A DNA stretch of 41,136 nucleotides, taken from the IMG/VR virus record IMGVR_UViG_3300042691_030165, positions 1 through 41,136 of that record; one strand, written 5' to 3'. The notes beneath the pieces were generated by a model. That model was not told where the DNA came from, did no database searches, and worked only from the letters and a program-made list of their open reading frames with translations. This DNA is from a virus. Positions 1 to 41,136 of this stretch are shown here, in pieces. Made by a program: the position numbers and the translations under genes. Positions within the stretch are counted from its first letter, which is position 1, and each line of letters opens with the position of its first letter.

Positions 1-758
1 AATTTCGGGTCTTTTTGATAGCCTAAGAACCTAACTTTTCTAGGGATAAGGTAAAGATACATTTTTCTATTAGATAAGTCATAGACTACTTGAGAGGTAG
101 TTTTCATATCTATCTTGTTATTACTATCTCTTACCATATTAAGTGGGTCGAATTTATCTTTACCGACACGATAGCTATAAATAGTAGGTGCTATATTTTC
201 TAACTCTTCTACTTCTTTTAATTTTTTAATGGCTCTGTTTCTTCTAATTAAAGAGCTTTCTCTACTAATACCTTCTTGGTATCCAGCATTTTCAAAATAG
301 ATGCCATGATTAGTTCTTACATGGATATTATTATTTCTAAGTTTTTTAACAATACACCCATGTTCTTTATCTTGTTCTACAGATATAGTATTAAAGGCAT
401 CGGATACAAAAGTATGACCTGTTAGTTTTTTACTACATATCACATTAACAGCATCATCTATATTACTACATTGTAGTGCTTCAAGAACTTTTAAAGGGTC
501 TTTACTAAGTATTTGAATATGACCTTCTTTTTCATCCTTAGCAACAGATAGTGCAGCATTAACAATCCCTATACCAAATTGATTTATACCTTCTAACCAA
601 CCTGTGAGTTCATCTTTATAATAAAGGATTTCGACTCCATTATGGATTTCATGGTAAACTTTTAAAGGGGGGATATAATTACGGTCTCTATTTTTAAATA
701 GGACTCTGCTTTTATTCCACTCTCCAGTAGCGATAATACAAGCTTCTTTATTTAACAT
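1..758 (-). CDS. Ntn-hydrolase-like protein (peptidase C45 / acyltransferase-like), C-terminus outside window
   Basis: The reading frame opens at an ATG at 758 and stays open for 252 codons to the left edge, so the C-terminus is missing. Near the N-terminus I see a cysteine at residue 7 followed by small and hydrophobic residues, then the motif KNRDRNY (residues 22-28), and later a GWLEG-x-NQFGIGIVNAA segment. A Cys near the start followed by an N-R-D motif and a 'G-x-N-x-x-G(I/L)-x-x-x-N' stretch is typical of the Ntn-hydrolase superfamily (peptidase C45/penicillin acyltransferase and choloylglycine hydrolase relatives), where Cys becomes the N-terminal nucleophile after processing. Here the Cys would need removal of six residues. 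Substrate unknown. It is the most downstream visible gene of the left minus operon, 50 bases after the preceding gene. The upstream Shine-Dalgarno is weak. Family call is from memory of motifs. Confidence 0.6.
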   Translation of the reverse strand, partial: MLNKEACIIATGEWNKSRVLFKNRDRNYIPPLKVYHEIHNGVEILYYKDELTGWLEGINQFGIGIVNAALSVAKDEKEGHIQILSKDPLKVLEALQCSNIDDAVNVICSKKLTGHTFVSDAFNTISVEQDKEHGCIVKKLRNNNIHVRTNHGIYFENAGYQEGISRESSLIRRNRAIKKLKEVEELENIAPTIYSYRVGKDKFDPLNMVRDSNNKIDMKTTSQVVYDLSNRKMYLYLIPRKVRFLGYQKDPK

Positions 759-808
759 CTTCTAAACTCACACTAAAATATCTTAAATAAACAAAGAATA
801 TAAGTAAA

Positions 809-1909
809 TTATAGTGCGGGTACTAATTGTTTTTCGACCTTAGAAAGTTCTTTTAGTAATTTTTTCTTCTCTTTTTCAAGTGTTTTTAGTTTTCTCATTT
901 CTAATTCTTTTTTGAAAAGCTCTTGTTTTCTTTTAGACTCAATAACATCTTTTTTAGCTAGTTCCATTTTTAAAATATCTTCTTCTTCTTTTTTAAGTTT
1001 TATTTGGTGGTTTGCTGTACTTATACCTTGAGTGAGAGCAACAATAATCCATTGACCATATTTACTTAAATATTCGTAAATTGAATAAACTATTTTTTCA
1101 GTAGTCCAACCAACTAAACTATATAAGTCATTTATAAGAGCAAAGAAACCACCAGAAATAAGAACATATATTTTCTTAAGGACACTGCTTCTTTTAGCTG
1201 AACTACCAAAGAACATGGTTAGGAAGAAACGACCTATTTCTTCTTTAATTCCGAGGTCCGTAGCAAAATAAGCTAAATATACAGGTAGTGTGATTTTAAG
1301 AGATATTAATTTTAAGAGTAAGGGTATTAAGTATGTGATAAGTGCTAATTTTCTTTCATCCATACTAGCTAAACCTTCTAATAAAAATTTACCAGTATCA
1401 GCAAAAGGTATTTTAGAAGATATATCTATATCTTTACCTTTAGCAATATCTTCTTTAGTAAGTTTAGTAAAAGGGATGCCTGTAACTTCTTTTAATTCTT
1501 TTGTGCCATCACAAACTAAGACTTTAATTATAAATTGGGCAAGGTCTGATACTTCTGTGAATCTTTGAAGGGTCGGTGCAAATTTTTTACCAAAAGCTGT
1601 CTTAGGCTCTCTAAACCCTTCTTCTTCTAAGAAATCTAGTAATGCTCCATAATCAAGATTTAAAGTACCATCATCTTTTTTTTCAAATGCTTCCCATGCT
1701 TGTGACATAAATTCATAAATGCCTGAACCAAATAATGCAGAGATACCTGTTTTCTTAGCAAACAATTTAGCCCACTCAACTAAAAGACTTTTTTTAACAG
1801 ATTCCGGTATTAAGTTAGATATAATTTCGCTTATTGTTTTTTTATTCTTAGTATTATAGGCTCTTTTAATCATAGCCTTCTTAATATACAATTTTTTATT
1901 CATATTCAT
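809..1909 (-). CDS. Membrane-associated protein with C-terminal coiled coil, unknown function
   Basis: I do not recognise a family. The 366-residue protein has a basic N-terminus, several hydrophobic stretches in the middle and second half (around LKLISLKITLPVYLAYFAT, VLISGGFFALINDLYSLVGW and QWIIVALTQGIS), and a last ~60 residues made almost only of K, E and L, predicted by eye to be a coiled coil. A GGAG seven bases upstream supports the ATG at 1909; a second ATG two codons later is possible. The SD sits in the 3' arm of a small dyad (CCATA...TATGG). It lies in the same operon as the giant charged proteins and resembles in general layout the membrane proteins at 17040-17879 and 39540-40547. 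A virion or membrane-injected role is inference only. Confidence 0.7.
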   Translation of the reverse strand: MNMNKKLYIKKAMIKRAYNTKNKKTISEIISNLIPESVKKSLLVEWAKLFAKKTGISALFGSGIYEFMSQAWEAFEKKDDGTLNLDYGALLDFLEEEGFREPKTAFGKKFAPTLQRFTEVSDLAQFIIKVLVCDGTKELKEVTGIPFTKLTKEDIAKGKDIDISSKIPFADTGKFLLEGLASMDERKLALITYLIPLLLKLISLKITLPVYLAYFATDLGIKEEIGRFFLTMFFGSSAKRSSVLKKIYVLISGGFFALINDLYSLVGWTTEKIVYSIYEYLSKYGQWIIVALTQGISTANHQIKLKKEEEDILKMELAKKDVIESKRKQELFKKELEMRKLKTLEKEKKKLLKELSKVEKQLVPAL

Positions 1910-1957
1910 TTATACTCTCCATAACTATACTATGGGGAATATATAAAAAAGATATGA

Positions 1958-3454
1958 CTAAATGTTATTTAAAACATATCTTCCTAGTTTAGGGTTCAAA
2001 TCAAAAGCTGTTCTGATCAAATTTTTCTTTGCCACAGCTCTAGAAATAAAAGTATTTTTTATATCTTCTAAAAGTTTGCTTTTTTCTCTATCATCATTTC
2101 TCAACACTTGTAGGTAATTTGCTGTATTTTCCCCATATAGTTGGTTATCTTTTAACCACATAGCTTTATCAAAACCTTTGATACCATATTCTTTAGCTTT
2201 GATACCATATTCTTTAGCTAATTCAAAACCTTTACTTGCATACTCTTTAGCTAATTCAAAACCTTTACTTGCATACTCTTTAGTTTTTTCCCAAAATTCT
2301 CCCCTTTTCATTATTAGATTATTTATATGGGGAAGTATCCATTTATAACCATTTTTCAATGCTTTCATGAATAAGTCTCCCAAATTTCTGGTCTTTTTAT
2401 AAAGTTCTTTTATAAAGTTCTTTATCACTTTACTGTTTTTAGTATAGATATAAGTCAATACTGCACCTGTCAGAATGCCTAAGATTATAGGGTGTGCTTT
2501 TGCTATTTCAAATAACAAAGGTGATTTATTAGCAATTACTTGATTTACTTCAGGCTGTATAACTTTGACTAGGGGTAAAGAAAAATAATCCATATTTAAA
2601 TTCTGATTACCTAAAGAAGGAATGTCTTTTTCTGAAAAGAAAACATTCCCTTTTTGTCTTGGAGAAAAAGAATCTATACTTAAATTCTGATTACCTAAAG
2701 AAGGAATGTCTTTTTCTGAAAAGAAAACATTCCCTTTTTGTGTTGTCATTTTTAATTTTAGTGTTATGTCTTGGACGATTGTCTGTATTTCATCTATAAG
2801 TGCTAATTCTACTATTTCTTGTGTTTTAGGGGATTCTTTAAAAAATTCACTTAAATCTATAGGCTCATCAGCTAACATAGTGGATACTTTTATATTTTGT
2901 GTGTATTTCATATATTGAAGGCAAGCAACTCTAAGATTTTCTCCGCCTTTAACCTTAAAACTCATTTTGTGTAAATCAGACACTAAACTTGCTTTTTTCT
3001 TTTTAGCTAAAGACATTTTAATTTCCTCTTCATTTTGTTTCTTCCAAGACTTCCATTTATCATAAGAAGGACTATTTGATTTACTAGGGTCATGTCCCCA
3101 ATTTCTTAAAGAGATTTCCCATTTACTCATACCAGTTGATCCTACAGGTTTACCAGGTTTACCTCCTAACATACGACCATTAAAACCATTCTCTTGACTA
3201 GCATTATCAAAATCTTGAGCTGTCCAGTCTTCAAATGGTTTATCTTTTCTTCTTTTAATACGATGAAAAGAATCGTACCCTGATTGAATCTTGCCATTAT
3301 CTTTAGCCTCTTCTCTGTTTAAAGAAGCTTCAAGATGGTCAGGGTCTTTGCCCCATTCAACTAATTCTCTTTTAGACATATTAATAAGAGACTTCCATTT
3401 ATCATAAATCTCTTTTTTTTCTTCATCTGATCTTTCTGATGCAAATATCCTCAT
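1958..3454 (-). CDS. Repeat-containing protein with one membrane segment; probable virion protein
   Basis: No family recognised. The 498-residue protein begins with a Trp-rich region carrying two related motifs (ELVEWGKDP near residue 35 and ISLRNWGHDP near residue 115), each beside a copy of YDKWKS. The middle holds a 28-residue tandem duplication (KGNVFFSEKDIPSLGNQNL in both copies). A hydrophobic segment (HPIILGILTGAVLTYIYT) follows, then short amphipathic repeats built on KEYASKGFELA and KEYGIK. The C-terminus, NLIRTAFDLNPKLGRYVL, is a variant of the N-P-E-L-R motif found at the ends of neighbouring proteins. The ATG at 3454 is preceded by AGGAG with seven Ts between, in a hairpin. It lies between the 1527-aa protein and the 366-aa membrane protein in one operon, which suggests a shared structural role. 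Confidence 0.75.
   Translation of the reverse strand: MRIFASERSDEEKKEIYDKWKSLINMSKRELVEWGKDPDHLEASLNREEAKDNGKIQSGYDSFHRIKRRKDKPFEDWTAQDFDNASQENGFNGRMLGGKPGKPVGSTGMSKWEISLRNWGHDPSKSNSPSYDKWKSWKKQNEEEIKMSLAKKKKASLVSDLHKMSFKVKGGENLRVACLQYMKYTQNIKVSTMLADEPIDLSEFFKESPKTQEIVELALIDEIQTIVQDITLKLKMTTQKGNVFFSEKDIPSLGNQNLSIDSFSPRQKGNVFFSEKDIPSLGNQNLNMDYFSLPLVKVIQPEVNQVIANKSPLLFEIAKAHPIILGILTGAVLTYIYTKNSKVIKNFIKELYKKTRNLGDLFMKALKNGYKWILPHINNLIMKRGEFWEKTKEYASKGFELAKEYASKGFELAKEYGIKAKEYGIKGFDKAMWLKDNQLYGENTANYLQVLRNDDREKSKLLEDIKNTFISRAVAKKNLIRTAFDLNPKLGRYVLNNI
2177..2277 (-). repeat. Two adjacent coding tandem repeats (21 bp x2 and 33 bp x2)
   Basis: Positions 2177-2197 and 2198-2218 are identical 21-bp units, and 2212-2244 and 2245-2277 are identical 33-bp units overlapping the end of the first pair. 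Both lengths are multiples of three and encode repeated KEYGIKA and KEYASKGFELA units of an amphipathic helix. Identity at third codon positions suggests recent duplication. Confidence 0.9.
2574..2741 (-). repeat. 84-bp in-frame tandem duplication inside a coding sequence
   Basis: The 62-bp stretches 2596-2657 and 2680-2741 are identical and lie exactly 84 bases apart. The flanking 22 bases (2574-2595 and 2658-2679) are similar but diverged. The unit encodes 28 residues, including KGNVFFSEKDIPSLGNQNL twice, in frame. This points to a recent duplication that keeps the protein intact. Confidence 0.95.
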
Positions 3455-3458
3455 AAAA

Positions 3459-3486
3459 AAACTCCTGACTATTCTAATAGGAGTTT
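3459..3486 (-). promoter_or_regulatory. Hairpin that pairs the Shine-Dalgarno of the 1958-3454 gene and ends in seven Ts
   Basis: On the minus strand AAACTCCT (3479-3486) can pair with AGGAGTTT (3459-3466) through an 8-bp stem with a 12-nt loop. The 3' arm contains the AGGAG that serves the ATG at 3452-3454, and the stem is followed directly by a run of Ts that fills the SD-to-start spacing. It could act as a weak terminator after the 1527-aa gene, as a block on translation of the next gene, or both. The stem has only three G-C pairs, so stability is moderate. Confidence 0.55.
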
Positions 3487-3499
3487 AAACATAAATAAA

Positions 3500-6400
3500 T
3501 TATATCATTGGTAATATCAAATCTTTAATTTCTTTCTTAGAGCTTAAAGCAATTTTAACAAGCTGTTTTCTAATAGATGCTTTCTTGCTTTCTGTCATAG
3601 ACTCCATCTTCTTTTTTAAGTCTTCAAGTTCTCTCTTAGTTTTATTTAGTTCAAATTTTGTCTTTAAGTCCTTAATTGGTTTAAGTCTTTCTGCTCTTTT
3701 TTTCTCTTGATCAGCATTATATCTCTCTTTGTCAAATTTTAGGTCATCATCAAAGTAATGCTTTAATTCATCAAAATCTGATTCATCAAATTTACTTAAT
3801 TGTTTGATTTTAGATATAATCTCTGCTTTTCTATCATCTTCTTTTTTATCACTAGCTTTTTTAGACCCTTTTCCATCTTTTCCATATTTAGCTTCATACT
3901 CTTTTTTAGCAGCTTCATATGCTTCTGCTATACTCTTTTTGTTTTCATCAGAGTATCCACTACCACTTGATTGAGATTTCTTATATACATTAAGTAATCC
4001 TTTAAAATCATAGCTTGGATTTAATTCAGACCCATCGGATCGGATATGTTTGTATGTAAATGTTTTACCTTCAAAGAATTTTTCCATTGATGGTGCTTTT
4101 TCTTTTTTCTCTTTGGTCTCTTCACTATCTTCATCATCACTTTGACTTTTTGTTTTCTTTTTAGTTGTTTTTCCTTGTTCTACCTCTTGTTCTCCGTCTT
4201 GTTGTTGGAGTCTTCTTCTTAAATTTATAGCAAATAAAATCTCATCCATCTCATCCTTAGCTACACCGTTTTGTTTCAAAACTTTTTTAGTTTGTTTTTC
4301 TATTTGTTCTTCTGTCGCTTCTGGTTCTAATTCTTCAAACATATCTGAAATACCAGTCTCTATTTTCTTTACAGTTTCTGGTGGGGTATCAGGTAATGCT
4401 TTTTGTATATCTTCAGTTTTAATTTCTGGTGTTTCTTCTTTACTTTCTTCACCAGTTAATTCTTTATCAATATCTTTAACTTGTTTTTTATGCTCCCCTT
4501 CAATTTTACTTACTTCTTCTTTCATCTTTCTTTCACTTTCTGACTTACTCAGAGAAGTTTCATCTTCTAAATCTTTCAAAGATTTATTCTTTTCTTTTTC
4601 TTTTTTGCTCTTATATGTACCTAAGCTACTATTTTGACCCTGATTGAATTTCTTTTGTTTGTCTATGATGTCTTTAATATCAGGGTCTTTACTCATTAAT
4701 GTTTGCTTTTCTTTTTCATGAATCTCTTCCGCTTTAGCTTTCTTTTCTTCTAATTCTTTAATAGTAGTAGCATCAGCTCCCAAAGCCTTAGCAGATTCTA
4801 AATCTGCATTATGCTTATCTATTTCATCCTTTTTATCTTTTAACTTATCATTAACTATAGTTTCTATCTTTTTATCATCTTCATCTTTTCTAGCTTTAAT
4901 ACGGTCTTCTGTTTCTTTTGTCTTTTTAGCTATATTATCATTAACACCGTCTTCAATTTTCTTTTTCTTTTGTTCATGTTCTTGGTCAATAGAATCTATC
5001 TTAGATTTATGGGTGTCTTCTATTTTTTGTTTGTTATCAGAGAAGTTCTTTTGGAGATCCTCTTTTTTACTTGTTAACTCTTTAACTTTTTCTTCTTTTT
5101 TTACTCTATCTTCTTCTTGTATTTCTTTTTCATCAGCTTCTAATTTGCCTGTAACTGATTCTTCTAAGTCTTTCACTTGTTTAGATGCCCACTCATTATC
5201 TTCATGATCTGGATTTTCAGAAATTTCAATCATTTCATCAATAGTATATTCTTTACCAGATGGTTTGCCATCTGCTAAAAGTTTTTTAACTTTTTGAGGT
5301 GCTTCTCCTGGTGTGCTAGGCTTAAATATATCTTTTATTTTATTTCTAACATCTACTTTTTCTTTTAAGTTTTTCAACTGATTAGCTGCCCAATCTCTAC
5401 TTTTTGGGTCTTTTGGGTTATCTGCCATTGAATATACTTGACTGATTGTGTATTTTTTACCATCAGGTCCAGTAAGCCTCTTTTCAGGACCTCCTTCAGT
5501 TTTAGGCTTAAATAAATCTTCAATACCTTTTTTTTCTTTCTGTTTTTGGATAAGACCTTCTTGTAGATGTTTTTCGTAGTCTTTTTCAATATCTTTTAAT
5601 TTCTTTTTAGCCCATTTTTTATCTTCATCATCACCATTTTTAGCTAAATCTTGTATTTCACTATAACTAATAGTGGCATTTTCAAAAGATGTTTCATCTT
5701 TATACTTTTTGTCTTTAGCATATTCTGAGATCATTTCTTTATGATCATTATGCTGCTTTAATTTCTTAGCTTGCTCGATAGGGTCTCTGGTGTCTTTTAT
5801 AACTTCTCTCTCTTCATCAGATAAAGTATTATCTTTAATTTTGTTAAAGGTCTCTACATGGTCTTTAGAGAAAGTACCCATCATTTTTTCTTGAATAACT
5901 CTTTGTTTTTCTTTTTTTGTTAGACCTTTAAGGTTACCAAGTATCTCATTAGTTTCATTTAGTTTTTTTTCTTCCTCTTCTTTGTCTTTTATTAAGCTAT
6001 AATCTAAACCTAAATCCCTAGATTTCATGTAGTTCTCTACATCTTTTTGTGAATACTCACCAGATATGATTTTATCTACAATTTTCTTTTTTTCTCCTCC
6101 ACCAAAAAGACCCTCTTTTAAATCATACTTATCTTTACCATCCTCATCTTTCAAAAAACTATCTATATTTTTAAAATTCTCTTTTTGCTTATCATTCAAC
6201 TTAAAATAATCTACACCATACTCTTTCCCTTTTGAATGGTTTTTTAGATCTTCTACACTTATGTCACCTTTCATAAATTTTTTACGATTTTCTTCACTAA
6301 TATCTCGTAATTTATATTTATTCTTTCTAAACTTATCTAACTCTTCTTCAGTCATGTCTTTATAATTAAAACCTTGCTTATTAGCTTCATTTCTTAAGGA

Positions 6401-8083
6401 ATGTTCTTCTTTTAAATTTTTCACAAGTTCTTTTTGATCAGTAAAATCTCTTATACTTTTACCTTTGAGAACTTTTTTTAATGTCTCATCAAATCCCCCA
6501 TCATTAGAAAATTGAAAGTTATCCTTAAAGACTTTATCTTTAACATTAGAAAGAATCTCTAAATCATCCATAGACATATCTTTAAAATCATCTCCTAATT
6601 CTTCTTTCATTTTATTTAGCTTGTTAAATTTCTCAATAGCTTTATAAGTCTCTTCTCTCTTATCACCATATAGGTCTTCTTCTTTAAGACCCTTGCTTTC
6701 TAAAAACTTTCTTCTATCTTCCGTAGACTCTCCTAATCTACTTGAATCCCTAATCTCTCTAAATTGTTTAACAAATGTATCTTTAAGAGATGCAAACCAT
6801 CCTTTTTTACCTTCATTCTTAGTTTGTGCCATTTCTTGAAGATCAGCAATTTCTTGGGTAGTCTGTGCAATATCAGGTACGATATCTTCTTGACCCCCAC
6901 CTTTTAAATGTTCCTTTATCTCAGATACAACCGATTTTGGTAGTGTATTCATCATAGCCGTAAAGGTTTTATCACTAGGGGCATTAAGAAAATTATGATA
7001 AGACCCTCTTATTTCATCAGGATGTATATGTTCAAAAGATGTATCCTCTACTCCAAATTCATTATTCTCTATAAATTGAGCCTGTGTTTGATTATTAGGA
7101 AACTTAAAATTTTTTATCTTCTCTTTTATATCGTCTCGAATATTGTTTCTCTCAACAGCCGCATTCCTCATCCATTCCTCATAATAGTCATCATAATAGT
7201 TATTCAGATCTTGCTCCGTTTCTTCATTTTTAAGTCTATTATCAAAGGTATTATCAACCGTAACTTTAATTTGTTCCGTAGAGACATTTAAAGGTCCTAG
7301 AACTGCTTTAACTGTATCATTAAAGGCATCTTTACCAGCCTCATTTATTTTCTGATCTTGCTGATCTTCAGGCAGATTTGAAATTTCTTCTGCCTTTGTT
7401 TCAATCACTGCTTCATTATTTTTAACTGCCTCCTCAGCAGCAGCCTGTGGAGAATTTTCCGCTGGCTTTTGTTCTGTAGGGGTAGCTTCTCCTTGTTCTT
7501 GTTCCTTAGTAGTTTCTTTTTTTCCTTCTCCTTTTTCTTTTTCATATGTTTGAACTATTGCCTTTAAATAGGGTTCTAATATCTTTTTAGAATCTTCGTG
7601 ATATTCATCATCTGGTTCAGCAGCGTGATTAAAAATTGTGCTGACTTCAACTTCTTTTTTAGCATTAGGATTGTTTTTTAATGCAGGATTTTTTAGTTTT
7701 TGATTACCTAATTGTGTTTTCATATATTCTTTAAGTGTTATATTGCTGTAGCTTTCACTCTTAGCTGCATTGTATACATTCTCAGGTACCGGGTCTTTCT
7801 TAGATTTTTGTTGTCTATATTCTTTACCTTTAGCTATTGATTTAGCTTTTTGTTGTTCTTTTCTAGCTTGGCTAGATCTTTGAGCCTCACCACTACCCCT
7901 AGCAGCCTCTTTAATTAGGGGTAAAGCATATTCCCTAATCTCAGGATTTACATAAGCTAGTTTAATGATTCCTTTAATAGCTTCTTCTTTATTACTAGCT
8001 TGTTCTAATACTTTTAATAAGCCTTTTCTAATATTAGGATTTTGACTGGCAATTTTAATAAGTGATTTTTGAATATCGTTCAT
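3500..8083 (-). CDS. Giant charged coiled-coil protein with terminal N-P-E-R motifs and internal repeats; probable virion protein
   Basis: The 1527-residue protein is dominated by K, E and D and long heptad-like stretches. Its N-terminus has two copies of a short motif: IASQNPNIRKGLLKVL (residues 11-26) and LAYVNPEIREYALPLI (42-57). A degenerate copy (IRKQLVKIAL near the end, finishing LILPMI) closes the protein. Three related units at about residues 790-835, 868-910 and 932-978 share a TIS/TID...D-x-x-W-A pattern with Trp at 824, 898 and 965. No enzyme motif is visible. The ATG at 8083 has GGAAGG five bases upstream. It follows the 745-aa protein, which carries the same motif and repeat, in the same operon. 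Size, charge and context suggest an internal head or scaffold-like role; that is inference. Confidence 0.8.
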   Translation of the reverse strand: MNDIQKSLIKIASQNPNIRKGLLKVLEQASNKEEAIKGIIKLAYVNPEIREYALPLIKEAARGSGEAQRSSQARKEQQKAKSIAKGKEYRQQKSKKDPVPENVYNAAKSESYSNITLKEYMKTQLGNQKLKNPALKNNPNAKKEVEVSTIFNHAAEPDDEYHEDSKKILEPYLKAIVQTYEKEKGEGKKETTKEQEQGEATPTEQKPAENSPQAAAEEAVKNNEAVIETKAEEISNLPEDQQDQKINEAGKDAFNDTVKAVLGPLNVSTEQIKVTVDNTFDNRLKNEETEQDLNNYYDDYYEEWMRNAAVERNNIRDDIKEKIKNFKFPNNQTQAQFIENNEFGVEDTSFEHIHPDEIRGSYHNFLNAPSDKTFTAMMNTLPKSVVSEIKEHLKGGGQEDIVPDIAQTTQEIADLQEMAQTKNEGKKGWFASLKDTFVKQFREIRDSSRLGESTEDRRKFLESKGLKEEDLYGDKREETYKAIEKFNKLNKMKEELGDDFKDMSMDDLEILSNVKDKVFKDNFQFSNDGGFDETLKKVLKGKSIRDFTDQKELVKNLKEEHSLRNEANKQGFNYKDMTEEELDKFRKNKYKLRDISEENRKKFMKGDISVEDLKNHSKGKEYGVDYFKLNDKQKENFKNIDSFLKDEDGKDKYDLKEGLFGGGEKKKIVDKIISGEYSQKDVENYMKSRDLGLDYSLIKDKEEEEKKLNETNEILGNLKGLTKKEKQRVIQEKMMGTFSKDHVETFNKIKDNTLSDEEREVIKDTRDPIEQAKKLKQHNDHKEMISEYAKDKKYKDETSFENATISYSEIQDLAKNGDDEDKKWAKKKLKDIEKDYEKHLQEGLIQKQKEKKGIEDLFKPKTEGGPEKRLTGPDGKKYTISQVYSMADNPKDPKSRDWAANQLKNLKEKVDVRNKIKDIFKPSTPGEAPQKVKKLLADGKPSGKEYTIDEMIEISENPDHEDNEWASKQVKDLEESVTGKLEADEKEIQEEDRVKKEEKVKELTSKKEDLQKNFSDNKQKIEDTHKSKIDSIDQEHEQKKKKIEDGVNDNIAKKTKETEDRIKARKDEDDKKIETIVNDKLKDKKDEIDKHNADLESAKALGADATTIKELEEKKAKAEEIHEKEKQTLMSKDPDIKDIIDKQKKFNQGQNSSLGTYKSKKEKEKNKSLKDLEDETSLSKSESERKMKEEVSKIEGEHKKQVKDIDKELTGEESKEETPEIKTEDIQKALPDTPPETVKKIETGISDMFEELEPEATEEQIEKQTKKVLKQNGVAKDEMDEILFAINLRRRLQQQDGEQEVEQGKTTKKKTKSQSDDEDSEETKEKKEKAPSMEKFFEGKTFTYKHIRSDGSELNPSYDFKGLLNVYKKSQSSGSGYSDENKKSIAEAYEAAKKEYEAKYGKDGKGSKKASDKKEDDRKAEIISKIKQLSKFDESDFDELKHYFDDDLKFDKERYNADQEKKRAERLKPIKDLKTKFELNKTKRELEDLKKKMESMTESKKASIRKQLVKIALSSKKEIKDLILPMI

Positions 8084-8137
8084 TTAGACCTTCCATTTAC
8101 ATCTTGCATTCTTTATACAAGATAAAATATAGAAAAT

Positions 8138-10375
8138 CTATTTAAGTAATTTAAGGATGTCTCTTCTTAACTCGGGATTATTATAAGCAAGTTTAATTAA
8201 ACTATTCCTATTAGCAGATAAATCTAAAGAAGCTTTTTTACCCTTGCTTTCTTTTAGCATACCACTTAACTCCTTAACACCTTTTAACATCTCATTAAAT
8301 TTCTCTTCATCAAATTTACCATCTTTAGTAAATTCTTTAAATATCTCAACGATATGTGGGTCAACAGTTAAAGCATTCTCAAATTTTTCTTTTACTAGGC
8401 TATCAATTTCTTTGTCTTGATTTTTCTCTTCAGCACCTTTTTTATTCATTTTCTTTTTAAGACCTTCCCATGTCTTAACTGCCCATTCGTGATCTGCATC
8501 CTCAGTATCACTAAATTTTTTCTTTAAAGTTTTGAAAGTAATACTTTTATCTTGAGGAGTCTTAAATTTTTCGTTTTTAAACTTACTCTCTAGACTTTCA
8601 TTCTCTTTTCTTATTTTACCCATAGCTTCCAATAATACTTTAGCATCACTAGGTGATATGTTAGGAGTATCTTCTTCTACTCTCATAGGTCTCTTTTTAG
8701 GTCTTTTTTTAGGTTTAGGTTTTGATCTAGACCTACTTCTACTTCTTCTATCATCCTCATAATCATCATCTTCGTCTTCATCCTCGTCCTCATCTTCATC
8801 ATAATCATAGGAAGGTTTCTTTTTGCTTCCAGCTTGTTCTATTAGTTTCTCTTGTAGTCTAGTTAAAGCATTCGGACTTAAATTCACAATTCTTTTTTCG
8901 AGTTCTTTCTGTGAAGTTATATTTGCGATTTGATTAAGGTCTGGCTGTCTATTCCCAAAAAGTTCATCCTCAAAATCTAATTCTTCTTCTTCTTTAGGTT
9001 CTTCTTTCTTTTCTTCCTTAACTTCTTCTATATCTTCCATAGAATGTCTTAAATCTTTCAATTTATCTGTAGCCCAGCTATCGCCCTCTTCTTCCATATC
9101 CAACATTTCTTTAACAGTAACTCTTTTTCCATCAGGTGTTTTAAATTTTTTACCTTTAGTTTCGGTTAATAATGTTTTTTGGCGAGTATATTTACTAGCC
9201 ATATAATCTTCTTTTTTTTCTTCCAATAATTTTTTAGCTCTTTGTTTATCTTCTGGATCGCTATCGTCATCCTCAGAGATTTTTACTAATTCGTCTATTG
9301 TTAAGTCGTCACCTAGTAAATCATCTTCAAATTTCTCATCCTTATAAAATTCTTTCATGCCTGAAATAGCTGATTCAGATTTCCCTATTTCTTTATATTT
9401 ATGTTCCGTTTCTATTTTTTTAGTTACTTCTTCTTTCTTTTCATTAAATTTTTGCAGAAGTTCATCTCTTTTCTTGCCTTCAGGAGTTTCTTTAAACTTT
9501 TTATATACAGAATAAGAAAGTACAGCTGCTGCACCTAAAGCAAAAGGACTTAAAACAACAGCAGCAGCTTTACCCCCAACAGCTAAAGCAAAACTACCAA
9601 TAGAACTTAACAACCCACCACCAGCAGCCGTAGCACCAACAGCCGTAGATGCACTACTACCCCCAACAAAAGTAGCTACTACATGACTTAGTAAACCAGC
9701 TCCAACAGCTACTGTTGCAGTTCCTACCTCATTAGGTATCTCAGGTGGTTTAACTAAGGCTGCTAATCTAGAAAGACCCAAGTCTTCAAAAGTCTCACTT
9801 AATGCTCTTTTTACACCTTTCCCTAGCAAACCCTCAGCAGCTTTTTTATATTCTTCATCTACTAATCCTGTAGCTTCTTGTATTTTTTTACGATAAGCTT
9901 CTTCTTGTGCAGGTCTTAGTTTTTCATCTAGATATTCTTCAAAAGCAGCACGATCTCTAGGATTAGTAATATCTTTACCACTACTCTTGAATTTGGATAT
10001 TTCCCCCTCAACATCTTTTTGCAACCTTTTAGCAATATTATGTTCTACTTTTGTATTCTCTTTTTTACCAGTATCAGATTTCTTGTATTCCTCAGTAACT
10101 TTTTTAACAATAGCCTTCGCCCATATCTTATCATCACTAGCTAGTTCTAATACACGATCAAACCCGATTAAATTACTAGTCTCGGGATTCTTCCATTTAC
10201 GGTCTTTTGCAAAATCTTTTAATTTACTGCTATCATCAGCAACTACTATTCTTATTGCCGAGGCTCTCAGTTCAGGATTTACATATGCAACTCTAATAAG
10301 TTTCTTGTCCATAGCACTTAAAGGTCGTGCTAAGACAATTTGCTTATCTTCATCTATTGTGCCTCTATAAGTCAT
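8138..10375 (-). CDS. Large charged protein with glycine-rich hydrophobic segment, acidic/Arg-Ser tract and N-P-E-L-R ends
   Basis: No known family. The 745-residue protein has, in order: an N-terminal motif LIRVAYVNPELRASAI (residues 26-41); a T-I/W-A type repeat at about 60-95; a Gly/Ala-rich hydrophobic stretch at about 217-292 that could insert in a membrane; further repeats at about 349-395 and 408-448; an acidic run (residues 523-542, mostly D and E) followed at once by alternating Arg-Ser and Lys-Pro (543-563); a last repeat at about 602-645; and the C-terminal motif LIKLAYNNPELRRDIL. The start at 10375 has AAAGG nine bases upstream and lies 12 bases after the preceding gene. Sharing of motif and repeat with the 1527-aa protein next door suggests they act together, perhaps inside the virion or during DNA ejection (inference). 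Confidence 0.8.
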   Translation of the reverse strand: MTYRGTIDEDKQIVLARPLSAMDKKLIRVAYVNPELRASAIRIVVADDSSKLKDFAKDRKWKNPETSNLIGFDRVLELASDDKIWAKAIVKKVTEEYKKSDTGKKENTKVEHNIAKRLQKDVEGEISKFKSSGKDITNPRDRAAFEEYLDEKLRPAQEEAYRKKIQEATGLVDEEYKKAAEGLLGKGVKRALSETFEDLGLSRLAALVKPPEIPNEVGTATVAVGAGLLSHVVATFVGGSSASTAVGATAAGGGLLSSIGSFALAVGGKAAAVVLSPFALGAAAVLSYSVYKKFKETPEGKKRDELLQKFNEKKEEVTKKIETEHKYKEIGKSESAISGMKEFYKDEKFEDDLLGDDLTIDELVKISEDDDSDPEDKQRAKKLLEEKKEDYMASKYTRQKTLLTETKGKKFKTPDGKRVTVKEMLDMEEEGDSWATDKLKDLRHSMEDIEEVKEEKKEEPKEEEELDFEDELFGNRQPDLNQIANITSQKELEKRIVNLSPNALTRLQEKLIEQAGSKKKPSYDYDEDEDEDEDEDDDYEDDRRSRSRSRSKPKPKKRPKKRPMRVEEDTPNISPSDAKVLLEAMGKIRKENESLESKFKNEKFKTPQDKSITFKTLKKKFSDTEDADHEWAVKTWEGLKKKMNKKGAEEKNQDKEIDSLVKEKFENALTVDPHIVEIFKEFTKDGKFDEEKFNEMLKGVKELSGMLKESKGKKASLDLSANRNSLIKLAYNNPELRRDILKLLK

Positions 10376-10387
10376 TTTGAGTATCCT

Positions 10388-10867
10388 TTACTTTACTAAA
10401 TCTTTAGCAAGTTCTATTGGATAGCTTTCTAATATCATTTTAGCATAGGGACAATTTACTTCTTTCAAATGAGTCTCTAAAAAAGGTATATGGTCTCTAT
10501 TCTTGCTATATAAATTACAAGCTACCTCTCCTGCTTTTAAAGTCATATCATTTATCGCTTTTAAACAAGCCTTCACTAAATTAGGTTTAAAACCTAATAC
10601 CCCTTCATAGAGTTTAGCTGGCTTATCAAACATCACACACCCTCTTAAAAGAGCTTGTGAATAAGGACAATTCGCTGACTTTGCTCGATACTTAAAAAAA
10701 GTACCTGCCTCAGGGTGCTTTAATTCCAGCCCCCTTGATATATTTGTCATATGTCTTTCTAATTTCTTAGTCGCTGTAGATACATCGTTCTGTATGCCTT
10801 TTGTAAAACCATACATCCCTTCTGCAGCTACTCGACTAATCATTACTTCTCTAGCTAATCTATTCAT
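10388..10867 (-). CDS. Small protein with duplicated F-x(8-9)-N-C-P-Y motif, unknown function
   Basis: The 159-residue protein is not recognised. It is mostly helical by eye and contains two related segments: FFKYRAKSANCPYSQALL (residues 57-74) and FLETHLKEVNCPYAKMIL (129-146), 72 residues apart, so it seems built from an internal duplication around N-C-P-Y. The ATG directly follows the TAA of the upstream 262-aa gene, suggesting coupled translation. It belongs to the left operon that also encodes the large charged proteins. A structural role is likely only by context. Confidence 0.75.
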   Translation of the reverse strand: MNRLAREVMISRVAAEGMYGFTKGIQNDVSTATKKLERHMTNISRGLELKHPEAGTFFKYRAKSANCPYSQALLRGCVMFDKPAKLYEGVLGFKPNLVKACLKAINDMTLKAGEVACNLYSKNRDHIPFLETHLKEVNCPYAKMILESYPIELAKDLVK

Positions 10868-11656
10868 TTACTTATGACCCCCATAGTAAAAATATGATGC
10901 TAAATCTCCTAATATCTGATGAGCATGAGCAATCTTGCTCTCTACCCAATCTTCCATATCCATCCCACTTTGTATCTTTTGACTTAATACACCCAACATA
11001 TCTTGCATTTCACTTATATGTTGTACTGACATATAATTACCATCTACATCAGCCATATTCTCAGAAGCAAATCTCATACCCCTAGCTTTTGATCTACACT
11101 CTAAAGCCTTAGCTTGTAATGCTGTAATCTTATCCCTCACTAGTCTATCAGCTTCATATAAAGCAGAAATACCATTTCTTACAGCTTGTGCTAAACTTTC
11201 AGGTAATACACCATGTTGATCTAAGGTATCTACATCTTGAGCTTCTAATGCTGACTCTAATACAGATGCCATTTCTTCACATTCATCAGCTTGACTTAAC
11301 AACTGATCCATTGTCATGTCAAAATCTAAACTACCAAGTAATTCATCAGCTAATTTACCTTCTTTACTTGCAGTTAAATATCTACCCTTTAATCTAGCAA
11401 TTCTTCTAGATGCAGATTTCATTTTACCTTCATTCACTTCTTCTATTTTACCCTTATACTTATTCCACTTCTTTTTACCTTCAGGACTCATATTTACAGT
11501 AGGGTCTACTGTCTCATCGGTTGTCCATCTACCATATAATTCTTCTGATTCCATATCTGAAGATTCAAATTCTGAGCTATATAAATCAGCACCATAATCA
11601 TGTCTCATCATTAAAGGTTGGGTTAAACTAGCTCTTCTGCGATTGTAATTTCTCAT
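10868..11656 (-). CDS. Helical protein with C-terminal W-x3-K-I-x2-A motif, unknown function
   Basis: The 262-residue protein starts with a basic tail (RNYNRRR), has an acidic and Ser-rich section, then long helices. The C-terminus contains DWVESKIAHAHQILGDLASY, a pattern (W-x3-K-I-x2-A-x3-L-x6-Y) that I have seen at the ends of small proteins of large phages; no biochemical function follows from it. The start at 11656 has AAAGGAG nine bases upstream, and its ATG overlaps the TGA stop of the previous gene. A start or stop overlap at both ends places it in the middle of a tightly coupled set with the cysteine peptidase upstream. Confidence 0.75.
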   Translation of the reverse strand: MRNYNRRRASLTQPLMMRHDYGADLYSSEFESSDMESEELYGRWTTDETVDPTVNMSPEGKKKWNKYKGKIEEVNEGKMKSASRRIARLKGRYLTASKEGKLADELLGSLDFDMTMDQLLSQADECEEMASVLESALEAQDVDTLDQHGVLPESLAQAVRNGISALYEADRLVRDKITALQAKALECRSKARGMRFASENMADVDGNYMSVQHISEMQDMLGVLSQKIQSGMDMEDWVESKIAHAHQILGDLASYFYYGGHK

Positions 11657-11901
11657 TTTATTTTTCTCCTTTGTTCAGCTTCTTTACTCGCTGATTCAAA
11701 GTCTTCAAAGATGTATGGGTTTCTTTTATATATAACTCCTATATCACTTATTTTCATAAATAAAATAAATTTTATAAAGGAGCTAAAGTGGATGATGTTT
11801 TCTACATCACTTTGACTTTTAGCATCTAAAACTAACCAAAATTCTTGATTTAAGTTAATTTTATTTTTCTGTGGCTTAGAAAATAAACCACATATAGACA
11901 C
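11653..11901 (-). CDS. Small basic hypothetical protein (GTG start)
   Basis: This 82-residue frame starts with GTG overlapping the last base of the TAG stop of the cysteine peptidase gene, and ends with a TGA overlapping the ATG of the next gene. This tight fit is the main support, since the Shine-Dalgarno is weak (AAGAGA). The protein has one hydrophobic stretch (IIHFSSFIKFILFM) and a charged C-terminus. No family recognised. A shorter product cannot be excluded. Confidence 0.55.
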   Translation of the reverse strand: MSICGLFSKPQKNKINLNQEFWLVLDAKSQSDVENIIHFSSFIKFILFMKISDIGVIYKRNPYIFEDFESASKEAEQRRKIK

Positions 11902-12461
11902 TAGAATCGTCTCTTTCGTAAGGAAGCCATTATTTGACGACCTTCAGGAGAAATCTCATTATCAACCATTAAAGCTGACCTACGAATTAAATATCCATTG
12001 TATTTTTCATACCATTTACTATAAAATTCTTTTGCATCTATTATTCTTACTGTTTCTTCAGGATCAGGAATATTAGAATCAGCTACATATACATCTAAAC
12101 CCCCACCTTCTCTTTCAACAACATCAAACACTAAAGAAGCATGACTCCATTCACGACCTTCAGGATTCCAACCTATTAACACAGGTTTACCTGCATCAGT
12201 CCATTCTTTTACTTGTTTTACTGTTGAAGGGGTAACTAAAGTACCTCTACACCCATAATGTTGTACACAAGCTAAAACTGATTCCCATGAAGCACCCGTC
12301 ATTGGTCTTGCACCTATGACTTCATTTACCTCATCTTCATTGCATTTTACACCTAAAGCATTTAATGCCATAGCTGTTGATGCTGCTACACATGAAAATT
12401 GTGTTCTTTGACGAATAGGATTTACATTTGCTTTAGCTATCCTACGATTGAAAGTATACAT
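11901..12461 (-). CDS. Papain-like cysteine peptidase, C39-like
   Basis: The 186-residue protein shows the layout of a papain-like/C39-type cysteine peptidase: QRTQFSCVAASTAMALNALG with the probable nucleophile Cys24 and a Gln just before it for the oxyanion hole, then EWSHASLVFDV with the probable catalytic His107, then VADSN with Asp128/Asn130 as third member. C39-like domains cleave leader or precursor peptides, and phage versions could process virion proteins or help lysis; the substrate here is unknown. There is no signal peptide, so it acts in the cytoplasm or in the particle. AAGGAG seven bases before the ATG gives a good start. It is the first gene of the leftward operon, behind the divergent control region at 12462-12574, which suggests strong late expression together with the structural genes. 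Confidence 0.75.
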   Translation of the reverse strand: MYTFNRRIAKANVNPIRQRTQFSCVAASTAMALNALGVKCNEDEVNEVIGARPMTGASWESVLACVQHYGCRGTLVTPSTVKQVKEWTDAGKPVLIGWNPEGREWSHASLVFDVVEREGGGLDVYVADSNIPDPEETVRIIDAKEFYSKWYEKYNGYLIRRSALMVDNEISPEGRQIMASLRKRRF

Positions 12462-12514
12462 TCCGAGTCTCCTTGTCTTTTATATCTTTCTATACCAAAA
12501 TTATTAAAACACTA

Positions 12515-12553
12515 TTGACATATTTATATGTCGTGTGTATAATACAAACACAC
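12515..12553 (+). promoter_or_regulatory. Sigma70-type promoter with operator-like palindromes
   Basis: TTGACA at 12515-12520 and TATAAT at 12538-12543 are separated by exactly 17 bases, a perfect consensus. The spacer contains GACATATTTATATGTC (12517-12532), a palindrome with 7-bp arms and a TT centre that overlaps the -35 box. A second dyad, GTGTGT (12533-12538) and ACACAC (12548-12553), flanks the -10 box. This is the classic arrangement for repression. It would drive the gene at 12575 and suggests early transcription by host polymerase. Confidence 0.85.
12521..12528 (-). promoter_or_regulatory. TATAAATA element, late-promoter-like
   Basis: On the minus strand the spacer of the plus promoter reads TATAAATA, the sequence used by late promoters of T4-like phages, about 60 bases upstream of the cysteine peptidase ATG. 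In such AT-rich DNA an 8-mer of this kind can occur by chance, and the phage need not be T4-like, so this is tentative. Confidence 0.35.
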
Positions 12554-12574
12554 TAACCATGAAAGGTTCTACAC

Positions 12575-13528
12575 ATGAAAATGACAAATAAAATAGCGAT
12601 TGAACTATTCGCTATAGGTAGTAAAAATGATTATACCTTTATTCGTGATACCCTATTCCCAGCTTTAACTAAAGAATGTGGTGTCCCCTTTATCCTTAAT
12701 GGATACCTTACCCTTGAAAAAAAAGAAAATATTAAACCACCTCCATCTACAGGTGCTTTCTTTATTTATACTGATGCCTGCAAATTGCCTCTCTCTATAA
12801 ATAAAATGGTATCTGAACAAGTCTCTAAACTTAATGTCCCTGCTGTCTTTTCTACATCTAAAGATGCTGTTGAAATTAAAAATCATATCTATGAATCTAT
12901 CCCTCCTTTCTCTGTTTACTGTGAAACCTCTAAACTTTTGAAAAAAGATTCTATTCCTAGAGTTTTTTCTTTTGATGATTTTCTAAATTTAATCCTAGAA
13001 GAAAAAGAGAAAGCACTTGATTTTTTCCCTTGTGATGAAATTTATAACAATAAAACACATACCGATACTCTCTTTAAGTATATTCAACAAAAAGTTGAAA
13101 CTCTATGCACTAAAGAATTAGTCCTTACCCCCCATTGCTTATTGAATTACTTTAAAGATATTCCTTTCTTAATAACTCAAGAGCCTGATAATCCTTTTTC
13201 TCTTCAACTTATTCAAAATTGGCTTTATGCTGTTGTAAAGCATTTTGGGGATAATAAAGACTTTTCTTTTTATTCTGATATGTATTTTCGTCATTTTGAA
13301 ATCCCCTTAACACCTATACATACCCAGTATTTAATCTCTTTACTCCCTAACTACAAGCCAAAAGATATTACTTATTTTTTAGATGTAGATGGTTTTAGTC
13401 TTACTTATACTGATGGGGTTTCTTTAAATATCAAAGAAATCTCTACTAATAATTTAACGACTGATGGTTCTTTCTCTATTGAGTCTACAAACCTCAATAA
13501 AATCTTCAATTTATCCCTTAACCCTTGA
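12575..13528 (+). CDS. Unknown protein, distant paralogue of the next gene
   Basis: The 317-residue protein has no motif I can name. Its N-terminal part looks like an alpha/beta fold: AIELFAIGSKNDYTFIRDTL, then AFFIYTDACKLPLSINKMVS (residues 61-80) and KLNVPAVFSTS (85-95). This follows the same order as the DUF2325-like segment of the gene at 13595 (VILMKDMASHALRIWSKK, LNIPMIET). The C-terminal ~50 residues (FLDVDGFSLTYTDGVSLNIK and so on) also resemble the end of that protein. AAAGG lies eight bases before the ATG. A perfect sigma70-type promoter with palindromes precedes it, and the next gene has a related promoter. Expression is therefore probably early. Function unknown. Confidence 0.75.
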   Translation: MKMTNKIAIELFAIGSKNDYTFIRDTLFPALTKECGVPFILNGYLTLEKKENIKPPPSTGAFFIYTDACKLPLSINKMVSEQVSKLNVPAVFSTSKDAVEIKNHIYESIPPFSVYCETSKLLKKDSIPRVFSFDDFLNLILEEKEKALDFFPCDEIYNNKTHTDTLFKYIQQKVETLCTKELVLTPHCLLNYFKDIPFLITQEPDNPFSLQLIQNWLYAVVKHFGDNKDFSFYSDMYFRHFEIPLTPIHTQYLISLLPNYKPKDITYFLDVDGFSLTYTDGVSLNIKEISTNNLTTDGSFSIESTNLNKIFNLSLNP

Positions 13529-13556
13529 CAGAAATAACTGTATTTGATACAAATAC
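13525..13556 (+). promoter_or_regulatory. Second promoter with palindrome, related to the one at 12515
   Basis: TTGACA at 13525-13530 overlaps the stop codon of the 12575 gene, followed after 17 bases by TACAAA (13548-13553) with a TG extension. GTATTTGATACAAATAC (13540-13556) is a palindrome with 7-bp arms centred on the start of the -10 box. The 20 bases ATACAAATACACTAACAATG (13547-13566) match 12542-12561 at 18 positions, so the two promoter regions share ancestry or a common regulator. Confidence 0.7.
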
Positions 13557-13594
13557 ACTAACAATGCGTACCCCCTTAGAAAAAAGGAGCATAT

Positions 13595-14938
13595 ATGAAA
13601 GAAATAGCAAATTTAATGCTAAAAGCAAGTGAAGCCACAGTATCTTTTAACCCTAACAAAGTAATGATTGAGGCTTTAAATACTATTCGAGAAGCTGAAG
13701 ATCGTTTAAGAAAAGACGGTAAATTAAAAGTTTATATTGTAGGTGGTCATCATCCCTTAATTAGAGATAACTGGTTACCCCAAATGAGTGAATCAATCGG
13801 TATTGATTTTATAATGATTGGTCATAAGTTATCCTCTAAAAGAGCAGTGGGATTTATTCCCGAGTGTACTGAAATGGTCATCTTAATGAAAGATATGGCA
13901 AGCCATGCTTTAAGGATTTGGTCAAAGAAAGAAGCTCAAAGATTAAACATTCCTATGATTGAAACTACTCAGAAAGTCTTAAATGCTGTTGATGATATCA
14001 AAAATTGGTCTTCAAGAATATTTGATATTGGTCAAGAACTCAAAAGCAAAAAAGCACTTGAACTACAACAGGCTTTAGAAAGGGGTGAAGAAGTGTCTGC
14101 ACCTACTAAAACTAATGGTAACTACCTTTACTATGACACCTTTAAATCACTTGTAGATAATAATATCTACTCTTATTTTCCATTTCATTCTACTAATGAA
14201 AAAGAGAATAGGGACTTTTGGTTTGATAAAATCAGAACTAATCTTGCTGATAATTATACTTACTATACGGATGAACTTGAAGAATATATGGATAAGTATC
14301 TTGCCGAAATCCGTAAAAAGTGTCCTTTACAACTTAAATCAAAATGGGTTTATTCTTACTTTGATGATAAGACTTTAGATCCTGAAAACCTTAAAAATTC
14401 ATCAAGAGTAAATAACTCTTTTAAAGTTATCTTTAATAGTCGTTTGCCTGATGAATTGAGAAAAGAAGTTGCTGATTTATTACATTTAATTCATGGTGAA
14501 GATCAACCTATAATTAGTGTAGTATCCCATGTAGAAGAGCCCGCTCAAGTTGTTGAAGCTGTTCTTGAAGCTCCTAAACCTACCGAAACTACTGAACCTA
14601 CCGAAACTACTAAAGCTATCGATACACCTAAACCTATCGATACACCTAAACCTATTGAAACTCCTAAACCTATTGAAACTCCTAAACCTATTGAAGATCC
14701 TAAACCTACTGAAACTCCTAAACCTATCGAAACTCCTAAATCTACCGATACAAGTAAAGTTCAAGGTGAGAGAACAGTTGTATTTACTGATTTGTCCCTA
14801 ACCTTAAAGAAAGGGTCTCAAATTCTTTTAAAGCAAGTTAAAGCAAATAAACTTGATCTTACTCAATCACAGGATTTAGATATTTCTATTGATAAGGTAG
14901 AAGACGGTATTTTATACAATGTCTTAATTAAATATTAA
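13595..14938 (+). CDS. DUF2325-like protein with Pro-Thr-rich linker and C-terminal beta domain
   Basis: The 447-residue protein has three parts. Residues 44-130 carry KVYIVGGHHPLIRDNW, then ECTEMVILMKDMASHALRIW and LNIPMIET, an order that resembles DUF2325 ('VGGH...', 'D...SH...K', 'IP') proteins of unknown function. Residues about 327-388 are a low-complexity linker of ~6-residue units of the type P-K-P-I-E-T. The last ~55 residues (TVVFTDLSLTLKKGSQILLK...) look like a small beta domain and resemble the end of the upstream protein. AAAGGAG lies five bases before the ATG, behind its own promoter. The flexible linker suggests that the two end domains bind different partners. DUF2325 assignment is from memory and uncertain. 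Confidence 0.75.
   Translation: MKEIANLMLKASEATVSFNPNKVMIEALNTIREAEDRLRKDGKLKVYIVGGHHPLIRDNWLPQMSESIGIDFIMIGHKLSSKRAVGFIPECTEMVILMKDMASHALRIWSKKEAQRLNIPMIETTQKVLNAVDDIKNWSSRIFDIGQELKSKKALELQQALERGEEVSAPTKTNGNYLYYDTFKSLVDNNIYSYFPFHSTNEKENRDFWFDKIRTNLADNYTYYTDELEEYMDKYLAEIRKKCPLQLKSKWVYSYFDDKTLDPENLKNSSRVNNSFKVIFNSRLPDELRKEVADLLHLIHGEDQPIISVVSHVEEPAQVVEAVLEAPKPTETTEPTETTKAIDTPKPIDTPKPIETPKPIETPKPIEDPKPTETPKPIETPKSTDTSKVQGERTVVFTDLSLTLKKGSQILLKQVKANKLDLTQSQDLDISIDKVEDGILYNVLIKY
14573..14758 (+). repeat. About ten imperfect 18-bp coding repeats (P-K-P-I-E-T linker)
   Basis: Units close to CCTAAACCTATTGAAACT repeat about ten times, encoding P-K-P-I-E-T and variants (IDT, TET, IED). Copies differ at third positions and at single residues. 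The array is in frame and forms the linker of the DUF2325-like protein. Confidence 0.9.
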
Positions 14939-15177
14939 ACCTTCTTCTTTTTCTTACGACCTTTTAAATATTGACTTGGTCTCATATGACAATGCTCTGA
15001 TTTAGGATTAGTGTACTTACAGTAAAGGCTCCAGGAAAGTGCCCATGCCTTACCTACATCATATCCTTTATCAATAAAGAGTTTAGCTTTTTCTTCAACT
15101 TCTTTAGGTAAGTCTTTAGCTTGTCTTTTAAGCATTGCTACACGAATCATTTGTAGCTTTTCTTGTTGTGTGAACAT
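14935..15177 (-). CDS. Small protein with A-W-S-L-Y-C-K-Y-x-N-P motif, unknown
   Basis: The 80-residue protein has a helical start, then WALSWSLYCKYTNPKSEHCH and a C-terminal SQYLKGR followed by a run of Lys. The pattern 'A-x-A-W-S-x-Y-C-K-Y-x-x-P-x-S-x-x-C' with two Cys and His may bind a metal or form a small fold; I recall similar short proteins in other large phages but cannot attach a function. AAAAGG lies eight bases before the ATG. Its stop overlaps the stop of the convergent gene 13595-14938, with no terminator between them. Confidence 0.7.
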   Translation of the reverse strand: MFTQQEKLQMIRVAMLKRQAKDLPKEVEEKAKLFIDKGYDVGKAWALSWSLYCKYTNPKSEHCHMRPSQYLKGRKKKKKV

Positions 15178-15224
15178 AATATAAACCTTTTCTAATTATA
15201 TATACTATCCTCACTATAAATAAA

Positions 15225-15800
15225 TTATACCTTACGAGATTTCTTTCTCCACCCCCACCTATCATTCTTCATCTTATTCTCTCTATTATGTAAATTATAT
15301 GCCATATTCTTTTGTAAAGCATTTAATTTCATATTCCCTTCTACTGTTAAATCACCAGTATCTTTATCTTGCCTTCTTGATGTAAAACCTATTGTTTGAG
15401 GCATAAGTGATTTAATAAGTTTAGGGTCAATAGCATTAATAGAAATATCCCATACCATTTCTAATTCTACACCTTGACAAACACTTAAAGGTTTACCGTC
15501 ATAATCACAAGGTAGCTTTTGTCTAAATAAGCTAATACCTGATCTAGTCTTTAATTCAAGATCAAAAAACCATACAGGCATAGGTGCTTCAGGTCTATCA
15601 AATGCCATAGTGAAATATAAATGTAAATTCTTATCTCCAAAGACAGCTCTACACTTATTCACAATACCCCATTCATGAATAAGGATATATAAGTCATTAG
15701 CTTCTACTAAACGACTTATAAATTCTCTTTCAATTTCTGTAAGGGGAATATATAAAGATAAAGCATTACCCCCACCAAATAAATTAGTATCTTGACTCAT
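15225..15800 (-). CDS. Unknown protein, possible virion protein
   Basis: The 191-residue protein begins MSQDTNLFGGGNALSLYIPL and has alternating hydrophobic segments consistent with a mixed alpha/beta fold (MAFDRPEAPMPVWFFDLEL; GVELEMVWDISINAI). The C-terminus is strongly basic (RENKMKNDRWGWRKKSRK), which could contact nucleic acid. No family recognised. The ATG follows directly after the TAA of the signal-peptide gene upstream, with AAAGG seven bases before it, so the two are probably translated together. The gap between its stop and the next gene contains a short direct repeat, ACTATCCTCACTAT. Confidence 0.7.
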   Translation of the reverse strand: MSQDTNLFGGGNALSLYIPLTEIEREFISRLVEANDLYILIHEWGIVNKCRAVFGDKNLHLYFTMAFDRPEAPMPVWFFDLELKTRSGISLFRQKLPCDYDGKPLSVCQGVELEMVWDISINAIDPKLIKSLMPQTIGFTSRRQDKDTGDLTVEGNMKLNALQKNMAYNLHNRENKMKNDRWGWRKKSRKV

Positions 15801-16046
15801 TTATTTACCTTTCTTGTGGTATTCAAGGTCTCCCTTTAATTCTATAATACAAGAATCATCTTTAAAGCAAGGATCAGTGCAATCACCACAGATTTTGAAT
15901 TTACTTTCTTGTCTTAATTTCTTTTCTTCTGGTTTTAAAGCACAGAACGGAATACAAGTTTCCATTTCTTTAAGTGTAGGTGCTTTTTCTTGTGCATATA
16001 AGAAAGTTAAACCAAGAATAAATAGTAGTGTAAATAGATATTTCAT
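15801..16046 (-). CDS. Small exported Cys-rich protein
   Basis: I place the start at 16046 because AAAGGAG lies nine bases upstream and the resulting 81-residue protein begins with a clear signal peptide: MKYLFTLLFILGLTFLYAQE, with a likely cut after A-Q or Y-A. A longer in-frame start further upstream would bury this signal and cross the divergent control region. The mature part is short, charged and has six cysteines (C31, C35, C53, C56, C60, C66), including CGDCTDPC, which in the periplasm could form disulfides. The LYA end is not a standard lipobox with Cys, so a lipoprotein is unlikely. Candidate roles are spanin-like, superinfection exclusion or lysis; none is shown by the sequence. Confidence 0.75.
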   Translation of the reverse strand: MKYLFTLLFILGLTFLYAQEKAPTLKEMETCIPFCALKPEEKKLRQESKFKICGDCTDPCFKDDSCIIELKGDLEYHKKGK

Positions 16047-16052
16047 TTTTAA

Positions 16053-16102
16053 TGACTCCTTTGTATAATATACTATACCGATATAAATAAACAAAGGAGT
16101 CA
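16053..16102. promoter_or_regulatory. Divergent control region with perfect 12-bp inverted repeat over both ribosome binding sites
   Basis: TGACTCCTTTGT (16053-16064) and ACAAAGGAGTCA (16091-16102) are perfect inverted copies, 26 bases apart. Each arm holds the Shine-Dalgarno (AAAGGAG) of one divergent gene. The spacer is almost pure A/T and contains TATAAATA on the plus strand (16082-16089), which resembles a late promoter 17 bases before the ATG at 16107. If either transcript starts outside the repeat, its SD would be paired. Confidence 0.6.
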
Positions 16103-16106
16103 CAAA

Positions 16107-16295
16107 ATGGCAATGATGAGAACAGGGGCACCTGCTACTGCTATTAATACAGAAACAATTAGGGGTTATCAAGATGCTTTAGCTGGTAAAAATGAACCCC
16201 CCACAGATGCTACTGCACTTGAATTTTACAATAAAGGTCAATCTTTAGGTAAAGATGTAAAAGAAGGTAAAGCACAACCTCCTGTATGGGCATAA
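16107..16295 (+). CDS. Small hypothetical protein
   Basis: This 62-residue frame has a strong AAAGGAG seven bases before ATG. The sequence (…IRGYQDALAGKNEPP…ALEFYNKGQSLGKDVKEGK…) is soluble and helical, with two similar halves around GYQDALAGK and FYNKGQSLGK. No family recognised. It shares the divergent control region with the exported Cys-rich protein and is followed after 32 bases by the Toprim primase half, so it may be the first gene of that plus-strand unit. Confidence 0.65.
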   Translation: MAMMRTGAPATAINTETIRGYQDALAGKNEPPTDATALEFYNKGQSLGKDVKEGKAQPPVWA

Positions 16296-16306
16296 TCTTA
16301 TAATAA

Positions 16307-16330
16307 CATATATCCATAGGAGGATATATG
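16307..16330 (+). promoter_or_regulatory. Translation-start hairpin of the Toprim primase gene (9-bp stem, 6-nt loop)
   Basis: CATATATCC (16307-16315) and GGATATATG (16322-16330) pair perfectly around the loop ATAGGA (16316-16321). The last three bases of the right arm are the ATG start codon, and the AGGAGG Shine-Dalgarno lies half in the loop and half in the stem. Folding would hide the start codon. No T-run follows, so it is not a standard terminator. Confidence 0.7.
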
Positions 16331-17011
16331 TTTGATTGGCTTGAAGATATTTTATCTACAATGTTTGTAAGTCCTACCCACTACTCTTATTTAGTTTCTC
16401 GTGGTGTAGATGAAAATACAGGTATTATCTTTAATACCTATGACCCAGATAAAGTAAAAATCTCTATCCCTTGTCAGAGATTTGTAAGTTCTTTTGGTAG
16501 TAAAGGTGAGAGATTAAAAGACCACCTTATTATCCCTTTACATTGCCCTAGAAATAAACTTATCGGATTTGAAGCTAGAACATGGGATTCTGAAGGCAAT
16601 AAAAGAGTCCTTAAATATATGCTAGATCGTAGCCAATGGTTACCTACCCTTATCAATGCTCATAAGGTAGTTGAAGGTTTATGGAATGGCGATGATGTTT
16701 ATATAGTAGAAGGTGTATTTGATTTAGTTGCTTTACAAAAAGCTATTAAGCCTCCCCATGTAGTATGCTCTACTATGAGAGCAGGTATGGACGAAAACAC
16801 TTTTAAACTATTTGAAAGATTTTATACTCCTATGTCATCTATTTATATTTGCTATGATAATGATGAAACGGGTAAAGCTAAATCTAGTGATCTCGTAAGA
16901 AAACTAGCTAAATTAGGTATTAGGTCAGTAGAATGTAAATATAGAGGTAAAGACCCTAATGACTTATGGACTAGGGAGGGTGTCGAAGGGTTAAATAAAT
17001 ATTTTATGTAA
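16328..17011 (+). CDS. Primase, catalytic (Toprim) half
   Basis: The 227-residue protein matches the catalytic core of DnaG-type primases. Residues 67-84 (LIIPLHCPRNKLIGFEAR) resemble the segment before Toprim. The Toprim fold follows: VYIVEGVFDLVAL with the invariant Glu128, then YICYDNDETGKAKS with the D-x-D acids Asp177 and Asp179. KDPNDLW near residue 208 is the usual closing motif. It makes RNA primers for DNA replication with the replicative helicase. There is no zinc-binding domain at its N-terminus; a fitting CHC2-type domain is encoded separately at 37250. The helicase-binding domain is also absent. The start codon lies in a 9-bp hairpin. Confidence 0.85.
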   Translation: MFDWLEDILSTMFVSPTHYSYLVSRGVDENTGIIFNTYDPDKVKISIPCQRFVSSFGSKGERLKDHLIIPLHCPRNKLIGFEARTWDSEGNKRVLKYMLDRSQWLPTLINAHKVVEGLWNGDDVYIVEGVFDLVALQKAIKPPHVVCSTMRAGMDENTFKLFERFYTPMSSIYICYDNDETGKAKSSDLVRKLAKLGIRSVECKYRGKDPNDLWTREGVEGLNKYFM

Positions 17012-17036
17012 ATCTCTTTATATAGTAGGAGATTTA
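17009..17036 (+). promoter_or_regulatory. Hairpin over the ribosome binding site of the 17040 gene
   Basis: TAAATCTC (17009-17016), which includes the TAA stop of the primase half, pairs with GAGATTTA (17029-17036) across a 12-nt loop. The AGGAG Shine-Dalgarno (17027-17031) lies partly in the loop and partly in the stem. It may link translation of the membrane protein to ribosomes ending on the primase gene, since they would open the left arm. Confidence 0.5.
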
Positions 17037-17039
17037 GTT

Positions 17040-17879
17040 ATGCTTAAAAATAAAATAAGATATGCTTGTTATATAGCAATAAAGACAACACCTATGATTA
17101 AAGGTGCTAGTTTAGTAAGAAGAGATTTGAATATAAATACACTTGAGGTTTTTGGTAAACATATAGTTAAGACAGCAGGGTTTGGTGGTTTAGCTATAAA
17201 ATTAAAGCAATTATATGAAGCATTTCAGAAGATGCCTGAATACTGGACTAAATTTAAAGAGATGTTGGGGATAACAGCTACAAATACATGGGAAGCTATC
17301 AAAGAATTTGATAAGAAATTTGGTGCTTTTTTAGGAAAGGGTAAAGCACAATTAAAGTCTATGCTTTCTAAACTTGATAAAGAATTTGATGCTGTACACT
17401 TTTTTTTGAAAGCATATAATGATATGCCTACCTTTACTAATGTTATTCATTATGTAGTAGATAAGCTTCCATTATCTGTACAGAAGGTTTTAAAGGGTGT
17501 AGCTAAAAAGGTTAAGCCTTTTGCAAAATTTTTAGATGACTTATTAAGTCGTAGTCATATCTTAAAAGCTCTCTCAGTACCTGTAAAAGCATATATCTAT
17601 TGGAAGATATGGACTACTGTAACAGAAATCTCTTGGGATATTATAGATATAGCAAGAGGTATGTTGGGGATGATCTCATGGGAAGAGTTAGTAGAATCTT
17701 TACCTGAGTCAGGGGTTGGGTATTTATTAACCTTGCTTATACCTGATTTGCCGGGTGGTATGATACTTAAATCTTTAAAAATAGGTTGGAATATATTGTT
17801 ACCTGCAGCATTAGCAATTCAAATGTATTGGTTATATAAAAATAAATATGTGGATAGAAATTTAAAACCTATGGTGTAA
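17040..17879 (+). CDS. Membrane protein, unknown function
   Basis: The 279-residue protein has amphipathic helices rich in Lys and aromatic residues in the first half and hydrophobic segments in the second (VKAYIYWKIWTTVTEISW; GVGYLLTLLIPDLPGGMI; WNILLPAALAIQMYWLYK). AGGAG lies eight bases before the ATG. No family recognised. It resembles in overall make-up the proteins at 809-1909 and 39540-40547: long amphipathic N-terminal part, then two or three membrane segments. It ends inside the convergent spike gene, sharing 11 bases. Function unknown; a virion membrane-interaction role would be inference. Confidence 0.7.
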   Translation: MLKNKIRYACYIAIKTTPMIKGASLVRRDLNINTLEVFGKHIVKTAGFGGLAIKLKQLYEAFQKMPEYWTKFKEMLGITATNTWEAIKEFDKKFGAFLGKGKAQLKSMLSKLDKEFDAVHFFLKAYNDMPTFTNVIHYVVDKLPLSVQKVLKGVAKKVKPFAKFLDDLLSRSHILKALSVPVKAYIYWKIWTTVTEISWDIIDIARGMLGMISWEELVESLPESGVGYLLTLLIPDLPGGMILKSLKIGWNILLPAALAIQMYWLYKNKYVDRNLKPMV

Positions 17880-20103
17880 GATTTTGACCTCTTGGGATCA
17901 TAGTTACTACAAAAGGTGTTCCTGTAACAGGGTTTATATCACTACCACACATAATAGGACCTACTGAAGCACCTGGGCTAGATAAAGTAACAGTAGTGCC
18001 TCTTATAGCTACAGGACCTACTGATGTAATAGTAACACCTGCATTTCCTGTAATAGTAGCTACACCTGCTAAAGCAGTTAAACTTAATACCCCTGCTGTA
18101 GCTGTTAGACTAACCCCTGCGGGTGATATAACACTACTATTCCCACTCGCTATATGTGAAATTGCCCCTACTGCTACTGTTTGAGTAATAGCACCTGTTG
18201 GTATAGTCGTTGTATCTGTTAAGTTTGTTAAAGCTGTTGTTAATTTAACACCAGCTGTATATGTAGTTTGGTCTACAATACCAGGGCCACCTATAATTTT
18301 AGTATCTCTTGGGGGTACAATAGGGTTAATAGAACTAAATGCTGAACTTTGACCCCCCATAACTGTTTGTTTCATTGTATTTGTCTTTATACTTACAGAT
18401 TCACCACTATTGATTGCAAAATCACTTTGTGATGAAAAAGATAAAGAGGCAGCATTTTTTAACCTTACTGTAGGGGCATCTAAATTGATAATAGAACCAG
18501 ATTTTAAGGATATATTCCCTTTACCTTCTAATACTATACTGCTCCCATCAGCATCACCTTTAAATGTTCCTCCAGCATACATATAGATACTATTCCTATT
18601 ACTCCTAATATCTAAAGCACCGTCACCATTTAAATTAAAGCCTGTAGTTCCATATAGGATATTAGTATTCCCTAAGACCTCTAAACCTAAACCACCTTCA
18701 ATTTTAAGTCTAGCTCCTGTATCTTCTCTTGCCCCTATATATCCTCTAAAAGCACCACCCTTAGTAAAACCTACATAACTAGGACTATCATCACCTATAA
18801 TGGGTTTTATTCTAAATAAAGTAGCTAAATGGTTTTCTATATCTAAACCTGTAGCATCATCTATAATTCCTAAATCATTAGCATATAAAGGTTTACCATA
18901 TAGATTTTTACCACCTTCAGTAAAAGCATCATTACCGACTACTGTACCTAAGACCCACTCTATATAAGGAGATTTATCTGATGCACCTCTATTTTCAGGT
19001 ATACGGTCAATATCCATACCATCAGTTTGTTCTGTAACAGGTAATAAACCGTCTGTGGTGTGGTTTAATTCTATACGATATTCAGTAGCTGCTTGGTTAA
19101 AGGTCTTTTGTCCATCAACATCATATCTTAAAATAGCTTTACCCCCATAGGAATTAAAATCTATTTCGGAGGTAGATTTTAAATTTTCATCAATAAGGTT
19201 AGCTTTATACATTAACCTATATGGGTCTATAGCTTGTGTTAAGGTAGTATTAACATCTTGTTCAAAAGCAGATTTACCATCTAGGGTAGTTTTTCTAAAT
19301 AAGGGGTGTGGTTGATAAGTCCCTCTTAATGAATCAAAAGGTAATTCATCTTCTGATATGGGAGAACCATCTTCTTTAACTTGAGTAGGTCCGTCCCATA
19401 ATCGACCATCAGAAATAAGGTCATAAGGAATAATACGAGCATCTCTTTGTACCATACCGCCATAAATACGGGCACCACTCATAGCATGGAATTGTTGTAA
19501 GGATCGAACAACAAGAGCTTGGTCTTGGTCTCTTAATCTAATTTCGTTAGCTCTTCTATTAGATAATAGTACACCTTCATCAAGAACAAGGTCTGAACCT
19601 TGAGAAGAAGAAGCACCGATATTACCTGGTTCATAATGCCTCATTTTGTGACGAATACGATTAGAAACACCATCTAAATGTTTTCTATCTTTAGGTGTAT
19701 TTAATAAGCCTTCATCTTCATTAAAGGATTGTGTAGGAATCCATTCTTGACCTAGATAATATGCTTTAGGAAGCCAAGCGAGGATAGCAGGTCTTTTACT
19801 GCCTGCTGCACCTTTTGTATCGGTAGCAAACCAACCGACAACACACATATCACCAACTTCTGGGATAGCACCTAGAAAATGTCTTGAACCTATACTAGGA
19901 AATAAAAGTTCTACACCGTCATATATGGGTTCTTCAAATTCACCATCAAGGACTTTAATAGTGCATCTAAGTTCTTCCCAATTAATCATTTGAACTTTAG
20001 CAGTACCTAAAGCGAGGGCTGACCATCCTTTACTTGGGTTATTAGGTCTTAATGTACTGTTATTAAGGTTGGCTTTCATTTGCCCTTCGTTTAGTTTCAT
20101 CAT
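17869..20103 (-). CDS. Tail spike / baseplate spike protein (OB-fold plus beta-helix)
   Basis: The 744-residue protein fits a gp5/gpV-type central spike. Residues about 25-110 (RCTIKVLDGEFEEPIYDGVEL, then EVGDMCVVGWFATD and RPAILAWLPK) look like the OB-fold that connects hub to spike. The middle lists many short beta strands, and from about residue 500 the sequence becomes Gly/Ser/Thr-rich with repeated strands such as GNISLKSGSIINLDAP and TVRLKNAASLSF, typical of a trimeric beta-helix. The end, GPIMCGSDINPVTGTPF, resembles the closing motif of many phage spikes. I see no lysozyme domain. It is the last gene of the tail operon, right after the hub gene; GGGG is seven bases before the ATG pair at 20103. 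Confidence 0.8.
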   Translation of the reverse strand: MMKLNEGQMKANLNNSTLRPNNPSKGWSALALGTAKVQMINWEELRCTIKVLDGEFEEPIYDGVELLFPSIGSRHFLGAIPEVGDMCVVGWFATDTKGAAGSKRPAILAWLPKAYYLGQEWIPTQSFNEDEGLLNTPKDRKHLDGVSNRIRHKMRHYEPGNIGASSSQGSDLVLDEGVLLSNRRANEIRLRDQDQALVVRSLQQFHAMSGARIYGGMVQRDARIIPYDLISDGRLWDGPTQVKEDGSPISEDELPFDSLRGTYQPHPLFRKTTLDGKSAFEQDVNTTLTQAIDPYRLMYKANLIDENLKSTSEIDFNSYGGKAILRYDVDGQKTFNQAATEYRIELNHTTDGLLPVTEQTDGMDIDRIPENRGASDKSPYIEWVLGTVVGNDAFTEGGKNLYGKPLYANDLGIIDDATGLDIENHLATLFRIKPIIGDDSPSYVGFTKGGAFRGYIGAREDTGARLKIEGGLGLEVLGNTNILYGTTGFNLNGDGALDIRSNRNSIYMYAGGTFKGDADGSSIVLEGKGNISLKSGSIINLDAPTVRLKNAASLSFSSQSDFAINSGESVSIKTNTMKQTVMGGQSSAFSSINPIVPPRDTKIIGGPGIVDQTTYTAGVKLTTALTNLTDTTTIPTGAITQTVAVGAISHIASGNSSVISPAGVSLTATAGVLSLTALAGVATITGNAGVTITSVGPVAIRGTTVTLSSPGASVGPIMCGSDINPVTGTPFVVTMIPRGQNLTP

Positions 20104-20107
20104 CTAT

Positions 20108-23100
20108 TTACCCCTTTTTATTTTCAGTATATAAGACATTATTAGTTGCATTATTTTCTAGTGCTTTTTTTTCTTTTTGGTCAATAGCATCTAAAGTACT
20201 TGAATATGTTTCGGTAATTGTAACAAAATTCTCTTCTGCTCTATTAACAGTATTTATAAGATTATTTACAGCACCCCTTGTTGTATCTGCTAAGTTTCTT
20301 AATACAGGACTACTTTCAAGAGTATCAGCTCCACGATAGATTTCTTGTTGCTCTTTCCATCCTTTACCCTTTTCTATCATCACATCATGTAGTTTTTGAG
20401 AGAATTTATCTTCCTCAGCACCACTAAAATCTAATTTAACATACGGTGTATTATACTCATCAAGGTTTTCTAAATCTAGATCTGAGTCATACCCCCTACA
20501 TTGACATACTGAACCACTATTCTTTATACCTCCAGGTGCTATTTGATTTAATGCTCTAGGTATATTTTCAGCAACAACAAATCTATTTGTATCTTCTTTA
20601 CCAAATTTGTCTGTTTCTTGATTACTCACTATTCTATTTGCAAATTGTGTTATAAAGGCTTCTACTATCCCATCTTTATCTGCATTTTCACTATTCTGAT
20701 TTGTAATAATACCTGTAGAGTTTATAATAATGTTTCTCTCTTCTGGTGTCATTTGATTTAATGTTTCTGCTACATCATTTAATTCGGCTTTTACACCTTG
20801 TAATTGAGCAGTAGCATCTGTTACAGTCTTTAGTATCTTATATATGTTTTCAGACTGAGCTGATGTGAGAACTCTTGAATAATCCTGTTGTAATAAAGAC
20901 ATATACCCACCACCGACTTTAAGATCAAGACCCCTCCCATATGCTTGATACCCATATACCTCATAACCTTCATCATCTGATACTGGTAGTACCATACTCT
21001 TTTTTGTCTTTTCAGGTTTAATGAAGCCCTCTGGATTCTTAGCTGTTAAGGTACTATTAGGTTTATTTATAGGGGGAATTACTATTTCTGTTAATGCAAA
21101 TAGTGCCTTAGATAACTTTAGATACTCTTCTTTAGTTGTCTTAAATTGGCTTTCAGTTTGTTCTGTTATTTTTATCTTTATGTCAAAATATGCTTTGTGG
21201 TCTTCTAGAATAGCTTGCCATAGATTACCTGCTGCATATTCTAATAGTTTCTCCAATTCGTTTGTTAAATCAGTCTCCCTTTTTTCAAATTCTTTTACAT
21301 AAGTGTTCTCTTTAAATAAAGCATCTGCACTAGCAATAACAGCTTTTACTTTTGCTAGAATATCAGGATTCTCTTGTATTGTTTTTGTTATTATTATGGG
21401 GAAGAGTGTTTCTTTGGTGGCATTTTTAATGTTTATCTTGAGACCATTCTTTATAAAATCATATATAAATTGTCTTTTGATGATGTCTTTATTATCTCGG
21501 TATAGACCTGGAGGTAAACCTACCCATAATTCTTGTTTGTCTTTTTTGTTTTTAACTTTAATTGTTTTTATTAGGACATCATGTTCTTGGAAAGTAAGAG
21601 ATGTAATTTCATTGGTAGCAATAACATCAATTTGATTAGTAAAAGAATTTTTAACTTTAAGACCAGCTGTGGGGTATGCTTGAGTAAAAGTAACTAAGTC
21701 CCCATCAGTAGATGTAGGGTCTGGTACTACCATATTGACTTTATTACCGTTATATCTTTCTTCAGATGTTTTTATAAGTCTTTCACCTACACTCTTTATT
21801 ACCCCATCCTGTTCAGCAAATTCAATTTCAGTAGCACCTTGCATTTTAGGGTCAGGGTGTGAACAACTAAAATACCTAAAATAACCAGGTATATGTGGAG
21901 AGAAAGCATTCTTTTTATTAGCTAATAATTCTAAGATATTCGCAGTACTCCCCATACCTGAGGATACTTCATTTGCTCTTTGTTTATTGACCCTCATAAT
22001 ATTTATTAAATCTAATAAAGTTAAGGGAGTATTCCGTCCATCTGTAGGATTTAATAAAGTATTTGTGTATTCCTCAGAATATACAAAACTAACATTTGAT
22101 TTAGTTTGTCCTGCAACAGACTGAGTATTATTATCAACACTCGTTAAATCATTAAATGCTTGATCTCTTTGTTTTTCTACTGCTTGTCTCTTATCGGCTT
22201 TTTGTTCTGGCTTTAATGTTCCATCTCCTGCTATCTTATCTAAAGACTTTTGATAAGCAGGTATAATATTTCCTATATTTTGTTGTCCTTTAGCAATATC
22301 TGATCCTAAAATAATTCCGATTTCTCTAGATTTCCCATTCTCAACAACATCGAAGACTACAAATTTAGCATCCGCTGCAAAAGGGTCTTTAGAGCTATTA
22401 CTGTCATATTGTAAAACCCCTAAATTGAGAGCTTCAGCAATAATCATATTCTTGAAATAAGGTTTCTCTATTTCCAGAGTTTCAGTTCCCATAAAAAAGA
22501 AATTAGGGTCTATTCTAGTCATATCTATACCCATAACTACATTAGGGAAGCCTGTAACTTTAATAATTTCTTCACCTTCTATACCTGAAGTTCCAACGGT
22601 TTTTTCTTTCTTTTTAAGGTATTTAGCACCTTTATTAGTATTAATAAGATCAACAGCTTTATCAGGAGCTTCTTTATAAGAAACATTCATATCACCAGGT
22701 GGCATAAATCGTTTTCTTCTAGCTTTAATTTCAATAGTAGTGCTACAAGAAGAGCCATATGTAAAATCATGACTAACAGAAGTAACATAATAAAAGCAAT
22801 CTATATGTTCTATATATACAGGATAACCTGGTTTTAATTCAGGTCTCAGTGTGATTGTAACAGAGGCAGTTTCAGCTTCTTGATTTTGTCGATCAAGTTC
22901 AGCTGCAGCATAATAGAAAGCTGATGTAGTATTGGTATGGATATTACTATCTATTTCTAAAGGTCTCCACCCATATTTAGCTACAAGCCTATAATCTATA
23001 TAAGTAGATTTAGGAGTAATAAATTCATCATCTAAAACACCAGACATATTTTTAGTTAAAGTACCTTTAACAACAGCATATGTATATTGAGGTTCTTTAA

Positions 23101-24442
23101 CAGAAAAGTTCATACTTACAATGTCTTCAGGTTTTAAGACATAGACACGACTAGCTTTAGTGTTAAGATTATATAGGGGTGGTTTAAAGACGAGATCGCC
23201 ATCTACATCTTGATAAAATTCAAAATTGACTTTTTCAGCAACAGTAGATGCTATTTGTTGTTTAGTTTCATAAGAAGCTTCCCACATATTAATATTAGCT
23301 AGATTGCCTATATCTAGGATATAGGCTTGCATATCAGCAGTGGTAGAACCTCTTTTATCCGATTCAGATTGAGCTTCTACTTGTTTGACATCGAGTCCTC
23401 TAGATAAGATTCTAGTATTAGTCCCATCACCATCTATTTTTACTATACCCGCTCTTCTAGCAAAAGGGTCTATACCACCTAAAGGATCAGCTGTTTTAGT
23501 CTTAGATTGGTTTTTATTTTTAACATTAACAGTAGCACCTGCGACTTTATTTGTTTCCCTCCCATTAGCACTACCATAATAAACTTGTTCAAGACTAGAA
23601 AATAAACGACCTGAAGCGCCGTGCATCCTTAAACCGTACATACCTTGAGAGAATCTTCGTTCCCAATATCTTAAAGTTAAACTGAAAGCATCTTGATTCC
23701 CTACACGAGCATTAACATTAGATTTCTTGTTAATACCACCGATAACACCTTGAGCTGACCCACCAGTATCTCTAAATAAGCTATATATAATTTGATGTGG
23801 GGTTTGACCTGTGAATTTGTGACCTGTCATTGGAATACCACCAGCAGATTCACTAGGTTTTCCAGCAAAAGCAGCACCATTAGTCGTAATAGACTGATAT
23901 TGCCAAAAATATAATAAATTATTACAAGAGAAAGACCCACTATAAAACCCACCACCATAAGCATAAGAGATACTTGTAACTACACCATGAAATACAGGAT
24001 AGTAAGGTTTCATTTTAAGGTCTTTTAAGTTATACTTTTCACTATCTGGGTATTCTACTATTTCATCATTATTTAAATCTTTAACATCAAATACACCACG
24101 AATATAGATATTAACTTCAAGACCTGGGGTAATAAGAAAAGCACCATCTTTAAAGATACTGTCGCCATGATGTTTAGGGATAGAAAAACTGATATTAGCA
24201 TCACCACTACTAGCTTCTACACCTGCACCACAAGAAACTTGAGTAATATAAGGTTGGAAGTCTATTCTGTTATTACAATCTTTACAACCTACAAGTGAAG
24301 TATCCCCATTAATATAAACGAGGGCATCAGGAGCATAGGATAGTGTTTTTCTGAAGTTAGGTTTCCATAGACCTACATAGGGTCTATCTAATATTTTACT
24401 TGTAGTAGTAGCACTATTACCACCTTTAATACTGACAGTCAT
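20108..24442 (-). CDS. Baseplate hub protein with very long C-terminal extension
   Basis: The 1444-residue protein begins like a gp27/gpD-type hub: QVSCGAGVEASSGDANISF, LEVNIYIRGVFDV, and YPVFHGVVTSISYAYGGGFY give the usual early strands, and LKPGYPVYIEHIDCFYYVTS with SVSHDFTYGSSCSTTIEI (about residues 540-580) closes the hub domain. The following ~850 residues are not part of the known hub fold. They mix acidic and helical stretches with several beta-like parts and no lytic motif I can see. The gene ends next to the spike gene and begins next to the paired baseplate genes, so it should join tube, tape measure tip and spike. AGGGAG is eight bases before the ATG, which directly follows the upstream stop. 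Confidence 0.8.
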   Translation of the reverse strand: MTVSIKGGNSATTTSKILDRPYVGLWKPNFRKTLSYAPDALVYINGDTSLVGCKDCNNRIDFQPYITQVSCGAGVEASSGDANISFSIPKHHGDSIFKDGAFLITPGLEVNIYIRGVFDVKDLNNDEIVEYPDSEKYNLKDLKMKPYYPVFHGVVTSISYAYGGGFYSGSFSCNNLLYFWQYQSITTNGAAFAGKPSESAGGIPMTGHKFTGQTPHQIIYSLFRDTGGSAQGVIGGINKKSNVNARVGNQDAFSLTLRYWERRFSQGMYGLRMHGASGRLFSSLEQVYYGSANGRETNKVAGATVNVKNKNQSKTKTADPLGGIDPFARRAGIVKIDGDGTNTRILSRGLDVKQVEAQSESDKRGSTTADMQAYILDIGNLANINMWEASYETKQQIASTVAEKVNFEFYQDVDGDLVFKPPLYNLNTKASRVYVLKPEDIVSMNFSVKEPQYTYAVVKGTLTKNMSGVLDDEFITPKSTYIDYRLVAKYGWRPLEIDSNIHTNTTSAFYYAAAELDRQNQEAETASVTITLRPELKPGYPVYIEHIDCFYYVTSVSHDFTYGSSCSTTIEIKARRKRFMPPGDMNVSYKEAPDKAVDLINTNKGAKYLKKKEKTVGTSGIEGEEIIKVTGFPNVVMGIDMTRIDPNFFFMGTETLEIEKPYFKNMIIAEALNLGVLQYDSNSSKDPFAADAKFVVFDVVENGKSREIGIILGSDIAKGQQNIGNIIPAYQKSLDKIAGDGTLKPEQKADKRQAVEKQRDQAFNDLTSVDNNTQSVAGQTKSNVSFVYSEEYTNTLLNPTDGRNTPLTLLDLINIMRVNKQRANEVSSGMGSTANILELLANKKNAFSPHIPGYFRYFSCSHPDPKMQGATEIEFAEQDGVIKSVGERLIKTSEERYNGNKVNMVVPDPTSTDGDLVTFTQAYPTAGLKVKNSFTNQIDVIATNEITSLTFQEHDVLIKTIKVKNKKDKQELWVGLPPGLYRDNKDIIKRQFIYDFIKNGLKINIKNATKETLFPIIITKTIQENPDILAKVKAVIASADALFKENTYVKEFEKRETDLTNELEKLLEYAAGNLWQAILEDHKAYFDIKIKITEQTESQFKTTKEEYLKLSKALFALTEIVIPPINKPNSTLTAKNPEGFIKPEKTKKSMVLPVSDDEGYEVYGYQAYGRGLDLKVGGGYMSLLQQDYSRVLTSAQSENIYKILKTVTDATAQLQGVKAELNDVAETLNQMTPEERNIIINSTGIITNQNSENADKDGIVEAFITQFANRIVSNQETDKFGKEDTNRFVVAENIPRALNQIAPGGIKNSGSVCQCRGYDSDLDLENLDEYNTPYVKLDFSGAEEDKFSQKLHDVMIEKGKGWKEQQEIYRGADTLESSPVLRNLADTTRGAVNNLINTVNRAEENFVTITETYSSTLDAIDQKEKKALENNATNNVLYTENKKG

Positions 24443-25435
24443 TTAGCTAACTCCCTTTTTAATTAATTCGTTAAAACCAGAGAGAGAAGGTTCTTGGTTT
24501 ATAAAAGATTTAGCTCTTTCTGGTGTGACTACATTATTAAGTCCTGATGTTTCAAAATAATCCATTTGGAGAATTTCAAATCCCATACTGAACTCTAAAC
24601 CGCCATTAGCTTGTTCTTGAGAAACACCCCAATTAAATGATTTGATATGTCCTGTATATCGAACACCGTCATATTCTATAACATGGTATCCAACTTGATG
24701 AATCATTTCAGTTCTACCTATACGATCTCTAATCGTAGCACCATTTTTAAATAATGCTAGGATATTCATAAGTTGTCTATATGAAGCACTATCTTTTCTA
24801 CTTGTATGGTGTAAACCTTTAGATTTTCTTGGATCAACATTACCAGAAATATAACTACCGACTTTACAAGATATGTCTAATGTAGGGATATCTTCACCCC
24901 ATGCTTGAAAGATATAACCCATTCTAGTTTGGTCTTGATATGCTTGTATTTTGTTATAAGAGACATTCATACTTTGAGGGTTTATAAGAAAGGTAATAAC
25001 AGGTAAATCTTTTAACTGTTTGTATTGGTCAAGAATATCTAAAGCAACAAGTCTATCATTTAAATAAGAAGGTAGAGTATTATCTCTATCAGCTTCAGTT
25101 CTAACAGATGTAGGGGGTCCTGCAATACTACTTAAAGTAGCACCACTTAAAGAATTAGGGTTTGTCTTTAAATAGGTTCTGTTTTTAAGGGGAGAAGAAA
25201 AAGGTTGGCTTTTATTAACATTATCTCTTGTTAAAATGGGATCATCTTTCTTTAAAGGTTGGATGATATTAGGGGGTTCTACATATAAAACAAAAGGGGC
25301 ATAACCTCTTAATAAAGAGTTTGTAGTATCTACAGGGAAAGTGCCTAATACATCATCAGGGTATAAGACAAAGAGTTCACCGGTAGGTAATTCAACAAAG
25401 GGTTTAGTTTGTAAATAATCTGGGGTAGTAGCCAT
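24443..25435 (-). CDS. Baseplate protein, paralogue of the 201-aa neighbour
   Basis: The 330-residue protein has an unrelated Pro-rich N-terminal region, then a domain starting ITFLINPQSMNVSYNKIQAY and continuing TRMGYIFQAWGEDIPTLDIS, ASYRQLMNILALFKNGA, YDGVRYTGHIKSFNWGVS and GLEFSMGFEI. The same order of motifs is found in the 201-residue protein just upstream, so the two arose by duplication. The pattern 'NP-x-x-M/L-x-x-x-Y-x-K...G-x-x-x-x-x-W-G-x-x-P' is common in baseplate and tube-initiator proteins of long-tailed phages. It should sit between tube/tape measure and hub. AAGGA lies about nine bases before the ATG. Confidence 0.7.
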   Translation of the reverse strand: MATTPDYLQTKPFVELPTGELFVLYPDDVLGTFPVDTTNSLLRGYAPFVLYVEPPNIIQPLKKDDPILTRDNVNKSQPFSSPLKNRTYLKTNPNSLSGATLSSIAGPPTSVRTEADRDNTLPSYLNDRLVALDILDQYKQLKDLPVITFLINPQSMNVSYNKIQAYQDQTRMGYIFQAWGEDIPTLDISCKVGSYISGNVDPRKSKGLHHTSRKDSASYRQLMNILALFKNGATIRDRIGRTEMIHQVGYHVIEYDGVRYTGHIKSFNWGVSQEQANGGLEFSMGFEILQMDYFETSGLNNVVTPERAKSFINQEPSLSGFNELIKKGVS

Positions 25436-25438
25436 AGT

Positions 25439-26044
25439 TTATAATCCTTGTGTTCTAACACCATGAACTTCTCTTTCGACTTGGAAGCCGAGAGAGCATT
25501 TAAAGAGGTGGGGGGTATTAGCATCGTCAGCTACTGAGAAATTTTGAAACCAGCCGAACCAAACACCGCCATCAAAGGACATTTTAATACGACCATGAAC
25601 GACAATTTCACCTTTACGGTCATAGAAAGCACCGTTATTATGGAACAGTGCTAATAGGTCTAGGTATTGTTGGTAACCTATAGTATCTCGTCTAGTATGA
25701 CCTTGATCTATACCACCGACTTTAGGTACTGGGCCTGAAGTAGCAACAAGACCTCTAGTTCTATGTATAAAACCACCTGTGGCAACGGCAAGGGTAATAG
25801 TAACTGGTTTATCAGACCAGTGAGTTTCAATCCAACCCCCCATAGTTTGTTGTCGTTCGATAGATTTATCATAGGAGATATTAATATCATTAACATTAGC
25901 ATGGAGTACCATACGGTAGTCATTAACACCATCGGACAATAAAGAAGTTTGACCATCTGGGGCAATAATATCAAAGACAACAGGTTTAATACCTTTAGGG
26001 TTATCATCATTAGGGGAAGAAATAATGGGATGTAAATAAGTCAT
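25439..26044 (-). CDS. Baseplate / tube-initiator-like protein
   Basis: The 201-residue protein carries ISYDKSIERQQTMGGWIETH, HWSDKPVTITLAVATGGFI, IGYQQYLDLLALFHNNGAF, MSFDGGVWFGWFQNFSVADD and HLFKCSLGFQVE, the same succession as in its paralogue at 24443. This fold type is used in tail proteins with tube-like beta barrels. Its position between tape measure and hub genes supports a baseplate role. AAGGAGG nine bases before the ATG is a strong ribosome binding site. Exact T4-type equivalent cannot be told from the sequence. Confidence 0.7.
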   Translation of the reverse strand: MTYLHPIISSPNDDNPKGIKPVVFDIIAPDGQTSLLSDGVNDYRMVLHANVNDINISYDKSIERQQTMGGWIETHWSDKPVTITLAVATGGFIHRTRGLVATSGPVPKVGGIDQGHTRRDTIGYQQYLDLLALFHNNGAFYDRKGEIVVHGRIKMSFDGGVWFGWFQNFSVADDANTPHLFKCSLGFQVEREVHGVRTQGL

Positions 26045-26046
26045 AA

Positions 26047-29000
26047 TTATAAGCCTCCTTGAGTAACTACACCAGCAGATTTCATAGCTTTCTTTACTAC
26101 TTCAAAGACTCTAGCTTCATCACCACCGTTAATGTTAATAGTAACATTACCACCTTTATTCATACCGCCTGTGGATTTAACATATTCTTCTACCGCACCG
26201 CCTGGTTTCATAGCGAGGATATCATCTTTATTGTTAAGTCTAAAAGCACCTTTATCGGAGATAATAAGGTCTTGTGCTGTTGGTATTGGTGCATTATTGA
26301 GGATATCTAATACGGATCTAGTATCACCACCTGCAACACCTAATGCCTTTTTGGTTTCTATAGCATTTTTGATTTTCTCTATATCAAATCTATTACCGCT
26401 TCTATCATATAATTCTTTAAGTTTAAGTGCTTGTTGTTCTGTTTGAGCAGCCTCTTGAGCTTTATTAGCTTCCATAGCAGCTTTCATAGAATCTTCTATG
26501 AATTTTTTTCTATGATCTCCCTCATACTTTCTCCCAACTTTTTCTTCAGTCTCTAATTTTATAATAGCTTGAGTTTCTAATGCTTTTTTGTCTGTAGCGA
26601 TATCTAATTGTATCTCTTTTTCAGCTTCTAATGTTTCCTCCTCTAATTTTTTAGTCTCTTTAGATGCCATTTTTTGATCTAAGACATCAGCTTTTTTAGT
26701 ATCTGCTAAATTATATTTATATTCAGGATGTTCATCTGTAAACATTTTACCCTTATAAAAGTTATCGTAGTCTCCAGCATATTTCAATATTCCCGATTTA
26801 TCTTCTATCCTCTGACTGTTTTCTTGTGCCCATTTAAGAAATTCGACAGCAGAACCACCACCATATTCTCCAGAATTTATCTTTTCTACAATATCATCAC
26901 TGAATTGTTTTCTTAAGGTTATTTCTTGAACAGCTCTATCTCCAAATTTCTGTTTAACAGCTTCATATTTGTCTGCTCCAGTTCCTTGTGTTTCATCAAA
27001 GAGTTGTTGAGCTTCTTTATATCTTCGTATATTTTCAGCTGTTCCTCTATCCTTAACATTAGCTCCTCTCATTTCTCTCGCTTGACCCCTAAGTTCATTT
27101 AATGATTCTTCTTTAGCTTTCAAACCTTCTTTTGCTTCATTTAATTCTTTTAGAGCCTTTTTTTTCTCTCCTTCTGTTGTAGCTGACCTTACATCTTTTT
27201 CTAATTCTCTAACAAAACTTTTAGCTTTTCCAAGATTCACTTCTTTGTTTCTAATCTCATCACTTAATTTTTCTTTTTCAGCTATTTTTGCTTTTTTTTC
27301 CTCTTCGTCATCACTTGAAATCCAGCTAAAAATACTTGAAGTAAGGTCACCAAGAAAGTCTAATTTTTCTTTTAAGATAGCACCGATAGCATCACTAGAA
27401 GAAACTGTGGCATCTATGCTTTCTTGCAATAAGTCTTCTTGTGATTTACTTGTAGTGAGCATAGCATCTTCTAAAGGTTTAAATCTTTCAGGTAATGCTT
27501 GTATGAAACTGCTGAAATCTTTAATTGCAACATCAGAACCTTTAGCAGTAAGTTTACCCTCAGCATTAATTCCAAGACCTTCTTTATCTAACTCTTTTTT
27601 AATTTCTTCTTTTCTGCCCTCCGATGTTCCTTTTTTATTAAATTCGTTAACTAACTTAGTATAGTTTTTATACTCACCCATACCTTGCATAAGAAGTCTT
27701 TCTACTGCTTCTTTATTTTCACCAAATGTTTGATCTAATAATTCTTGAGTAGCTACATTTTCAAGAGTAGCATCCGATAATTTATCCGCAGAAAGACCAA
27801 CAAAATTTAATTTATTGACCATCATAGCTAAATTACCCCCCATACCCATTTTTTCCATAGCTTTAATAGTAGCCCCCATATTACCTGCCACACCTCTAGA
27901 TAAGACCATAAAGTCTTGTACCGTATTAGCAACATCAGCACCAAGATTTTCATTCGATTTTATTTGTCTTAATATATCTGCTTTTTTACCTGTATCCATT
28001 CCGGCAAGTTGTTTAATAGCATCAGCATTACCTTTTTGTAATCCTTCTACCAAATCTTTACCTAAAATACTTTCTAGTGCACCCAGCTGTTTTCCTCCAT
28101 ACACCCCTTTACTAAGTTCTTCCCCTGTCTTACCCACACCTCCAAATAAAGATTGACCCTTAGTAATAGCTTCTCTTTCAATAATTTGTTTAGTTCTTTT
28201 TCCACCTACTTTATAAACATCTGTGACTTTCTCTTGTACTGATTTACCTTTATAGCCTTCTTTAACAGCTTCAAATATTTCTATCCCTTTTTTACCAATT
28301 AACTTTTTAAGTTTAACAAATAAAGAACCTGCTTCAGCAACACGACCATTCATACTGCCAACCTCATTAGTTACACTGATAATAGTACTAAAGAATTTTT
28401 TATTACTATATCCTGCTTGTGAAGCAGCATCCCTAATTTGATCAAAAGAACTTTTAATATTTCTAAGTTCCTCAGCATCATCAAGAGTTTTACCCAAATT
28501 CATATTTAAAGATTCCACATGACCCGTAACTTCTTCAATACCTACACCAAAAACAGTAGATATTGTTTTCATTTCACCAATTAAAGTTCTTGCCCCTTCG
28601 AATTGTTGTTTAATATTTGAAGCATTAGGGGCCATTTTCTTTAAAGTAAGATTAGACTCTTGTAAGCTATTAAGAGCAGACCTCATTTCTTCTGGGGACA
28701 TACCTAATCTAGTTAAGTTGGTATAATCTAGCATTCCTTTTCTTAGGGTATTTAAATTATCATGTAGATTATCACTTTGATTTGCCATAAAATCTAAAGC
28801 ACCACCACCCTCTAAAATTGCCTTATTAAAGTCTTTTTGGTCTTTTTCAGCTTGCATAAAGGTTTCAGCAATACTTATAATAACACCAATAGGACCTAAT
28901 GCTTTACTTAAAGCACCACCTAAAGCAGCTATACCCCCACCCATTTTACCCATTATCCCACCCATAGCTTTCATATTAGCTCCAGCAGATTGAAGAGATT

Positions 29001-29772
29001 CTCCAAAACTTGAACCAAAACGAGAAATATCCCCAAGAGAAGACATCTTAGCAAAGCTATCTATTTGAGATTGCACTCCTTCTAAAGCCACCTTAGTTCT
29101 ATCAGCAAGGTCTCCTATGCCTTTAACGGGTTTTTTAAAAGACTCATCAGCTTTTTGCATTAAGGTATCATATGCTTTTTTACCTTCTTCTACTGTTTCA
29201 GTTAATGCTTTTCTTTTTGCCCCTTCAGCTTCCTCAAATTTTTTAACCTCAGCATCATATTGTGCTATCTTTTTTTTAGTTTCTTCTTCTTGTTTCTTTA
29301 AAGCTGCTTCTATGTTTTCGATTTCTTTAGCAGCAACTTTCTGTTGTGCATCTAGTTCCGCAATGGCTGCATGATCAGAAGCCATTGCTGCCTCCATATC
29401 TAATTTTTTCTTTTTCTCCTTTAAAGTTTTAAGTTTAGCTTCAAATGCCTGGGTCAAAGAAATCTGTTCCATCATTTCTTTGCCTTGATTTTTCATGGCT
29501 TCATTATATTTTGTTTGTATTTTTTCTAATTCTTGGATTTGTTTAGCAAAATCACTATATGCAGGTTGTGATTGGTCTGCTATTATCTTAGATAATTTAT
29601 TATTAGCATCATTAGAGTCTTTAATGATTTTTAGCTGTTTTTGTTGTTCTTGTGTTAAACTAGCTACATTGTCAGATAAATATTTAACGGCTGCTGAAAC
29701 ATCAGCTAACGATTTCACATAGGATTTAGTATCTGAGGATGACCCTCCAAATCCACCTTTATATTTTGCCAT
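26047..29772 (-). CDS. Tail tape measure protein
   Basis: At 1241 residues it is the longest helical protein of the tail operon. The first ~250 residues are continuous coiled coil (K, E, A, Q rich), followed by a Gly/Met-rich hydrophobic stretch near residues 262-305 (MKAMGGIMGKMGGGIAALGG, then LGPIGVIISIAETFM), then more helices and another coiled coil with a charged linker. This is typical of tape measure proteins, which set tail length and pass into the host membrane on ejection; using about 0.15 nm per residue the tail would be near 185 nm. TGGAG lies nine bases before the ATG. No peptidase domain is visible. Confidence 0.85.
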   Translation of the reverse strand: MAKYKGGFGGSSSDTKSYVKSLADVSAAVKYLSDNVASLTQEQQKQLKIIKDSNDANNKLSKIIADQSQPAYSDFAKQIQELEKIQTKYNEAMKNQGKEMMEQISLTQAFEAKLKTLKEKKKKLDMEAAMASDHAAIAELDAQQKVAAKEIENIEAALKKQEEETKKKIAQYDAEVKKFEEAEGAKRKALTETVEEGKKAYDTLMQKADESFKKPVKGIGDLADRTKVALEGVQSQIDSFAKMSSLGDISRFGSSFGESLQSAGANMKAMGGIMGKMGGGIAALGGALSKALGPIGVIISIAETFMQAEKDQKDFNKAILEGGGALDFMANQSDNLHDNLNTLRKGMLDYTNLTRLGMSPEEMRSALNSLQESNLTLKKMAPNASNIKQQFEGARTLIGEMKTISTVFGVGIEEVTGHVESLNMNLGKTLDDAEELRNIKSSFDQIRDAASQAGYSNKKFFSTIISVTNEVGSMNGRVAEAGSLFVKLKKLIGKKGIEIFEAVKEGYKGKSVQEKVTDVYKVGGKRTKQIIEREAITKGQSLFGGVGKTGEELSKGVYGGKQLGALESILGKDLVEGLQKGNADAIKQLAGMDTGKKADILRQIKSNENLGADVANTVQDFMVLSRGVAGNMGATIKAMEKMGMGGNLAMMVNKLNFVGLSADKLSDATLENVATQELLDQTFGENKEAVERLLMQGMGEYKNYTKLVNEFNKKGTSEGRKEEIKKELDKEGLGINAEGKLTAKGSDVAIKDFSSFIQALPERFKPLEDAMLTTSKSQEDLLQESIDATVSSSDAIGAILKEKLDFLGDLTSSIFSWISSDDEEEKKAKIAEKEKLSDEIRNKEVNLGKAKSFVRELEKDVRSATTEGEKKKALKELNEAKEGLKAKEESLNELRGQAREMRGANVKDRGTAENIRRYKEAQQLFDETQGTGADKYEAVKQKFGDRAVQEITLRKQFSDDIVEKINSGEYGGGSAVEFLKWAQENSQRIEDKSGILKYAGDYDNFYKGKMFTDEHPEYKYNLADTKKADVLDQKMASKETKKLEEETLEAEKEIQLDIATDKKALETQAIIKLETEEKVGRKYEGDHRKKFIEDSMKAAMEANKAQEAAQTEQQALKLKELYDRSGNRFDIEKIKNAIETKKALGVAGGDTRSVLDILNNAPIPTAQDLIISDKGAFRLNNKDDILAMKPGGAVEEYVKSTGGMNKGGNVTININGGDEARVFEVVKKAMKSAGVVTQGGL

Positions 29773-29778
29773 TTTATC

Positions 29779-30858
29779 TTACTCCATTGTAGGTTTTCTT
29801 TGTGCTATTTTATCCATTAAAGAAGGCTGATTGACTACAACCTTATCACCATCAACGGATAAATTCCCTTGTGTTGGTTTCATAATGAAGCTGTCTATAA
29901 TATTTCTATTGACATCATTAATATTAGGAGCTGCTATATCTTGTGGTTTAACTTTACTTCTTATTTGTTCCTCAGTTAAACCTACTAGACTTATACCTGT
30001 AATTGCACTATCTAATTCAGCTCTTTTTTTCTTATTCTGTTTTTTTATTTCCTCAGCTTGTCTGACTAATTCATCAATATGATTCTGTATATCTTCCTTA
30101 TAAGTTCTTACAATCACATCATGGTCGTCTTCTTCCCCGGAGACCCATTTTCTCATTTCTTCTTCTAAGTCTTCCATAGTCTTTTGTTTTTTTATTCTAG
30201 TTTTCTTTTTTATTTCAACACCTTCAGTTTCTTCAAAAAGACCTTTAACAGCTTGGTCTATTAAATCTTCTCTTCTTTCTAATTCTTGATTATCTTTAAT
30301 TCTCCATTTCTTTTGTACAGCTTCAACCCCTTTAGGATTAGTAGCAGAAGCTATAAAAAATGCTTTTTCCCAATCCCTATCAGACTCTATTCTTTCATCT
30401 TCAGCTTCATTCCAAATAACCCATGAGATTTGAATATTATTTAAATCTTCAAGTCTGTGTGTTGTAAAAAGACTTCTAGATTTCCATGCTTTCCATAAAT
30501 ATCTTGATTCATCAGTATAACAATAAGCTTCGAGGTATTTATTAGCATGGATTGCACGATTCATGAGACGGTGCGCATATACATACATTTTAGACAAAAT
30601 GGAGAATATTTGAGAATCCATTAGGGTTTCAAATACTTCATAGAAAAAATCTTTAGTCTCCCTACCGGATATAGAAATAATAAGTTTAGTTAATAAAGCT
30701 ACACTTCTTTCTATATTTTGGGATGAAAATTCTTCAGTCCATTCTATAATTTGCAAGTTAGGGTTTTTAATTTTAATGATGACATCATTTATTTTAAAGG
30801 ATTCTACGATAAATCCTTTTTCTATAATATTTCTTATATCTTTAAAATAATCAGACAT
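29779..30858 (-). CDS. Tail gene between tube and tape measure, possible assembly chaperone
   Basis: The 359-residue protein has an ordered first half with many aromatics (DEFSS..., KMYVYAHRLMNRAIHANKYL, SWVIWNEAEDERIES) and a highly charged helical second half. No family recognised. Position directly upstream of the tape measure gene, after another small cytoplasmic gene, is the usual place for tail assembly chaperones. I see no frameshift signal joining the two; they are separate frames 4 bases apart. The Shine-Dalgarno is weak, so translation may depend on the upstream gene. Could also be a structural tail component. Confidence 0.6.
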   Translation of the reverse strand: MSDYFKDIRNIIEKGFIVESFKINDVIIKIKNPNLQIIEWTEEFSSQNIERSVALLTKLIISISGRETKDFFYEVFETLMDSQIFSILSKMYVYAHRLMNRAIHANKYLEAYCYTDESRYLWKAWKSRSLFTTHRLEDLNNIQISWVIWNEAEDERIESDRDWEKAFFIASATNPKGVEAVQKKWRIKDNQELERREDLIDQAVKGLFEETEGVEIKKKTRIKKQKTMEDLEEEMRKWVSGEEDDHDVIVRTYKEDIQNHIDELVRQAEEIKKQNKKKRAELDSAITGISLVGLTEEQIRSKVKPQDIAAPNINDVNRNIIDSFIMKPTQGNLSVDGDKVVVNQPSLMDKIAQRKPTME

Positions 30859-30862
30859 ATAC

Positions 30863-31480
30863 TCATACCGATGGGTCTACCTTCTTTAATTGTTCAGCTA
30901 ATGTTTCATCACCTTTAATAGCGAGGGCATTAGAAGTATTTTTGACTGTAGCTTGGTCGAGTTTTCTTGTTTCTTTTTGAAATTCGAGTTGTTTAATTCT
31001 TTTTTCAAGAATTTCTATTTCAGCATCAATATCTACAACATCTATTTTTAATAGTTTGTTAGTTCGTTCTTCAACTTCTTCTGTTAAACGGCTCATTTCT
31101 TCAAAGACTTTACTTAAAAGAAGTCTAGGTAGAAATTCAATCATTTCAGAGATAGCTTGTTGTCTTGATACTTTAACTTTAACACCATTTGGTAGAACTT
31201 CATCGGTTTCAACCATATCGATATTCCTCATATCGAGGTCATCAATTTGGACGATAGCACGACTTAAAGTTTCTTTACGGACTACATCTACAAATTCGAG
31301 GGTAGTCATAGTTTCATCTCTTGATAAATCAGAGATGATTTTTTGAAGTTCAGATTCTTCTTTAGGGGTTAAAGTTCTAATAATAAGAGTATTTTCACCT
31401 AAAGAGACTTTTCTTTCGAGGTAACCAGCTTGTGTGATTTTATTCATAGCTGATTTTAATTGATTTAATGATATAGACAT
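30863..31480 (-). CDS. Small tail-operon protein, possible tail assembly chaperone
   Basis: I prefer the ATG at 31480 because GGAG lies nine bases upstream of it and only three bases from the in-frame ATG at 31486. The resulting 205 residues start SISLNQLKSAMNKITQAGYL, continue with a strand NTLIIRTLTPKEESEL, and end in a coiled coil (EIEILEKRIKQLEFQKE). The 'beta hairpin, then helices' plan with the sequence 'TPKEE' suits a small tail assembly chaperone, as does its place between tube and tape measure genes. Assignment is by context. Confidence 0.65.
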   Translation of the reverse strand: MSISLNQLKSAMNKITQAGYLERKVSLGENTLIIRTLTPKEESELQKIISDLSRDETMTTLEFVDVVRKETLSRAIVQIDDLDMRNIDMVETDEVLPNGVKVKVSRQQAISEMIEFLPRLLLSKVFEEMSRLTEEVEERTNKLLKIDVVDIDAEIEILEKRIKQLEFQKETRKLDQATVKNTSNALAIKGDETLAEQLKKVDPSV

Positions 31481-31503
31481 ATACATAATCTCCGTTAATT
31501 ATA

Positions 31504-31517
31504 AGGGTCGTCACCCT
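31504..31517 (-). other. Small hairpin between tube-like gene and next gene
   Basis: AGGGT and ACCCT, five base pairs with a four-base loop (GACG on the minus strand), lie between the stop of the tube-like gene and the start of the following gene. It is the only GC-rich element in the gap. It could slow polymerase or protect the 3' end of the tube mRNA; it lacks a T-run directly after it. Confidence 0.35.
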
Positions 31518-31523
31518 ATTTTA

Positions 31524-32309
31524 TTAGGCTGGGGTAGTAGCTTGATTAGTAGCTGCTCTAGTTTCTTGTCCTGCAGTTCTTCTAGTTCTTACACTATTAC
31601 CATACCCACCTGTAGCTAAAAATTCACCATAGGTAGTAAATAAATCGTGAACATCTGTGATATCAACATTCCCAGTTTCTTCCATTTTAGAACCTTCAGC
31701 CTCTCTACCTGGAATATCAACACCAGTCAACCAACAACCTTCAAAAAAGGTAATTAGTGCTTTATGCTGTTGATTATAAGCAGTATTAGTTTCTACTTTG
31801 GCTACACCTTGACTCGCAAAATCAATATTTACTAACCCTTGTGTTCCTCCAAACCCCCCATTTAAAACTTGCTCATCAGCCATAAAAGTAAATACCATCT
31901 GTTCTTCCATATCAAAGGGCCATCGTGTATGTGCGACTGAACGAACAGGTCCATCTACACCACCTGCAAAACCTAATGCTTGAAACATATTGCTTAGATA
32001 TAATAGAGTTCTTGTAATAGTGCCTGTAAAAGGTTCAGTTACACCAGGTACACGATCAGCAACAACATCGCCAAAACCGATACCTCTGACAACTTCTGTA
32101 CTTCTTGAACCACCTGAATAACTGAATGAACTGACTACACCTAATTGGTATCTTGTACCTGCATCACCACCATAACTGGGGGTTAAAAGTCTAATTTTTT
32201 GACTAATTACAGCACGAGAATCAGGGGACATACCATACTTATATATTTCGGATGACCCAGCAGCTCTCATTTTAGGATTGGTTCCTGGGTTTTGATCTAA
32301 ACTTGGCAT
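31524..32309 (-). CDS. Tail tube-like protein
   Basis: The 261-residue protein is Gly/Ser/Thr-rich and beta-dominated, with TRYQLGVVSSFSYSGGSRST, RGIGFGDVVADRVPGVTEPF and TGTITRTLLYLSNMFQALGF. Such a composition, moderate length and location as first gene before the chaperone-like and tape measure genes fit a tail tube subunit. TAGGAG lies nine bases before the ATG, and tandem TATAAATG elements lie upstream, as expected for a highly expressed late gene. No sheath gene is next to it, which is unusual for contractile tails. Another virion protein with a similar fold is possible. Confidence 0.65.
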   Translation of the reverse strand: MPSLDQNPGTNPKMRAAGSSEIYKYGMSPDSRAVISQKIRLLTPSYGGDAGTRYQLGVVSSFSYSGGSRSTEVVRGIGFGDVVADRVPGVTEPFTGTITRTLLYLSNMFQALGFAGGVDGPVRSVAHTRWPFDMEEQMVFTFMADEQVLNGGFGGTQGLVNIDFASQGVAKVETNTAYNQQHKALITFFEGCWLTGVDIPGREAEGSKMEETGNVDITDVHDLFTTYGEFLATGGYGNSVRTRRTAGQETRAATNQATTPA

Positions 32310-32345
32310 TTTGTTTTACTCCTATATTAAAAAAACAGTCCTATA

Positions 32346-32362
32346 CATTTATATCATTTATA
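32346..32362 (-). promoter_or_regulatory. Tandem TATAAATG elements, late-promoter-like
   Basis: On the minus strand two copies of TATAAATG (32355-32362 and 32346-32353) are repeated every nine bases, 37-53 bases upstream of the tube-like gene. They differ by one base from the T4-type late element TATAAATA. Chance occurrence in AT-rich DNA is possible. Confidence 0.35.
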
Positions 32363-32400
32363 GATACTTTATCAAAATATATATATAAAGGAGTCTTATT

Positions 32401-32901
32401 ATGAACAGTTCTGAAAAATCTTGGGGTGGCTACTCCACCCATACACTACCTACTAGAAATGCCGATACATCTCTCGAAGATGAAAGTAATATTCATTTCT
32501 TACTTAATATTTATGAAGATATTGAAAAATCAGACCCTATCTCAGGCACTGCTATTGTTGATGCCCTTATCGCTAAACAATTTAAAAAAGCTCTTTCCCT
32601 AGCGACTAAACCCAATACTATTAAATTTGTTACTACTGCTATCGAACTTAATTCTAACGGCAATAAACTAAGACTAGCTAAAAATGACCTCGTTTGTAAA
32701 CTTATTACTATCGACCTTAAAAACCAAATCCATGCTCTCGACCCCATGAATGATAGTATTGTCCTAGCTTACCTTAATAAAGGTAAATTTACAGATGCTA
32801 TCAATAGCACTTATGTCGATAAAGTTAAAGATCTTGTTAATGAAGTTCAATCTAAATACGAAAAAGAAATTAAAAACCTTAAGAGGCTATTAGAAAAATG
32901 A
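32401..32901 (+). CDS. Unknown helical protein at the start of the replication operon
   Basis: The 166-residue protein has an unstructured N-terminus, then regular helices (IVDALIAKQFKKALSLATK; AYLNKGKFTDAINSTY) and a C-terminal coiled coil. No family recognised. AAAGGAG lies seven bases before the ATG, behind a divergent AT-rich control region shared with the tube-like gene. Codons are C-rich, unlike the genes further down the operon. Its stop overlaps the next start (ATGA), suggesting coupled expression. Confidence 0.7.
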   Translation: MNSSEKSWGGYSTHTLPTRNADTSLEDESNIHFLLNIYEDIEKSDPISGTAIVDALIAKQFKKALSLATKPNTIKFVTTAIELNSNGNKLRLAKNDLVCKLITIDLKNQIHALDPMNDSIVLAYLNKGKFTDAINSTYVDKVKDLVNEVQSKYEKEIKNLKRLLEK

Positions 32902-33359
32902 TTGAAACCCAAGACATTCATCGAGTTCTTGATATTGCCACTAAAATGGCTCTCCATAAACTTGAAGATAGCTTTACTGAACTTAATAGTCCTAGAACTA
33001 TGCAACATGGTATGAGGAAATTCTATATAAAAGAATATCCCTTTATATATAGGGATAAGATTTCTTTATATCGTAATGTTTCTATTATATCTTTACACTA
33101 TGCTGAGGATATGCCTAGTAAAATACAAGATATTACAGACTTTGAAGATTACCTTGCCACTAAAGAAATTACAGATTTTATAGTATGGCTTAATACTGCA
33201 TGGTCTAAAGTTATATATAATAAAATTATGGATATGGTTAATCATAATATTATTGAGTACCAGGCTATTATAGATTCTATCAGAAATTCATCTATTCCTT
33301 GTGCTGTGAATTATTCTAATCTTTTAGATACCATTTTTAAACTAAATCATATAAGATAA
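32898..33359 (+). CDS. Unknown helical protein
   Basis: The 153-residue protein is not recognised. It starts with a helix (IHRVLDIATKMALHKLEDSF), contains several aromatic residues (YIKEYPFIYRDKISLYRN) and ends in helices. The ATG overlaps the stop of the preceding gene by four bases, so the two are probably made together. It is separated from the helicase operon by a 61-base gap with inverted repeats. Confidence 0.7.
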   Translation: MIETQDIHRVLDIATKMALHKLEDSFTELNSPRTMQHGMRKFYIKEYPFIYRDKISLYRNVSIISLHYAEDMPSKIQDITDFEDYLATKEITDFIVWLNTAWSKVIYNKIMDMVNHNIIEYQAIIDSIRNSSIPCAVNYSNLLDTIFKLNHIR

Positions 33360-33361
33360 AC

Positions 33362-33395
33362 ACAAACACTCTTTTTATATAAAGTGTGTTTGTAT
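33362..33395 (+). promoter_or_regulatory. Dyad upstream of the helicase operon, contains a copy of the promoter-region motif
   Basis: ACAAACAC (33362-33369) and GTGTTTGT (33386-33393) form an 8-bp inverted repeat enclosing a smaller CTTT...AAAG dyad. GTGTGTTTGTAT (33384-33395) is the exact reverse complement of ATACAAACACAC at 12542-12553, next to the strong promoter. This suggests a shared regulator site. A TATAAT at 33400 lies nearby, but no good -35 box is visible. Confidence 0.5.
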
Positions 33396-33420
33396 CATCT
33401 ATAATCATTAAGGATAGGTT

Positions 33421-35019
33421 ATGAGTTATTTAGACGACCCGAAACTACAACAAACAATAACAAAGCTAAAAGAGATTAGAGTAAGAACAGAACTAAAAGC
33501 ACCCCCAAGTAAAATCCTAAGAACCACTATGCCCAACGGCAGACCCCTCACCCTAAGAAATTATCAAGTTCAAGGTATTATGCACCTTTTAGCTATGCCC
33601 CGATTCGTTCTCGGAGACGATACTGGTTTGGGTAAAACGCTCCAAGCAATTTCTGCCCTCAGCTACCTATGGGACAAATACCCAGAAACCTCAGCTGTCA
33701 TTATGACTACTAAATCTGCCCTTAACCAATGGGCAAGTGAATTTGATAAATTTACTAACGGTGTAAAATGCTTTGTTGTCAGTGGTGATAAAAAGAAAAG
33801 ACAAAAAGTCTATGATGACTACTTTGCCCATACAGGTCTTAAAGTTCTTATCATGGGTTATAGAACTGCTTGTATGGACTTTGAAACACTACAAAACCTT
33901 AAAGGTCATGTCCAAATCTTTGATGAAGCTACTGCTTTTAAAAATGAAACTACCCAAGTTCACCAAGTCTGTGCTCACCTTTCAGGTGCTGCTCAAAAAG
34001 TATGGTCTTTGTCTGCTACTATTATCAAAAACAGACTTATGGAAGCATGGGCGATTTATAGAGTCACAGTCCCAGGTCTTATGCCTAGTAAAAATGTCTT
34101 TATGTCTAACTACTGTATCTGTGTAGATAAACAAATCGGTAGAAAAAGAATTAAATTCGTTGTAGGTCATAGAAAATCTGATATCGAAGCCTTTAGAATT
34201 AAAATCGATCCCTATTTTATTGGTAGACCTAAACATGAAGTTGCCCAAGAACTACCTCCTTTAACTACTAAAAGAATTGAAGCTCCTTTATCTGATGTCC
34301 AAATCTCTAAGTATAAAGAAGCATTAAGTGGTATTTTAGAGAAATATGATCCTACAACAGGTGAAATGACAGAAAAAGAGGTAACTAAACTTACTGCTGT
34401 TATGTATTGCCAACAAATTGTAAATCATCCTGAACTTGTAGATGTTAAAGGGGATAGTGGTAAATTAGAAATTCTAATGGAATTACTAGAAGAAGAACTT
34501 GATGGTGAAAAGGTTATTATCTTCTCTCGCTTTAGAAAGATGATTGACATCTTAGATAGAGAATTGACTGCTAAGGGAATTAAGTGTGTTAGGATTACAG
34601 GTGGGGAAAAAGATGATGAGAGAAAGAAATCTCAAGAGTCCTTTCAAGATGAAAAATCAGATGTAAGAGTAGTATTGATTACAATGGCTGCAGCTGAAGG
34701 TGTTAATTTACAGTTAGCTAAAGCAACTATCTTTTATGATAGTCCTTGGAGTGCTGGGGATTATTTACAGATTATAGGTAGAATGATTCGTATCGGTAGT
34801 ATTCATGATCGTGTATATTGTTATCACTTAGTATGTCCCAAGACAGTAGATGATCGTGTTATGAAAGCCTTACATAATAAAATGGATTTAATAGAAAATG
34901 TTTTAGGAAAAAGGCTCAAAAATGATGAAGAATCCGATAAGATAATAGGTGTTTCTGAGAATGAACTCAAAGACATCTTTAATGATCTAGTACAGGATGC
35001 TAAAGAAAATGCCAGATAA
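33421..35019 (+). CDS. SNF2-type DNA helicase/translocase
   Basis: The 532-residue protein has the two RecA-like lobes of SNF2 family enzymes. Lobe 1: Q-motif-like RNYQVQGI (47-54), motif I GDDTGLGKT (65-73), motif Ia around IMTTKSALNQW, motif II DEAT (168-171), motif III SAT (198-200). Lobe 2: KVIIFSRFRKMIDIL, LITMAAAEGVNLQ, and motif VI QIIGRMIRIGS (450-460). These bind and hydrolyse ATP and move along double-stranded DNA; small SNF2 proteins of phages probably help fork restart or recombination. There is no nuclease or HIRAN domain, so it is a minimal form. It heads the replication operon and its end overlaps the next gene. Confidence 0.9.
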   Translation: MSYLDDPKLQQTITKLKEIRVRTELKAPPSKILRTTMPNGRPLTLRNYQVQGIMHLLAMPRFVLGDDTGLGKTLQAISALSYLWDKYPETSAVIMTTKSALNQWASEFDKFTNGVKCFVVSGDKKKRQKVYDDYFAHTGLKVLIMGYRTACMDFETLQNLKGHVQIFDEATAFKNETTQVHQVCAHLSGAAQKVWSLSATIIKNRLMEAWAIYRVTVPGLMPSKNVFMSNYCICVDKQIGRKRIKFVVGHRKSDIEAFRIKIDPYFIGRPKHEVAQELPPLTTKRIEAPLSDVQISKYKEALSGILEKYDPTTGEMTEKEVTKLTAVMYCQQIVNHPELVDVKGDSGKLEILMELLEEELDGEKVIIFSRFRKMIDILDRELTAKGIKCVRITGGEKDDERKKSQESFQDEKSDVRVVLITMAAAEGVNLQLAKATIFYDSPWSAGDYLQIIGRMIRIGSIHDRVYCYHLVCPKTVDDRVMKALHNKMDLIENVLGKRLKNDEESDKIIGVSENELKDIFNDLVQDAKENAR

Positions 35020-35698
35020 GAATTGTCCTAAGTGTAAAGGATACGGTTTTACTTTAACAGAAGAAGTTTACATGGGGAGTCCTGTGACTGTTTCTTGTGT
35101 ATGTATGTTAAAAGAAGCTTTAAAGCTACAATGTGAAAAAGCATGGAAAGACTTATCTTCTGTACCTGTAGATCGTAAAAGTCCTATGATAGGCAAGATG
35201 AAAGAAAATCTTAGATTAATAGCTAGTCAAAATGAATTAGCTATACACCTAAGAACAGCGATATTAAGTGAAAGAAACCCTACTCTTAATATCCGAGTAG
35301 TATCTGATGCTACTTTAATTAGTGCATGGCTCTCTAATGTGAGTGATGAGAATAAAGTAGATCCTGATTTAATTAGGGATATTAATGTAAGGGGGTTAGA
35401 AGATTTAGCAGAAGCACCTGATTTATTGATTGTGAGATTAGGTGTTAAGAGGGCTAGAAATTCAGCTACAAGTGAAGTTTTAATTGAAACTATTGAATTA
35501 AGACAGCATTTAAATAAAGCAACATGGATTGTAGAAGAGCCGAATAAACCTTTACAAGAGGGTCATTTAGCTTGGTCAAGTGCATTAGAAGATACACTCA
35601 ATGGGTGGAAAATCTATAATGTGAATGGTGCTGATTCTTTTGCTACTGCTAAAAAGAAACCTAATTTAAGTTTAGACTTTAAGAAAGTACAACTATGA
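34997..35698 (+). CDS. Helicase-loader-like protein lacking Walker A
   Basis: The 233-residue protein (a later start at 35009 is possible) begins with a zinc-ribbon-like CPKCKGYGF...VSCVC (C10, C13, C34, C36). Residues about 72-112 (NELAIHLRTAILSERNPTLN, IRVVSDATLISAWL) and 139-180 (EAPDLLIVRLGVKRARNSAT, EVLIETIELRQ, TWIVEEP) follow the order of DnaC/DnaI-type AAA+ loaders: strand, 'sa-x-x-l', then a Walker-B-like strand and 'N-x-x-x-s-e-v-l-x-x-x-i-x-x-R'. The phosphate-binding loop G-x4-GK[ST] is missing and the acidic pair of Walker B is changed to 'VRLG'. A non-ATPase loader for the DnaB-type helicase next door is a fair inference; starts and stops overlap on both sides. Confidence 0.65.
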   Translation: MLKKMPDKNCPKCKGYGFTLTEEVYMGSPVTVSCVCMLKEALKLQCEKAWKDLSSVPVDRKSPMIGKMKENLRLIASQNELAIHLRTAILSERNPTLNIRVVSDATLISAWLSNVSDENKVDPDLIRDINVRGLEDLAEAPDLLIVRLGVKRARNSATSEVLIETIELRQHLNKATWIVEEPNKPLQEGHLAWSSALEDTLNGWKIYNVNGADSFATAKKKPNLSLDFKKVQL

Positions 35699-37218
35699 AA
35701 ATCCTAAGAAGTGTTATACCAGATACTAGAGTAGGGGATGACCCTAATCAAATGGTAGTAAATTATAGTGTATTGAGAGATAGCATTTATGCTTTTGATA
35801 GTTCCGAAGATGGCAAAATTTGGGATTATGTAAAAACATTTATGGCAAATCATGGGCATTTGCCTGATCAAGATACACTTGTTAAGCATTTTGAATCCCA
35901 AACGGAGATTGAAGTTGCTGATAGAGTAAGAGTCTTAACTGCTGTTAATCCTATCTATAAAGGGGATTTTGTATCTGAACTTGAATTACAAGTAGAATCA
36001 GTAAGAGTAAAAAGACTACTCCAAGTAATGAATGAAGCTAAAGACATCGTTCGTTCAGGTGTAGAAGTAAAAGAACAAGGTAAAAAGAGAATCCTTAAAG
36101 GACCTCGTGATGCTAGTCGTTATTTATCAAATAACTTAGTTGATATTTTAACACCTACTTTTGGTTCTCGTATCGGTGGTGAAGCGATGACTGATATAGG
36201 TGATTTGAAAGATCAATATACAAAAGCACAAGCTAGTGGTAGAGAGATTTTACCTATTAGTGGACTTAAACCTATAGATGATGCTTTAGGTGGTTTCAGA
36301 AAGAAAGAATTGTATATCTTAGCAGGGTTTACAGGTCATATGAAATCTAAGAGTGCTATTAACTTTGTATATAACCAAGCTGTTATGAGTGTAGTAAATA
36401 CAAGTACTCTTTATTTCAGTTTAGAAATGCACTATGATCAATGCCGTAGAGCAATTCATACAATTCATTCTATGCACCCTAAATTTCGGGCTCAAAGAAT
36501 AGCTTTAGGTTTACAAGATGCTTCAAGTCCTGTAGATTTTGGTATTGATCCCGTTAAATTGAGAAATGGGTGTTTAAGTCCTGAGGAATATACATTCTAT
36601 TTTGATTATGTATTACCTGATTTAGAGTTAGGTAGGACTAAAGGTACTTATGGAGCAATTCACTTTGAGGGGGATAATCCTGATAGCTTTGATTTTACAG
36701 TAGAAGATTTAAAAGCTAAAGCTGAGATTTATGCACAAAAAGAGAAGATTGATTTAATTGTAGTAGACCATGCTTTATTGTTATCTAGTCGTAATAGATA
36801 TAGTTCAACTACAGAAAAGTTGAATGAAGTGATTAGAGATTTAAAGAGATTAGCAATGAATTTCAATCGTGGTCAAGGTATACCTGTGTTGTGTTTATTT
36901 CAGATTAATCGTGAAGGTTATCAGCACGCGTTAAAGAATAAAGGTCAATACAATTTAACTCACTTGTCTTATGCAAATGAAGCTGAGAGATCAGCAGATG
37001 TTGTGATAGCAAATTGGTTTGGGGATGATATGAGAGCCCAGAATTGTATTCAGTATCAGTGTTTAAAGAGTAGAGATCAAGCACCATTTCCTACATTTCA
37101 ATCGAATGTAGCATTTCCTACGGGTAAGATTTATAGTCCTAGTAGTTTGCCTATAATGAGTATAAATAAGAGTACTGGCAATCAATTAGCAGATGATCCA
37201 TTAAGTGATGTGTTATAA
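35695..37218 (+). CDS. Replicative DNA helicase, DnaB family
   Basis: The 507-residue protein is a RecA-like SF4 helicase. An N-terminal helical region (to about 130) is followed by ISGLKPIDDALGGFRKKELY, Walker A GFTGHMKS (211-218), the FSLEM strand (241-245), Walker B KIDLIVVDHALLL (351-363) and the late motifs VLCLFQINREGY and SYANEAERSADVVI. Such ring helicases unwind DNA at the fork and recruit primase. It is preceded by the loader-like gene (ATGA overlap) and followed by the zinc-binding primase half, a normal replication set. The Walker A has His-Met in place of the more usual Pro-Gly-x before the Lys. C-terminal part extends to the end without extra domain. Confidence 0.9.
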   Translation: MKILRSVIPDTRVGDDPNQMVVNYSVLRDSIYAFDSSEDGKIWDYVKTFMANHGHLPDQDTLVKHFESQTEIEVADRVRVLTAVNPIYKGDFVSELELQVESVRVKRLLQVMNEAKDIVRSGVEVKEQGKKRILKGPRDASRYLSNNLVDILTPTFGSRIGGEAMTDIGDLKDQYTKAQASGREILPISGLKPIDDALGGFRKKELYILAGFTGHMKSKSAINFVYNQAVMSVVNTSTLYFSLEMHYDQCRRAIHTIHSMHPKFRAQRIALGLQDASSPVDFGIDPVKLRNGCLSPEEYTFYFDYVLPDLELGRTKGTYGAIHFEGDNPDSFDFTVEDLKAKAEIYAQKEKIDLIVVDHALLLSSRNRYSSTTEKLNEVIRDLKRLAMNFNRGQGIPVLCLFQINREGYQHALKNKGQYNLTHLSYANEAERSADVVIANWFGDDMRAQNCIQYQCLKSRDQAPFPTFQSNVAFPTGKIYSPSSLPIMSINKSTGNQLADDPLSDVL

Positions 37219-37227
37219 TAATATAAT

Positions 37228-37251
37228 ATAGTAGTAAGGAGATACTACTAT
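37228..37251 (+). promoter_or_regulatory. Translation-start hairpin of the primase zinc-finger gene (9-bp stem, 6-nt loop)
   Basis: ATAGTAGTA (37228-37236) and TACTACTAT (37243-37251) pair perfectly. The loop, AGGAGA (37237-37242), is the Shine-Dalgarno, and the first two bases of the ATG (37250-37252) belong to the right arm. The geometry equals that at 16307-16330 although the sequences differ. No T-run follows. Confidence 0.75.
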
Positions 37252-37768
37252 GAGTTTAAGATCAGATAGATTAAAAGATAATGTGCCTTTAGATAGGCTA
37301 TTAAGAGATTATGGTTATGATGTATATTTAAATGGTTCAGATCAGCAGTTTAAATGTGATTTACATGGGAGTGGTATAGAAACAAAGCCGAGTGCTAGAT
37401 ATTATCATAATACAAAGACATGGTATTGTTTTGCTTGTGGTAAGGTGAGGGATGTAGTATCTACAGTAATGGAGAAAGAGGGGATGGAGTATGGGGATGC
37501 TTGTAGGATGTTGGAGAAGAAATATAATTTAGCAGTATGGAAAGAGTATGAAGAGAATAAAATAGAGGATAAGCCATATGAGATGGGGGAGGAGATAGAT
37601 TGGGAGAAGAGGGTAACAAATCGTTTAAAGTCAATGACGAGGGATAAGCTAGTAGAATTAGATGTAGTGTTAAAATTTTGGGAAGTTTATGATATAATAA
37701 TGGTAAATAATAGGGGAGATGTTAGTAAATGGAAAAATTTATTTTCTAAGTTAGAGAGTATTAAATGA
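37250..37768 (+). CDS. Primase, zinc-binding (CHC2-type) half
   Basis: The 172-residue protein contains the primase zinc-finger layout: FKCDLHG (Cys36, His39) and TWYCFACGKVRDVVSTVM (Cys60, Cys63), with PSARYYHN between, and a helix typical for DnaG N-termini (DACRMLEKKYNL). It recognises template initiation sites for primer synthesis. The catalytic Toprim part is not fused here; the gene at 16328 fits as the partner. The remaining ~90 residues are charged and helical. It follows the helicase gene after 31 bases, with the Shine-Dalgarno exposed in a hairpin loop. Codon use turns very G-rich from this gene on. Confidence 0.85.
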   Translation: MSLRSDRLKDNVPLDRLLRDYGYDVYLNGSDQQFKCDLHGSGIETKPSARYYHNTKTWYCFACGKVRDVVSTVMEKEGMEYGDACRMLEKKYNLAVWKEYEENKIEDKPYEMGEEIDWEKRVTNRLKSMTRDKLVELDVVLKFWEVYDIIMVNNRGDVSKWKNLFSKLESIK

Positions 37769-38130
37769 TAGAAGAAGATGATAGTGATGATAGTCCTCCA
37801 GTGAGAGAAGATGTAGTAAAGGAGGATGTTTTTCAATGGATGATAACACAATTATGTTGTTCATATTATGAAGGGGAGTCTGAATTAGAGAATCAGACAC
37901 AAGTGTTTAATGTATGGTTAAAATTAGGTGAGATATTAAACATACCTCATATATTACCATATAATAGGGCGATTGTATTAGGGGATGCAGAAGAAGACCC
38001 TAAGCCGATAGTGAGTTATATAATGACAACGAATAAAGAAGTCTTAGAAGATTTAGTAGAATATATAGATGAAAACACAGTTGAGAAGTTAGCTGATAGT
38101 TTAGAAGAAAGAAAGAAGAAATACTCATGA
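37765..38130 (+). CDS. Unknown acidic protein
   Basis: The 121-residue protein starts with an acidic tract (EEDDSDDSPP), then has a helical body (FQWMITQLCCSYYEGES; VFNVWLKLGEILNIPHILPY) and a charged C-terminal helix. No family recognised. Both ends overlap neighbours by four bases (ATGA), so it is expressed with the primase zinc-finger gene. A role in replication is suggested only by position. Confidence 0.7.
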   Translation: MIEEDDSDDSPPVREDVVKEDVFQWMITQLCCSYYEGESELENQTQVFNVWLKLGEILNIPHILPYNRAIVLGDAEEDPKPIVSYIMTTNKEVLEDLVEYIDENTVEKLADSLEERKKKYS

Positions 38131-38555
38131 TGTACAGAGAAAATGGGTTTATATTTATATCAATAACAGATAAGACATATGGTAATCCTAAGATAGCTAG
38201 GATATTACAGAGGGATACTCAGGACAGTTGGGGGGAGTATAAAACATTAGAGGGGACAGAGTTTGGGGATTTGATAGGTGTGGTGGAAGAGTCGGATATA
38301 GATAGGGCGATGAGGGGGGATGCTAGTGCATTAATGAAGAGAGGAGGTATAAGAGATCCTAAGGGGTGTTTAAAGAAATTAAAGGTGAATAGTATATGTG
38401 GAGATAATAAGACTTGTTTAGCATATGAGGAAGATAAGTGTGATTTTAAGTTAAGAAATTGTCCTGATTGTTTTGTGGTGGATGGACATAGTGTGGTGGA
38501 GAAGAATTTAATAGATGCTTGGAGGAAAGGGTATATGGTTGTAAGGGTTATTTGA
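38127..38555 (+). CDS. Unknown protein with C-terminal cysteine cluster
   Basis: The 142-residue protein starts with FIFISITDKTYGNPKIARIL and ends with a Cys-rich part: SICGDNKTCLAYEEDKCDF and LRNCPDCFVVDGH. Six cysteines and a His could hold one or two metal ions. The coding strand is extremely G-rich (25 G to 4 C in 38281-38340). It is the last gene of the replication operon. No family recognised; the shape 'short domain plus zinc cluster' would suit a nucleic-acid-binding role (inference). Confidence 0.7.
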   Translation: MMYRENGFIFISITDKTYGNPKIARILQRDTQDSWGEYKTLEGTEFGDLIGVVEESDIDRAMRGDASALMKRGGIRDPKGCLKKLKVNSICGDNKTCLAYEEDKCDFKLRNCPDCFVVDGHSVVEKNLIDAWRKGYMVVRVI

Positions 38556-38652
38556 GGGGTTTTCACAAGCAATCAAGTCTAATAAGTTTTTTATCTTTTT
38601 ATAAAATCTCTTATACAAAGAATCATTATAAAAAAGAAAAAAAGGCTTCTAA

Positions 38653-38859
38653 ATGTATAAACTCGCACAGCAAAATAAAGTACTTATCCAAAAAGTTTCG
38701 GATTCTAGGTCCTATCTCATGATGCTTGTTAGTTCTTTAATGGAAATTAAAAAAGTAGAACAAGAAATGAAGATGCAATTAGTTGGAAATTTAGATGAAG
38801 CGTTAAATGATTTAGCTATGCTAGATGAAGTACTAGAACAAGCACAAGGAGAAAAATAA
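38653..38859 (+). CDS. Small helical hypothetical protein
   Basis: This 68-residue frame has AAAGG seven bases before ATG and is followed closely by the next gene. The protein is all helix by eye (SYLMMLVSSLMEIKKVEQEM, then LDEALNDLAMLDEVLEQAQ), probably a coiled coil. No family recognised. The 97-base gap before it is where the G-rich coding stretch ends. Confidence 0.65.
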   Translation: MYKLAQQNKVLIQKVSDSRSYLMMLVSSLMEIKKVEQEMKMQLVGNLDEALNDLAMLDEVLEQAQGEK

Positions 38860-38860
38860 G

Positions 38861-39538
38861 ATGTTGAGATATGCTGGGTTAGTAGACAATCCTACTTTAA
38901 TTCCTACTTTAGTTAGTATCATTAAATTATCTGAAGGACTTTCAAAAGAACTAAGTCCTAGCATTTTAAAAGGCTATTATGCTTTTTTTGGTGCTACTTA
39001 TGATAGTGTTATGAATTATGATGAAAATTTTAAGTTAAGGGGTGATAGTGGTGACATTAAAGTAGCAGACCATTTAAAATTAGCAATGCTTAATATCAAA
39101 AGATTTGATAAAATGATGTATGCTAGTGATGGTTTTGAAGAATTAGCAGAACAAGCCTTAGCTATCTATAATGAACTTACTAAAAGACAAAAAAGATTTG
39201 CATCCTATTCAAATCCTAATAGTAGTCAAATCCCTTTATTAGAACAATCTTTAAAAAGAATGAGCAATTTATATGATATGATCTCTACAGATCGTATTTA
39301 TAGTGATGCTTCTTTAAGACAACTTAAAGCTAGTTGCACAAAACTTGCTAACAGCCTCGATGAAAATATTATTGTTGCTGGTGAAAACCTGATGTACTTC
39401 TTTGAAGATTCTGCAAAAATTATAGCAGCCTTAAATGTTGCTTTAAATTCTATTGATCGTAAAGAACCAGGTCTCTTTATAGTTTCTTATGAAGCTATGG
39501 AAATGTTAGAATCTCTCAGAAGTAAGGTGTTTTTCTAA
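38861..39538 (+). CDS. Unknown helical protein
   Basis: The 225-residue protein is helical with regular heptads (ADHLKLAMLNIKRFDKMMY; LEQSLKRMSNLYDMI; LRQLKASCTKLANSL). No family recognised. AAGGAG lies nine bases before the ATG, one base after the preceding stop. It precedes the membrane protein that carries the terminal N-P-x-x-R motif, so it may belong to the same virion set as the left operon (inference). Confidence 0.7.
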   Translation: MLRYAGLVDNPTLIPTLVSIIKLSEGLSKELSPSILKGYYAFFGATYDSVMNYDENFKLRGDSGDIKVADHLKLAMLNIKRFDKMMYASDGFEELAEQALAIYNELTKRQKRFASYSNPNSSQIPLLEQSLKRMSNLYDMISTDRIYSDASLRQLKASCTKLANSLDENIIVAGENLMYFFEDSAKIIAALNVALNSIDRKEPGLFIVSYEAMEMLESLRSKVFF

Positions 39539-39539
39539 A

Positions 39540-40547
39540 ATGAATAAAACAACAATCCTAAAGCTATACCGTATAGCTTCTAATACTAAAAACAGTGAAG
39601 CTCTTCAAAGAGCTTGTATAAAAGCATTAAGCCAAAATAACTTAAAATTAGCAAGTGAAAGTGGTGCTGAAATTGCCTTACAAAGTCTTTCACCCTCCGA
39701 ACAAGCTGAAATAAAAGTAGGTGTCTTTTCTGAGCTTACTAATAAAATTGCAAAGGCTTTCAAATCTACTATCCCTTCAGGATTTTTAGAATCTTTTCAA
39801 AAACTTGTTGCTGAAACAGGTCTTGCTAATAAAATTAGAAGAATGGAAAAAATTGTTGCTAGACCTAAGAATGATTTTGAAAAGCTAATTAGTCAAAAAG
39901 CTAAAAGTGCAGGCAAGGCTTCTGATTCTTTAGCTTTTATTGCTAGACTTACACAAGCTGATACACCTGAAGAAATTGTGAATGCCCTTGATGTTTCTAT
40001 GGAGGAATTTAAAAATACTATTGAAAATGTTTTAGGTGAAAAAATTACAGATTTCTTAGGTTCTGGTTACCAAAAATTTTATTATGCTATCGCCGAAATC
40101 AAAGAAGTGTCTAAATTATATACTGTCGAATTAGCTGTGACTATTTTAGAAGCTGGCATCGTTAGTTTTATTTTTATGTATCTTAAAAATACAGGCACTG
40201 TTTATGACATACTCCATTCTATTGGTCATGGTATCTTTGAAGTAATTGCTATTGTTGTTGGATCTCTTTTGCTATTAGACCTTAAAGACTCAGCTCAATT
40301 TATCAGAAAACAAGATATTTTCATTAAAGCTATCCCTATTGTTATTGTTAATGATGTTATCCGATTCCTTAAATGGTCCTGGACTCAAACTGTTAAATTC
40401 TTTACTGCTATTGTTAAAGATGTTACAGGATTTTTTAGCTTATGGTACGGTAAAACAAAAGACACTTTATCCAACTTATATAAACAAACCTTTAAGTTAG
40501 CCTCTCAAAACCCCCAATTCAGAAGACAACTACTAGAAATTCTTTAA
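39540..40547 (+). CDS. Membrane protein with C-terminal N-P-Q-F-R motif
   Basis: The 335-residue protein starts with ILKLYRIASNTKNSEALQRA, a degenerate version of the terminal motif, and ends with TFKLASQNPQFRRQLLEIL, a clear copy. Two hydrophobic segments (VELAVTILEAGIVSFIFMYL; IFEVIAIVVGSLLLLDL) lie around residues 200-260, with amphipathic helices on both sides. No family recognised. The shared ends link it to the giant proteins at 3500-10375, suggesting that all are targeted to the same compartment, perhaps the head interior or a membrane. The gene ends overlapping the convergent IMPDH/GMPR-like gene by four bases. Translation start lacks a strong SD. Confidence 0.75.
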   Translation: MNKTTILKLYRIASNTKNSEALQRACIKALSQNNLKLASESGAEIALQSLSPSEQAEIKVGVFSELTNKIAKAFKSTIPSGFLESFQKLVAETGLANKIRRMEKIVARPKNDFEKLISQKAKSAGKASDSLAFIARLTQADTPEEIVNALDVSMEEFKNTIENVLGEKITDFLGSGYQKFYYAIAEIKEVSKLYTVELAVTILEAGIVSFIFMYLKNTGTVYDILHSIGHGIFEVIAIVVGSLLLLDLKDSAQFIRKQDIFIKAIPIVIVNDVIRFLKWSWTQTVKFFTAIVKDVTGFFSLWYGKTKDTLSNLYKQTFKLASQNPQFRRQLLEIL

Positions 40548-41136
40548 CCATTATAGATATGTGCTTGACTCTCAGCATATGCCTGATTGCTAATCTCCAC
40601 CCACTTAGCCGTTAATTGTAATTCTCTAATATTCCTCGCCCCACTATAACTTAAACCACTCTTAATATTAATAGCAATCTCATCTAAAATATTTAACACA
40701 GACCCCTTATAATTCACTTGATGACTTACACCCTCTACTGACCTAACAGTCCCTCTCCATTGAGATTGAGCCTCTTTACTCGCCATACCTACATACTTCT
40801 TATACTTATTCCCATGTTCGTCAGTATGTACTTTACCTGGAGCTTCATCTGTACCTGCTAAATATGAACCTAACATAACAAAATCTGCCCCTGCAGCTAA
40901 ACACTTCACCATATCCCCAGTTGTCTTAATCCCACCATCTGCAATAATAGGTTTCCCATATGTAGATTTAGCACAATCAAACACACTTGCTAAGGTTGGA
41001 ATACCATGTCCTGTTTGAATACGAGTAGTACAAATAGAACCACCACCTATACCAACACGAACAGCATCTGCACCATGATCGATTAAAAACTCATATCCAT
41101 CTTGTGTAGCAACATTACCTGCAATCACATAGATTT
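40544..41136 (-). CDS. IMP dehydrogenase / GMP reductase family enzyme, N-terminus outside window
   Basis: The frame is open to the right edge, so the true start is beyond it; the GTG near 41128 is inside the conserved motif YVIAGNVAT and is not the start. Visible: GIGGGSICTTR with the catalytic Cys, IIADGGIKTTGDMVKCLAAG for phosphate binding, FVMLGSYLAGTDEAPG, and KYVGMASKEAQ. The family converts IMP to XMP or GMP to IMP. The flap Arg-Tyr of classical IMPDH is not obvious: the flap has QWRGTVRSVEGV. Together with GLSYSGARNIREL this favours a GMP-reductase type, but I cannot settle it. The enzyme would shift the purine pool during infection. Confidence 0.85.
   Translation of the reverse strand, partial: IYVIAGNVATQDGYEFLIDHGADAVRVGIGGGSICTTRIQTGHGIPTLASVFDCAKSTYGKPIIADGGIKTTGDMVKCLAAGADFVMLGSYLAGTDEAPGKVHTDEHGNKYKKYVGMASKEAQSQWRGTVRSVEGVSHQVNYKGSVLNILDEIAINIKSGLSYSGARNIRELQLTAKWVEISNQAYAESQAHIYNG

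Follow-up and report, generated by a model that had tools for sequence, protein, structure and literature searches.

The stretch of viral DNA analysed here, which we call the window, is 41,136 nt long and encodes a DnaG-type primase whose CHC2 zinc ribbon and Toprim domain lie on separate proteins (Table 1). The gene identities given in the preliminary description of this DNA are borne out by profile searches: the Toprim half matches Toprim_2 (E 2.9e-11) as well as phage DnaG primase profiles, and the zinc-ribbon half matches Zn_ribbon_DnaG (E 1.4e-8). LR745208.1, a phage of 485 kb, is the nearest named relative for both halves; its primase is split too, and the halves are likewise far apart. 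The split itself is already known, a standalone zinc ribbon and a DnaG Toprim protein having been described in group 2 jumbo phages (Iyer et al. 2021, PMC7824862), and no difference between that zinc-ribbon/Toprim split and the one in the window is shown. A zinc-half homologue in G010 (locus L039, 74796–75311) contains one in-frame TAG, which may reflect TAG recoding or an error. Elsewhere in the window, an ORF at the contig end (40544–41128, minus strand) matches PHROG 9582, 'dehydrogenase' (E 4e-62).

Table 1. Start hairpins of the window, the genes that they precede and adjoining promoter-like boxes (SD, Shine–Dalgarno sequence).
Feature	Position	Strand	Details
Toprim-half start hairpin	16305–16332	+	11-bp perfect stem, 6-nt loop
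Toprim half of DnaG-type primase, 227 aa	16328–17011	+	Pfam Toprim_2, PHROG 47 DNA primase
TATAATA, probable -10 box, abutting or overlapping Toprim-half left arm	16299–16305	+
Zinc-ribbon-half start hairpin	37228–37251	+	9-bp perfect stem, loop AGGAGA = SD
Zinc-ribbon (CHC2) half of DnaG-type primase, 172 aa	37250–37768	+	Pfam Zn_ribbon_DnaG
TATAATA, probable -10 box, abutting zinc-half left arm	37222–37228	+
Start hairpin of gene 17040–17879	17009–17036	+	TAAATCTC-12 nt-GAGATTTA
279-aa protein, function not assigned	17040–17879	+	family found across clade
Start hairpin of gene 1958–3454	3459–3486	-	AAACTCCT-12 nt-AGGAGTTT, SD in right arm
498-aa protein, function not assigned	1958–3454	-	conserved N-terminus SDEEKKEIYDKW

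Both halves of the primase begin within a perfect inverted repeat. The Toprim-half hairpin (AACATATATCC-ATAGGA-GGATATATGTT) carries half of the SD AGGAGG (16318–16323) in its loop and the whole ATG (16328–16330) within its right arm, and in the zinc-half hairpin (ATAGTAGTA-AGGAGA-TACTACTAT) the right arm covers the AT of the ATG, to whose G the fold adds a U.G pair. The preliminary description had reported two 9-bp hairpins here; its positions, its 6-nt loops and its placement of the SD stand, as does the 9-bp stem of the zinc half, but the Toprim-half stem is longer by two pairs. The primase hairpins are the tighter look-alikes of the set described below, sharing a 6-nt loop, a right arm that reaches into the ATG and a TATAAT directly before the left arm, and both start about 9 nt after the stop codons of the upstream genes. 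Overall folding energy does not set the two leaders apart, their MFE z-scores over 60 nt being only -2.8 (Toprim half) and -1.8 (zinc half); the unusual feature is the perfect stem at the start.

Two other window genes, at 17040–17879 and 1958–3454, also carry start hairpins. The Toprim stop codon lies within the left arm of the first; the product of the second gave no match in searches of Pfam and PHROG. When perfect stems of at least 8 bp that include the SD were counted against shuffles in which the SD and ATG were held fixed, 4 of the 17–18 leader genes of the window had one (0.17–0.19 expected). Four hairpin genes drawn at random from 17 would include both primase halves in about 4 per cent of cases (C(15,2)/C(17,4)), a figure judged after the fact, and a striking look-alike pair can be two of many, the primase halves being two of the four hairpin genes in the window. 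A small hairpin (AGGGTGACGACCCT) also precedes the SD in the leader of window 30863–31486 (minus strand); it is kept in G001, the closest relative of the window, and shortened in G002.

The excess extends to related large phages. Gene starts in the window and its relatives were taken from a simple in-house caller rather than from curated annotation, and since counts of the anti-SD hexamer (TCCTTT) include the SDs of divergent neighbours, the final statistic was limited to tandem genes, those whose upstream neighbour lies on the same strand. Inverted repeats of at least 9 bp centred at -35 to -5 were found at 2 of 11 such genes in the window (0.07 expected from dinucleotide shuffles), 3 of 22 in G002 (0.13), 5 of 63 in G004 (0.30), 10 of 123 in G022 (1.03) and 7 of 114 in G018 (0.27), or 27 start repeats against 1.8 expected over the five, an excess of about 15-fold. 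For G004 and G022 the excess appears in this looser -35 to -5 test; an initial scan, in which the repeat had to contain 4 nt of the SD, showed none in these two genomes. Stretches shifted 150 bp upstream or 100 bp downstream stay near background, the repeats peak positionally at the gene start, and the stems often pair the SD directly. Many unrelated genes in the relatives carry such hairpins, with loops of 4–15 nt, and across the clade they stand before about 5–20 per cent of leader genes. Among control genomes, the scan recovered soc of T4 unprompted, together with the start of the 44836–45612 gene (annotated I-TevII), and found no start hairpins in Staphylococcus phage K. A related arrangement occurs in G002, where the divergent genes at 79228 (minus) and 80361 (plus; loci L049–L050) share a 21-bp perfect inverted repeat bearing both SDs.

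It might be expected that DNA of 33 per cent G+C, in which other 9–10 bp repeats lie inside genes, would yield hairpins of this kind by chance, or that the repeats act at the level of DNA as operators or terminators. Such an account is very improbable: the excess over shuffles and shifted controls recurs in five genomes, one of which (G018) has 47 per cent G+C and stems of up to 18 bp, the repeats keep a positional register with the SD, and orthologues agree in having them (p = 0.009; see below). Nor do the primase hairpins have the form of an intrinsic terminator, a G+C-rich stem followed by a T-run, the letters after their stems being TGATTGG and GAGTTTAAG. Start hairpins are more frequent than chance, and they most likely control translation.

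Conservation in relatives has two sides. At the primase starts themselves, a survey that covered 19 distinct starts of the Toprim half and 7 of the zinc half finds the hairpins retained in G001 only. The zinc-half leader of G001 is identical to that of the window, and its Toprim stem persists, pair 9 alone having changed, from C-G to T-A, together with an AT insertion. In G002, whose primase halves have 83 per cent and 67 per cent protein identity, the start structures are different or weak, with a hairpin of 8 bp that precedes the Toprim SD and, at the zinc half, no more than a 6-bp stem; several of the surveyed Toprim starts that have no hairpin overlap or closely follow the end of the upstream gene. 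The other two families keep their hairpins more widely. Those before gene 17040 have 8 bp in the window, 9 bp in G002 and 15 bp in G018, with unrelated stems; the family has an interrupted start hairpin in G001, and in G004 (108770–111338) it is present as three tandem copies, of which one has a start hairpin of 12 bp. Orthologues of gene 1958 have start hairpins with differing stems in G002, L053, L054, L056 and L058, and a 455-aa gene has one in G004, G022 and G018. Of 221 orthologue pairs with leaders, both members bear a hairpin in nine, where permutation gives 3.43 (p = 0.009). Orthologues that share start hairpins with different stems indicate that the geometry is kept while the sequence turns over, and the earlier statement that geometry and not sequence is kept therefore holds beyond the two primase genes.

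The preliminary description had gone further and seen in the pair a shared translational switch, worked by temperature, a phage RNA-binding protein or ribosome feedback, that keeps the two primase subunits in step. This does not agree with the hairpins on two other window genes and on many unrelated genes of the relatives, and a conserved switch specific to the primase is set aside, since related primase starts without the hairpin, which that description had itself named as telling against its proposal, are what is found outside G001. Nor is there reason to think of an RNA thermometer of the FourU or ROSE type: the window has no Rfam match, there is no UUUU pairing, and the SD bases either pair with CC or stay unpaired. 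An RNA-binding protein of phage or host that represses both halves together, with the hairpins as its operators, would suit the two genes of one enzyme and the presentation of the SD in a 6-nt loop by both. Apart from the SD, however, the loops ATAGGA and AGGAGA and their stems have no sequence in common, which speaks against a single protein that reads the loop; unrelated genes bear similar hairpins with loops of varied length, the pair is not kept in relatives beyond G001, and tblastn finds no homologue of RegA (nor of T4 gp55 or gp33). A common protein operator is accordingly unlikely. A specialised ribosome containing a phage-encoded bS21 was also considered, and no Ribosomal_S21 was found in nine records.

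A promoter may be part of the element. TATAATA adjoins the left arms of both primase hairpins in the window and in G001, the TATAAT before the Toprim-half hairpin is invariant across the window, G001 and G002, and a second TATAATA at 37214–37220 overlaps the stop codon upstream of the zinc half. With the primase genes left out, the G002 leaders contain seven sense copies of TATAATA (1.97 expected, P = 0.002) and three antisense copies (2.06 expected). One conserved TATAAT in the window has a canonical TTGACA 17 bp upstream (12510–12575, plus strand, with conserved GTGTGTATAATACAAACACACTAAC; kept in G001 and G002). Enriched and strand-biased in leaders as it is, and with this conserved copy behind a TTGACA, the TATAATA of this subclade is probably a -10 box. 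A TATAAT directly before the left arm is confined to the primase genes; the one before gene 1958 is too far upstream to truncate the hairpin, and gene 17040 has none. In G018 another box, TTTAT[AG], abuts 9 of 12 hairpins, the figure for the other leaders being 22 of 136 (p = 3.8e-5), and if it is a -10 box, transcription would start at the edge of the left arm with most of the stem retained. The leaders of G022 and G004 have strand-biased TTGCAA and AGTGTTAT elements, a likely promoter pair of that subgroup.

A sigma-like protein of 207 aa (PHROG 1740) is encoded in G018 at 270787–271407 (L092 13387–14010). G004 and G022 have homologues of it at about 35 per cent identity, and two proteins with sigma-70 region 2 occur in G024; no sigma factor match was obtained in the window, G001 or G002, all of which are fragments. 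A phage-encoded multi-subunit RNA polymerase was sought as well, and none was found.

A start at the left-arm edge in G018 might be taken to mean that these are 5'-terminal hairpins which stabilise or process the mRNA as a barrier to RNase, with the SD inside them by proximity. This is distinctly unlikely, as the repeats peak at the SD itself, stems often pair it, and a stem of 9–18 bp over the SD would block translation too.

For the primase halves a T4-like scheme can be drawn up; its start sites, its read-through RNA and the repression that it supposes are inferences. RNA that runs on from the upstream gene would contain both arms and be translated little. From a promoter with its TATAATA against the left arm, transcription would start 6–8 nt downstream, inside the arm, and the shorter mRNA, with most of that arm missing, would leave the SD free; translation of each primase half would in this way be tied to the timing of its own promoter. 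Modelling puts the cost of opening the Toprim start site at 13.1 kcal/mol in the full leader and at 5.6 kcal/mol in an RNA that begins at -18; for the zinc half the two figures are 9.7 and 3.8 kcal/mol. That the hairpins are selected RNA elements which, in long transcripts, conceal the SD and the start codon, the primase ones being T4-like with a promoter in the left arm, is a reading for which we judge the balance to be even.

Plain translational damping, or coupling to the upstream genes, would do without an internal promoter, finishing ribosomes helping to open the hairpin. Coupling is the likelier variant for gene 17040, whose left arm carries the Toprim stop codon, and the short distance of the primase hairpins from the upstream stops would fit it, as would the hairpin genes that have no promoter-like box. 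As an account of the whole set it is somewhat unlikely: TATAATA abuts both primase hairpins and TTTAT[AG] most of those in G018, and a ribosome that has arrived at the upstream stop would get no further than the base of a primase hairpin.

If sequestration with promoters in the left arms is the right reading, there may be a genome-wide timing layer across the clade, in which dozens of genes, among them both primase halves in the lineage of the window, are silent in read-through RNA and are switched on by phage-sigma promoters in the left arms, while the hairpin sequence turns over. This is a tentative proposal and less likely than not. If true, such a set in a clade of large uncultured phages, recognised from sequence alone and with an endolysin and a homing endonuclease among its genes, would suggest that timing by hairpin is a recurrent device of large phages reliant on the host RNA polymerase, and a start hairpin would be a sequence marker for genes that must not be made too early. 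Replication genes are normally early, and as the primase genes sit with them, 'late' may be the wrong class.

Hairpins of the T4 type are on record at the starts of a few genes of T4 and related phages, and a literature search for published start hairpins of this kind returned T4 reviews only. In T4 the genes e, soc, 49 and I-TevI begin in hairpins whose 5' strand contains a late promoter (reviewed in PMC3014915), and mobE of Aeh1 has one of like kind (cited in PMC3014915). The operators of T4 gp43, RegA and gp32 are likewise regulatory structures near the SD of a phage replication gene; unlike them, the window hairpins share no loop sequence, and the search for RegA gave no homologue. The differences from the T4 start hairpins lie in the box, which is TATAATA or TTTAT[AG] and not the late box TATAAATA, absent at the primase starts; in the sigma-like protein of the relatives, which differs from gp55; and in the presence of hairpins on replication genes and on some 5–20 per cent of the clade's leader genes. 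There are likenesses too. The SD, the AUG or both lie inside the start helix at both primase halves, and a promoter-like box adjoins the left arm, where transcription would start. The modelled opening costs are similar, those of T4 falling from 15 to 4.7 (e), 16 to 3 (gene 49) and 14 to 5 (I-TevI) between full and shortened RNA, and the endolysin and homing endonuclease classes carry hairpins in G018 as in T4. The hairpins of the window's clade are most likely T4-type sequestering hairpins in a new clade.
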